Source: Arenicola marina
Taxonomy: Eukaryota > Annelida > Polychaeta > Arenicolidae
Direction: 5' to 3'
DNA length: 64,000 bases
Assembly: GCA_964019135.1 (NCBI GenBank)
Contig: OZ025258.1
Coordinates: 30,808,186-30,872,185 of the forward strand
This document shows, in pieces, positions 1 through 64,000 of the stretch (the first letter of the stretch is position 1; each line of letters begins with the position of its first letter). A program made the position numbers and the translations under genes. Below the pieces are notes generated by a model, which did no database searches, was not told the DNA's origin, and saw only the letters and a list, made by a program, of their open reading frames with translations.

Positions 1-1600
1 ACGCCGTATCACCCAATGGGAAACGGACAATGTGAACGTTTCAATCGTACACTGTTAGATATGCTTGGCACTCTACCAACTGAGTTGAAAGACGATTGGA
101 AGACACATGTAACAGCACTTGCTCATGCCTACAATTGTACGCGACATGACAGTACTGGCTACTCACCATACTTACTAATGTTCGGTCGTCATCCTCGCTT
201 ACCAGTGGACCTATTGATGGGTCTGGACGAAGTCCAAGGTGAGAAGGAGAAGGTGTCCCTTATGGTCAATATGTCAATCGTTTAAAACAGAGTCTAGAGA
301 AGGCGTATAAACTGGCCCTAGCCAAAAGTAAAGACAGTAAGGAAAGACAAAAAGAGTGGTATGATCATCGCACCCGGGGCGCCGTTGTCGCCAAGGGTGA
401 TCGTGTCCTCATAAGGAATGTAGCGTTCACTGGGCCTCACAAGCTGGCTGATCGCTGGCAGGAAGAAGTCTATGTCGTTATCGAGCAGCCAGATCAAACT
501 ATTCCAGTTTTCATTGTGGAACAGGAGAGTATGCCAAGACGTCGGAAGACACTACATCGCAATCTACTTCTACCTATAGGAACCGTTGATGATGTCTTGG
601 AGGCAAGCAAGACTGTTCCCAAGAGAGTACAAGTAGAAACACCGACAGTACTACACCCCGAGGTTTCGCCTGAGACATCCGACGGAAGCGATAGCGAAAC
701 CATTTCAGACAACGAATCTAGATTACTGCCGACAAGACTGACCCCAATATCGTTACCGACACGACAAACCCCGATACCGACACGATAAACTTCAATACCG
801 ACACGACAAACCCCGATCCCGACACGACAACCACTGTTAAGGACGCGACGAAGACCTATACCTTCCCCGCGTAGGAGCCTTCAGCGATCTGCAGGGAATC
901 CATCTGTGTTAGATTCCATAGAAGGTGACTCAGAGAGATCAGGCCCACAGAATAGTACTGAACCAGAACGGTTCGAGATAGGCCAACCTGAATTGGGAAC
1001 GAGGGCTGAAGACTCTTCTGAGTCGGGGACCGATCAGAACAGTAGTGGTGCCGAGGAAAATGTTCAAAGCACAAGTCCGACTGCTTCAATGGCAAACACA
1101 CCTAGACCGTTGCCGAGGCGATCGCTGCGAACTCGTAGACCCCCTGTTTGGATGTCACATGATACGTATCAGTTGAATCAGACAACCCCCTACCCTGAAC
1201 CCTTACAACAGCATGTTCAGTTACTCAAGGAAATTGTCAAAGTGATCCTTGAGAAGCCATAATTTTCTATTCGTACTGATCAAGAATTGTAATCACAATA
1301 GAGGAATCGTAGAGATTACTTTGTGAGTTACATTCTTCGAACCATTTCCCTTAATGAGGTGGTTTAATGTAAATATAGCGTATTATTAGTTTGAGACATA
1401 GTGCCCCATGCCAAACTACCCCGCTCGCTCGATACATCCCGCTCACTAGTTAAGTCCTGTTCGAGTGTTTATTTGGTCGTTGATCCTCGTCATTACGTCT
1501 TCAGTCACTAAGTAGCGTTAGATTTAGTTTAGTGTCAGATACGTAATATTATTATTACCTAGTTAATGTCGAAGACGACATTTGCTTGTGCGGGGGAATG

Positions 1601-2527
1601 TGTGACAGGCTGTAGTTTTATTTATTATTGCCGCTTTGGCGCACCATAGCGCTGCCAGTTAATGTGTTTATATGTTTAAATAGCTCATGTTAAACTCACG
1701 TCACGTCACGTGTGCAGTCTTGCTGGACACAGGTAATCTTGGCGGCAAAGCCGAGACAGGCACAAAGAACTGAACTGCCGTCCAGGCAGGACGTATTAAT
1801 TGTCAACGTATTAAATTGCACGTGTATCCGTCACGGGACCCTATAGGTTGGTTTTGAATAGCTTAAAATGCATATACTGTAGTAATGAAGGACATTTAAG
1901 TGTGGTTTGTGTGATATATTATAGAATTGTTTATGTGCGTATATGATAATGATGGATATTTGTATTTTGTAAAGCATGGTTAACGAATGATTAATGCCGG
2001 CATGTGTATGAATGAATAATGAATGATATAAGAATGATTATTGAATGTAACAATGTAATATGATTATGTATACGCAAAGCGTTGCAACAGTATTATTAGT
2101 CCTTGTGGCGCTGTTGCCAGATTCTCTAACGGAGCTACATTAATATATTTGTATCATTATTTTCATTATTCTGCCCGTAGGTGAGGGCCCCTGAGGGGGG
2201 GTAGCCATGTCGCGTGTCGATTTTAAGAAAAGGTCCATGTCGCGTGTCGATTTTAAGAAAAGGTCCATGTCGCGTGTCGATTTTAAGAAAAGTTCCATGT
2301 CGCCGTGTCGCTAAGTCTTATGTCGCATGTCGATTCTAAGACAACCCCAATGTCGCGTTGTCGATTTTAAAAATCGCCGTGTCGCCGTGTCGAAAAAGCC
2401 CCTCTGGGGCCCTTAGGTGGAGCTGTATCCGTTCATTGTCCTGAATAAATACACACGACTTACACCGTGTGAACTGATTATTCCCACTACCACCGGACGG
2501 GGAACACATCCCCCAGGCCGGGTTACA
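1601..2527 (+). repeat. probable 3' LTR of the gypsy-type element
   Basis: The segment starts TGTGACAGGC directly after a purine-rich tract (GCGGGGGAATG) and ends GGCCGGGTTACA, so it has the TG...CA ends and a short imperfect inverted repeat (TGTGAC/GTTACA). A polyadenylation signal AATAAA occurs near 2442, about 85 bases before the end, where an LTR R region would be. Boundaries are inferred from these signals because the partner LTR is outside the window. Confidence 0.6.
2206..2392 (+). repeat. 30-bp tandem repeat inside the LTR
   Basis: Three near-identical 30-bp units containing CATGTCGCGTGTCGATTTTA are followed by two or three degenerate ones with variable GTCGC spacing. The array lies about 50 bases before the AATAAA signal, inside the putative LTR, and probably arose by slippage. 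Confidence 0.8.
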
Positions 2528-2704
2528 TTTATAACAGACACATTTGCTATTAATTCAACATCTCCTTTATTGTGGGTCTGGCAAAATACATACATGACAT
2601 TATATCGCACTCCTATACATACATGCATGTGCAAAATGTACAGTCGATAGCTCAGTGTAGCAGCTCAGCAATTCTTCATTTTCTTGTTAGCTGTCGTTGT
2701 TCTC

Positions 2705-3421
2705 TCAGCTCTCCCTCGTTTTCGCTGGTGTGGCTTCCGGCCAGCCAGTTAGCTTCCCATCCTTTGATGTGGCAGTTTTTGCATCACTCCGCATATGGCG
2801 GCGGAAGCGCTGGAGGTGTCGTTCCCGTTGTTCCTTCGTCTTTTTTAGCCACTTGTCCTCGGGCACGGCGAACTGACGAAAGTCATCTGTCAGTACGTAG
2901 CTGCCGCGTCCGATCAATGCCCTCTCTACTTCATTGTACTGCGCCCTCACACAGTCCTGCAAGAGCCTAACTAGTTCCGAGATAGGGCGAGACTTCCAAT
3001 TCAGAAGCTGCTTCAATATATGATTTCCACTTACCGGGTTGTTGCTTGTCCATCTCTGAAACTGGGCAGACACGTTTTCGCGCAACAACGGCAGGCATCT
3101 CCTTTTCATGTAGTCGCCAAAGGTTGGAGCTAACGTTACTTCGGCGATGATGATTTGCGCTGCTTCGCTTCTCGCCTCGAACGGCGCTTCCGTAGATGCC
3201 TGTGACATTCCATCTTGACCAGAAATGGTGTTGACGATTGCATTTCGGCCCTTGCTGTTGATTCCAAGCTTGTCACGTAGGTGGTCAATAACGTTGTTGC
3301 GAAGATGCCGCTCGCACGTTATCATGTCTGCCGCTGTTAAGGCATGCCTCATGGCTTTCCGCAGTGCTTTCTCGTCATCACTGCCTGGAGTTGGTGGTGA
3401 CAGTGATCCAGAAAGCTTCAT
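2705..3421 (-). pseudogene. C-terminal part of a transposase-like ORF
   Basis: A 238-codon minus-strand ORF encodes a soluble, basic protein end. Residues about 115-200 contain SNNPVSGNHILKQLLNWK, a stretch spaced like the 'N-x-x-LK-x-x-L-x-W' segment I recall in MULE-like transposases and domesticated relatives common in marine invertebrate genomes. It is followed by VPEDKW and a charged KEQRERHLQRFRRH tail. Related minus-strand fragments continue upstream in shifted frames (3418-3612, 4257-4634, 4570-4881, perhaps 4994-5314), separated by SINE insertions, so the unit appears decayed. I do not recognise a catalytic core in the visible part. The alternative is a lineage-specific host gene, but the disrupted frames argue against it. 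Confidence 0.4.
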
Positions 3422-3660
3422 AGCCAGATGTGTGAAAAAAACCGAGAAGGTTTCAAAATCCGAATCTGTAGAATCTGGTCAGCCACATTCCCATTTTGCA
3501 CTGGATCAGGTTGTTCCTTTCTGCGACGTTCGTTATACCTCTTGTTTTTCACTTGCTGCATGTCTCTTGGTGTCTCCGAAACTGCATTGTTCAAAATCAT
3601 CTGATCGTACACCCCTTTTGGTCTGCGGTTTCGGTTTTTGCTCCAATACGATCCAGGATG
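3418..3660 (-). pseudogene. upstream continuation of the transposase-like ORF
   Basis: Minus-strand reading gives VYDQMILNNAVSETPRDMQQ followed by a basic NKRYNERRRKEQ segment, which fits the inter-domain linker of the 2705-3421 fragment in another frame. The frame shift between the two and a stop near 3420 mark decay. No independent function is visible. Confidence 0.3.
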
Positions 3661-3847
3661 GTTGGTTGTGTGCGAACATACGGCCCGCTATCTTTGACCG
3701 CGTTGCCGTGGCTGGCGAGTCCTGGGTGGACCCTAGTGTACCCGATGGCCACAGAAGGCACGGACGCCGAGAATGAAGCAGGGACACGGGTCGGCCAGGT
3801 AATACGCTGCTTGTAGCAGCTTGACAGCTTTAAAGTGGAGTAGTTGT

Positions 3848-4031
3848 GTAGTATTTCTGGTCCCAGGCCCGAATGGACGCCGAAAGTTCTACCCGCAGAG
3901 GCGGGTTTCGAACCGGCGACTTTCCGCATCGCAAGCGAACACCTTACACGTTAGGCCAAAGGGAAATTCCCATTTGGCCCGAAGCGCTTCGTGTCTTTCA
4001 TCCACCGGGCCTGGGCCGAGATATCACACTC
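3848..4031 (-). mobile_element. tRNA-derived SINE, copy 1
   Basis: Read on the minus strand, this has an A-box-like TGGCCTAACGTG, an anticodon-arm-like stem, a perfect B box GGTTCGAAACC and a tail ending in GGGCCTGGGACCAGAAATAC. A second copy with the same ends lies at 4154-4336. It sits between pieces of the minus-strand transposase-like ORF. Confidence 0.75.
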
Positions 4032-4153
4032 CACCCTTTCCCCAATGGACTGCGACCTCGCAGTAACCGCCACCATGCGCCACGCCGTAACCGGACGCTG
4101 GCCTTATCATGTGGCTCCGGGTGGCTCCGACAATCCTGGTCACGGCACCAAAT

Positions 4154-4336
4154 GTAGTATTTCTGGTCCCAGGCCCGAATGGACGCCGAAAGTTCTACCC
4201 GCAGAGGCGGGTTTTGAACCGGCGACCTTCCGCATCCCAAGCGAACACCTTACATGTTAGGCCAAAGGGAAATTCCCCCTTGGCCCGAGGCGCTTGGTGT
4301 CTTTCATCCACCGGGCCTGGGCCGAGATATCACACT
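4154..4336 (-). mobile_element. tRNA-derived SINE, copy 2
   Basis: This matches 3848-4031 nearly base for base and in the same orientation, about 306 bp away. The B box is GGTTCAAAACC here. Minus-strand coding sequence entering from 4634 runs straight into the SINE, giving a short SINE-derived C-terminus, as expected for an insertion into an older ORF. Confidence 0.75.
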
Positions 4337-4881
4337 TGCGTTGCATTTCAAGCAGGACGTCATCAGAGGGCTGCGGCTCTAGGGGTACGTATGTGCGCTT
4401 CTTGGAGATCATCTTCTCAGTGCAGTACTTCCCATCCTTGACGAAAACCTTTGTACGTGTTTCACCTTGACACACAGACAGTCTTTGGTGAGGCCGATTT
4501 TCCTTGCCATGCCCCACAATGGTCACTGCATGGTTACACTTTTCCGCCTTCCGCCGCTCCACGTTGATGTCATTCGTCACAATGAAGTAGACGTTTTCTT
4601 TTTTTGCCACGTGGGATAGCAATCTGTGGTTCACTCGCGCTCAGCAGGATCTTCAACACGGCATTCGTGTCCATGAACTGTCTATTTTGCAGCGGGACAG
4701 CGCCTGGGATGTCGGGCTCTTCTTCAACAGACCGGTTTATGGACACATCCGACGTCTCGAGAGTAAGATGAGGCGATGTCAGGAAAGCGTCCCGCGCACC
4801 GACTAAGGATATCGGCGAAGAGGTAAAACGTTCGGAAGATTCGGCAAGCTTTGAGTCGCTGAGCTGAGGTCTGGATGGCAA
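4257..4881 (-). pseudogene. minus-strand ORF fragments upstream of the SINE pair
   Basis: Two overlapping minus-strand frames (4257-4634 and 4570-4881) encode a polar, Cys/His-containing stretch (residues EKCNHAVTIVGHGKENR) and an acidic/serine-rich stretch. They are collinear with the transposase-like fragments at 2705-3660 and in the same orientation, so I infer they are more N-terminal parts of the same decayed unit. No domain is recognised. Confidence 0.3.
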
Positions 4882-4993
4882 GTCCGGTCATTCGTCGGCA
4901 TCTAGCTCGAACACCAATAGTTCGGCAGCTGCGGCCCCGCGCTTACGTAGAAGAACGAAATGGCTCGGGCGAAAGTCCGTGGGGCCGAGTGGT

Positions 4994-5314
4994 TCACTCG
5001 TTTGTGTCCACATGAGTCACCGAAGGTATGGCCGACAGCTTCACTCCTCGTCCGCAGACCTTTCTCGTGAGTGGTCCGGCGCTAAATTCGTTGTTCAGCG
5101 TTGGGGGGCAGTATGACCGTATGGCGACGCAGAGTGCTGCGCTGGCGGTGTATATGTGCATCAGTTCGGACCAAGCACCAGGCTTTACGGCAGCCAGCAG
5201 AAGGTTAGCGAATGGATCGCACACCAAAGCGTTGTGCTGAATCAAGTCTTTGTAGGTCAGCATCTGAGTGGCATAATACCCTCTGTTCCGTGCGATCTCG
5301 AGGGCTGTCATCAA
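4994..5314 (-). pseudogene. unrecognised minus-strand ORF, 106 codons
   Basis: This encodes MMTALEIARNRGYYATQMLT and a middle NNEFSAGPLTRKVCGRGV segment. Composition is protein-like rather than repeat-like and the strand matches the neighbouring transposase-like fragments, so it may be their distal part. No family is assigned. Promoter and splice signals are not evident. Confidence 0.25.
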
Positions 5315-7822
5315 CCGTATGATGAGGTGAAGGTCCTCGCGTCCTCGCGTCCGACTGCGCTATATAAGCAGTTTCCATCTCCTATTACAGCCAGAGGGTC
5401 GTATTCAGCTAGAAGAACGGGCTAAAATTGACGCAGAATTTCCACTGACACAGCATCCCTGCTGTACGGCTGAGGGTGTGTTAATTGGTGCGACAGTCGG
5501 AGTTTCAACGTTGGATGTCTGTATAGTAGCAGTTTCTCAGCCTCGACAGTCTTCATGAGATCGGTTGTTGGAGCATTAATACTGGCGTGTAATATTGACT
5601 AGGCAGCTGAGAAGTCATATTCCCCAGATGCATGGAAGTCGCGTTGACGACAGATGAAGTTCAGATCCTTTTCTTCATCTCCCCAGGAACACAGCAGCTG
5701 AGAGGTCATGGGGACGCAGCGCTGATGCACCCACTGTTGACATGCTGAATGCTCAATACGGAATGCTCAATGCTATTTTGGTGGCATTCTGAACCACACG
5801 TGCTGCAGGGAAATTCGAGAAGGCGCAGTTTACTTTTTCGAAACTCCATGGTGAATAGAATAACAAGGAATGCACACTTGTGTTGAAGTACGCCATTTAT
5901 AGAGACATTCATTGGCATGGACCAGCCAGCCGTAGTTAAGATGACCTTGTAGCATAACCAATGGGGAACTCCCAACCCGAAGTAGAGAAGCCATGGTGGA
6001 TTAGCCAACACCATTGCTGGCAGCGTGCTAACATCAAAGATGAGATGGAGTGCAGAAGCAGAAAACAGTGTTAATTACACACTAATTGCCTCATGAATGT
6101 TTTGGAAGCGCATACAGTTGAGAAGCCATGTTGGATTAGTCAAAGCCATAGCTGACCTTGCAATGAGTTAACATCAAAGATCGGATGGATGAGATGCATC
6201 TTATCTTCTTTTGCCGTCCGTTTCGCCATCAGGAATCCGTTTCGCGAAACGGAGTCCGTTTCGGGGTTTACACCTACCGATGGGCGGTAGGGCTGTTAAG
6301 GATTGTCTAAGTCGAATTTTTCATTTTTCTTAATGACCCGTACTGAGGAAGAATATATGCCATTTTTCAAGGCAATCTTAGATGCAGAGTACCCCCCCTC
6401 CCCCCCCCGCCGGTGGCAAGTTTCTAGAGAACGGAAAGCCACCCGCCCCTGCCACCCCAACCCCCCAAATAAAATACATTACATACGACATTGGGTATCA
6501 TTTTCTGTTTTCTACTGTACTACCGTACCGGGGGAATTAGGTCATTATATTTTGATTGATTAGAAGCCAAACTCGCTTAACTCTTCCATTGTAATTGCAC
6601 GACAACGGATCCGAATATCTATATTTTTTTTAATTCTGCGTCGAAAATATAAGAGCCAACCTTGCCAGCATTGTTACGGTCAACCGTCAGTTAGGAAATC
6701 ATTTGAACGATTGATATTGCTGTATATGCCTAGCCTTAATTGGTTTTATATATAGGCCTAATTCATGAACCATTCATTAATATACGGTAGAACTCCACTA
6801 TTAAGATCACCTTCGGGACTGAGTAAAAGTTTGGTCTCATCAGCGGGGTTCAGGCCAATGTAAAGGTTGAGGCAAGAAATCGACATATATTACCGGAGTG
6901 GTCCTGAGGCGGGGTTACTTTTCGAAACGCATAAATAGCGACTGTACGAGGCCTGTTCAAACCAGTTAATGATTTGGGTTCACATAGATATTTTGTCTTA
7001 AGAATATTATTCTTATTTGTCTCCCGTGTATATGTGTATATGGCTATGCTTGTACCAGTGTGTATATCTACATGTAAATGCAAATCACGTCAACCCCATA
7101 TGGTGATCGAGAGAATATGAACAAGATATTGTATTGATTAATATTTAGGTGATCTTTGCGATCATCGTCGCAATTTTTATCCAGAAGAACCGATTCGTGG
7201 CTGCAAACTTCACTATATATATGTAGTAGCTCCGCATCTTATCGTTTTCCTTGTATGACCTTGAAATGTTACATCTCTTAAAGATAATGTTAAAGTGAGC
7301 AATGAAGCTAAAAATCGGCGGAATTCGCCCCAATCGATCTTCGGTAGACATTTTGCAACGAATATACTGCCCCAAGATTGTCTTTTTTGCGAAAGGCGGA
7401 TAATATTAAACTAGATATAGGAGGTGGAAGGAAACCCCACATGCTCCTTAAAATTTTTTTTTTTTATAAACTCCGGGGTTGCACAAAGTTTTAAATCAAG
7501 TCCACCTTTATTATAAAAATTGATCCAGTAAGATCAGTGAACGGATTAATATAAACATGTTGTCTTGAAACTGATAAATTCCCACATATTGTTTAAAACA
7601 ACATTATATCAGAAATCGTACAGTTTACATTATCTTTGATTATATCAGCACATGTGGGAAAATTTGATACCTTGGTAGTCAAAAGTCACGATGTAGACAA
7701 ACTAAAAATATTGCCAACAAATAAGTTATAACCTCCACTACAAAACTAACATTTTACTGTAAACTAAGGCGTAATAATTTAGCAGGATATTTATCGTTAT
7801 CGTTATGTATAAAGTGATCATG
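5315..7822. other. gene-poor stretch
   Basis: No supported gene. There is a diverged direct repeat of about 75 bp (around 5986-6055 and 6119-6195, sharing GTTAACATCAAAGAT-like ends), a C-rich tract at 6393-6412 and a perfect palindrome GTTTCGCGAAAC at 6240-6251. The stretch around 6790-6850 (GGTAGAACTCCACTATTAAG) resembles a DNA transposon terminus, but I found no partner. Confidence 0.5.
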
Positions 7823-7836
7823 CCACGTTTCGCAGA

Positions 7837-8080
7837 GGGGGGCGGCGCGATAACTCAGTGGGCTAGAGCGCTCGTATTGAGTGCTCTGGTCACCTGAGAG
7901 CCTAACGGGGTATGGATCGATGGTTCGAGCCCTGCTGTGTTTGCAGGATAAAGATCCCATGTCTTTCTTCGCAAAGAGTAGGGGGTTACCCCCGGAGAAA
8001 TGCTTTCACTCTCCCTTCCTTCTCTCATTGACGCGATATGACCAAAAGTGGTAAAGCGTCCTGAATAACCAACCAACCAA
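7837..8080 (+). mobile_element. intact tRNA-derived SINE with target-site duplication
   Basis: The 244-bp body has a tRNA-like head (A-box region around GCGATAACTCAGTGGGCTAG, B box GGTTCGAGCCC near 7920), a tRNA-unrelated body, and a short (AACC)n tail. It is flanked by CCACGTTTCGCAGA (7823-7836) and CCACGTTTCGTAGA (8081-8094), a 14-bp duplication with one mismatch. This shows it arrived by target-primed insertion and is fairly young. A diverged relative lies at 28618-28740. Confidence 0.85.
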
Positions 8081-8094
8081 CCACGTTTCGTAGA

Positions 8095-9346
8095 TCAATG
8101 TTGTGACGCATGACTCATCCCACGTTCAATGGTACGTGTGTTAGGACTCAAAAATTCATAGTGACGAAAACATCACACCACACGGCCTGCGCCATCTGGG
8201 AGCAAATGTACAGTTTCACACTGTGTATGTGTTTTGGAGAGTGGTACATGGCCTATAGACGGGGGATATGAATATATGAGTCACTAACTCTTTAGTTCCA
8301 GTTATATATGAGTACTTTCATAAACGACTGAATATGGGGTATCGCCCCACCCCTACCCCCTCAGGGTTTATCCCGTGGAACCTTCTCCTATAAACCTCAG
8401 ATTTCCTTATTTTCCTGCGCCTTATTTGTAAATTTCGGCCTCCAAAGGGTCGCTATAATTGTCAATCATTCTTTTTAACCCCAAGTGGCCCTGCCCCATC
8501 TCTATAAGTTTTACGCAGGGTTGTCACGGTGTGTGGGTGCACTATAACCGGGATTTTTGAAGTCAAACTAAAAACTATGTATTTGATTCTACCAAGACCT
8601 GACGTTCTCGTCACTATGACGTCTTGGGTTAAAACATTCTTGAGTGTCAGCTTCATTTATCAAAGTCAAGGAGCTATTCTAGAGGACTGGGTAATATAAC
8701 TTGCCAACGGCCTCAGTGTTCCTATGCGACCATGTCCAACGCTTCCCCTTTCAGGACTGTTACATGACGGTCGCCGTACCTGCCATGTAAGATAATCATG
8801 AGCTGATCTTTGGTGCGGAACGTATTCAATGTGCGCCGGTCATTACATTCCCTTTATGTTTGGCGGAAATGATTAAACTTTCAACGACAACGTTATCGGC
8901 TTGAGGGAATGGAGAGATCGATATCACCTTCGCCAAACACCCATATGTGCTGCTAGTTTGGCTTGATATCTGCCTCTGGTAATTTTCTAAATGCAATATC
9001 CGGCAAATAGGCCTATGTGAATTCTCCGCAAAGGAGTATATTTTCTCTAAGTGGAATCTCGCAATTAGTCGCATTTCTTGGTGACTTATTTGCAAATTAG
9101 GGTATTTCCAAGCGATATATAGAGCATATAAGTACATCTCAACAATATATCTTGCAATATATAAATCTTTTTACCATATGTCGCAACTAAGCGTTGCAAG
9201 CTCAGCGTATTTAAAAGCCATGCCTCATAAATAAGGGGATATGTTATCTATATATGTAACATATTTATATGCAGCGTATTCTAATGAATAACCATTTAAG
9301 TTGTCGTTGGAACACCGGCAATGACAACGTCATCATTGTTGCATTG
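8095..9346. other. gene-poor stretch before the large minisatellite
   Basis: AT-rich sequence without a supported ORF, TIR pair or RNA gene. It forms the left flank of the 10-kb array. Confidence 0.5.
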
Positions 9347-12300
9347 TACTGGAGGCGGGTCTCTGGAGGGTGGTACAGACATAGCCATTGGTTAACTGGA
9401 GGCGAGTCTCTGAAGGGAGGTACAGACATAGCCATTGGTGGACTGGAGGCGGGTCTCTGGAGGGTGGTACAGACATAGCCATTGGTGGACAGGAGGCGGG
9501 TCTTTGGGGGGGGGGGGGGGTGCAGACATGGCCATTGGTGGACTAGAGGCGGGTCTCTGGAGTATGGTACAGACATAGACATTGGTGGACTGGAGGGTGG
9601 TACAGACATAGCCATTGGTGGAATGGAGGCGGGTCACTGGAAGCTGGTACAGACATAGACATTGGTGGACTGGAGGGTGGTACAGATATGGCCATTGGTG
9701 GACTGGAGGCGGTCTCTAGAGTAGGGAACAGACATAGCCATTGGTGGACTGGAGGCGAGTCTCTAGAGGGTGGTACAGACATAGCCATTTGGTGGACTGG
9801 AGGGGGGTCTCTAGAGGATGGTACAGACATAGCCATTGGTGGAATGGAGGCGGGTCTCTGGAGGATGGTACAGACATAGCCATTGGTGGACTTGAGGTGG
9901 GTCTCTGGAGGGTAGTACAGACATAGCTACTGGTTATACTGGAGGCGGGTCTCTGGAGGGTGGTACAGACATAGCCATTGGTGGATTAGAGGCGGGTCTC
10001 TGGAGGGTGGTACAGACATAGCCATTGGTGGACTGGAGGCGGGTCTCTGGAGTATGTGTACAGACATAGCCATTGGTGGACTGGAGGCGGGTCTCTAGAG
10101 GGTGGTACAGACATAGCCATTGGTGGACTGGAGGCGGGTCTCTGGAGTATGTGTACAGACATAGCCATTGGTGGACTGGAGGCGGGTCTCTAGAGGGTGG
10201 TACAGACATAGCCATTGGTGGATTAGATGCGGGTCTCTGGAGGGTGGTACAGACATAGCCATTGTTGGACTGGAGGCGGGTCTCTGGAGTATGTGTACAG
10301 ATATAGCCATTGGTGGACTGGAGGAGGGTCTCTAAAGGGTGGTACAGACATAGCCATTGGTGATTTGGAGGCGGGTTTCTAGAGGGTGGTACAGACATAG
10401 CCATTGGTGGATTAGAGGCGGGTCTCTGGAGGGTGGTACAGACATAGCCATTGGTGGACTGGAGGCGGGTCTCTGGAGTATGTGTACAGACATAGCCATT
10501 GGTGGACTGGAGGCGGGTCTCTAGAGGGTGGTACAGACATAGCCATTGGTGGACTGGAGGCGGGTCTCTGGAGTATGTGTACAGACATAGCCATTGGTGG
10601 ACTGGAGGCGGGTCTCTAGAGGGTGGTACAGACATAGCCATTGGTGGATTAGATGCGGGTCTCTGGAGGGTGGTACAGACATAGCCATTGTTGGACTGGA
10701 GGCGGGTCTCTGGAGTATGTGTACAGATATAGCCATTGGTGGACTGGAGGAGGGTCTCTAAAGGGTGGTACAGACATAGCCATTGGTGATTTGGAGGCGG
10801 GTTTCTAGAGGGTGGTACAGACATAGCCATTGGTGGATTAGAGGCGGGTCTCTGGAGGGTGGTACAGACATAGCCATTGGTGGATTAGAGGCGGGTCTCT
10901 GGAGGGTGGTACAGACATAGCCATTGGTGGACTGGAGGCGGGTCTCTGGAGGGTGGTACAGACATAGCCATTGGTGGACTGGAGGCGGGTCTCTGGAGTA
11001 TGTGTACAGACATAGCCATCGGTGGAAAGGAGGCGGGTCTCTGGAGTATGTGTACAGACATAGCCATTGGTGGACTGGAGGCGGGTCTCTAAAGGGTGGT
11101 ACAGACATAGCCATTGGTGGACTGGAGGCGGGTCTCTAGAGGGTGGTACAGACATAGCCATTGGTGGATTAGAGGCGGGTCTCTGGAGTGTGGTACAGAC
11201 ATAGCCATTGGTGGACTGGAGGCGGGTCTCTGGAGTATGTGTACAGACATAGCCATTGGTGGACTGGAGGCGGGTCTCTAGAGGGTGGTACAGTCATAGC
11301 CATTGGTGGACTGGAGGCGGGTCTCTGGAGGGTGGTATAGACATAGCCATTGGTGGACTGGAGGCGGGTCTCTGGAGGGTGGTACAGACATAGCCATTGG
11401 TGGACTGGGGGCGGGTCTCTAGAGGGAGGTACAGACATAGCCATTGGTGGATTAGAGGCGAGTCTCTAGAGGGTGGTACAGACATAGCCATTGGTGGATT
11501 AGAGGCGGGTCTCTGGAGGGTGGTACAGACATAGCCATTGGTGGATTAGAGGCGGGTCTCTGGAGGGTGGTACAGACATAGCCATTGGTGGACTGGAGGT
11601 GGATCTCTGGAGGGTGGTACAGACATAGCCATTGGTGGACTGGAGGCGGGTCTCTGGAGTGTGTGTACAGACATAGCCATTGGTGGACTGGAGGCGGGTC
11701 TCTGGAGTATGTGTACAGACATAGCCATTGGTGGACTGGAGGCGGGTCTCTGGAGGGTGGTACAGACATAGCCATTGGTGGACTGGAGGCGGGTCTCTGG
11801 AGTATGTGAACAGATATAGTCATTGGTGGACTGGAGGCGGGTCTCTGGAGGGTGGTACAGATATAGCCTTTGGTGGACTGGAGGCGGGTCTCTAGAGGGT
11901 GGTACAGACATAGCCATTGGTGGATTAGAGGCGGGTCTCTAGAGGGTGGTACAGACATAGCCATTGGTGGACTGGAGGCGGGTCTCTGGAGTATGGTACA
12001 GACATGGCCATTGGTGGACTGGAGGCGGGTCTCTAGAGGGTGGTACAGACATAGCCATTGGTGGACTGGAGGCGGGTCTCTGGAGTATGTGTACAGACAT
12101 AGCCATTGGTGGACTGGAGGCGGGTCTCTAGAGGGTGGTACAGACATAGCCATTGGTGGATTAGAGGCGGGTCTCTGGAGGGTGGTACAGACATAGCCAT
12201 TGGTGGACTGGAGGCGGGTCTCTGGAGTATGTGTACAGATATAGCCATTGGTGGACTGGAGGCGGGTCTCTAAAGGGTGGTACAGACATAGCCATCGGTG

Positions 12301-15300
12301 GACTGGAGGCGGGTCTCTAGAGGGTGGTACAGACATAGCCATTGGTGGATTAGAGGCGGGTCTCTGGAGGGTGGTACAGACATAGCCATTGGTGGACTGG
12401 AGGCGGGTCTCTGTAGTATGTGTACAGATATAGCCATTGGTGGACTGGAGGCGGGTCTCTAAAGGGTGGTACAGACATAGCCATCGGTGGACTGGAGGCG
12501 GGTCTCTAGAGGGTGGTGCAGACATAGCCATTGGTGGATTAGAGGCGGGTCTCTGGAGGGTGGTACAGACATAGCCATTGGTGGACTGGAGGCGGGTCTC
12601 TGGAGTATGTGTACAGATATAGCCATTGGTGGACTGGAGGCGGGTCTCTAAAGGGTGGTACAGACATAGCCATCGGTGGACTGGAGGCGGGTCTCTAGAG
12701 GGTGGTACAGACATAGCCATTGGTGGACTGGAGGCGGGTCTCTAGAGGGTGGTACAGACATAGCCATTGGTGGACTGGAGGTGGGTCTCTGGAGGGTGGT
12801 ACAGATATAGCCTTTGGTGGACTGGAGGCGGGTCTCTGGAGGGTGGTACAGACATAGCCATTGGTGGACTGGAGGCGGGTCTCTAGAGGGTGGTACAGAC
12901 ATAGCCATTGGTGGACTGGAGGTGGGTCTCTGGAGGGTGGTACAGACATAGCCATTGGTGGACTGGAGGCGGGTCTCTGGAGTATGTGTACAGACATGGC
13001 CATTGGTGGCCTGGTGGCGCGTCTCTAGAGGGTGGTACAGACATAGCCATTGGTGGTTTAGAGGCTGGTCTCTGGAGGGTGGTACAGACATAGCCATTGG
13101 TGGACTGGAGGCGGGTCTCTGGAGTATGTGTACAGACATAGCCATTGGTGGACTGGAGGCGGGTCTCTAGAGGGTGGTGCAGTCATAGCCATTGGTGGAC
13201 TGGAGGCGGGTCTCTGGAGGGTGGTACAGACATAGCCATTGGTGGATTAGAGGCGGGTCTCTGGAGGGTGGTACAGACATAGCCATTGGTGGACTGGAGG
13301 TGGATCTCTGGAGGGTGGTACAGACATAGCCATTGGTGGACTGGAGGCGGGTCTCTGGAGTATGTGTACAGACATAGCCATTGGTGGACTGGAGGCGGGT
13401 CTCTGGAGTATGTGTACAGACATAGCCATTGGTGGATTAGAGGCGGGTCTCTGGAGGGTGGTACAGACATAGCCATTGGTGGACTGGAGGTGGGTCGCTG
13501 GAGGGTGGTACAGACATAGCCATTGGTGGACTGGAGGCGGGTCTCTGGAGGGTGGTACAGACATAGCCATCGGTGGATTAGAGGCGGGTCTCTGGAGGGT
13601 GGTACACACATAGCCATCGGTGGACTGGAGGCGGGTCTCTAGAGGGTGGTACAGACATAGCCATTGGTGGATTAGAGGCGGGTCTCTTGAGGGTGGTACA
13701 GACATAGCCATTGGTGGACTGGAGGCGGGTCTCTGGAGTATGTGTACAGATATAGCCATTGGTGGACTGGAGGCGGGTCTCTAAAGGGTGGTACAGACAT
13801 AGCCATCGGTGGACTGGAGGCGGGTCTCTAGAGGGTGGTACAGACATAGCCATTGGTGGACTGGAGGCGGGTCTCTAGAGGGTGGTACAGACATAGCCAT
13901 TGGTGGACTGGAGGTGGGTCTCTGGAGGGTGGTACAGATATAGCCTTTGGTGGACTGGAGGCGGGTCTCTGGAGGGTGGTACAGACATAGCCATTGGTGG
14001 ACTGGAGGCGGGTCTCTAGAGGGTGGTACAGACATAGCCATTGGTGGACTGCAGGTGGGTCTCTGGAGGGTGGTACAGACATAGCCATTGGTGGACTGGA
14101 GGCGGGTCTCTGGAGTATGTGTACAGACATAGCCATTGGTGGCCTGGTGGCGCGTCTCTAGAGGGTGGTACAGACATAGCCATTGGTGGTTTAGAGGCTG
14201 GTCTCTGGAGGGTGGTACAGACATAGCCATTGGTGGACTGGAGGCGGGTCTCTAGAGGGTGGTACAGACATAGCCATTGGTGGACTGGAGGCGGGTCTCT
14301 AGAGGGTGGTGCAGTCATAGCCATTGGTGGACTGGAGGCGGGTCTCTGGAGGGTGGTACAGACATAGCCATTGGTGGATTAGAGGCGGGTCTCTGGAGGG
14401 TGGTACAGACATAGCCATTGGTGGACTGGAGGTGGATCTCTGGAGGGTGGTACAGACATAGCCATTGGTGGACTGGAGGCGGGTCTCTGGAGTATGTGTA
14501 CAGACATAGCCATTGGTGGACTGGAGGCGGGTCTCTGGAGTATGTGTACAGACATAGCCATTGGTGGATTAGAGGCGGGTCTCTGGAGGGTGGTACAGAC
14601 ATAGCCATTGGTGGACTGGAGGTGGGTCTCTGGAGGGTGGTACAGACATAGCCATTGGTGGACTGGAGGCGGGTCTCTGGAGTATGTGTACAGACATAGC
14701 CATTGGTGGACTGGAGGCGGGTCTCTGGAGTATGTGTACAGACATAGCCATTGGTGGACTGGAGGCGGGTCTCTGGAGTATGTGTACAGACATAGCCATT
14801 GGTGGACTGGAGGCGGGTCTCTAGAGGGTGGTGCAGTCATAGCCATTGGTGGACTGGAGGCGGGTCTCTGGAGGGTGGTACAGACATAGCCATTGGTGGA
14901 TTAGAGGCGGGTCTCTGGAGGGTGATACAGACATAGCCATTGGTGGACTGGAGGTGGATCTCTGGAGGGTGGTACAGACATAGCCATTGGTGGACTGGAA
15001 GCGGGTCTCTGGAGTATGTGTACAGACATAGCCATTGGTGGACTGGAGGCGGGTCTCTGGAGTATGTGTACAGACATAGCCATTGGTGGACTAGAGGCGG
15101 GTCTCTGGAGGGTGGTACAGACATAGCCATTGGTGGACTGGAGGTGGGTCTCTGGAGGGTGGTACAGACATAGCCATTGGTGGACTGGAGGCGGGTCTCT
15201 GGAGTATGTGTACAGACATAGCCATTGGTGGACTGGAGGCGGGTCTCTGGAGTATGTGTACAGACATAGCCATTGGTGGACTGGAGGCGGGTCTCTGGAG

Positions 15301-18300
15301 TATGTGTACAGACATAGCCATTGGTGGACTGGAGGCGGGTCTCTGGAGGGTGGTACAGACATAGCCATTGGTGGACTGGAGGCGGGTCTCTGGAGGCTGG
15401 TACAGACATAGCCATTGGTGGACTGGAGGCGGGTCTCTGGAGGGTGGTACAGACATAGCCATTGGTGGACTGGAGGCGGGTCTCTAGAGGGAGGTACAGA
15501 CATAGCCATTGGTGGATTGGAGGCGAGTCTCTAGAGGGTGGTACAGACATAGCCATTGGTGGATTAGAGGCGGGTCTCTGGAGGGTGGTACAGACATAGC
15601 CATTGGTGGATTAGAGGCGGGTCTCTGGAGGGTGGTACAGACATAGCCATTGGTGGACTGGAGGTCGGTCTCTGGAGGGTGGTACAGACATAGCCATTGG
15701 TGGACTGGAGGCGGGTCTCTGGAGTATGTGTACAGACATAGCCATTGGTGGACTGGAGGCGGGTCTCTGGAGTATGTGTACAGACATAGCCATTGGTGGA
15801 CTGGAGGCGGGTCTCTGGAGGGTGGTACAGATATAGCCTTTGGTGGACTGGAGGCGGGTCTCTAGAGGGTGGTACAGACATAGCCATTGGTGGATTAGAG
15901 GCGGGTCTCTAGAGGGTGGTACAGACATAGCCATTGGTGGAATAGAGGCGGGTCTCTAGAGGGTGGTACAGACATAGACATTGGTGGACTGGAGGCCGGT
16001 CTCTGGAGTATGGTACAGACATGGCCATTGGTGGACTGGAGGCGGGTCTCTAGAGGGTGGTACAGACATAGCCATTTGTGGACTGGGGGCGGGTCTCTAG
16101 AGGGAGGTACAGACATAGCCATTGGTGGATTAGAGGCGAGTCTCTAGAGGGTGGTACAGACATAGCCATTGGTGGATTAGAGGCGGGTCTCTGGAGGGTG
16201 GTACACACATAGCCATTGGTGGACTGGAGGCGGGTCTCTGGAGTATGTGTACAGATATAGCCATTGGTGGACTGGAGGCGGGTCTCCGGAGGGTGGTACA
16301 GACATAGCCACTGGTGGATTAGAGGCGGGTCTCTGGAGGGTGGTACAGACATAGCCATTGGTGGACTGGAAGCGGTTCTCTGGAGGGTGGTACAGACATA
16401 GCCATCGGTGGATTAGAGGCGGGTCTCTGGAGGGTGGTACAGACATAGCCATTGGTGGACTGGAGGCGGGTCTCTGGAGGGTGGTACAGACATAGCCATC
16501 GGTGGATTAGAGGCGGGTCTCTGGAGGGTGGTACAGACATAGCCATTGGTGGACTGGAGGCGGGTCTCTGGAGGGTGGTACAGACATAGCCATCGGTGGA
16601 CTGGAGGCGGGTCTCTGGAGTATGTGTACAGACATGGCCATTGGTGGACTGGAGGTGGGTCTCTAGAGGGTGGTACAGACATAGCCATTGGTGGACTGGA
16701 GGCAGGTCTCTGGAGTATGTGTACAGACATAGCCATTGGTGGACTGGAGGCGGGTCTCTAGAGGGTGGTACAGACATAGCCATTGGTGGATTAGAGGCGG
16801 GTCTCTGGAGGGTGGTACAGACATAGCCATTGGTGGACTGGAGGCGGGTCTCTGGAGGGTGGTGCAGACATAGCCATTGGTAGATTAGAGGCGGGTCTCT
16901 GGAGGGTGGTACACACATAGCCATTGGTGGACTGGAGGCGGGTCTCTGGAGTATGTGTACAGATATAGCCATTGGTGGACTGGAGGCGGGTCTCTAGAGG
17001 GTGGTACAGACATAGCCATTGGTGGATTAGAGGCGGGTCTCTGGAGGGTGGTACAGACATAGCCATTGGTGGACTGGAGGCAGGTCTCTGGAGTATGTGT
17101 ACAGACATAGCCATTGGTGGACTGGAGGCGGGTCTCTAGAGGGTGGTACAGACATAGCCATTGGTGGATTAGAGGCGGGTCTCTGGAGGGTGGTACAGAC
17201 ATAGCCATTGGTGGACTGGAGGCGGGTCTCTGGAGGGTGGTACAGACATAGCCATCGGTGGACTGGAGGCGGGTCTCTGGAGTATGTGTACAGACATGGC
17301 CATTGGTGGACTGGAGGTGGGTCTCTAGAGGGTGGTACAGACATAGCCATTGGTGGACTGGAGGCAGGTCTCTGGAGTATGTGTACAGACATAGCCATTG
17401 GTGGACTGGAGGCGGGTCTCTAGAGGGTGGTACAGACATAGCCATTGGTGGATTAGAGGCGGGTCTCTGGAGGGTGGTACAGACATAGCCATTGGTGGAC
17501 TGGAGGCGGGTCTCTGGAGGGTGGTACAGACATAGCCATCGGTGGACTGGAGGCGGGTCTCTGGAGTATGTGTACAGACATGGCCATTGGTGGACTGGAG
17601 GTGGGTCTCTAGAGGGTGGTACAGACATAGCCATTGGTGGACTGGAGGCAGGTCTCTGGAGTATGTGTACAGACATAGCCATTGGTGGACTGGAGGCGGG
17701 TCTCTAGAGGGTGGTACAGACATAGCCATTGGTGGATTAGAGGCGGGTCTCTGGAGGGTGGTACAGACATAGCCATTGGTGGACTGGAGGCGGGTCTCTG
17801 GAGGGTGGTGCAGACATAGCCATTGGTAGATTAGAGGCGGGTCTCTGGAGGGTGGTACACACATAGCCATTGGTGGACTGGAGGCGGGTCTCTGGAGTAT
17901 GTGTACAGATATAGCCATTGGTGGACTGGAGGCGGGTCTCTAGAGGGTGGTACAGACATAGCCATTGGTGGATTAGAGGCGGGTCTCTGGAGGGTGGTAC
18001 AGACATAGCCATTGGTGGACTGGAGGCGGGTCTCTGGAGGGTGGTGCAGACATAGCCATTGGTGGATTAGAGGCGGGTCTCTGGAGGGTGGTACAGACAT
18101 AGCCATTGGTGGACTGGAGGCGGGTCTCTGGAGGGTGGTACAGACATAGCCATCGGTGGATTAGAGGCGGGTCTCTGGAGGGTGGTACAGACATAGCCAT
18201 TGGTGGACTGGAGGCGGGTCTCTGGAGGGTGGTACAGACATAGCCATCGGTGGACTGGAGGCGGGTCTCTGGAGTATGTGTACAGACATGGCCATTGGTG

Positions 18301-19320
18301 GACTGGAGGTGGGTCTCTAGAGGGTGGTACAGACATAGCCATTGGTGGACTGGAGGCAGGTTTCTGGAGTATGTGTACAGACATAGCCATTGGTGGACTG
18401 GAGGCGGGTCTCTAGAGGGTGGTACAGAGATAGCCATTGGTGGATTAGAGGCGGGTCTCTGGAGGGTGGTACACACATAGCCATTGGTGGACTGGAGGCG
18501 GGTCTCTGGAGTATGTGTACAGATATAGCCATTGGTGGACTGGAGGCGGGTCTCTAGAGGGTGGTACAGACATAGCCATTGGTGGATTAGAGGCGGGTCT
18601 CTGGAGGGTGGTACAGACATAGCCATTGGTGGACTGGAAGCGGTTCTCTGGAGGGTGGTACAGACATAGCCATTGGTGGACTGGAGGCGGGTCTCTGGAG
18701 GGTGGTACAGACATAGCCATCGGTGGATTAGAGGCGGGTCTCTGGAGTATGTGTACAGACATAGCCATTGGTGGACTGGAGGCGGGTCTCTGGAGTATGT
18801 GTACAGACATAGCCATTGGTGGACTGGAGGGGGGTCTCTGGAGTATGTGTACAGACATAGCCATTGGTGGACTGGAGGCGGGTCTCTGGAGAGTGACACA
18901 AACATAGCCATTGGTGGATTAGAGGCGGGTCTCTAGAGGGAGGTACAGACATAGCCATTGGTGGACTGGAGGTGGGTCTCTAGAGGGTGGTACAGACATA
19001 GCCATTGGTGGATTAGAGGCGGGTCTCTGGAGGATGGTACAGACATAGCCATTGGTGGACTGGAGGGTAGTACAGACATGGCCATTGGTGGACTGGAGGC
19101 GGGTCTCTGGAGGGTGGTACAGACATAGCCATTGGTGGACTGGAGGCGGGTCTCTGGAGTATGTGCACAGACATAGCCATTGGTGGACTGGCGGCGGGCC
19201 TCTGGAGGATGGCACAGACATAGCCATTGGTGGACTGGAGGGTGGTACAGACATGGCCATTGGTGGACTGGAGGCGGGTCTCTGGAGGGTGGTACAGACA
19301 TAGCCATTGGCATTGGTGGA
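9347..19320 (+). repeat. 10-kb minisatellite, 47/48-bp unit, about 210 copies
   Basis: The plus-strand unit reads GGTGGACTGGAGGCGGGTCT, then CTGGAGGGTGGTACAGACA, then TAGCCATT (47 bp). A 48-bp variant replaces GGGTGGTAC with TATGTGTAC. Point variants (CTGGAG/CTAGAG, GACTGGAGG/GATTAGAGG, CATTGG/CATCGG) are reused across the array. Long identical blocks recur at 284, 426, 522, 662 and 1132 bp, which equal 6, 9, 11, 14 and 24 units, so the array grew by higher-order duplication. Each unit carries ATTGG, an inverted CCAAT core. The minus strand lacks stops in all phases of the unit, so long ORFs up to 422 codons appear. I do not treat them as genes. The two edges are more degenerate than the centre. 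Confidence 0.97.
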
Positions 19321-20025
19321 GGTGGCTCATATATTTACGGTATGACGAAAAGCTGCCTTCATTGTTCCGTATAGGTGGGTCTCACCGTGATGTCGGTGTA
19401 CGGACCCATTATGATGTTCGTTTGTTTCATTCAGATTGTGTACTTGAACAATAACTTGTATTACATACTTTATTTTGTAACAATTGTAGACAGTAAAAAA
19501 ATATGGTATCGTATATTTACATGATATGTCATTAGGTTTACTGCATTTCGATAACGTAATACTCCTGTTTATAATCTAGCGTGTTACCGTTGATATAAAA
19601 GGCTTTGTACATCGAGTGCTGATTAATCTTGGTCGAGTTTTTCGTTTCTTCTATTGCCTCGATCATTTCCTGCAGCGAATGACCATTTCATACAGCTGTC
19701 CGAAGAAAAATAAACTAGCCAATATCCTCAAATAGATTGATTTTTACCACAATTTTTGTTTATTTTGAAACTACTCTTGATTCTGCTTGTGTCTGCAGAT
19801 AGGTAACCTAATTGTCACTATAGATATTTTCGGGCGTTAAATATGCCTATGACTAATGGATATACACTACGACTCGTGATATAACCTATCGACCTATAAC
19901 TAAAATGTATTAGACCAATTAACATATTAATGTGCGTATAACCTAAAAGAGTGATTGACTACTGTGCAGTGGCTGGTTGTAGGGGTGTCTTGCGAGATCG
20001 GATATAGTCGTTAGATCACATAGCA
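19321..20025. other. 3' flank of the choline transporter gene
   Basis: AT-rich sequence between the minisatellite and the stop codon of the minus-strand transporter. It probably contains the 3' UTR. No other gene is visible. Confidence 0.55.
19759..19764 (-). terminator. candidate polyadenylation signal AATAAA of SLC5A7
   Basis: Minus-strand AATAAA lies about 262 bases beyond the transporter stop codon. A second minus-strand AATAAA is at 19469-19474. I cannot tell which is used. Confidence 0.4.
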
Positions 20026-20766
20026 TCACATAAAAACATCATTATTAGATTCGGTTTCTTCATTGGGAGATGCCGACGGGGGCAGGAAATCATCACCCTT
20101 CGTAAAGTAACGCAACACGATGACGTTCTCGCTATCATCGCTGTATTCTCGTTCGAACACGCTAGTCCGTACATTGGTCACGTGGTCTGCGTCGTAGGCG
20201 GGGTTAGGGACGCCGTCCTCCGCGCCATCGGTCGCCGTGGCGTCAGGCGGCGGCGGCGGCCGCTTCACCGCGTAGGAATCTCTGGTGAACGAGCGGAAGA
20301 GCACGGAATCGACGGTGAGGCACCCAGTCCCGGGGCAGGGCGAGCACTGGTCCCCGCAATCCTGTCCCTCAGAGCCCACGCAGCACAGGGCCACGACCTG
20401 CGAGACCGCGATTATGACCACCAGGCTGATCAACATCGTCATCGTCTTGAAGGGAAACAGCTGGTAGCCCGTCAACTCGTCGTACCAGGGGTACTTTATC
20501 AGCGGCGGGAGCGACAGCAGCGGTTCGCCGCCCGTCAGGCGGAAGAATCCACCGGCGAAGAAGCCTGCCAGCGACCCGTAGGAGTTGGTGTAATTAGGCA
20601 GGTGAATGACACAGACGAGCTGGGGAAAGAGCATGGCGTAGATGAGGTCGGCACAGAGGTACCACAGGCCGTAGACCGACTGGACCAGGATGGCCATCAA
20701 CACCGCAGCCGCCCCGACGAAGATGACGGCCACTCGCATTACCCACAACACCTCAGTCTCCGTCGC
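20026..20766 (-). CDS. SLC5A7: SLC5A7 exon 9 (TM9 to C-terminus)
   Basis: Acceptor ATTTTGCAG. It encodes [11 protein letters not shown], several helices with [20 protein letters not shown] and LTGGEP, then a 115-residue cytoplasmic tail. The tail holds a cysteine-rich stretch, a five-proline run, NPAY and an acidic end, and stops with TGA at 20026-20028. It is not alignable by eye with the human tail. Confidence 0.94.
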   Translation of the reverse strand, partial: ATETEVLWVMRVAVIFVGAAAVLMAILVQSVYGLWYLCADLIYAMLFPQLVCVIHLPNYTNSYGSLAGFFAGGFFRLTGGEPLLSLPPLIKYPWYDELTGYQLFPFKTMTMLISLVVIIAVSQVVALCCVGSEGQDCGDQCSPCPGTGCLTVDSVLFRSFTRDSYAVKRPPPPPDATATDGAEDGVPNPAYDADHVTNVRTSVFEREYSDDSENVIVLRYFTKGDDFLPPSASPNEETESNNDVFM

Positions 20767-23700
20767 CTGCAAAATCAAAGCATTAACCGTAAATTATTCC
20801 ATGTACGTCGCATGGCAATATAAATCAATCTGAAATACACCATTATACGTAGACGCGGCTCGAGTAGAAATAAAAATCAGGTACAAAACAACCGCGACTT
20901 ATACAGCGGATAATACGGTAAATGATATATATTAACGCAAACGCGCAATACTGGGATTCACCACTGACCGTTTTTTTATTTTTTTTATTTAATTTTTTTT
21001 TTTTTATTTTCTTCAGCAAAGAGAGATACAGAATAATGTAACATCACGTAATACAAATATGCAAATATATATATATATATAATTTATTGACACTAGAGTG
21101 GAGGTATTAATTGGCTCAGTTGTTAGTATCTCAAACAAACATGCATCAAATTTGGACTGATAGACGGCGATGTCATCAGCATAGTATTCAAAACATAATT
21201 GTTTTCTAATATACTGTTTGAAACATTCTGGATTTAGGATCTTCCAGTTTGACATTTTGTGTTGATAAATATACCATTTAACGTACAATATGATAAAATG
21301 AATACTCCACACTTGGGCTTTCTTTTCCTCAGAGTCTCCGAATAACACAACCACATTTATTTTTCTGTGACTTTCATCTGCGGATAGTGAACGTTGAGTA
21401 CGAATAAAAATACATATAAATATAAAGATACTATTGCCCATTTCATGTTACCACCGAACCAGGCGAGAGCACTGACCGGTTTCTTGTTGCAGCAGGCGGC
21501 CAGGGCGTCGCGTAGCGGGGTGTAGATGTTCCTGGCGAACATGGCGCTGGAGGACAGGATGGAGGAGTCGGCCGAGGACATGACAGCGGCCGAGACGGCG
21601 CCCAACCCGATCACCGACACCCAAGTCGGGGTCAGGAACTGCATCACCATGGGTAACGCCAGAGAATAGTCGCAGGACGGAACCGGGACTTCGCCGAAGT
21701 CACGGTACGCTGTGGCGTTCCAATCTACGAGAGGACGAGGTCGTTAAAGTCACCCGCGATGATATGATTATACATGGACGCCATAAGCAAAGGGCTTTTA
21801 AATTGGCATTCTAACAAAGACAATTATCATAACGCATAGCATGTACAAAGTATTAATCAATGGGTCTAAGGATTTGTTATTACCTGGACAATGAATTTTG
21901 GCGGCCATAAAGCGATTACGATGGTCAAATCGCGATTCCGACGACAAATAGCAATTTCGACGACCATAACAGCGATTTTGGCGACCGTAACAGCTCGCCT
22001 ACTATGCCATAGTGATTCCGTAGACTATGTCCGGCGCGGAGCCTACAATTGTCAAGCGAATAACCACTGGATGGCTCCCCTTTGTAAATGATATCAAGAT
22101 GATTCATGTCACAATGAATGGGTGGGACCCGTGAAGACGACTCACCTGTGGACTTTGCAATGGCTCCTATGAGAACTGACGGGATGGCCATGATGAGGCA
22201 GCCAAAGCCAGCAACGATAGACAGCATTAAGGCACGGTAGGACGTCTTCTGAGACAGCACACGTTGAAAGTACACCTGGAAAAGATATTTCAGAAAGATG
22301 CCGGAAATATTATATGGAGTCGGACTGAGCGTTGGACCAGGCGTCCAATGAGTACAGGTGTAGAATAGTTCTGGCCTCAGTCCGGAATGGAGGCCGATAA
22401 GTTAACGACCCGAACTGACCGGATTCGAACCAGGGGCCCTTCGCATCCATGGCGAGCATATAATTACATATTATTATAAGGTCGTCCTTAAAATACTTAG
22501 CTACAAGGAACATGCCATGGATAACAATATTCCAAGGCATATGACAGTAATAATCAACAAGTAACAAAGACACATTCCATCATACAATAACATGACGATA
22601 CAATCAAACATGAAGACGTTTTAAATAATCATAGATTTTCAGGTATAATTATGAAAGTAAGGTAAGGGGGTGGTAGTGAGGTAGTGAGGAGGCTACCTGC
22701 CAGGGGATTCCCCCGAAGATGAGCAGGAGTCCCGTATCTATGTAGTTGCCGATCCAGGCATCCGGGTTGAGGGAGCCGAGCCAGGAGTCCTCCTGGTGGG
22801 CGGTCTCGGCGATGTTGGACACCGCCGGGTGCATCAGGGCGAAGGGGATGGCCAGCCACTGGGAGGAGGGGGCGGGGGGGTAGTGAAGAGGGAGGAGGGG
22901 GAGGAGTGGATGGAGAGGGAGGAGGGGGTAGAAAAGTGTATAGCGTAAAGGTGTGAGAAGTTCAGCAAAATCTGATATCAGAATATATAATTGTCTAGTA
23001 AATGTGCTGTATCAGCAGCTGTAATTGCTCTCAGTAACCTTAAACCCGGATTCCAAATGAGATCCAATGTGCAACATCTTATCTTACACATGTACTTGTA
23101 ATATCGCGTCCTGTTTTCAGCAGAGTGCCTGTGAAACCACCTAATACTATGTCAATCCGACTACCCTTCGACTATTTGTAATTATGTATGAATGCAAAAC
23201 TTAACTGGTGTCCACCGTCATCAATATAACAACCCTAAGCAACCTTTCATGGTCCAAAAAGTTGATAAAGCCCACAATGTACCATTTTACTGTTGTGTAG
23301 ATCAGAAATACGGTGATGAACGAGCGACCTCTGTCGTCGGGAGAGTGAAGCTTACCAGGCCAATGAATGTGAAGATGAGCTGTATGACGTCAGTGTAGGC
23401 CACAGAGAAGAGTCCGCCGATAAAGGTGTAGATTATGGCGACCGCGGCCGAGATTATTACAGCCCAGATATGGTTGATACCCGCTATCACACTGAGACTG
23501 GCGCCTGTGGAACATATCACAACTAAGGTTAATACCCGCGATCACACTGAGACTGGCGCCTGTGGAAAATATCACAACTAAGGTTGATACCCGCTATCAC
23601 ACTGAGACTGGCGCCTGTGGAACATATCACAACTAAGGTTGATACCCGCTATCACACTGAGACTGGCGCCTGTGGAACATATCACAACTAAGGTTAATAC

Positions 23701-26700
23701 CCGCTATCACACTGAGACTGGCGCCTGTGGAAAATATCACAACTAAGGTTGATACCCGCTATCACACTGAGACTGGCGCCTGTGGAACATATCACAACTA
23801 AGGTTGATACCCGCTATCACACTGAGACTGGCGCCTGTGGAACATATCGCAACTAAGGTTGATGCCCGCTATCACACTGAGACTGGCGCCTGTGGAACAT
23901 ATCACAACTAAGGTTGATACCCGCTATCACACTGAGACTGGCGCCTGTGGAACATATCACAACTAAGGTTGATGCCCGCTATCACACTGAGACTGGCGCC
24001 TGTGGAACATATCACAACTAAGGTTGATGCCCGCTATCACACTGAGACTGGCGCCTGTGGAACATATCACAACTAAGGTTGATGCCCGCTATCACACTGA
24101 GACTGGCGCCTGTGGAACATATCACAACTAAGGTTGATGCCCGCTATCACCCTGAGACTGGCGCCTGTGGAACATATCACAACTAAGGTTGATGCCCGCT
24201 ATCACAGTGAGACTGGCGCCTGTGGAACATATCACAACTAAGGTTGATGCCCGCTATCACACTGAGACTGGCGCCTGTGGAACATATCACAACTAAGGTT
24301 GATGCCCGCTATCACACTGAGACTGGCGCCTGTGGAACATATCACAACTAAGGTTGATACCCGCTATCACACTGAGACTGGCGCCTGTGGAACATATCAC
24401 AACTAAGGTTGATATCCTCTATCATACCGAGACTGGCGCCTGTGGAACATATCACAACTAAGGTTGATACCCTCTATCACACTGAGACTGGCGCCTGTGG
24501 AACATATCACAACTAAGGTTGATATCCTCTATCATACCGAGACTGGCGCCTGTGGAACATATCACAACTAAGGTTGATACCCGCTATCACACTGAGACTG
24601 GCGCCTGTGGAACATATCACAACTAAGGTTGATATCCTCTATCATACCGAGACTGGCGCCTGTGGAACATATCACAACTAAGGTTGATACCCTCTATCAC
24701 ACTGAGACTGGCGCCTGTGGAACATATCACAACTAAGGTTGATATCCTCTATCATACCGAGACTGGCGCCTGTGGAACATATCACAACTAAGGTTGATAC
24801 CCGCTATCACACTGAGACTGGCGCCTGTGGAACATATCACAACTAAGGTTGATATCCTCTATCATACCGAGACTGGCGCCTGTGGAACATATCACAACTA
24901 AGTTTGATACCCTCTATCACACTGAGACTGGCGCCTGAGGAACATATCACAACTAAAGGTAGATACGCACCCTATCACACTGAGACTTGTGCCTGTGGAA
25001 CAAACCTACGCGGAGAGTGGTACTGATACTAAACATCCCCATTAAGGATGGCAAAACAGACTGGCTGACTGTGGAAATACGTGTATCACAATTAAGGTAA
25101 CTGACACTGACATCTATGTAAACATCGTAACCGACGTCGGTAAAGTTTCCTGGCTGCCACTGAGAGAGTAGTGCTGGCCACTGACCTAACGCAGACAGGA
25201 TGGCTCCCGACCAGAAGATATCCCCTAGCAGTGCCGGGATATAGAGCAGTGCTGCCATCACGCGGCCATATCGGATCTGGAAGGGATCCAACATCGTGAC
25301 GTAGCCCGCGTCCCGCATCTTCCGCGCGAAGAGCACGCCACCTGGCGAATAATAAACAACATGGTTCACTACAAATCCGTTCAACAGCCTTCACTTACCT
25401 ACAAATATTGGAGCATATAGTAGGCCTGTATGGAAATCTAGCTGTTAGATATTTCATTCGCTCTATATAATTACTAAATATAATTGTAGAAATGTTATAT
25501 AATTATATATGCGTATAACATAGACGCACAGTGTACTCACCGAGCACTAGGCTGATGGCGTACCCGATGGGGGCCTGACACCAGACGAGGCCGTAGCCCG
25601 GAGTGAAGACGTACTCCGCCGTTCCGTTGATGTATCCACCGCCGACCCAAGTGGCTGAAAGAGAACAGCCAAAGTTTTGGAAGCGTACATGAAGGCGCGT
25701 AACGCGTATGCCTCTAGATTTTCAGTTCTGCGATATATATAGTGGCAACGTCATAGATATTTCACATTTACGGTATTAGTAAGGACTACATATGATAATG
25801 GCAGTGCGGCAATGATAGTATCAAATATACTACAATTCGTATGTATGCAATTGATGTCTATTATAGATATAACCTAAGTAGTAAGTGTTAGGAACAAAAA
25901 CGTTTATTTCCAGAGTAAAGTTAACAAACGTACAAACCTGGTATTCATTTATAATTATAGTTAACCATCGTATACAATTCTAGCAAGTGAAGGGTTGAAC
26001 ACTAGCCCTATCAGGAAAAGTGGAACTACAAGCTGGAACGGTCAACCAAACGAATGAAAAGTAAATGTCAAGCGATGGGCCATCCATCTCTTAGCCTATC
26101 GTTACACTTTTCTTTTCTTCGTCTAAAGCTAATGAATATCAGACCAAGTACTGGTAATCCCGCCCTTTGGCGTAAGTAAATACAGCAGAGAGTTATGAAA
26201 GGCTGCTTTGATGCATGGTAGATACAAAGATACAAGGTAGATACAAACATGGTCGTTTGACTGTTACTGTTACTGGCCTGTCAAGACAACGACTCGCTGG
26301 TCATGGTGAAGACTCACCTGCCATGGTGAAACCTCACCTATCACGGTAGAGCCTCACCTGTCATGGGGAAGACACACCTGTCATGTTAAAGACTCACCTG
26401 TCACGGTAAAGCCTCAGCTGTCATGGCGGAAACTCGCCTGTCATAGCCCAGACTCACCTGTCAATGTGAGGCCTCACCTGTCATGGTTAGGCCCCACCTG
26501 TCACAGCCCAGACTCACCTGTCAATGTGAGGCCTCACCTGTCATGGTTAGGCCCCACCTGTCACAGTCCAGACTCACCTGTCAATGTGAGGCCTCACCTG
26601 TCATGGTTAGGCCCCACCTGTCACAGCCCAGACTCACCTGTCATGGTGAAGATGCCGACGACAAGGCCGATGTTTCTGCCGGCCAGCATGACGTCCTCGC

Positions 26701-29011
26701 TCTTGTTGCCCGTCTCCATGGCTTTGGCTCTCCATGAGGCGTAGACCCCGATGGCCAGGATGACCACGTAGAAGACGAGAACTGACACGAGACCTGCGAT
26801 GTTGGGCTGGCCACGCAGGAAGGTCGTCTCCAGGGCCGTGAAGTCATTGAGACACGTGTCGTCACTGGTGGCAGGAGGGTGGCAGTGTGGGTGGTCGGGG
26901 AGAGATGGTGGGTAAATGTAATTTCGTCAGTTTGGAAAGAATCCATATATTATTAAGTGAGCAGACAAGCATACATCAACAGGATCGAAGCACTACATTA
27001 CTACAGTGGTAGGGGTTTGCCGAAGAGGCCATTTAGAGAACGAGAAAAACGTGGGCGATTTTGTGGTAATTGGGGAAAACGTGTTGGTTCGAAAAGGCAG
27101 CTAAACTAGACACTGACATTCATGGCAAAGTATGTGGAGGTTAAATATTTGAATACTTTCGGTATCAACTGGAATATATACTGAAAACCTGCCATTTTAA
27201 ATGGCAGATTTCGGCTCCGGGGATTGAGAAAAAGGAGACTTTTTGGCAGCACATATGTATATACCAAACTATATGTAGTCCCCCCCCCACCCCCCCCTCC
27301 TCCCCCCCGGGTATGAAACACATTCGCCTTCACGTTGTCACGGACCCACTCTAGCCAATGTGTACACAATCGTGGCCTAAACGAGGAAGCATTTCAGACG
27401 CCCATTGGTTTGTGAGCGTTATAAATTAGCTTTCATAGATGTAATGATGAGTCATGCGCGAACGCATGATATATGACAACGGGGGAATGGGGGCACCAGT
27501 GCACGCTGGATCTGCACCGCTTTAAGGTAGTATGCGGGATCACCGTGGCGCCACCTTGCGAATGCAACTTATATGTGGCCGTTTTTCGACTTTTCGAGCA
27601 TTTTTTCGCTACGAAATCTAAATATTAATACAATGTACATAACAGGAAATATTATAAACTAATAATATCAATACTTTTGGAGAATTTTTTTTCACGTTTT
27701 TTTTATAGGCCGTAAATTCCGTAAGTGACAATGCTGAGTTTCCATAAGGGGGTTCAGGTGGGACGGTTCAAGTTCACATTGCAAAAAAATAGCCTGAAAA
27801 CATATCAATATTATTGTATTCTTCTAAGTACATAACAAAGTACTCCTTGTGCTAAAATCAGGATGTTTTACCGTCTGGTTTTTTTACAATAAAAAATAAG
27901 TGAAAATATTTGAAACTCCCATAGGCCGCCATGTTAAATTGTAATAGGGGTGCTTCCACTTCACTTTTTGGAAAAAGGAGCCTGAAAAAAACTTTTTTTT
28001 ATTACTGCGTTGTAATAGGCATCTATAAAGATGTATCTGGTGAAAATTTCACAATCTTTTACCGTAAGTTTTGAATTGTAGCATACTAACTTAAACTATC
28101 ATGGTAAGGCCAACGAGAAGGCACTTGCACCGAGATGTATAGATAGATGATAGATATATAGACGAATGTAGACATAATAGTCCTGTGCGTGGAAAGAGGT
28201 TTCACCGTGCATGTTCGCGACATGACCGCATGGCCAGTCATGTGCATTAAGTGCCTTTTAAACTTCATATAACATGACCCGCAAAGATGGGACGCTACCT
28301 CCACACCCCCAACACCCACCCACAGACATGACGACGAGGTAAGAGATTTCGAGGTTCAGAGTTACGCCTCCTTACTCATAAAACAGTATCCACAATATAG
28401 TCTCCCACATGTTGCCAACATTGTTTGAACCCCTCTGCCCCCCCCCCCCCCCCACCCTCCTCCCCCCTGTCCTTTTCAGAATGATGACAATATGTTAAGC
28501 CATGTCATAGGTGACATTGCATCACTGTTTTTTTTCTATAATTCCCGATTGTCCGATAAGCTACGGTGCCCCTGACCCGATCGCTCATTGAATTGCACTT
28601 CATGCTGCGGCATAGCAGGCCCGACAGCGCAGTGGGTTACAGCGCTCGCCTTGAGTGGTCTGGTCACCTGAGAGTCTAACGACACGTGGGTGGGTGGTTC
28701 GCGCCCCGCTGGGTGGACATTCGGCACAGGTACGAGATACAGATAGAATATCGATTGACAACAAATTGATATTTTCATCCAATTCAATTCTACCCAAGGA
28801 ACACCACACCAGAGCAAGTCCATTATACGTTATATCATAACCAGCATAGACTACATATAATATCCCTTGGTAGACTCCAAGAAGCCGTTTGACAACGTAG
28901 AATACAATGATTATATACTTAAGATTGTGTCGAGAAACGAATAACGAGAAACCTCGTCCGGTGGGAGATGCTGAATATATCCAGTGAAACCTCTTACCTG
29001 TAGTTAGACAT
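20026..29011 (-). CDS. SLC5A7: high-affinity choline transporter (SLC5 family), nine coding exons
   Basis: The gene encodes a Na+-coupled choline symporter that would bring choline into cholinergic nerve endings for acetylcholine synthesis. Coding exons on the minus strand: 29011-28998, 26864-26638, 25654-25541, 25341-25186, 23504-23356, 22858-22697, 22275-22146, 21724-21477, 20766-20026. All introns are GT...AG, phases agree at every junction, and the coding length is 1941 bases (646 residues; human is 580). Diagnostic stretches match vertebrate CHT1: [13 protein letters not shown] (residues 82-94), [44 protein letters not shown] and SVYGLWYL. The N-glycosylation site STDWNAT (Asn320) corresponds to the known Asn301 of mammals. 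The C-tail is longer, with six cysteines (528-549) and an NPAY motif (588-591). Introns 2 and 4 contain minisatellites copied from the adjacent splice junctions. A paralogue-specific substrate cannot be excluded. Confidence 0.93.
21477..21724 (-). CDS. SLC5A7: SLC5A7 exon 8 (extracellular loop, TM7-TM8)
   Basis: It encodes [12 protein letters not shown] with the conserved glycosylation sequon, then [20 protein letters not shown] and [10 protein letters not shown]. Donor CCG|GTCAGT, phase 0. Confidence 0.94.
22146..22275 (-). CDS. SLC5A7: SLC5A7 exon 7 (TM6-TM7)
   Basis: Acceptor TTTTCCAG, donor ACAG|GTGAGT, phase 0 to 1. It encodes [19 protein letters not shown] then [19 protein letters not shown], matching human YFQRVLSS and GCLVMAIPAILIGAIGAST. 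Confidence 0.95.
22360..22461 (-). mobile_element. SINE fragment in intron 6
   Basis: The minus strand has a perfect B box GGTTCGAATCC after an anticodon-arm-like GCCATGGATGCGAAGG. Its tail GGCCTCCATTCCGGACTGAG parallels the GGCGTCCATTCGGGCCTGGG tail of the SINEs at 3848 and 4154. Inserted in the gene's own orientation. Confidence 0.6.
22697..22858 (-). CDS. SLC5A7: SLC5A7 exon 6 (TM5-TM6)
   Basis: 54 codons, phase 0 to 0, encoding [16 protein letters not shown] through [11 protein letters not shown]; human has WISVPFALSHPAV and LLLMLGGIPWQ. Donor CAG|GTAGCC. The acceptor follows a roughly 70-base almost pure pyrimidine tract. Confidence 0.95.
23356..23504 (-). CDS. SLC5A7: SLC5A7 exon 5 (TM4-TM5)
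   Basis: It encodes [20 protein letters not shown] through TFIGL; donor CTG|GTAAGC, phase 0. The acceptor used here is the one nearest the complete exon. Some 27 near-identical acceptors lie upstream in the 55-bp array, and use of any of them would insert multiples of 55 bases. Confidence 0.9.
23505..24995 (-). repeat. 55-bp minisatellite copied from the exon 5 acceptor junction
   Basis: About 27 tandem 55-bp units fill the end of intron 4, in direct continuity with exon 5. On the gene strand each unit is the first 33 bases of exon 5 (encoding [10 protein letters not shown]) followed by 22 intronic bases that end in GTTCCACAG. Every unit therefore carries an acceptor AG and a short coding piece. 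Left-hand units are almost identical. Between about 24360 and 24900 a variant (GATATCCTCTATCATACCGA) alternates with the standard form to make a four-unit, 220-bp higher-order repeat. Confidence 0.95.
25186..25341 (-). CDS. SLC5A7: SLC5A7 exon 4 (TM3-TM4)
   Basis: Acceptor TATTCGCCAG, donor TTAG|GTCAGT (C at +3, slightly off consensus). It encodes [20 protein letters not shown] and the next helix ending SALG, collinear with human [20 protein letters not shown]. Confidence 0.93.
25541..25654 (-). CDS. SLC5A7: SLC5A7 exon 3 (TM2-TM3)
   Basis: Acceptor TCTTTCAG, donor GTGAGT, phase 1 to phase 1. It encodes [17 protein letters not shown] through GYAISLVLG, the family's most recognisable segment, with the Gly-rich TM2 turn. 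Confidence 0.95.
26291..26637 (-). repeat. 20-bp minisatellite copied from the exon 2 donor junction
   Basis: About 17 units in exact 20-bp register run from the exon 2 donor into intron 2. On the gene strand each unit is the last 13 bases of exon 2 (TTCACCATGACAG) plus intronic GTGAGTC, so most units keep a consensus 5' splice site. Units nearest the exon form a 60-bp three-unit higher-order repeat present three times (26461-26640). Confidence 0.92.
26638..26864 (-). CDS. SLC5A7: SLC5A7 exon 2 (TM1)
   Basis: Acceptor CCTGCCACCAG follows a pyrimidine-rich tract; donor is CAG|GTGAGT, phase 1. The exon encodes the extracellular N-terminus, TM1 ([19 protein letters not shown]) and the start of TM2 ending at GIFTMT. 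The last 13 exonic bases plus the donor are the unit of the adjacent 20-bp array. Confidence 0.93.
27526..28090. mobile_element. 565-bp MITE with TTAA target duplication
   Basis: It starts GGTAGTATGC and ends with the near-inverse GCATACTAAC, with TTAA immediately outside both ends (27522-27525 and 28091-28094). No coding capacity and AT-rich interior. TTAA duplications are typical of piggyBac- and Kolobok-type elements; I cannot choose between them. It lies in SLC5A7 intron 1. Confidence 0.7.
28618..28740 (+). mobile_element. SINE, diverged relative of the 7837 copy
   Basis: It shares the head GCAGTGGGTTACAGCGCTCG and the CTGGTCACCTGAGAG segment with 7837-8080. The B box is GGTTCGCGCCCC. 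The tail is lost or diverged and no clear target duplication is visible. Located in SLC5A7 intron 1, antisense to the gene. Confidence 0.7.
28998..29011 (-). CDS. SLC5A7: SLC5A7 exon 1, coding part
   Basis: Only 14 coding bases: ATG TCT AAC TAC AG followed by donor GTAAGAG. The two leftover bases complete an AGT serine codon with the first base of exon 2, giving MSNYSDDT. The ATG has A at -3. NYS is a possible N-glycosylation site on the extracellular N-terminus. The start was chosen because exon 2 has no upstream in-frame ATG and this junction restores frame and splice consensus exactly. Confidence 0.75.
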
Positions 29012-29121
29012 TGTTGCGCCTTCTGTAATGACCTGTTGTGGAGATAGCTGGGGTTGGTTTTCACACGGGTTATATGAGCGGTGAGCTGGTTCACAGTAGA
29101 ACAATTTCAGTATAACTTATG

Positions 29122-29137
29122 TATATATATCCCGCCC
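29122..29137 (-). promoter_or_regulatory. TATA box with adjoining GC box, SLC5A7 promoter candidate
   Basis: On the minus strand GGGCGGG is directly followed by ATATATATAC, about 110 bases upstream of the SLC5A7 ATG. A TATA box here predicts initiation near 29095 and an 80 to 90-base 5' UTR. Position and strand fit, but use is inferred. Confidence 0.5.
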
Positions 29138-29140
29138 ATG

Positions 29141-31344
29141 TGGGTCATTGGGTTCTCCAGGGGTGGATGATCAGCATGTGCCTGGTGGTCTCGTGAGGTC
29201 GAGCCGTTACACCTCTTCCACTCACTCCAGTTACAAGACCATCGGTAATAGGTAAACTTTTGGTATAAAAACGAGACGAAACTTCACTGTACTGGTTGTT
29301 GGGTATTTAAAGTCCATCTCCTAGTGTCAACCCGTTGACGCCCGGAGTATAACATGGGTCCGTCACTGCCTAGAGTACCTCAAATACACACCGGAGCTGA
29401 CTCCTAAACGTCTGGTAGAAATCAGCATCGTTGGCATGCCGTCGATGTAAGCGCTACGTTCTTTGGTATAGATATATTCACATCGATGTCAGTCGTTCTC
29501 GCAGTGTCACTTGCCCCCAACAGGGTGCGTTGTAAGTGTCACCTGGAGATTGTTCGACCCTTGGCTTTGGCTGACCCTCCTGGCAGAGCGAGCACTGGGG
29601 TGTGACGTCACAGAAGCTGCCCGATGCAGTCGTATATCTATGCATGTTTGTTTGCATTGTATATGTATGCGCGTTGATTGCCGGACCGCGTCGCCTCGCT
29701 CCAGTGGCGCCATCTAGTGGTCGTGGTCACCAACATTCAATGCGGCGTGACTCGGCCGGCGACTCTCACCCTGCAGTGTGTCTTCAAGCGAGGCCTGGAT
29801 GCGGGGCCGCCTCTATATAACAACACTGCATTCCGTAGCCGCTCGGCGTTACCGTAACCACCGCATCCAACCTCAAAAATGCACTAAAACGCCAGGTAGA
29901 CTTCATTAATTGAGGCCAGTCAGGTAAGGAAGGAGGGCGGGTGCATATATGGGAGGGGTTGGGGAGTGGGGGGGGGGGGGGGGTATGCACCAACGGGGCC
30001 TGAAGTCAACACACACAGGGAGTACTGTATACCACAAATCTTATACTTAAACATACACTTACTGCAACCTATAAATATGGAAAGCATCCACCATTTAAAC
30101 TGTGTGTAATACAAACACTCGATGGTGAATCCACTATGTCACTAAGCCATTATGGCTTGCTTTATCGGAAGTTTCGGGTACCGTATCGAAATGAAGGTGG
30201 TGAGGGGGGGGGGGGGTACATTTCAACCCTCGAGTGCCAGTATGCGACACCCCACCACACACTTCAGTTTCATTGAGGGAGGGGGGGGGGGGGGCTGGTA
30301 GTTGGAGCGGCGGAGGCGTTGCATACCGGCATCCTAGGTAAGGTTACCGACACTTTCCTGCATCGGTACCATAAAAACATCGCCCACCGAAAGTTGTGCC
30401 CTCAGGGAGGTGTGTGGGGGTGGGGGTAAGGAGGAGGGGTGATCGTAGTGGTGGGGGTTAGGAGGGGGGTTGTTATGTTTGTCGACCTCTGACTCAGTCA
30501 CTGATTCAGAACGCACTAAGACCTCAGTAGTAATGTGACTCATAGTCTGAAAAGCACATATAAAGATTATAAAGACAGTTGTGAAGGCATAGAATTTGTA
30601 TCTATCGTCAGATGCAACTCCATTTTAATCACACAGCCGCGGTTGACTGCAATAAATTATTGCGACCACAAAACTTGGTAGATGTCAAATCTTCCGAAAA
30701 AGATTCTATCAAACAATTCATTTGTATTTTGCACGGTTTACCAATGGCAAATACAAATTATTTACACAATAAAATGTTGCTACAGCCGCCTCACCGAAGG
30801 ATTTCAAAGGCCGGTTGAACGCCTTGTGGCCCCATACATCATTTCAATCCACCGCTGGTTCTACCACCGCGCAGACAATGGACCAGTGCTGGTTCCGCAC
30901 CGCACAGGTTAGCTGGGAAGGTTTGTATATTTTTAGGCCACGACCAGACTTAGCCTACAAAGGTGGCAACAGTTAGACAAGAGTTGATGACCCAACAGCG
31001 AGGGATTGCTATATTTTATGTTGCGTTATGTTATAAAAGGATTGACAATAGTTGGTAAATAATTAAGAGGTATATCATTCGCATTGTGGTGTAATATCAG
31101 CCTGGTGGCCCTAGTTGAGTAAATAATTGTGGTTTTTGTTATTCGCACCTCAACCCAGGTTCTTTACTTTCCATTCCGTTAAGTCGTTTAGACCATTAGC
31201 TTTCATCACTGTTTTATAACCAGCATAGACGACTTCGCAAATCATAGTACAGATTATTCCACTGTGAGGCGCCACTGCATGTGCAATGTATTATTTTTGT
31301 GAGATGTCAAGATGACGTCAGCGCATGAAGACGTATTTTGTAGA
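29141..31344. other. intergenic region upstream of SLC5A7
   Basis: No supported gene. It has G-runs of 9 to 15 bases (around 29970, 30206, 30280) and a perfect CRE palindrome TGACGTCA at about 29605. Confidence 0.5.
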
Positions 31345-31600
31345 CAATTCATAGAAATGGCCTGACGTCACAAGTTTGGTGCGCATGCGTAGTAGGTGAA
31401 AATACGGAGCCTCGTTATCGCGCAGGTGAAAACATTGCCACGTGGTTATAAATCTGCATACAAATCTCGTGTTTTGGTGTCTTTTGTACTAGTTTTGTTC
31501 CGTGCGTTTGCGTCTGATTTTCTTTCGTTGTGCTATGTCCTAGAACTATTTGGAATCCGTACCTGGTGTAGTTAGTGCCAGGTACCCAGAAAACTAAAAG
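31345..31600 (+). repeat. diverged interspersed repeat, copy A
   Basis: It shares with 32395-32625 an ordered set of matches: TGACGTCACAA, GTGCGCAT, GAGCCTCGTTATCGCGC, TGAAAAC and GTGCCAGG. A shorter inverted relative is at 33630-33725 (ATTCATAGAAATGG, GCGCAGGTGAAAAC, CCACGTGG on the minus strand). Probably an unclassified transposon family. Confidence 0.55.
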
Positions 31601-32394
31601 TAGCTGACCTAAATGCCAATGAAGCAACGGAGAAGTGGGTGACCGTCTTCTTGGGATGAAGCCTGTTGTTATGAGTAGACCCAAGGCATGCAAAAACTTA
31701 ACGCAGAAACAAATTTATGTAGGTCAGAATGCATATTGAAACCTCATAGTTTATATTAATCCAGTGGATATCCCCATTCCTCATTTGTTGCTGCCAAGTT
31801 CTTACCTTCTGCTTGCTGACACATAATTGCAAACGTACCTAATTATATAAGTGGTCCTGATTAATAAGGCCCAAAACAAATGCATACCCTGAATTTGAGG
31901 GAAAGACATTTTCTCTTGCCTTCAATTTGTGGATAAAAAATGTTCTTGTTGAACTTGACAGAAAATTCTCTCCTTACCAAATGGGGGGGGGGGGGTGGAA
32001 CAGGGTGGCTCGGTTCTCTGATCTCTTTTTGGGGGGTTGGCATGTTCTCTGATTTATTGGTTGGCATGTTCTCTGATCTTAGGCAGTATATTTGATCTCA
32101 GATGTTTCTCTCATCTCTGATATTTGATTTTTCCCAAGGTCTGATCTGAGATCTCTGCTGTTTGTAGGCCCATGTTCTATGATCTTAGATTGATTTCCAC
32201 TCCCCCCCCCCAAAAAAAAATAACCTTGCATTGAACTTGACAGAATTGCTTGAATTTTAATTTTTCCTTACATTTATTGAAGAAGTTGCCTTGGACTTGA
32301 CAGAAAAAATTACTTCCCCTCAATCTTATAACGTTGTGGTGAAAAATAATACATATTTATTTATTTTTTTGGTGGGGGGTAGGGGCTTTTATTT

Positions 32395-32625
32395 GCGTCA
32401 TGGTAATAGACTGACGTCACAATTTTTGTGCGCATCAGACTAAGCACACTGAGCCTCGTTATCGCGCCCTTGAAAACTTTCCCGTGGATACGTAAGCATA
32501 GCATCTTTCTCAGTGTTTTCTGTCGAATTAGTCCGTGGTTTCGCGCCCATTTTTATTTATTTAAGGATGTCCTACGATTTTTTTGAATGCCTGCCTGGTG
32601 AGGCTAGTGCCAGGGGGGTGGCTAA
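32395..32625 (+). repeat. diverged interspersed repeat, copy B
   Basis: Same order of conserved blocks as copy A at 31345-31600, including the CRE palindrome and GCCTCGTTATCGCGC. Moderately diverged. Confidence 0.55.
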
Positions 32626-32787
32626 AAATGGGTTAAAGGCTATAATGCTCTATAGATCAACAGCTTTTTTACACCTAGCTAACAATAATGCTTGCCATAA
32701 ATTTGGCAAAAAAATAATTCAACCCTTGACCGGATAGAAGAAAACTTCCCCTAATTTTTCATTTCTTGGGCTAGAGGTGGGGAGGGG

Positions 32788-33110
32788 CAGTGGCGGATCT
32801 AGGGGTGGGGGGTTAGGGGGGTTGCAACCCCCTCCCCTTGGGAACCAGAACATACAACATGCAATATCTCTAAGCCCAAGCCCCCCCCCCGTCACAAGTC
32901 TTCAGAGCAGCCCCCCACCCCAGTCGCAAGTTTTCAGTGAGAGAGAGCAACGCCCCCCTTGGAAACCTGAACATACACTGTTGAAGTCGGCTTCTCCGAG
33001 CACGACCCCCACCCCCCCCGGTCGGAAGTTTTTCAGAGAGCACACCCCTCGGTCGGATGTTTTCAGAGAGCAACCGACCCCCCCTTGGCAAATTCCTAGA
33101 TCCGCCCCTG
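32788..33110. mobile_element. 323-bp C-rich MITE with inverted ends
   Basis: The left end CAGTGGCGGATCTAGG and right end CCTAGATCCGCCCCTG are inverted repeats with one mismatch, flanked by AGGGG on both sides. The interior is C-rich and contains four copies of a GTCGCAAGTTTTCAGAGAG-like module. I associate CAGTGGCGGAT-type termini with non-autonomous hAT-like elements, but did not verify this. Confidence 0.7.
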
Positions 33111-33278
33111 AGGGGGTTTGCTAAACAAAAAAAGGTTACATTAATCTTGGTCCCATATTAGATTATCACAAATTCTTGCTCCCATATTACCCAATAAAAT
33201 AAAATATTATCCCATTGCAGTGCAAATATTTGTGGCCCAAGCTAGAAATGATAGTCCAGAAATAGTCCTGCCCCCACC

Positions 33279-33490
33279 CCCAGCGTGGATACAGAAATTA
33301 GCAAAAGGGGACGGGGGGGGGGTCCAATAAAAGTTTCCGACCGAGCGGGAGGGGGCAGCACTACAAAAGGGCGGGGGGTCCACACCTCAGATGGCCTAAC
33401 TTTTGCATTGAAAAACAGCATTCCTCCTCAAAAAGGGAGGGGAAGTCTCCCCCCCCCCCTGGATCCACCCATGCCCCCCCCCCCGGCCCT
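33279..33490. mobile_element. probable degenerate relative of the 32788 MITE
   Basis: It begins CAGCGTGGATACAG and ends near CTGGATCCACCC, an imperfect inverted pair similar to the neighbour's ends. The interior is G-rich then C-rich. Boundaries are uncertain. Confidence 0.3.
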
Positions 33491-33725
33491 TGTTTCGTCT
33501 TGCATATTGTGGTTGGAGCAACCCCAGACCTTGCACGGCTTCGACATGATTTTATTTGCATAGGCAGAGCTATATATATAGGGAAAGTACGGCTGCCGAT
33601 ATGGGGAGAACCAGAGCGGAACGCATGCAAATGGTTGGGCCACGTGGGTTTGTTTTCACCTGCGCTCGGTGCGCCGCCTGGCGAGTATAGTGCGCATGAC
33701 CGGAAGTCCATTTCTATGAATTAAA

Positions 33726-36260
33726 CATGTAATATTTTCATCTATGTAAAGCGGAAGTTATGTAACCTGGATGTAAGTTAGGCTTGCTCATTAATTTTAT
33801 ATATGCCTTACCAATAACCTGGAAATATGGTATTTATCTCCGTTGAAAAAATGAAGTATAACGCCAAAAATTTTCCCCGAACTCCTTCCGCCAGTCACGC
33901 TTGTTGCAAGATGGCGTATAATTGCGAAGTCGTGTCCTTGTACCAGAGCCACCATAGTGATGACGTCACCACCTGACAGCATTCATGAAAGGATGCCTGC
34001 ACAAAAACGTCCACCGCCTTTTTTTTATCTCATTTGTCGGAAACATGAAGGTTGGCATAGAGATTCACGTCACGTGCCAGTCATAATCCCATGACGTCAT
34101 GGTTTGAGGACGGATTTTCATCCCGGCGACCCCATTAGCTTTCAGTAGACCGCCCCAAGGCACCCGCACACCATGACAGCGTTAGGTAGGTGGGTAATAT
34201 TGCCCCAGGTCTATTTCGGTTTTTGGAGGGAGTAAAAATTACAGGTTTTCCGAGTATGAAATATTAGTTACATTCAAACTGCTTTAAACCCGGATGGCTT
34301 GGCTAGCGGGCAGGAGAGGTTAGTGATGGCGGCGTGAACGGGGGTTGCGAAGCAGCATTGCGCTGTTAACAAATAGTCATCAACCCCACCGCCTCTGTAC
34401 CATAAAGGTACCATATATGGTAGCATGTATGCCATGGTAGCTCTCAGAAACTGCGCGAACACATACAGTAGGCCTATTAGAAATATTTGCAATTACCCCC
34501 ATATGACGCGCGAACACATTAAGAAATAGTCAGATGCGCTAATCGGAATCGTGTTAGAAATATTTACATACTTTACCTGCCTATATTTAGCAGTTAGACC
34601 GGAACCTGCATCTACGTCACTTAGCGTGGAAATTATGGCTTCGGTCGTTCAGGGTTGATTCCCGAGTACAGCTTTCATGTTCCACACAATTTACACAACC
34701 ACACTAATTGCTTCCATAGATTCCATGGGTTTATTATACGTTAATTAACCCATGAGCTGGCCTTTGAGGCGTACATGTAGCTATTGTATTTGCTTTTGTG
34801 TTCTGGAACCATTTGTTCAACAATATGTTCAGATTTGATGCCGATAAGGTCTGGGAAAAAGTGCAATTGCTTACTATGGAACATTTTCCAATAAAAATAA
34901 TAATAATAATATATTGAATGTTCTATTTATGTTTTCATGGACATAACATAGATATACAAATCCATATGAAACCGACATTTGATATTCTTCCCAAAATAAT
35001 TGGATACCCTTTTCTGGTTAGTTTTGCGCTCTGAGCTATATGTTACTTCGCTATGCTAAACTAGGCTAATTAGAGATAATTCATTTGCGACCGCATGCGA
35101 CCGTGAAACGTGTTTGGAACAAATGAAGAGGATTAATTTAATGAGAATTTTTAGCAATGAGTCAGGACGGAATGTCTAGACAGTTTATACTCCAAGCCTG
35201 ATACCAAATGTAATATTCACATGGTTGTGGTCGGTACAGAGACAGACCCTAAATGTAATATTCACATGATTGTCGTCGATACAGAGACAGACCCTAGTGT
35301 CGCCATGACAACCATGATGGGGCACTGTGGTTTATCCCCTCTACGCATGACTCTGGACTTCGTAATAAGCGACTTTAATTACTTTGTTTGTCCAATGCAC
35401 TCGTGGGTAACCTTGGCAACATGAGCCAATGGGTTGTTTGAGACACGGAAAGTGATTGGGTCGCAGCGGATTTTTTGCAATTTAATTATTTTTTTAAATA
35501 TTGCTCGACAGCTGTGCTTAAGCCTGATACGAATAAGCTTATCTGGGACTGACAGAGCTTGCTATGTCCTGCTGCTTATTCCTGACTAATCATAGCATTA
35601 ACTCGTTGCAGCAACACATATATGTCATGATTTCGGATGATAATTTGATGATTAAATGCCCATATCAAGAGCCCTATGCCCGACCCACGTAGGAACCTAT
35701 GATTTCTCAGATACCCTCCCAGAGACCTACCGAAGGACCGCTACCCATGCCCGTCGGAAAGCGGGGGGGGGGGGGGCACGTTAAGACGTGTTGGCACCCT
35801 CCTGCAATACCGACTTGAACGAGATTCAGCGTGGGTGTATGGGGAGTTCGGGGTGAGGGAGTCCCCCATATCATGTATCCGGCTGGTTTAGTCTTTCTCA
35901 GTCGCAGCGAGGTTTTCGCGTCTAGTATCGGCTGACCGGGCAATCAGGAAGACTAGTTTTCTCATCTCTCACTCTCCGGAGGCCTTCTATCCTCTCTTCC
36001 TCGTTACTATTACCCTCTCCCCCTTCCACTCCGCCACCTTCTTCACCCGACCAATCTCATCAGTCGCTCAAAGCTCCTCTTGTACTCTTGCACCACCATC
36101 GCATACACTGTTCAGTCCTTCCACCCAACCCCCTACGGTCCCTGTACCACCCCCACCCCCCATATCCTGGACCCTCCCTTTCCCCAGCCACCCATCATGT
36201 TGCTCCGCGCCCTCCCAACCCCCATTGCCCTCCACAGTCTCTCCTACCGACTCTCCTCGA
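33726..36260. other. intergenic stretch
   Basis: No supported gene. CRE palindromes TGACGTCA occur at about 33959 and 34092. A 46-bp imperfect tandem duplication at about 35203-35295 has units containing AATGTAATATTCACATG and ACAGAGACAGACCCTA. A G-run lies at 35763. Confidence 0.5.
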
Positions 36261-36261
36261 T

Positions 36262-38449
36262 TCTCTCCTCCCCGTCCTTCCATTTCCCTCCGCCCCACCC
36301 TGCTGTCCTTCCATTTCTATCCACCCCACCCTGCCCGTCCTTCCATTTCCCTCGACTCCCCCTTGCCCGTCCTTCCATTTCCCTCTACCGCACCCTGCTG
36401 TCCTTCCATTTCTCTCCACCAACACTGCTCGTCCTTACATTTCCCTCCACCCACCCTGCCCGTCCTTCAATTTCTCTCTACCCCACCCTGCTGTCCTTCC
36501 ATTTCTCTCCACCAACACTACTCGTCCTTCCATTTCCCTCCACCTCACCCTGCCCGTCCTTCCATTTCCCTCGACTCTCCCTTGCCCGTCCTTCCATTTC
36601 CATCGGCCCCACCCTGCTGTCCTTCCATTTCTCTCCACCCACCCTGCTGTCCTTCCATTTCTCTCCACCCCATACGGCTTGCCCTTTTATTTCCCTCGAC
36701 CCCACCCTGCCCATCCTTCCATTTCCCTCGACCCCAGCCTGCTGTCCTTCCATTTCTCTCCACCCCATACGGCTCGTCGTTTCATTTCCTTCCACCCCAC
36801 CCTGCCCGTCCTTCCATTTCCCTCGACTCCTCCTTGCCCGTCCTTACATTTTCCTCGACCCCACCCTGCTGTCCTTCCATTTCTCTCTACCCCATACGGC
36901 TCGCCCTTTTATTTCTCTCCACCTCAACCTGCCCGTCCTTCCATTTCCCTCGACCCCACCCTGCTGTCCTTCCATTTCTCTCCACCCCATACGGCTCGCC
37001 CTTTTATTTCCCTCCACCCCACCCTGCCCGTCCTTCCATTTCCCTCGACCCCAGCCTGCTGTCCTTCCATTTCTCTCCACTCCATACGGCTCGCCCTTTT
37101 ATTTCTCTCCACCTCAACCTGCCCGTCCTTCCATTTCCCTCGACCCCACCCTGCTGTCCTTCCATTTCTCTCCACCCCATACGGCTCGCCCTTTTATTTC
37201 CCTCCACCCCACCCTGCCCGTCCTTCCATTTCCCTCGACCCCAGCCTGCTGTCCTTTCATTTCTCTCCACCCACACTGCTCGTCGTTTCATTTCCTTCCA
37301 CCTCACCCTGCCCGTCCTTCCATTTCCCTCCACCTCACCCTGCCCGTCCTTCCATTTCCCTCGACTCCCCCTTGCCCGTCCTTCCATTTCCCTCGACTCC
37401 ACCCTGCTGTCCTTCCATTTCTCTCTACCCCATACGGCTCGCCCTTTTATTTCTCTCCACCTCAACCTGCCCGTCCTTCCATTTCCCTCGACCCCACCCT
37501 GCTGTCCTTCCATTTCTCTCCACCCCATACGGCTCGCCCTTTTATTTCCCTCCACCCCACCCTGCCCGTCCTTCCATTTCCCTCGACCCCAGCCTGCTGT
37601 CCTTCCATTTCCCTCCACCCCACCCTGCCCGTCCTTCCATTTCCCTCGACCCCAGCCTGCTGTCCTTCCATTTCTCTCCACCAACACTACTCGTCCTTCC
37701 ATTTCCCTCGACGCCACCCTGCTGTCCTTCCATTTCTCTCCACCCCACACTGCTCGTCGTTTCATTTCCCTCGACCCCACCCTGCTGTCCTTCCATTTCT
37801 CTCTACCCCATACGGCTCGCCCTTTTATTTCTCTCCACCTCAACCTGCCCGTCCTTCCATTTCCCTCGACCCCACCCTGCTGTCCTTCCATTTCTCTCCA
37901 CCCCATACGGCTCGCCCTTTTATTTCCCTCCACCCCACCCTGCCCGTCCTTCCATTTCCCTCGACCCCAGCCTGCTGTCCTTCCATTCCCCTCCACCCCA
38001 CCCTGCCCGTCCTTCCATTTCCCTCGACCCCAGCCTGCTGTCCTTCCATTTCTCTCCACCAACACTACTCGTCCTTCCATTTCCCTCGACCCCACCCTGC
38101 TGTCCTTCCATTTCCCTCGACCCCAGCCTGCTGTCCTTCCATTTCTCTCCACCCCATACGGCTCGCCCTTTTATTTCCCTCCACCCCACCCTGCCCGTCC
38201 TTCCATTTCCCTCGACCCCAGCCTGCTGTCCTTCCATTTCTCTCCACCCACACTGCTCGTCCTTCCATTTCCCTCCACCTCACCCTGCCCGTCCTACCAT
38301 TTCCCTCGACTCCCCCTTGCGCGTCCTTCCATTTCCCTCGACCCCACCCTGCTGTCCTTCCATTTCCCTCCACCCACCCTGCCCGTCCTTCCATTTTCTT
38401 CCACCCCACCCTGCACGTCGTTTCACTTCCCCCCGCCCTTCACCCCACC
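36262..38449 (+). repeat. C-rich minisatellite, about 32-bp unit, about 68 copies
   Basis: Units follow CCCTGCCCGTCCTTCCATTT plus CCCTCGACCCCA, with recurrent variants CTGCTGTCC and ATACGGCTCGCCCTTTTATT arranged in longer repeated blocks of three to six units. The plus strand has few purines and no stops in any phase. Because 32 is not a multiple of three, all three plus frames stay open (up to 862 codons), so these ORFs are artefacts of composition. Confidence 0.95.
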
Positions 38450-38451
38450 CA

Positions 38452-38525
38452 GGTGCCTCCATGGTGTAGTGGTTGGCGATTAGACCGACGATCAATAGGT
38501 ACTGGGTTCGAATCCCGGCCTGCAT
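38452..38525 (+). mobile_element. tRNA-like SINE head at the array edge
   Basis: An A-box-like TGGTGTAGTGGTTGGCG is followed by a perfect T-arm CTGGGTTCGAATCCCGG. The 5' and 3' acceptor halves do not pair and no anticodon stem forms, so this is a tRNA-derived fragment and not a functional tRNA. Confidence 0.55.
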
Positions 38526-41454
38526 TTCCCTTTACCCCACCCTGCCCCTACATCCCTTTACCCTACCCTACCCTACATCCCTTTCCCCCACCTCACCCCG
38601 TCACCCACCCGCCGCATCCCCCACGTACCCTCTACCACCCCACGTATACCCTCTACGCCCTCTCCTAAGCAACCTCTACTCCATGCCCCCCTAACATACC
38701 CTCCCCCACGTACTCCCCACACCCCGCCCCACCTCGTACCCCCCTCGACATCACAGGGGCCTGATTGCTTGACCGCGGCCTCATTTAAATATCCAATAAC
38801 GAGGGATTTACGTTTCGTTTGCCAGCGACATCCGCCGCCTGACGGGACGCCCGTGAACCAACCAGTGACGTCGCAGATTGCCATGCCGACCCACTGGTCC
38901 GCACGACAAATTGCTTCCTCCACGAAGAATCGTGAGGAGGGGAGGGGTGAAGGGGCGACAGGGGAGGGGGGAGGGATTGACAGGGGAGGGGGGGAGGGGG
39001 AGGGGGGCACAGGGTAGGGGAGATAAGGGAGGAGATGGGCGACAAGAGAGCGGAGTTGCGACAGGGGGGGGGGAGTGGCGACAGGGGCGGGGTGGGGGGG
39101 GGGGGGAGAGGAGTGGCGATAGTGACGGGGGTTGGGAGGTGTAGGTGCGGTTTGATGGAATGTGGTGGCCCCAATTACGATGCATCCCTGGCTTCACCTA
39201 ACTTCCCGCGCCAATGCATATATGGCCATAGGGTTCTCATGGTATTGGCTTGGTGCCTAGAACTTTCTTGGCAGAATAAAAAACATTCTAATGATTTCAG
39301 TAAAAGTAATAAACTCAGCAAAGCTGCAAAAAATTATGGTTCCGTCGCACCATATATATATGCACAACCCATTTCACCAAGAGTAACACTCGTAACCCTA
39401 CATTATTCACATACTACTTTGAACCCTAGCAACCGACGTAAGTGTTATATGGCAATTGTTAAGGTGCGGTCATTTTGAACGAGTATTTTTAGTCTCGCAG
39501 TCGTGCAAATATACATTCTTTTTTCGTTCTCCTTTGGCCCAGTGAAGTATTTTTTGATTTTATTTTATTATAACTCTCAGCCGCCAGGGTGATGTGCCTT
39601 GTTTTACTATGAGAACGTTACGATGTGTTTGTGACATGATCCCTAAATCTCTATGTATAGGGTTTCTCGTTGAATCTCGCCATTCTGTAATGACGTGTCT
39701 TAATTTTCGGTCTATTTTAACATGGAGGCAACGTCTCCTCTTGGTCTTCCCCAAGACAAAAGAATTTGAAACGAAAACTGAAACAAAGACGATTCCCGAC
39801 ATCTCTTCAACCCACCCACATCAATTATTCTGATTCCGTTTGACAGGACATATAGTAGTACAGTGTATATGTAACTCAGCAATACTGCAAAACGACGCCT
39901 ACCGCCAGGTGTCTCATTGTCATGTATCATCATCATGGATCAATCTCGACCCCACCGCGAGGGACGAGGTAGGGAGGGGTGGGGGGATAGGGTGGTGGGA
40001 TGGGGTGGGGGGATGGAGTGATATCACCCTATATGTACCACCACTGCACCCTCTGCAACCGTCTCCGCCTGGTTTTCATGATCTTCTCATAATGCGCCGG
40101 TTTGACACGCACATTAAGCAAGGTAAATAAACTAAGGATATTGTGAAGACTTGGTCTTTATTACGGCAGGCCTATCGTGTTTGCCCACGCAAGCATCGCA
40201 CGCTTAATCCCACCAGTAAAAAGGCACCGAGTATTAGCGAGCAATCCCCACCCCACCACACCCCTACCCCCCCCCCCCCATTCACCGCTATCCCGCCCCC
40301 ACCCCATCTAATACCCTTGCACTCTCGCCCCACCCCTAGATCCCCGTTGCCTGCCACCGCCCCCTCCCTCCCCCGCCACCCCGCCTCCTCCCATCGCCCA
40401 CCCTGCCGTAACCGATGACACTAATCACCACGGCTTTTCTAAACAAGTGATTACTACCCATGTTCCGGGTTGTCGCTGGGGTGCCTTTATGAACCGACAC
40501 AACCTTTGCGCCATCCACCCATGTTGGTTCCCATACACATTTAGTATATTAGGCACACTTCCGGCATGTGTCGATATTGTATAGGCGGCAGGTAAGATAG
40601 GAGAGAGAGTGGGGAGGGAAGGGGGGGGGGGGGGAGCAATTGGAAAGCGGGAGGGAACAAAAACCTGGCGATAGAGGGTTCCATTGATGGGGCCGAGTTG
40701 GGGTGGGGGCTAGGCTGGTCATGGTTCGGAAGCTAGGGTAACATGGAGTAGATTGGCACGGGAAAATACGGGGCATGAGGCACTCTACCGGAGGGTTCGA
40801 CTGCGACAGGGCCGTGCGGGGCGAGCTAGAAGGGACGAGACATTAGGGATTGCCCTACTCATGGCTTATGACGAAACAAAACACTGGCAGCTCACGGCAG
40901 CACGTGGCCGCAGCCGGGGGATGCCTACCGAGGGATGCCTCGTAAAGCTGAGCCACGGCGGGGCTATTGGCAAAATTGTGGCCACTTCGATGACAAGCAT
41001 CTCGCGCCCTAAAACTCATGAACCAGTGGGGACCTCCGCCCCCTTCCGGTCGCCTCCCTGCCTCGCCCCCGCCCTCCCCCGCCCCCTCATCTCGGTGCCC
41101 CATTACTCCATACGGCGTACCCTTTGACAACCATTACGCACCCCCACCCCCCTCCCCCCACGCACCCCTTCGAATACACTTTTCCATATCCCATTCAGAG
41201 GCCCGACGCCACTCAGTCATTCTTCAGACAGCAGCAGTGATCCGCTAGATCCCCCACCATCCACCCCCAGCCCACTCACCCCCTGCTAAAAAGCGCCCAC
41301 TTCCCGCGTGGCTTCAGCCCCAGCTTTAGCCGCGCCGTTTGATCCTCAGTGATCACTGGTCGATTACACGAAAAATTTTCCCGACCGAAGGCATTATGGG
41401 TTCCCCCGGCTGCCCATCATCTTTCTCTCCCCTCTCTCCCCTACCACCAGGGGG
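38526..41454. other. gene-poor, strand-asymmetric GC-rich stretch
   Basis: C-rich to 38760, G-rich at 38935-39140, mixed, then G-rich at 39970-40020 and C-rich at 40245-40400 and 41040-41300. Many homopolymer runs. No conserved ORF is recognised in any frame. Confidence 0.5.
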
Positions 41455-43752
41455 TTTCTTGCTTTTCATTCTCTCTGCTCTCTCTCTCTTGCCTTCGCTC
41501 TCTCTCTCTCTATACTTCTCGCCTTCTCTCACTTCCCCTCTCTCTCTATGTTTCTCGCCTGCTCTCACTTCCCCTCTGTGCTTCTCGCCTTCTCTCACTT
41601 CCCCTCTCTATGCTTCTCGCCTTCTCTCACTTCCCCCCTCTATGCTTCTCGCCTTCTCTCATTTCCCCTCTCTATGCTTCTCGCCTTCTCTCACTTCCCC
41701 TCTCTATGCTTCTCGCCTTTTCTCACGTCTCCCTATTCTTCTTGCCTTCTTTCACTTCACCTCTCTATGCTTCTCACCTTAACTCACTTCCCCTCTCTAT
41801 GCTTCTCGCCTTCTCTCACTTCCCCTCTCTATGCTTCTCGCCTTCCTTCACTTCCCCTCTCTACGCTTCTCGCCTTGTCTCACTTCCCCTCTCTATGCTT
41901 CTCGCCTTCTCTCACTTCCCCTCTCTACGCTTCTCGCCTTCTCTCACTTCCCCTCTCTATGCTTCTTGCATTCTCTCACTTCCCCTTCTACGCTTCTCGC
42001 ATTCTCTCACTTCTACTCTCTATGCTTCTCGCCTTCTCTCACTTCCCCTCTCTATGCTTCTCGCCTTCTCTCACGTCTCCCTATTTTTCTTGCCTTCTTT
42101 CACTTCACCTCTCTATGCTTCTCACCTTAACTCACTTCCCCTCTCTATGCTTCTCGCCTTCTCTCACTTCCCCTCTCTGTGCTTCTCGCCTTCTCTCACT
42201 TCCCCTCTCCATGCTTCTCGTCTTCTCTCACTTCCCCTCTCTATGCTTCTCGTCTTCTCTCACTTCCCCTCTCTATGCTTCTTGCCTTCTCTCACTTCCC
42301 CTCTCTATGCTTCTCGCCTTCTCTCACTTCCTCTCTCTATGCTTCTCGCCTTCTCTCACTTCCCCTCTCTATGCTTCTCGCCTTCTCTCACTTCCCCTCT
42401 CTATGCTTCTCGCCTTCTCTCACTTCCCCTCTCTGCGCTTCTCGCCTTCTCTCACTTCCCCTCTCTATGCTTCTTGCCTTCTCTCACTTCCCCTCTCTGT
42501 GCTTCTCGCCTTTTCTCACTTCCCCTCTATGCTTCTCGCCTTCTCTCACTTCTCTCTATGCTTCTCGCCTTCTCTCACTTCCCCTCTCTATGCTTCTCGC
42601 CTTCTCTCACTTCCCCTCTCTATGCTTCTCGCCTTCTCTCACTTCCCCTCTCTGCGCTTCTCGCCTTCTCTCACTTCCCCTCTCTATGCTTCTTGCCTTC
42701 TCTCACTTCCCCTCTCTGTGCTTCTCGCCTTTTCTCACTTCCCCTCTATGCTTCTCGCCTTCTCTCACTTCTCTCTATGCTTCTCGCCTTCTCTCTATGC
42801 TGCTCACCTTCTCTCACTTCCCCTACCTGTGCCTCACGCCTTCTCTCACTTCCCCTATCTATGCTTCTCGCCTTCGCTCACTTTTCCTATCAATGCTTCT
42901 CGCCTTCTCTCACTTCCCCTCTCTGTGCGTCTCGCCTTCTCTCACTTCCCCTCTCTGTGCTTCTCGCCTTCTCTCACTTCCCCTCTCTATGCTTCTCGCC
43001 TTCTCTCTATGCTTCTCGCCTTCTCTCACTTCGCCTCTCTATGCTTTTCGCCTTCTCTCACTTCTCCTCTCTATACTTCTCGCCTTCTCTCACTTCCCTC
43101 TCTCTCTATGCTTCTCGCCTTCTCTCACTTCCCCTCTCTACGCTTCTCGTCTTCTCCCACTTCCCCTCTCTATGCTTCTTGCCTTCTCCCACTTCCCCTC
43201 TCTATGCTTCTTGTCTTCTCTCTATGCTTCTCGTCTTCTCTCACTTCCCCTATCTATGCTTCTCGTCTTCTCTCACTTCTCTCTATGCTTCTTGCCTTCT
43301 CTCACTTCCCCTCTCTATGCTTCTCGCCTTCTCCCACTTCCCCTCTCTATGCTTCTTGTCTTCTCTCACTTCTCTCTATGCTTCTCGCCTTCTCTCACTT
43401 CCCCTATCTATGCTTCTCGTCTTCTCTCACTTCTCTCTATGCTTCTTGCCTTCTCTCTCTTCCCCTCTCTGTGCTTCTCGCCTTCTCTCACTTTCCCTAC
43501 CTGTGCTTCTCGCCTTCTCTCACTTCCCCTATCTATGCTTCTCGCCTTCGCTCACTTTTTCTCTCTATGCTTCTCGCCTTCTCTCACTTCCCCTCTCTAT
43601 GCTTCTCGCCTTCTCTCACTTCGCCTCTCTATGCTTCTCGCCTTCTCTCACTTCTCCTCTCTATACTTCTCGCCTTCTCTCACTCCCCCCTCTCTCTATG
43701 CTTCTCGCCTGCTCTCACTTCCCCTCTCTATGCTTCTCGCCTTCTCTCAACC
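41455..43752 (+). repeat. T/C-rich minisatellite, 32-bp unit, about 72 copies
   Basis: The unit is TTCTCTCACTTCCCCTCTCT plus ATGCTTCTCGCC, with variants CTTGCC, CTGTGC and shortened CTTCTCTCTATG units. It is nearly purine-free on the plus strand, so all three plus frames are open (532 to 832 codons). The array ends in a C-run at 43750 and is not related in sequence to the 36-kb array despite the same unit length. Confidence 0.95.
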
Positions 43753-43779
43753 CCCCCCCCCCCCACCTCGCCTCCCTTT

Positions 43780-43890
43780 GTGACATCGATACAACAACAT
43801 GGTGTTCGATCCCCACTGCCGTCGTGGTCTGTGAACAGCGCTCATAACGACCTGGGCTCACGAGCCAGTCTGGACGCCGACATAGGCGCG
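43780..43890 (+). mobile_element. possible SINE fragment
   Basis: B-box-like GTGTTCGATCCCC is followed by ACCTGGGCTCACGAGCCAGTC and GGACGCCGAC, which resembles the post-tRNA tail of the other SINEs. No A box is visible. Confidence 0.35.
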
Positions 43891-44368
43891 GGGGGGGGGG
43901 GGGGGGGGCAAAGAGAGGGGGTGGGGGCAGGGGGATGAGATAACGAGATAGTCTGATATATGCAAGTCACTGACCGGATGGCAAAGCATATGAACTGATG
44001 GACACGATTCTACGACTTATGGATTTTCCTCTATTCATAATTTTGAGACATTGTGCATGGGGTCCAGCACTTACCGCGTATGTGTGTGTGTGTGGGAGGC
44101 GGGGGGGGGGGCAAATATCCAATATATCCAGTATATAGATCGTTATGAAATTTCCCACGACCATATAAAATAGTCTTGGAGGCAGCAACAAGAACAGCGA
44201 TATTTGTTGGACATCATGAAGGACAAAAAACAGTAGGATCAATGAAAGAAATGATAATACAATAATAATAATTTTACATTAAACAATGATATATATAAGC
44301 ATTAACAGTAGCTTCACTAAAGAAAAGCTATATCACATTAAAATCTGGAGCGAAAAACTTTGAAGAAC

Positions 44369-44910
44369 TGACCAATCACAACTGATGGATCCCACGAGGT
44401 AACCAATTACAACTGATGGTTTCTACGTGCTAACCAATTACAACTGATGGGCCCCAAGAGCTAACCAATCACAACAGATGGATCCCATGAGCTAACCAAT
44501 TACAACTGATGGGTCCCATGGGCTAACCAATCACAACAGAGGGATCCCACGAGCTAACCAATCACAACAGAGGGATCCCATGAGTTAACCAATCACAACA
44601 GGTGTATCCCATGAGCTAACCAATCACAGCAGAGGGATCCCATGAGTTAACCAATCACAACAGGTGTATCCCATGAGCTAACCAATCACAGCAGAGGGAT
44701 CCCATGAGCTAACCAATCACAACAGAGGGATCCCATGAGTTAACCAATCACAACAGGTGTATCCCATGAGCTAACCAATCACAGCAGAGGGATCCCATGA
44801 GCTAACCAATCACAACAGAGGGATCCCATGAGCTAACTAATTACAGTCGACAGGCCCAAAGAGCCAAGCAATTACAACTTACAACTGATGGGCCCCACGA
44901 GCTAACCAAT
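44369..44910 (+). repeat. 31-bp CCAAT minisatellite, array 1
   Basis: About 17 units of AACCAATCACAACAGAGGGA plus TCCCATGAGCT. Nearly every unit carries CCAAT, most as AACCAATCA. Confidence 0.93.
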
Positions 44911-45259
44911 CATTTTGAGACATTGTGCATAGGGTCCAGCACTTACCGCGTATGTGTGTGTGTATTGGAGGCGGGGGGGGGGGGGGGCAAATATCCAATA
45001 TATAGATCGATATGAAATTTCCCACGACCATATAAAATAGTCTTGGAGGCAGCAACAAGAACAGCGATATTTGTTGGACATCATGAAGGACAAAAACAGT
45101 AGGATCAATGTAAGAAATGATAATACAATGATAATAATTTTACATTAAACAATGATAATAATTTTACATTAAACAATGATATATATAAGCATTAACAGTA
45201 GCGTCACTAAAGAAAAGCTAGGTCACATTAAAATCTGGAGCGAAAAACTTTGAAGAACT

Positions 45260-45867
45260 GACCAATCACAACTGATGGATCCCACGAGGTAACCAATTAC
45301 AACTGATGGTTTCTACGTGCTAACCAATTACAACTGATGGGCCCCAAGGGCTAACCAATCACAACAGATGGATCTCATAAGCTAACCAATCGCAACAGAG
45401 GGATCCTATTCGCTAACCAATCAAAACAGAAGAGTCCAATTAGCTAACCACTCACAACAGAGGGATCCCAAGAGCTAACCAATCCCAACAGAGGGATCCC
45501 ATGAGCTAACCAATTACAACTGATGGGTCCCATGGGCTAACCAATCACAGCAGAGGGATCCCACGAGCTAACCAATCACAACAGAGGGATCCCACAAGCT
45601 TACCAATCACAACAGAGGGATCCCATGAGCTAATCAATCACAACAGAGGGATCCCATGAGCTAACCTATCACAACAGAGGGATCCCATTTGTTAACCAAT
45701 CACAACAGGTGGATCCCATGAGCTAACCAACCACAGCAGAGGAATCCCATGAGCTAACCAATCACAACAGAGGGATCCCATGAGCTAACTAATTACAGTC
45801 GACAGGCCCAAAGAGCTAAGCAACTACAGCTTACAACTGATGGGCCCCACGAGCTAACCAATCATTT
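45260..45867 (+). repeat. 31-bp CCAAT minisatellite, array 2
   Basis: About 20 units of the same consensus. It starts with the same variant units (GATGGATCCCACGAGG, GATGGTTTCTACGTGC) as array 1, showing block-wise duplication. Confidence 0.93.
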
Positions 45868-46185
45868 TGAGACATTGTGCATGGGGTCCAGCACTTACCG
45901 CGTATGTGTGTGTGTATTGGAGGCGGGGGGGGGGGCAAATATCCAATATATAGATCGATATGAAATTTCCCACGACCAAATAAACTAGTCTTGGAGGCAG
46001 CAACAAGAACAGCGATATTTGTTGGACATCATGAAGGACAAAAAACAGTAGGATCAATGGAAGAAATGATAATAGAATGATAATAATTTTACATTAAACA
46101 ATGATATATATAAGCATTAACAGTAGCGTCACTAAAGAAAAGCTAGATCACATTAAAATCTGGAGCGAAAAACTTTGAAGAACTG

Positions 46186-47038
46186 ACCAATCACAACTGA
46201 TGGATCCCACGAGGTAACCTATTATAACTGATGGTTTCTACGTGCTAACCAATTACAACTGATGGGCCCCAAGAGCTAACCAATCACAACAGATGGATCC
46301 CATAAGCTAACCAATCGCAACAGAAATCCTATTGGCTAACCAATCAAAACAGAGGAGTCCAATGAGCTAACCAATCACAACAGAGGGATCCCATGAGCTA
46401 ACCAATTACAACTGATGGGTCCCATGGGCTAACCAATCACAACAGAGGGATCCCACGAGCTAACCAATCACAACAGGTGGATCCCATGAGCTAACCAATC
46501 ACAACAGAGGGATCCCATGAGCTAACTAATTACAGTCGACAGGCCCAAAGAGCTAAGCAATTACAACTTACAACTGATGGGCCCCACGAGCTAACCAATC
46601 ACAGCAGAGGGATCCCGTGAGCTAACCTATCACAACAGAGGGATCCCACGAGCTAACCAATTACAACTGATGGGTCCCATGAGCTGTCCAATCAAAACAG
46701 AGGGATCCCATGAGTTAACCAATCACAACAGGTGGATCCCATGAGCTAACCAATCACAACAGAGGGATCCCATGAGCTAACTAATTACAGTCGACAGGCC
46801 CAAAGAGCTAACCAATTACAACTTACAACTGATGGGCCCCACGAGCTAACCAATCACAGCAAAGGGATCCCATGAGCTAACCTATCACAACAGAGGGATT
46901 CCATGCGCTAACCAATTACAACTCATGGGTCCCATGAGCTAACCAATCACAATCGATGGGCCCCAAGAGCTAACCAATTACAACAGAGGGGCCCATGTGC
47001 TAGCCAATCATAAACGAGGTGTCCTACGAGCCATACAA
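46186..47038 (+). repeat. 31-bp CCAAT minisatellite, array 3
   Basis: About 27 units, beginning with the same leader units as arrays 1 and 2 and fading out near 47038. No fourth unique block follows. Confidence 0.93.
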
Positions 47039-48983
47039 ACACATCCACAGGTTATGTGTAACCCCTCTTAAACCGACACTCAACACATCAACTGAAACTT
47101 TCAATCCCATAAATGGCAATAACCATATTTGGCTTGGTCTTTCATTAACGTGCCGCCTTTCATGCAGGATGGCAAGACTCATTGTAATTCTGCGCTTTGA
47201 GTACCAACGCGTTTTTTTTTCAAAGAGTACAGGATTAGGACTTCATAGAGACCTGGCTCAGCCCTGATCGGTCCCCTGGAGTCCAGTGCTTTGAAGATCC
47301 ACACGACCAAGTCCACAGACACCAAGGCAAAACCAGAGGTGGCGGAGAGCGATCCCAGTCTTAGAAAATACGCGTGGAATCAAACATGATCACACGCTCT
47401 GTCCAACTTTCACTATTCTACTTATATGGAACTCAGTTGATATAACTGTTTTTTTCTTTCTGTAGAGTCACTTTCTTCTGCTGTTCGTGCAGCAGTTTTT
47501 ACATCAGAAACGTTTTGTAATGTTCAGGTGGAACTCATATATGGAGGTCTTTATTGCATAAAGACGATAATGTACACGAACTAAAAACGAAATGCTTTTA
47601 GATGCCAGTCAGACTGGTATTGGTGACACGTGCGGTAAGGCGGCGTTCTTGTATATCACGTCATCGATTCATATTGATATGATTGAATCAACTAGTCGAA
47701 CTAGGGTCCGGTTGGTTGGCGGGGCGGCCCGGTCTCTGGCCCGGTCGCTGGCTGGGTGGCCCGGTCGCTGACTGGGTGGCCCGGTCGGTGGCCCGGTCGG
47801 CGGCCCGGTCGGCGGCCCGGCGGCCCGGTAATGGCGTTCTAAGCCCTGGGTCAGGTTGGGTGCTCGTCCATTTATGACGTCGTCGTCAAGGAGATTCCGA
47901 AGTGCCGCATCCAGATTAGGTCCGGAGTCCCCATAAAGGCTGCCACATTTGTCGAGGCAGGCGATACCTTGAACCAACGCCTTTGTGGCCTATATATACA
48001 TAAACTCTGCTGTCAAACCGGTTGCTACCCGAGGACTTAATTGAAGTGTTTATCCGAAATACGTTGCCAGCGCGTCAACTGGATTTCGCTCCCGATGCCG
48101 CCACCATACAACGGGGTGTTGTTGTATACCCACCAGAATCATCACCTTAATAAATGAAGCATTTAACTCACTAGATGTTAAGGAGATATAAGGAAACAGA
48201 TATAATGAATTAATGACAAAAATTTACTTGTTGATTGAAAAAGGCTCATGTATTGGCAGAAATGTGTGAAACCTAATAAAAGGCAGAAATATTATTTTTT
48301 CCTCATTCTGGCGAAAAGTGTGTTTCAGAACATAAACAAAAGGTTGTTTATTGCATACCATAGTTTAATGCAATACAGGAATAATTATATGTGATATATA
48401 CGGGCTAGACACATCATCTATATTTATTTAGATTCTAACTGTGTCTCGGTGGACACACTGCTGTATGATCAGCTTCAGCATAAGACGAGAGATCCGGATT
48501 CGTTAACGATAAACGACGGCTAACAATGTCAGATATATGAGACTAACTCCACCATGCCTTTGATCCTACCATGTCAATCCTCGTTATAAAACTAACTGCA
48601 GCCCAACGTGTCTCTGTGCGAGCCAGGCGGCTCCAGCCGGTTATTTCCTCTTTCGGGGGAGGCGGCAGGGGGTTACAATGATCAAATGAAGCGGTCGGCC
48701 ATCTTGAATCTAGAGCGTTCCCTGGAGTGGCACTCTTCGTCCGCATATCTCCTCTCCAGAGGGCGCTGCTTCTTGCCTCTAGCGGCATTCTCCAAAGAGC
48801 AACTGGCGACGACCGGTCTTCACTGCGGAAACGGGGGGGGGGGGGGGGGGTGGGGGAGGGTGAGGGACGGGTAGGGGGTAAGAGTGACGGTGACGGTGAA
48901 GGTGAGGGGGTGGGGGGCGTGTAAGGGTGAGGGTTATGGTAGGGGTAGCGGTGGGGGTGGGGCCGTGTTACTGTGAGGGTTAT

Positions 48984-49017
<34 letters not shown>

Positions 49018-50620
49018 AAGGTGAGGGTGAGGGTGAGGTGAGGGTGAGGGTGAGGGTGATTGGTAGGGAGAGGGAGGGGTTGGGAGTCGAAGAACGAATC
49101 CCAGGCATAGGAGGAATTTTAAAAGATGGAACAGGATATTGGCGTCATCGGCTTCGTGTGGAAGTGGACGTATGCAGAGTGGAGCGGCGAACGGGGAGGA
49201 GATGCAGACTAAGAGAGGCGGGTGGGGGGGGGGGGGGCTGGAGATAGAGAGGGAGAGAGATGGGGCGGCAGGGAGGTAAGAGAAAGTAAGATGGGGGTAA
49301 ATTAATGGAGAGGATGTTATTGACATTGAAGGGACAGAAGGTCATTAGATGAAGATGAACGTGCTTTGGTCGGGGTCGTGCCGTTGACGAGGTGGGAGAG
49401 AGGAGGGGGTGGTGGTAGGTAGACTGGGGCAATGGTGGTTGTGAGAGGGGGTGGGGGGTATATGCAGAACCTGATGTCGAGTTGTCGGTTTTCTCCAGCG
49501 CATCGGAAACATACGGTTGCGTCGACTTCAGACGAAAGTCAAGTGGCGCAGTGCCATCGGGATGACATGCGCTGATGTCAGCTGATGCGTTCTCGATCCG
49601 CCTTGATTCGGCACTCTGTGGGGGTGGGGCGCGAGGGTGGGGCGGGCTGGGACTGGGGCCTGATACTGCGAGAGGAGCGAGATGCAGGTGACGGGATGAC
49701 GATAAGTCGGTTGCGGGTTAGCCGGGGTTGGCGCCGGGAGCAGAGTGAGACTAGGGAAGGGCGGGGGCAGAGGGTGGTGGGGGTGGGGGGGGGGGGGGGG
49801 GCAATAGGGCAATAGAGGCTTCGGGAGGCAATAGGGCTTGGGGGAAGCAGGTCGATAATTTCGGAGAATTGAGGACGGACAGCGTGATAAATAGTCAGCT
49901 GAGTTTGAAACGCTGTTGGTTGGTGAATAGACAAGGGGGTGAGTTACGTATGGGACGTATAGTGGGCGATGGCAGGCGCGGGGGGGGGGGGCAGGGGGTG
50001 ATCCATACCTGAACCGTTAGGGGTGATCTAGTCGCAGGGGGGCGGGGTGGGAATAGTGGGCCACAACAAGGACTCGAGAGGGCGTGGGACCGATACCACC
50101 ACACACCCCACCTCCACCACCTACCCTACCCCAACTTCACCCCCACCTACCCCACCTGACCAAGCAGGCACCGGGGAAAAGGGGAAAGAGGGTGGGTGGG
50201 AAGGACGGGGGTGAGTCCAGAAACCACCGAGGCTTGCATTGGCTCTTCGATTGATTCCCTACACTAGCGATTGCATAATTGTACGCCGCCTCGATAGGAT
50301 AGCATTAAAAACAAGAGACGGGGATGGAGCGGCGCGGCGCGGCAGACAGCGGCGCCCTCTGTTGGGAGAGCAGTGGAGCCATTCGAGGGCCGGCTGTCGC
50401 GACAGGAGCACGTGGCGAGGCAGGGAATCCACTGGAAGCACCCATTCGATCCACACGCCGAGGCGATTCTCACACCCCCTGGGCACCAGGAGAACTAGCC
50501 ATTGCCTGACTCATTGGCGTCCTCACACTAGAAGGATTTATGAAATAATTCTTGGATTCGATTAGTGTATTGCATTGATTTCATGGTCGGACTGTTATTC
50601 ACCACAACTGACCCATCAAT
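47039..50620. other. gene-poor stretch with GC-rich simple repeats
   Basis: There is a short (GGCCCGGTCG)-type repeat at 47716-47830, G-runs at 48833 and 49225, a (GTGAGG)n tract at 48975-49062, and purine-rich sequence to about 50200. No supported coding region. Confidence 0.5.
48975..49062 (+). repeat. (GTGAGG)n hexamer tract
   Basis: About 14 hexamers, mostly GTGAGG with GTGAAG variants, in a G-rich, C-poor strand. GGG clusters every 6 bases make G-quadruplex formation plausible. Confidence 0.85.
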
Positions 50621-50621
50621 C

Positions 50622-50690
50622 GCCTGCGAGACTTCCCGAGAAAGACCACCGCCCAACATTTCTCGGCCAAGTGCACCATTTATGTTATCT
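50622..50690 (+). pseudogene. relic fragment of a second SLC46-like copy
   Basis: GCGAGACTTCCCGAGAAAGAC and a following stretch with CAACATTTCTCGGCCAA match 51270-51325 of the SLC46 gene (LRDFPEKERTVQHFSANY) at about three bases in four. Flanks do not match. It is in the same orientation about 650 bp upstream, so it looks like the remains of a tandem or processed duplicate. Confidence 0.6.
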
Positions 50691-50895
50691 CCTTGCTAAT
50701 TTTGAATGTAGACTTAGTGAAATTCACGCAACGTCGGATTGTCCGCTTCTGCAGAGTTGCCTGAACATTGCACGGCCTTTGTAAATATCGCTATTTTAAT
50801 TTGCGAACCGGAATATCCGCACATAACGGATATTATTATATGCCGTCTAGCCTTCCAAAGGCAAGGTCGTCGAAGAAGGCAGCATTGGCGCGAAA

Positions 50896-51062
50896 AGATA
50901 ATACTGCACGAGAAGATAATACCGTGCGAGAAGATAATACTGTGCGAGAAGATAATACTGTGCGAGAAGATCGTGCGAGAAGATAATACTGCGCGACAAT
51001 ATAATACTGTGCGAGAAGATAACAGTGCGTAAGCAGAAACAATTGTGTGACAAGATTATTGC
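50896..51062 (+). repeat. 18-bp minisatellite upstream of the SLC46 gene
   Basis: About 9 units of GCGAGAAGATAATACTGT with increasing divergence toward 51062, ending 50 bases before the SLC46 ATG. Eighteen is a multiple of three, so one frame reads REDNTV repeatedly, but it stops before the gene. May be promoter or 5' UTR. Confidence 0.85.
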
Positions 51063-51112
51063 GCGACAAGACGACATTGTGTGAGCCCTACTACAGAGCG
51101 TTTCGACAACCC

Positions 51113-52735
51113 ATGGCTTGCGATGATTGCTATCTCAGCCACTTGGTGGCCGAGTTTCTCTTCTTCTTCTTCAAGATTGGTGAATCCATGTTGGACCCGT
51201 CCATCCGGATCTACATCTACCAGGGCGTCTGCTTCGAGCAGTTCCCGAACGACACCACGTGTTACCGTCTGCGAGACTTCCCCGAGAAGGAGCGTACCGT
51301 CCAACACTTCTCGGCCAATTACATCATGTACTACAAGATCCTGCTCAACCTGCCCGCCATTCTACTCGGGTTGGTCTGCGGCGCTTGGAGCGACAAGATC
51401 GGACGGAAGTTGCCGGTAATGCTGACGTCATTCGGAACCATCCTGGCCGTGATGTGCTACATGCTGAGTATGGTGGTGGAGCCCTACCGGCCCTACCTGC
51501 CGCTGGTGCTCGTGGGCGCCGCCATCAGGGGCAGCTTCGGTAAGTCGGCCATCATGACCATGGCGCTTCACAGCTACGTCTCCGACATGACCACCGAGGA
51601 GGAACGCACTAAGAAACTTGGGCGCTTGCTGTCGATGAATTTCTTCGGCTACTTCATTGGATCGCTCGCCACTGGAGCGCTGTTGCAAATCTCCAGCTTT
51701 GATGTGATCTTCTGTGCGGCCGTCTTTGTCAACAGCATCTGCGTGCTCGTGTCTGTTCTCTTCATGCGAGAGAGCCTGTCACCACGACCACAAGGGGGCG
51801 CCGCCACCGACGTCACTGGGGAGACACCGGTTGGGGAAGGCGGTGACCGGTCGGCCAGAGTGTCATATCTGGCGGCGGTAGCGCGTAAGTCCCCCTTCAG
51901 CTTGAGCAACGTGCAGGAATCCATGATGGTTCTATTTAAGGAGCGTCCCGCCAGAGGGCGCTGCCACCTCATCCTGTTGCTATTGGTGATAGTGATGTGG
52001 CAGATGTGTAAGTCGGGCGAGACAGATGTGGCGCTATTGGTCGTGGAGCGCGCCCCTCTCAGCTGGGACAAGTCGCTGTACGGGTACCTGCTGGCCACGG
52101 ACTACGCCTGTCTGGGGCTGGCGGTCTTCGTCCTCTTGCCACTCCTCCTCCGCTTCACTCACCTCGACGATATGAGTCTCATCCTCGTCGGCGTCGCCTT
52201 CAAGATCCTGCGTCTGGTGATGCTGGCCTGCAGTAACAGCACGTGGATGGTCTTCCTGTCGGTCGTCGTGGGCTGTCCCAGCGCCATGGTCGTCTCGGGG
52301 GTGAAATCCCTCGTCAGCAAGACCGTCGACGAAAACGAGATGGGCAAGATCTTCTCGCTGCTGTCCTGCGCGGAGACCATCTCCAACCTGCTGGGGTCGG
52401 TCATCTTCACGGCCGTCTATGCGTCCTCCCTGAGTCTATTCACCGGCTTTACCTTCGCCCTGGACGCCGTCGCCTTCGTCCTCGCCTTCTTCGCCCTGCT
52501 TCTCTTGGCCCGAGACATGAAGACGTCCGCCCAATATGGCATCCTCCAGTGGATCACCGGCGGAAGCGGAAGTACAGGAAACTACGGCAGCGCATGCGCA
52601 GCGACAACATCCGCCTCGGCCACTTCGATAAACAACACGTCAGCTAACAGTGAGGGACAGGCAGCTGAGAACAAAATCCAGGCGATCAAGGAAGAAGCTT
52701 CTGATGAAGAATTATTTTCCTATAATCACAACTAA
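51113..52735 (+). CDS. SLC46-family transporter (MFS), single coding exon
   Basis: 540-residue membrane protein of the major facilitator superfamily, SLC46 branch (proton-coupled folate transporter and SLC46A3 relatives), probably proton-coupled and located in the plasma or lysosomal membrane. Evidence: an N-terminal helix LVAEFLFFFFKIG, an extracellular loop 1 with paired cysteines (40, 50) and sequon NDT (46-48), the MFS loop 2-3 motif SDKIGRK (93-99), a long central loop near residues 220-270, about 12 predicted helices and a polar Ser/Thr/Glu-rich C-tail. The start is the first ATG in frame (ACCCATGG context); the frame is open upstream to 51047 without an ATG. No intron is needed. Substrate and orthology within SLC46 are unresolved, since this family is often expanded in marine invertebrates. 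Confidence 0.88.
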   Translation: MACDDCYLSHLVAEFLFFFFKIGESMLDPSIRIYIYQGVCFEQFPNDTTCYRLRDFPEKERTVQHFSANYIMYYKILLNLPAILLGLVCGAWSDKIGRKLPVMLTSFGTILAVMCYMLSMVVEPYRPYLPLVLVGAAIRGSFGKSAIMTMALHSYVSDMTTEEERTKKLGRLLSMNFFGYFIGSLATGALLQISSFDVIFCAAVFVNSICVLVSVLFMRESLSPRPQGGAATDVTGETPVGEGGDRSARVSYLAAVARKSPFSLSNVQESMMVLFKERPARGRCHLILLLLVIVMWQMCKSGETDVALLVVERAPLSWDKSLYGYLLATDYACLGLAVFVLLPLLLRFTHLDDMSLILVGVAFKILRLVMLACSNSTWMVFLSVVVGCPSAMVVSGVKSLVSKTVDENEMGKIFSLLSCAETISNLLGSVIFTAVYASSLSLFTGFTFALDAVAFVLAFFALLLLARDMKTSAQYGILQWITGGSGSTGNYGSACAATTSASATSINNTSANSEGQAAENKIQAIKEEASDEELFSYNHN

Positions 52736-52773
52736 GCCGATAGATTAATCTATATGATATGTACATATAATAT

Positions 52774-52779
52774 AATAAA
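52774..52779 (+). terminator. polyadenylation signal AATAAA of the SLC46 gene
   Basis: AATAAA lies 38 bases after the TAA stop codon in an AT-rich context, a normal position for a short 3' UTR. Confidence 0.6.
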
Positions 52780-55087
52780 GCAATAACGGAAGATATTCCC
52801 GCTTACTTCGATCAATACTTACACCGGCCGATACAACATATTAAAGGCCGTGCTTAAGCACTTTAAATTATTATATGAAAATTGGAAGCAGTTGCAAATT
52901 GACCAAATTAGCATAATTAATTGATACGTGTCCCACCAGTACTTACCACTCCCTGCGAGCTAACCAGAAATCAAATCTGATGATAATTATATGGTTGTCC
53001 CTTGCTAAAATGTTACGTTAATGTCATTTTCGGTGAATGTGGGTCTATGTACGTGTCAGTATATCTCTGCCACGATCGAGGCATGGATCTCTGTGAAAGT
53101 GGCTTTCGGGTAATGCGAGTCTCTATTATCAGGTCGGCAAGCCCTTTGAGCTGTCGGTATCTGCGCATGTATCTCTTTGGGCATGTGGGTTTTTGCGACT
53201 GTATTGGTCTCCAGAAAGTAGGTATATTTTAAATTTGGTCTCTGTTATAAGAATGGGATACTGTGAATGTGGGTCTCTGGGAATGAGGGTCTCTGTGACA
53301 CTTTATTTCTGCAACACGTTGTCTGTAACACGTTGCCTCTGTAGATAGGTCTCCCTGGGAGTGTGGGTTTCCGCAAAAGTGAAGTTATATGCCTGTCTTG
53401 GAATACTATAATCGGTAACGCAAGCTAAGGCTTTTCCCAAATGAATTTAAACGCCATTAAAGCACCCCGAAGCTCCGCAAAGGAGGACGGGTAGGGAGGG
53501 GAGGTGGTACGTATTACGTAACCTTCTTCTCAAAGATATCTGTCCCATACCCGTCCGTGGATCAAGAGCCTAGTCACTGTGTGTAGAATTGCGCGCTCAC
53601 CTGATGTCGTTCTATTAGTTGGTGGCGCCCCTTGGCGGCCTGCGGCAGCACCATACGGTTCGCAGTAAGGGCGCCCATCGATTTAACCGCGGGTCGTAAT
53701 CACGCGGCCGGCTTTGATTGGAGTCAGGCGACATGTCCTCACCCCGCCCCCCCCCCCCCATGCGCCCCCACCCCGCCCGAGACCCTCACCCCATTCCCGC
53801 CTAGCCAACCGGACCGTCCTGTGCCTCCGTTCACCCTCCCTGTCTGACCTCCCAGCCCCGCAATCAATATCTGGGAGCACACCGGGCTCGCAGAAGCTAA
53901 GAACCTTTGCTCCTCCAATCACATCAATCAAACCCACCTCCCGCCCGCCTCCCCACCCTCCCCCCAAACCTTCCCCGGCCACAAGTTGTGGATGTCGACT
54001 TTCAGCGAATATTTTGTCATGCAAAACACGACCAATAAATCTCGAATTTCGTGTCAATGGCTATTTAGAAAAGAAATAAAACAAAAACTTAACTCTTCAA
54101 GACGGAATGCAAACCAATAAATTGAAAGAGCGGATATCGTTCCACACGTGTTCGGGAATTAATCGTGTGTTATGTGAACATGTGCCCTTCTCGCGTGAAA
54201 TATTGCCCATTGCATAGAGGAAACTAAAATAATAATAATCTTGTTGGATTGCCAAAAAGAGGGCCACGGTTAAAGTAATCAGATATCAGTGATAATAAGT
54301 CTTGAATGCAATCTGTATAAAAGACTTGCAAAATGTGATCATAATTTTTGCTACTTTGTATCTTTCCGTTATATTGCTGAACACAGAGGTCGTGCGTCAC
54401 ACAGATTTCTTGTAGTGGATTAATGGGTCAGCCAGTTGCTCTTCATAAATTTTTAGCATTTCTTTATCATTTTCAACAGTGCGTCGTCGATAAGATAGGA
54501 TATGAGACATGGCATCACTTACGCTGAACATTTCTGAAATGTTACCGGACATAACTTAAATTGTTGTTTACTGATCACATCGCAAAAAACAAGACATTTT
54601 TTTAGCAGGGGGGGGGGGTGATGTTATACCCCCACCCTCGCTATAAACATGTAGCGTTGTCACGTGGGATTTCAGATTATTAAACCATTTAGAACCACAT
54701 GCCACCACGGCATACCATCACAGCCTTACCCACTCTGCCAGCAGAGGGAGCTCGTTGCTCACATCACTACAGCGTAAGCTGCAAATCCATCGTCTTTCGC
54801 AGACGGACAGATGCCAACCATCACAGAGTAAGCGGAGCGCCCTCTGCCGGGAGATCGGGCCATGACAAACCTAGGCCATAGCCTACCTATAGCCTACACA
54901 CGATCTGCCATACCCTCCCAGGGTCATAGCCATCGAAGCATTCGAATAGCCTGCCAATTTTTAGTGCATCAAACACTTGTAGACCCGTTTGTGCCTCCCG
55001 TGTGCACGTCCGTAGATCTATTCTACCTAGCCATTGAGCACGTGGAGTCTGACCGAATTGTACTACAGAATGTCAGGTGAGTAAATA
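52780..55087. other. intergenic stretch
   Basis: No supported gene. Weak repetition of GTGGGTCTCTGTGAATG-like phrases at 53035-53290, a C-rich stretch at 53740-53970 and a G-run at 54607. Confidence 0.45.
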
Positions 55088-55953
55088 CCGTAATAGTCCA
55101 GCGGATAAGCGAAAATCGTGCAGTTTGTGGTAAAAGCGCATTAATTTGAAATACATGTCCAAAATCTATTAATAGAATCGAATTTAGCCATAGTGTCAAG
55201 TCAGATTTGACCCATGACGGCTACGGCGGCCATTTTTCAAAATGGTGGACAATGACACCAATAATACGCGATATCTTGGAAACTAAGAAGGATAAAACTG
55301 TTATTTTGATGTCTGGTTTTCGTGTACGCAAATGTCAAAAAATTCTTTATTGAGTATCCAGGAGCAAAGTATCCGCCATTTTCTAAGATGGCGAACAAGG
55401 ACAGCAAAATACTTAATATCTCAAAAACTCCAAACTCAACTTGTGGTTATATAATTTTTTTCGAATTCAGGCATCTATATAAATAATGGTTCTGCGCCTC
55501 TTATTCCTCCATCTTAGAAATGGCGGATCCGTTGCTCCTGGCTACTCAGTGACGTTCTTTTTTTACTCAGCGACCCCGAAACCCTATTCTTAGGCATTAA
55601 CATATAGCGACTCGGCGCCTCTTAGTTTTCAAGATATTGAGTATTTTTGCTGGCCTTGTCCGCCTTCTTGGAAAATGGCTCCTAGATACACAATAATATA
55701 TCTTTTTAATTCATTGACCCCGAGACCTATGCACGAAAATAATTTTATCAGTGTTAATTTGCAAGATATTGGGTATTTTGGTGGTTTTGTTCGCCATTTA
55801 AAAAAATGGCCGCCAAAGCCGCCAGCGGTAAAATCTGTACATAGCAACATTTTACTGCAAGAGTATAGGGGACAACTGTGCCAACGTTCCTGCTTTTACC
55901 GCAAAATGCATAATTCGATCTTATTTCGTCGTTTATCCGCTGGACTATCACGG
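55088..55953. mobile_element. 866-bp foldback DNA element with AATA target duplication
   Basis: The left end CCGTAATAGTCCAGCGGATAA pairs with the inverse of the right end, and further inverted matches continue inward (GGTAAAAGC; TCTAAGATGGCGAACAAGGAC against its inverse near 55655). AATA flanks both ends (55084-55087 and 55954-55957). No transposase. Repeated GGCGGCCATTTT and AAAATGGC modules suggest much of its length can fold on itself. Confidence 0.75.
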
Positions 55954-55957
55954 AATA

Positions 55958-57412
55958 TACTGCAACGATTCCACTTGGTCAACACAATTGTAATGACAGT
56001 GGTGATTACGACTAGGAGGACATCGGCTTCATTTAATATTTTCCGAAATATCATGCTCCCGGCAAACAAGTTCGATATGTCTCGCCGTTCCCAGTCTCTA
56101 TGTTCTCCTATGCTATATGTCGAGAATAACCCGCTGAGTGCCGTCCTTTTTTTTTTCAATTAAACGTATACATGTCCAATTCACATGCATTTGCCCAAAT
56201 TGATTTTACACGTATCCAATTTACTTCCCATAGTAAGATGTATAAAAAATTGGAAATATGTATAAATAATTTGACATACATATAATAGGTTATATATCTA
56301 CCTCATTTAAAGATATGCATGCAACAATTTTACGGTTAATTTCTTGAAGATATACTCTATGAAAGTCTACTTTGGCTTGCCACAGCATATGCACGGCTAC
56401 TGGCGCTCCGCCGATCACGGGGTTTAAAAATTACCCGTTAGCGACCTAGTATGCTACGAGCAGCTCTTGGCCGGTTCCCAGCCTAGCCAAGCCCTCTCAC
56501 GGTCATATGACAGACGGCATGACAGACCTACATGTCATTTCATGTCTAATGACGAAAAAATATTATCATATTACAGTTCTCAAAGCTATAAATCAAAATT
56601 TGCTCGAACCAGAGATCACAAATGTCGTCTCATTCATCACAATGCCAAACAGTCTCCAAGCAGACCTGGCAATAATGGTGGAAATTGGCCCTCTTCCGTC
56701 GGCAACGGTCGCTTGCGCCTCTATTCTTGGATCTTATTTCTTGGAGAACAACCGCTTGACGCTCTCGTTTGTTATAATTAATGCACGACCCCGCCCCCCC
56801 CCGAACCGCCGCCAAGGCACTATAAGAATCATAACGCACTCAAACCACCTTAATGCACATCGACCGTCTTAATTAATGCATTCCAGGTATCACAGCCTTC
56901 CATACATGTAGTTTTTATCATCTCAACCATTTCAACTCCGTCACACCCTTCTCGACTGTATTGTATTCTTCTTTCATATGACATTCTTCGCTTGCATCAT
57001 TTAATTTAATAGCTATAAAATGCGCCCGCTTTCTTTGTCAGTACAACTAGACTTCCTGCTCGCGCCTCTCCGCCACGGCCCACCGCCAACATGGTGAGCG
57101 ATACGCAACCAGCGACAGTGTTGACAGACCCAAACCAGTTGATGCATGGCGCAAGCAGTGGTGCAAGGTGGAACAGGCAAACAGCTTCATTTTATTAGTA
57201 TAGATGTGGGTGATATAGATTGAGAAAGTCAACGAGTGGAAAGAAAAAAGATGTACAGCGCCACTGAGGCGACTAGGGTAAATAGGCCTGTAAGCTGTCT
57301 AAGATTTTAGCCGCGAAATGCAGTTAGACATACATTTCGTCTCGTCGCTGTGCATTACCTTATGAAGTTTGTTTTTGTGCACGTGTGGTATATATGTCAG
57401 TCCGGTGAAGCA
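55958..57412. other. intergenic stretch
   Basis: AT-rich sequence. Short ORFs have no recognisable domain and the longer one overlaps the foldback element. Nothing else supported. Confidence 0.45.
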
Positions 57413-57613
57413 TGATAACCTGTCCGCCGTGATAAAGTGTCCGGCTGACGTGTGCGCATGCGCAGCAAATGGGGTTCCTATGTAAATACCACATGTATGT
57501 TAGGTTTAGGGTTAGGCTAGGATTAGATTAGGGCCTGGGTTAGGGTTAGGGTTAGGATTAGGGCTCTGGTTAGGGTTAGTGGTATGAAAGAAGCGTGGCC
57601 GGACAGGTTATCA
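57413..57613. mobile_element. 201-bp inverted-repeat element containing telomere-like repeats
   Basis: TGATAACCTGTCCG at the left end is matched by CGGACAGGTTATCA at the right end, a perfect 14-bp inverted repeat. The interior right half is degenerate (TTAGGG)n on the plus strand. The symmetry suggests a MITE rather than a chromosome-healing scar. No clear target duplication was found. Confidence 0.6.
57499..57580 (+). repeat. degenerate interstitial TTAGGG tract
   Basis: About nine TTAGG/TTAGGG-type units, with the purest run GGGTTAGGGTTAGGGTTAGG near 57536-57555, mixed with GATTAG and TCTGGTTAG variants. Confidence 0.85.
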
Positions 57614-57637
57614 CGCCCTCCGTGGACCCTCCTAGGA

Positions 57638-57899
57638 CTCCTAGCACAGGGCCGGGGCACGTGCCCCTAAAGACCCTAAAGTATATCTGTGCCCCCCTTT
57701 TCAAATTATCTCCACCCCCGGTCGTTAAACCCCAACAAAGTAATGGAGCGCTTGGTCACAATTGTGTCAGTCCCTGCCCCCCCCCCCCCCCCGCCGCCCG
57801 GTCGCAAGATTTTAGTATGCCTCCCCCCACCCCCCCTCGGCCCCCGTTTTTTTTTATTGTGCCCTCCCTTTCAAGGATTGCACACGCCCCTGCGCCACG
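57638..57899 (+). mobile_element. C-rich MITE-like relic
   Basis: It contains CGGTCGCAAGATTTTAG and CTGTGCCCCCCTTTTCAAAT modules like those inside the 32788-33110 element, and ends with GCACACGCCCCTGCGCCAC. A reversed related piece (CTTGCGACCAGGGGG) is at 58350. Boundaries uncertain. Confidence 0.4.
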
Positions 57900-59356
57900 G
57901 CTCTGATTCGAACCACGTACCGACCGCATTCTAGGATGTCGCCGAAAGGATAATCCTGTTAACGCATTGATGTCGCACCGCCGGGACCGGTATCGTAAAA
58001 TACTATACATATGCCAGGTACTAAGAGACACTTCGCCCGTGTTTCCAAAAATATTCATCACACCCACCCGCGGCTCACGATTTTGTTTGTGGTCGCTCCC
58101 ATATGGAACCCAAACAAAAGCCGGTCCTAAACTGCTAAACCTATGTGGGAACCATATATATAGTCAGTGTCACGTGGCCTGCCGGGGTACAAGCAATAAC
58201 TTGAAGCAGCAATAGGCACAGTAACAGTATTTGTTCCCCCAAAATGGACGAAAGCTACGTCATAGCCCCCGTCTCTTCAGTCCGTTATAGAGCTATATAT
58301 CTTCCTTGGGATGACTGAGCGAGGGATAGACTATATAAAAAGAGGGGCCAAACTTGCGACCAGGGGGGGTGGGGGGCATGGTGGAGGCACTGGTGTGTGT
58401 GTGTGGGGGTGGGGGGCGGGGTTCACTCCGCCTCAGATAGCGTTGTTTCTCAATAATGGAAGGGGGGGCACCCCTGGATCGATAGGCCACACGCAGCGCA
58501 TACACACCCACATACCGTCACATCCATACCCTGGACTTTCCAAAGGGCTTTAGTCGTAAATTACTCAGTTTTAGTTCAAAGGGGGCAAGCAAGCTTTAGC
58601 CCTTCTCCCGCTGTGCATACAATTTGCTAAATGTGACTTAGTTGACGAAGCCAAGACATATGTACTGTAACCGGCCGAAACGTTTACTTGGATAAAACTT
58701 GTTGTTGAAATCGCATGCATGGTGCGCATGCGTCAATGGTAATGTGACTTCCTGTCAGAACTGAAAACAACATTTTGACATTTCGACAAATTTAGGCAGA
58801 TATTTAACAGTTTTTGTGGTATTAGACATTACTGCTTCTACTATTTAATGCATATTCTTCCGTGGTTTCTTATAAAGTTGAAGCAGACTTGATGAGATGT
58901 GTAACATGGCATCTGTAATCTGTTCTTTCAGCCCCGATATAGACTACCTACTTGCTTTACTTAGGCCTCAGGCTCAGCGTTACTGAGAAGTTACTGTTTG
59001 TCTGTTCGAAGCCAGTTGGGCAGGGACGACATTTAACGTCTGAACTCCTCGCACTTAGTCGCTCTTCAAGAAGCCTATTTTTACATCTTGACTAAAACAC
59101 TCACTTGTCAGCTATATTGTAAAATAATAATTTCCTTCTTTGAGTTTGCTATAAATCGAAGCGTGCAGAGATATCTGCACTCATTCACTGACTCAGTCAA
59201 GATAACTTACATTAATTAGCATTTTCACCATTTGGTGCACTAGTTTACTTTGCGTTATGATGATATTTTGTTTAAGGTATTGATCTCCAGTTGAGCTGAT
59301 GTAACTGATGGTGGTTCAAAGACACAGCAAGAGGCCTGTGATGACTGAGGTATGCT
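57900..59356. other. intergenic region and likely 5' region of CUEDC1
   Basis: Contains the G-rich 58360-58420 segment, then AT-rich sequence. A non-coding 5' exon of CUEDC1 may lie here, since an acceptor-like CTCCAG occurs at 59286-59291 shortly before the ATG, but I could not fix one. Confidence 0.4.
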
Positions 59357-59503
59357 ATGGCCTCTACCTCTAAGGACAGCCACCATCAGCGTCATTCTGC
59401 TGGTACTGAGCACACTTCTTCAGTTTTGCCGGGTACCAGCACTGACCAGACTGACAATATGACAGACACACAATCAACACCCCACCAACTGGACTTCTAC
59501 CAG
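59357..59503 (+). CDS. CUEDC1: CUEDC1 exon 1
   Basis: 49 codons, Ser/Thr/His-rich, ending HQLDFYQ (human RRLEFNQ). ATGG context is favourable. Donor CAG|GTGATA, phase 0. Confidence 0.8.
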
Positions 59504-62500
59504 GTGATATCTCTTATTTTTTCTTATTGTGAATCAATCACCCAGAGATTTAATCCTGTAGACTGCTTCAATGAAATATTGATGGGAATGACAGGCAGGA
59601 ATCATTGAAGAACAATTTAGAAAGGTTAATATCATTTATTTTAAATTCTTGTGGATTCCATAAATTTGACAGTTTATTCATATGATATTTTTTTTTTTAC
59701 CCTAAGGCAATGGCAGACTTTAAACACATGTTTCCCAACATGGATGAGGAGGTGATCGAAGCTGTGCTTCGGTCCAATAATGGGTCCGTGGATGCAACGA
59801 TTGACCAGCTCCTGACGATGGGAGTAGATATAGAGGGTCCATTGGCTGGTCACTCCAGACTAGCTGCCGCAAGGGTTAGTCACGACATGTAGCATCACAG
59901 GCTGGGAGACATAAACAATGATCATAGATTACTGTATTTGTGCTGGAAGGAAATATTATTAGTTTTAGACAACCTCTCATATTAACATAATTGTATCCAA
60001 AAAAAATTATTAGACTAAAAGCAATTTTTCTTATGGCTACAAAATATAGTTTGCGGTTCTGTAATTTTGTCTAATTTTGACAAACTTAGTGTACTAACAG
60101 CTGCATACAATGTCACTTTTTGTTGTCTAATTTGGACATGCATGTTTTGTTGCAGGGTTTAAATAGCAAAGCTGCTTCAAATTCAGTGGCCCCTCCCCCA
60201 TACTCACTGGGCTTCCCGGAACCCCCGCCGAGCTATCAGGAGTGCGCCGCCTCCGTCAGACCCAAGAATAGCGTGCTGCCCTCTCCAGCGGCGGCCGAGA
60301 CCAAGTCACCGGCCTTAAACCTGCCGGTGGTCAGCGACCTGCTGGCCGACGACCCATGTGATGACTCCGATGGATCCTTGCGGGACAGCGATCTACTCGG
60401 GGCGATAGGGGGTCAAGCGTTTGTATCGGGCGGTGAAACCATCCCCAAGGAGCCGCTCCCCCTGGGAGACATCGCGCTGGTGGATCCCACGCCCATGAAC
60501 CCCCCCGCGGCCCCCGTGGTCCCCGCGGCCCCCGTGCCCAAGGTCCCGGAGAAGATGCCGCTGTTTAACCACGTGTACACGCCGCGCCAGAGCCTGGAGC
60601 CGCGCCGGCTGTTCTTCAACTGGAAGCCGCCTCTACTGGGGCCGCTCCCCGACGACTTCCTACGGCTCCCGCCTGACTTTATTAGCCCGCACACGTGTGG
60701 TGGCCTCGCCACCCCGCCGGCCCTAGCCTCGCCCGGCCCCAGCGGCTCAGCTCGCAGGTCAATAGGTCACCGGACCGGGTCGTTGCCAAGCCCCAGTTTG
60801 AGCCCTCGGCCGTCTTCCGTACGGAGCGCTAGTCCATCGGTAAGACATATTAATATTAGCGTATTAGCGATTCACTAGTCCTCGCCGCCCCAATATTACA
60901 TTGCCGATATACGCGGTCGACGTTATCTACAATCCCATCCATGTGTTTGTCTGTGCAAATATTCTAGCAGTAAGGAGGACTTTGCCGTTCTTCTCTCCAT
61001 TCAATATCGCTGTGTGGTATGCTAACTCAGTGACGCCCCCCCCCCCTCAATCTCCGCCGCAGATGGAACCTCAGGTCTCAGGTTGTAAGCAGACTTAACT
61101 GTAGACCTCTAACTTGACTATGTTTCATGCCACCACAATTCATGTTCCCGAGATCGTTCTTGGTTTAACTTTGACCCTAACATTTTATTGTTTTGTTGCC
61201 CCCGCGGCAGGGCGATGAGCTGAGCTCCCGCCTACTGGAACAGCGCATGGCCGAGAACGTGCGGAAGCGGAACTCGCTGCCGGCTGACCTCGACCCTGCT
61301 ACGGCCCAGCTGCTAGAGGATGAACGCCTGGCACTCATGCTGCAGAACGAGGAGTTCTTGGCAGAGTTACAGGGAGATGAGGACTTCATGCACGCTCTTG
61401 AGAGAGGTGAGGGACTTTAATGCACGCCCTTGAGAGAGGTGAGTGACTTTAATGCACGCTCTTGAGAGAGGTGAGGGACTTTATTGCACGCTCTTGAGAG
61501 GGGTGGGGGACTTTATTGCACGCTCTTGAGAGAGGTGAGTGACTTAAATGCACGCTCTTGAGAGAGGTGAGGGACTTTAATGCACGCTCTTGAGAGAGGT
61601 GAGGGACTTCATGCACGCTCTTGAGAGAGGTGAGGGACTTTAATGCACGCTATGGAGAGGGGTGAGGGACTTCAATGCACGCTCTTGAGAGAGGTGAGAG
61701 ACTTTAATGCACGCTCTTGAGAGAGGTGAGGGAATTTAATGCACGCTCTTGAGAGAGGTGAGGGACTTTAATGCACGCTCTTGAGAGAGGTGAGGGACTT
61801 TAATGCACGCTCTTGAGAGAGGTGAGGGACTTTACTGCACGCTCTTGAGAGGGGTGAGGGAATTTAATGCACGCTCTTGAGAGCTGAGGAACTTTAATGC
61901 ACGCTCTTGAGAGGAGTGAGGGACTTTAATGCACGCTCTTGAGAGGGGTGAGGGACTTTAATGCACGCTCTTGAGAGGGGTGAGGGACTTTAATGCGCGC
62001 TCTTGAGAGGGTGAGGGACTTTAATGCACGCATTTGAGAGAGGTGAGTGAATTTAATGCACGCTCTTGAGAAAGATCAACGACTTGAATGCGCTCTCTTG
62101 AGATAGATCAGTGATGTTATTACACCGTTTTGGGAGAGCTAAGTCACTTGGAACGAGGTACGAAATATAATGCTCGATCGGCAGCCAGTGGAGGGACTTA
62201 AAATATGAAAGGATCGGCGTCGTTTTTTCACGCCTTTGCCTTCTGCAATGCTATTTCTGTAATATGTATGTTAATTTGAATTGCAGATCGAATGAATGCC
62301 ACAGCATTTGAACCACCAACGATAGAGAGTCCAGAACTAGATCACAACAGACCAAAGTCAGGTATGACATGCGTCTTTAATGAAAGATATGTACGCATAC
62401 ACGTTGTTCTAACATGCAGTGAGATTCCTCAAGGAATATCGTTGCAAGGTACATTGATATCCCATGTGAAATGACGAAATTGCCCAGTGCTATTAAATAA

Positions 62501-63432
62501 GTAATCTATCAAAGAGTTAACGGCACAACGTTTGTAATTCCTCTTTATGTTCAACTATTTAAGCGGGTCTAACATGATTAATGAACGATAAAGGCATTCG
62601 CGCGCACGTGTTTGTGTATTCCCAATTATCGCCCAACCTGAATTTCATGTGTCGTGTTGCCCGCAGACTTCATGGAGGGTTACGGCGACGACCGAGACAA
62701 GGATATGGGTGCCTTCCCCTTTGATCGCTCCGTCTCAGGCGACAAACACACTGAGTTCAGACGGCAGTTGAAAAACATGGGTGGATGTAAGTCTGATGGA
62801 TGGCTCACGTGGCAAAGATAAAGATGGAGCTATTTGATAATTATTTTCTTCACCACTGCCGTCATCATATGAGCGGTGTTAGTATATAGAGTGTGGAGGG
62901 TAATGTTCAGGGTCAAACACGTATATAATGGGATAAGGCTCGACCCAGTTTATTGTTGTGCATTCCTTACAAATGGACCAGCATATGTGACGTATTCATA
63001 TTCTTATCGATAATATCAGCACATTCGAAAAATACAGAGGCATACACTACGCCCCACATATTTCCCCTCATAATGTGGGGTAGAATTCATCGTCTCAGGA
63101 GTTTAGCCCGTGTGTGTTCAAAGGTGGCCTACACCACACCAACAGTTCATATTTCTACCCTTTCCCCGTGTATTGGCACCACACGCTGGCGTTATTACCG
63201 GCGCCACTGATGTGTATTTCGCCATGTGGATTCAGCTTCCAGAAAAAAGTTCGTCGACGCCGCACGAGGCTTTTTCTCCCGGAAGCGGAAGTCGCCAAAG
63301 CAGATGTATCCTTACCCCGGTTACGACCGCTTCCGACAGCTGGAGGGCTACAACAGTCTCCGCAATCGCGGCTCCATGACCGCCGACGACTTTACCACTG
63401 TCAGCAGTTCCACGGGATACGACCAGCAAGAC
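59357..63432 (+). CDS. CUEDC1: CUE domain-containing protein 1, 3' end probably beyond the window
   Basis: Intracellular ubiquitin-binding adaptor. Coding exons: 59357-59503, 59707-59874, 60156-60839, 61211-61406, 62287-62361, 62667-62786, 63236-63432. Phases agree at all junctions, giving at least 529 residues (human about 386). Domains: disordered N-terminus; CUE domain, residues 50-86, with the ubiquitin-contact motifs MFP (57-59) and LL (84-85); a Pro/Ser-rich region with two WW-ligand motifs PPPY (118-121) and PPSY (129-132); the family-specific WKPPLLGPLPDDFLRL; the helical LLEDERLALMLQNEEFLAEL; and a C-terminal basic block SSRKKFVDAARGFFSRKRK like human STRRKLFELARAF. Intron 4 contains a minisatellite copied from the exon donor. 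The last exon may end at GAC|GTGGGT or read to a stop at 63553-63555. Confidence 0.9.
59707..59874 (+). CDS. CUEDC1: CUEDC1 exon 2 (CUE domain)
   Basis: Acceptor with a T-run then CCCTAAG. It encodes AMADFKHMFPNMDEEVIEAV and VDATIDQLL, matching human AMDDFKTMFPNMDYDIIECV. Donor AAGG|GTTAGT, phase 0. Confidence 0.95.
60156..60839 (+). CDS. CUEDC1: CUEDC1 exon 3 (PPxY motifs and family core)
   Basis: 228 codons, acceptor GTTTTGTTGCAG, donor TCG|GTAAGA. It encodes VAPPPYSLGFPEPPPSYQE, a long acidic/proline-rich linker, RRLFFNWKPPLLGPLPDDF and a Ser-rich end. GC-rich relative to the flanking introns. Confidence 0.93.
61063..61074 (+). CDS. possible 12-base micro-exon of CUEDC1
   Basis: A strong acceptor (C-run, TCTCCGCCGCAG) precedes ATGGAACCTCAG, then GTCTCA. 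Twelve bases (MEPQ) would keep the reading frame between exons at 60839 and 61211. The donor is weak, so this may be unused. Confidence 0.25.
61211..61406 (+). CDS. CUEDC1: CUEDC1 exon 4 (conserved helix)
   Basis: Acceptor CGCGGCAG. It encodes GDELSSRLLEQRMAENV and QLLEDERLALMLQNEEFLAE, ending DEDFMHALER (human NRDFLLALER). Donor GAGAG|GTGAGG, phase 1. Its last 25 bases seed the adjacent array. Confidence 0.94.
61407..62112 (+). repeat. 32-bp minisatellite copied from the CUEDC1 exon 4 donor junction
   Basis: About 22 units, each GTGAGGGACTTTAATGCACG plus CTCTTGAGAGAG, continue without a break from the exon 4 donor. The exon itself ends GAGGACTTCATGCACGCTCT then TGAGAGAG, so the unit is a copy of the exon's last 25 or so bases with its donor. 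Most units keep AG|GTGAGG. Divergence rises toward 62112. Confidence 0.93.
62287..62361 (+). CDS. CUEDC1: CUEDC1 exon 5
   Basis: Acceptor ATTGCAG, donor TCAG|GTATGA, phase 1 to 1. It encodes DRMNATAFEPPTIESPELDH; ERDR at the junction matches human ERDRLKYE. Confidence 0.85.
62667..62786 (+). CDS. CUEDC1: CUEDC1 exon 6
   Basis: Acceptor TTGCCCGCAG, donor T|GTAAGT, phase 1 to 1. It encodes DFMEGYGDDRDKD then SGDKHTEFRRQLKNMG, parallel to human NDFGF...ALFRDKLKHMG. Confidence 0.88.
63236..63432 (+). CDS. CUEDC1: CUEDC1 exon 7 (basic C-terminal block)
   Basis: Acceptor GTGGATTCAG. It encodes SSRKKFVDAARGFFSRKRK and a Tyr-rich stretch, ending at TGYDQQD before GTGGGT. Beyond this the frame runs on to 63553 through a repetitive GTGTTACGCGCAG stretch, which looks intronic, so I end the exon here. 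Confidence 0.75.
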
Positions 63433-64000
63433 GTGGGTGGTCACACGGTTGTTATGTTATGCGAAGTCGTGTTACGCGCAGCCGTGTTACGCGCAGTCGT
63501 TTATGGCCCAATTATGGGGACTATTACTTCACAGTGTAGCGTTGTAAGATATTAACAACCATATCGGCAATAGTAAAGATAATGAGGATAATATCATTGT
63601 TCATGTATTTGGGGTGGCAAAGTGTTCGGGGGTTACATTCTCAGGTGAGTTCCAGTTTAATTCCCGTTAAATTAAAAGTTTCCCAGAATTCTGAAATTAT
63701 TCGACTAAATCAGATTCTGAGAAGCAATAATAATATTACAATGTGTAGATTTTAGTGCACTATTAATATTAGTTAGGGTGTGATAAAAGAAACCTTAAAG
63801 GCTCATATTTGGTTATCATCAACTTATCATGTAGATAATTGTGAGTTAATAAGAGGCTAATCCATATGAACAACTCCTTTATAAATATGAATTCTGTACT
63901 CGCATGCTCTTTTTCTCCAGTGACATTGCTAGTCAGGGTTTGAATTCTGGATTAATCCATCTCTAAGCATGTTCTCCAACATCATCTTCTCAGTCTGACT
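63433..64000. other. probable last visible intron or 3' UTR of CUEDC1
   Basis: A short repeat of GTGTTACGCGCAG(C/T)CGT lies at 63469-63500, then AT-rich sequence. No further exon is recognised before the window ends. Confidence 0.4.

Follow-up and report, generated by a model that had tools for sequence, protein, structure and literature searches.

Tandem repeats built from exon edges and splice sites adjoin three exon boundaries in two unrelated genes

Tandem repeats that lie across exon-intron boundaries have been described in lancelets, where they are called mirages. In the globin genes of these animals, repeats occur over both types of boundary, their length varies by haplotype, and RT-PCR suggests that splicing is regular; the excerpts of that study that we could consult cite the 2002 Adh3 work and two further reports, and propose that such repeats are a route to new introns (PMC3087553). 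Repeats in lancelet PGBD5 contain splice sites, and the accessible part of the paper cites Adh and TnC as mirages with undisturbed splicing (PMC3902484). VCBP3 of lancelets is said, in a passage for which the data are not shown there, to have introns with complete or partial exons, some of them with splice sites (PMC2632668). Related structures occur in other organisms. A minisatellite in human IFI6 (6-16) provides multiple splice donors (Turri et al., 1995, as cited in an excerpt of PMC4526556), and a new intron of the potato RdRp gene arose from a tandem duplication that crosses an intron-exon boundary, according to the section available (PMC4974935). The AGGT model of intron gain is treated in the consulted part of a review (PMC3443670). 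Earthworm metallothionein offered no parallel: the excerpt seen places repeats within an intron, without junction copies.

The window analyzed here is a stretch of 64,000 nucleotides. Three arrays were studied in two genes, whose models were assembled manually using open frames and GT/AG sites:

20026-26864, (-) strand: SLC5A7/CHT1-like choline transporter gene, 8 exons, spliced frame open
26864-26638, 25654-25541, 25341-25186, 23504-23356, 22858-22697, 22275-22146, 21724-21477, 20766-20026, (-) strand: transporter exons, in 5' to 3' order
59707-62361, (+) strand: part of a CUEDC1-like gene, with a CUE exon from 59707 to about 59874, an exon that ends at 60839, then exons 61211-61406 and 62287-62361; further exons follow

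The eight joined exons of the transporter gave 641 codons before the stop, and in this hand-spliced model the frame ends at 20026. Its start codon was not found and is placed further upstream than 26864. The product matched the Pfam family SSF (sodium:solute symporter family; E 3.4e-32) and, in PDB, high affinity choline transporter 1 (E 8.6e-167). In the second gene, the CUE exon matched Pfam CUE (E 6.4e-15) and PDB entry 2dhy, CUE domain-containing protein 1 (E 4.6e-12). Pfam had no match for the piece of exon that adjoins array 3; the frame stays open across the 61406/62287 junction, and the part downstream of the CUE exon is presumably similar to human CUEDC1. The hosts are two unrelated genes, as a sequence-only reading of this DNA had claimed: the choline-transporter-like gene on the (-) strand holds arrays 1 and 2, and the CUEDC1-like gene on the (+) strand holds array 3. 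The authentic splice sites in the spliced models are an acceptor at 23505|23504 (-) and donors at 26638|26637 (-) and 61406|61407 (+). Around them, the arrays are laid out as follows:

23472-23504, (-) strand: exon template of the 55-bp unit of array 1, the first 33 bases of transporter exon 4
23505-25011, (-) strand: array 1, acceptor type, with 26 further in-register copies and then a degenerate copy at 24957-25002; a partial remnant lies at 25058-25098
26638-26651, (-) strand: exon template of the 20-bp unit of array 2, the final 14 bases of the most upstream coding exon in the model
26292-26637, (-) strand: array 2, donor type, with 17 further 20-bp copies (14 exon-like and 6 intron bases)
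61382-61406, (+) strand: exon template of the 32-bp unit of array 3, the last 25 exon bases
61407-62144, (+) strand: array 3, donor type, with 23 further copies, each 30-32 bp long, of which the last three are degenerate

TRF called the arrays at 23472-25002 (period 55, 27.8 copies), 26300-26651 (period 20, 17.6 copies; also period 60 at 26300-26643), and 61374-62103 (period 32, 23.0 copies), and each of the three extends into the exon. The unit of array 1, which lies upstream of transporter exon 4, joins 22 intron bases, the last five of them CACAG, to 33 exon-like bases. Its copies have a mean identity of 97.1%, seven of the 26 are identical to the authentic edge, and variant units alternate. 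The remnants at 24957-25002 and 25058-25098 scored 58 and 34, above a shuffle maximum of 24 (500 shuffles each). Copies of array 2 near the exon are arranged as 60-bp triplets. One of the 23 copies of array 3, at 61605-61635, equals the authentic edge exactly. By eye, an extra base that would shift the frame if coding is present in all but one of the 23 copies of this array and absent from the exon; the last copy is too degenerate to judge for this base.

The splice signals recur through the arrays. AG is kept in 26 of 26 copies of array 1 and AG|GT in 14 of 17 copies of array 2, while the 22 copies of array 3 that were examined for a donor (of 23) have GT in 19 cases and AG|GT in 12. This anatomy agrees at all three junctions with the earlier description of arrays that adjoin coding exons, with a unit made of the exon edge and its splice site: there are two donor arrays and one acceptor array, all further copies extend from the authentic boundary into the intron, the splice motif is kept in most copies, and AG|GT stands at the unit joint of the donor arrays.

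The exon origin of the units was compared with chance controls. When the 40 exon bases at the junction, without intron bases, were aligned to their own array, the scores were 34 for array 1 and 30 for array 3, and neither was equalled by any of 2000 random 40-mers from the window or any of 2000 shuffles. Array 2 scored 13, which 12 of 2000 sequences equalled in both controls, and is the weakest of the three here. We also aligned 30 exon bases to the whole of their own intron at 22 junctions (both ends of seven transporter introns and four CUEDC1-like introns, with the intron before the CUE exon excluded and one donor entered as 59873, one base off). None of 1000 shuffles equalled the score at any of the three array junctions. 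At the other 19, exon-edge copies were rejected, none being convincing: 18 lay at 75/1000 shuffles or above, and acceptor 62287, at 9/1000, was dismissed as a second array-derived site after values consistent with chance (56/5000 shuffles on repeat and 102/3000 random 30-mers from the window). The observation that three arrays abut coding exons and have exon-edge units is confirmed, except for the divergence gradient that had been claimed with it.

Divergence had been said to increase away from the exon. This was clear for array 3 (rho 0.58, p 0.004, 23 copies), where the rise is mostly due to the last three copies (first 20 copies only: rho 0.35, p 0.13), and weak for array 1 (rho 0.36, p 0.07, 26 copies), which has degenerate remnants further out. 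Array 2 had no rise (rho -0.21, p 0.40 for 18 units; rho -0.42, p 0.10 for 17 units), and for it the claim did not hold.

Compared with the lancelet mirages of Adh3, the globins BflGb6 and BflGb9, TnC, and PGBD5, as the excerpts describe them, the likeness is close: the repeats span a 5' or a 3' boundary, AG or GT is present in many copies, and the units have high identity. The arrays studied here have units that span the boundary with exon bases, copies that adjoin the authentic boundary, and splice signals in many copies; the exon copy is weakest in array 2 (12/2000 on the 40-base test, 0/1000 against its own intron). They differ in size, with 17-26 further copies per array against 6 units in one haplotype of BflGb6, 3 in the other, and at most 7 and 6 in a PGBD5 assembly, and in number, a span of 39 kb holding three arrays that belong to two genes. 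The earlier suggestion of an undescribed class stands only in part. Single-gene mirages are in print for lancelets, in the portions we consulted (PMC3087553, PMC3902484), and a genome-wide survey of junction arrays was not found in the open-licence literature, which omits most subscription papers. The structure itself is not new, and the arrays look like large new examples of mirages.

We consider it likely, with a probability of roughly 85%, that the three arrays are exon-boundary minisatellites of the mirage kind, in which a segment at the junction was duplicated and amplified and the surplus copies are spliced out. A short segment across the exon-intron junction would have been duplicated in tandem, and unequal exchange or slippage would then have amplified and homogenized the copies. 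At one end of each array would stand the real exon edge, anchored by coding constraint, with the copies spreading into the intron. The extra base in the copies of array 3, missing from the exon, suggests that the exon copy is held by this constraint, and copies within the arrays that match the authentic edge exactly (7/26 and 1/23) would be expected under ongoing exchange. The claim of a recurring tandem duplication that includes exon edges is supported by the three junctions with their surplus copies on the intron side. Such arrays could persist because splicing normally takes the copy that adjoins the coding exon and removes the surplus.

An early stop would follow from splicing at any tested copy (63/63; 17/17 in array 2, 26/26 in array 1, and 20/20 in array 3, for which 20 of the 23 copies entered, copies without GT included, and the frame was traced only into the next exon). 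The exon-side sites preserve the conserved transporter frame. A simple U1 duplex model placed 12 of 17 donor copies in array 2 and 17 of 22 in array 3 at most 1 kcal/mol from the authentic donor, so that the site itself does not ensure that only the exon-side copy is used; together with the early stops, these near-equal copies imply that the exon-side copy must normally win. On the basis of the reading frame, we infer that the surplus copies are spliced out. The authentic site would be the first donor or the last acceptor, either choice giving the shortest exon, and choice by exon definition could fit donor and acceptor arrays alike. In lancelet mirages splicing is reported to be regular, in the accessible text, whereas the splice choice proposed here is deduced from sequence. 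The arrays also resemble the human IFI6 minisatellite in that repeats can act as splice donors; they differ in that downstream units of IFI6 are used in three mRNA species, according to the excerpt, whereas here any tested copy leads to an early stop.

The branch-point motif is yUnAy. In array 1, only acceptors 0 (the authentic one) and 3 of 27 have a perfect yUnAy (TTAAC) at most 45 bases upstream. That the authentic acceptor is one of 2/27 with the motif has a probability of about 7% by chance, and this weak, post hoc result is at most suggestive.

It is very unlikely that the introns are young and arose by Rogers-type gain, in which an exon segment carrying AGGT is duplicated in tandem and the array would form the bulk of the new intron. 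The sequence-only reading had suggested that the donor arrays could be young or expanded introns, and AG|GT at their unit joints (14/17 and 12/22) would agree with such gain; the AGGT model is established in general (PMC3443670), gain of this type was proposed for lancelet mirages (PMC3087553), and the potato intron born from a duplication over an intron-exon boundary is an example (PMC4974935), as far as the available parts of these sources go. The arrays share with the potato and AGGT-model cases a tandem duplication that involves splice signals. In gain of this type, however, both splice sites come from the duplicated segment, and here the opposite sites were unmatched to the arrays: 30 exon bases at acceptor E2 and donor E3 had no match beyond chance in the intron (624/1000 and 152/1000 shuffles), and acceptor 62287, the site opposite array 3, is taken as chance on the values given above (9/1000 shuffles but 102/3000 random 30-mers). 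The lack of any sign of duplication origin at the opposite site, compared with the excerpted potato and AGGT-model cases, argues for expansion and not gain. In addition, each intron keeps 174-637 nt outside the counted array (637 nt for array 2, 174 nt for array 1, and 174 nt for array 3, the last two including a degenerate copy of about 41 and about 32 nt, respectively), and array 1 is of the acceptor type, which the AGGT-duplication model does not describe. The introns with arrays, of 983 (array 2), 1681 (array 1), and 880 nt (array 3), are the three longest of 11, the remaining measured introns being of 199-710 nt. Given these lengths, the unmatched opposite sites, and the residual intron sequence, the expansion of existing introns probably fits better than young introns, so that of the two readings proposed earlier for the donor arrays the expanded one is favored. 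Even less probable are ordinary intronic minisatellites that reached exon edges by chance. The window is rich in minisatellites, with four further large array regions outside identified genes, but all three long arrays within gene models adjoin an exon exactly, for which random placement within introns gives a joint chance of about 4e-7 (post hoc, with independence assumed), and their units contain exon sequence.

The least probable of the alternatives is that selection maintains the repeated splice sites, which might offer U1 additional places to bind or act as regulated decoys that lead to transcript decay. The near-equal donor strengths, the intact acceptor AG in every array 1 copy, and the early stop from each of the 63 tested copies would agree with it. 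Against it, homogenization suffices to account for the conservation, and variability in the intron-side columns of array 1 is not significantly lower than in the exon-like columns (3/22 against 10/33 variable, Fisher p 0.20), for which reason we rejected a different conservation of the two halves of the unit. Amplification of a duplicated junction segment within existing introns is retained as the preferred reading.

Likeness to the published mirages suggests, tentatively, a lancelet origin of the window. If the host is not a lancelet, this would be the first case of mirages outside lancelets in the literature that we found, apart from the human IFI6 minisatellite. Cases in print amount to a handful of genes in the sources consulted, and a census would allow their contribution to intron growth, and perhaps to intron gain, to be measured. 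Should such arrays be common genome-wide, exon edges would be hotspots of tandem duplication and the arrays would be natural tests of choice among near-identical splice sites. It is a speculative and rather unlikely extension that splice junctions are the preferred seed of minisatellites in this genome through a process linked to transcription or splicing, that introns lengthen to a large extent through exon-edge arrays, and that the dozens of near-identical competing sites reveal how the spliceosome chooses.

The rest of the window was also surveyed. A minisatellite of about 10 kb with a 47-bp unit and about 199 copies (TRF) lies at 9515-19310, on the 3' side of the transporter gene, with degenerate copies by eye from about 9230. 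Large minisatellite regions with units of 31-32 bp lie outside identified genes at 36267-38438, 41506-43749, and 44371-47010, and no exon-edge copies were detected in them. These four regions were rejected as junction arrays: outside the regions themselves, nothing in the window matched their units at E below 1e-3, apart from the neighboring 38523-38547 for one of them. No coding exon was recognized alongside them, and unknown genes are possible there. Searches of the window with Rfam (gathering scores) and a tRNA scan gave zero hits, DNA pattern searches of genome-contig and viral-contig collections gave no match, and a protein scan of viral contigs gave one pattern match, which was no relative. 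Reading frames at 2708-3478 (-) and 4573-4887 (-) had no Pfam match. A retroelement integrase-like reading frame is present at 1-282 (+), with Pfam rve_3 just above the cut-off. A long single reading frame at 51023-52732 (+) encodes an MFS transporter (Pfam MFS_1), for which the sole PDB match below 1e-10 was the proton-coupled folate transporter; an array of 18-bp repeats at 50890-51056 overlaps the upstream end of this frame. Within the choline transporter gene, a short purine-rich tandem repeat at 22861-22928, which on the (-) strand is a polypyrimidine tract, lies directly before the acceptor of exon 5.
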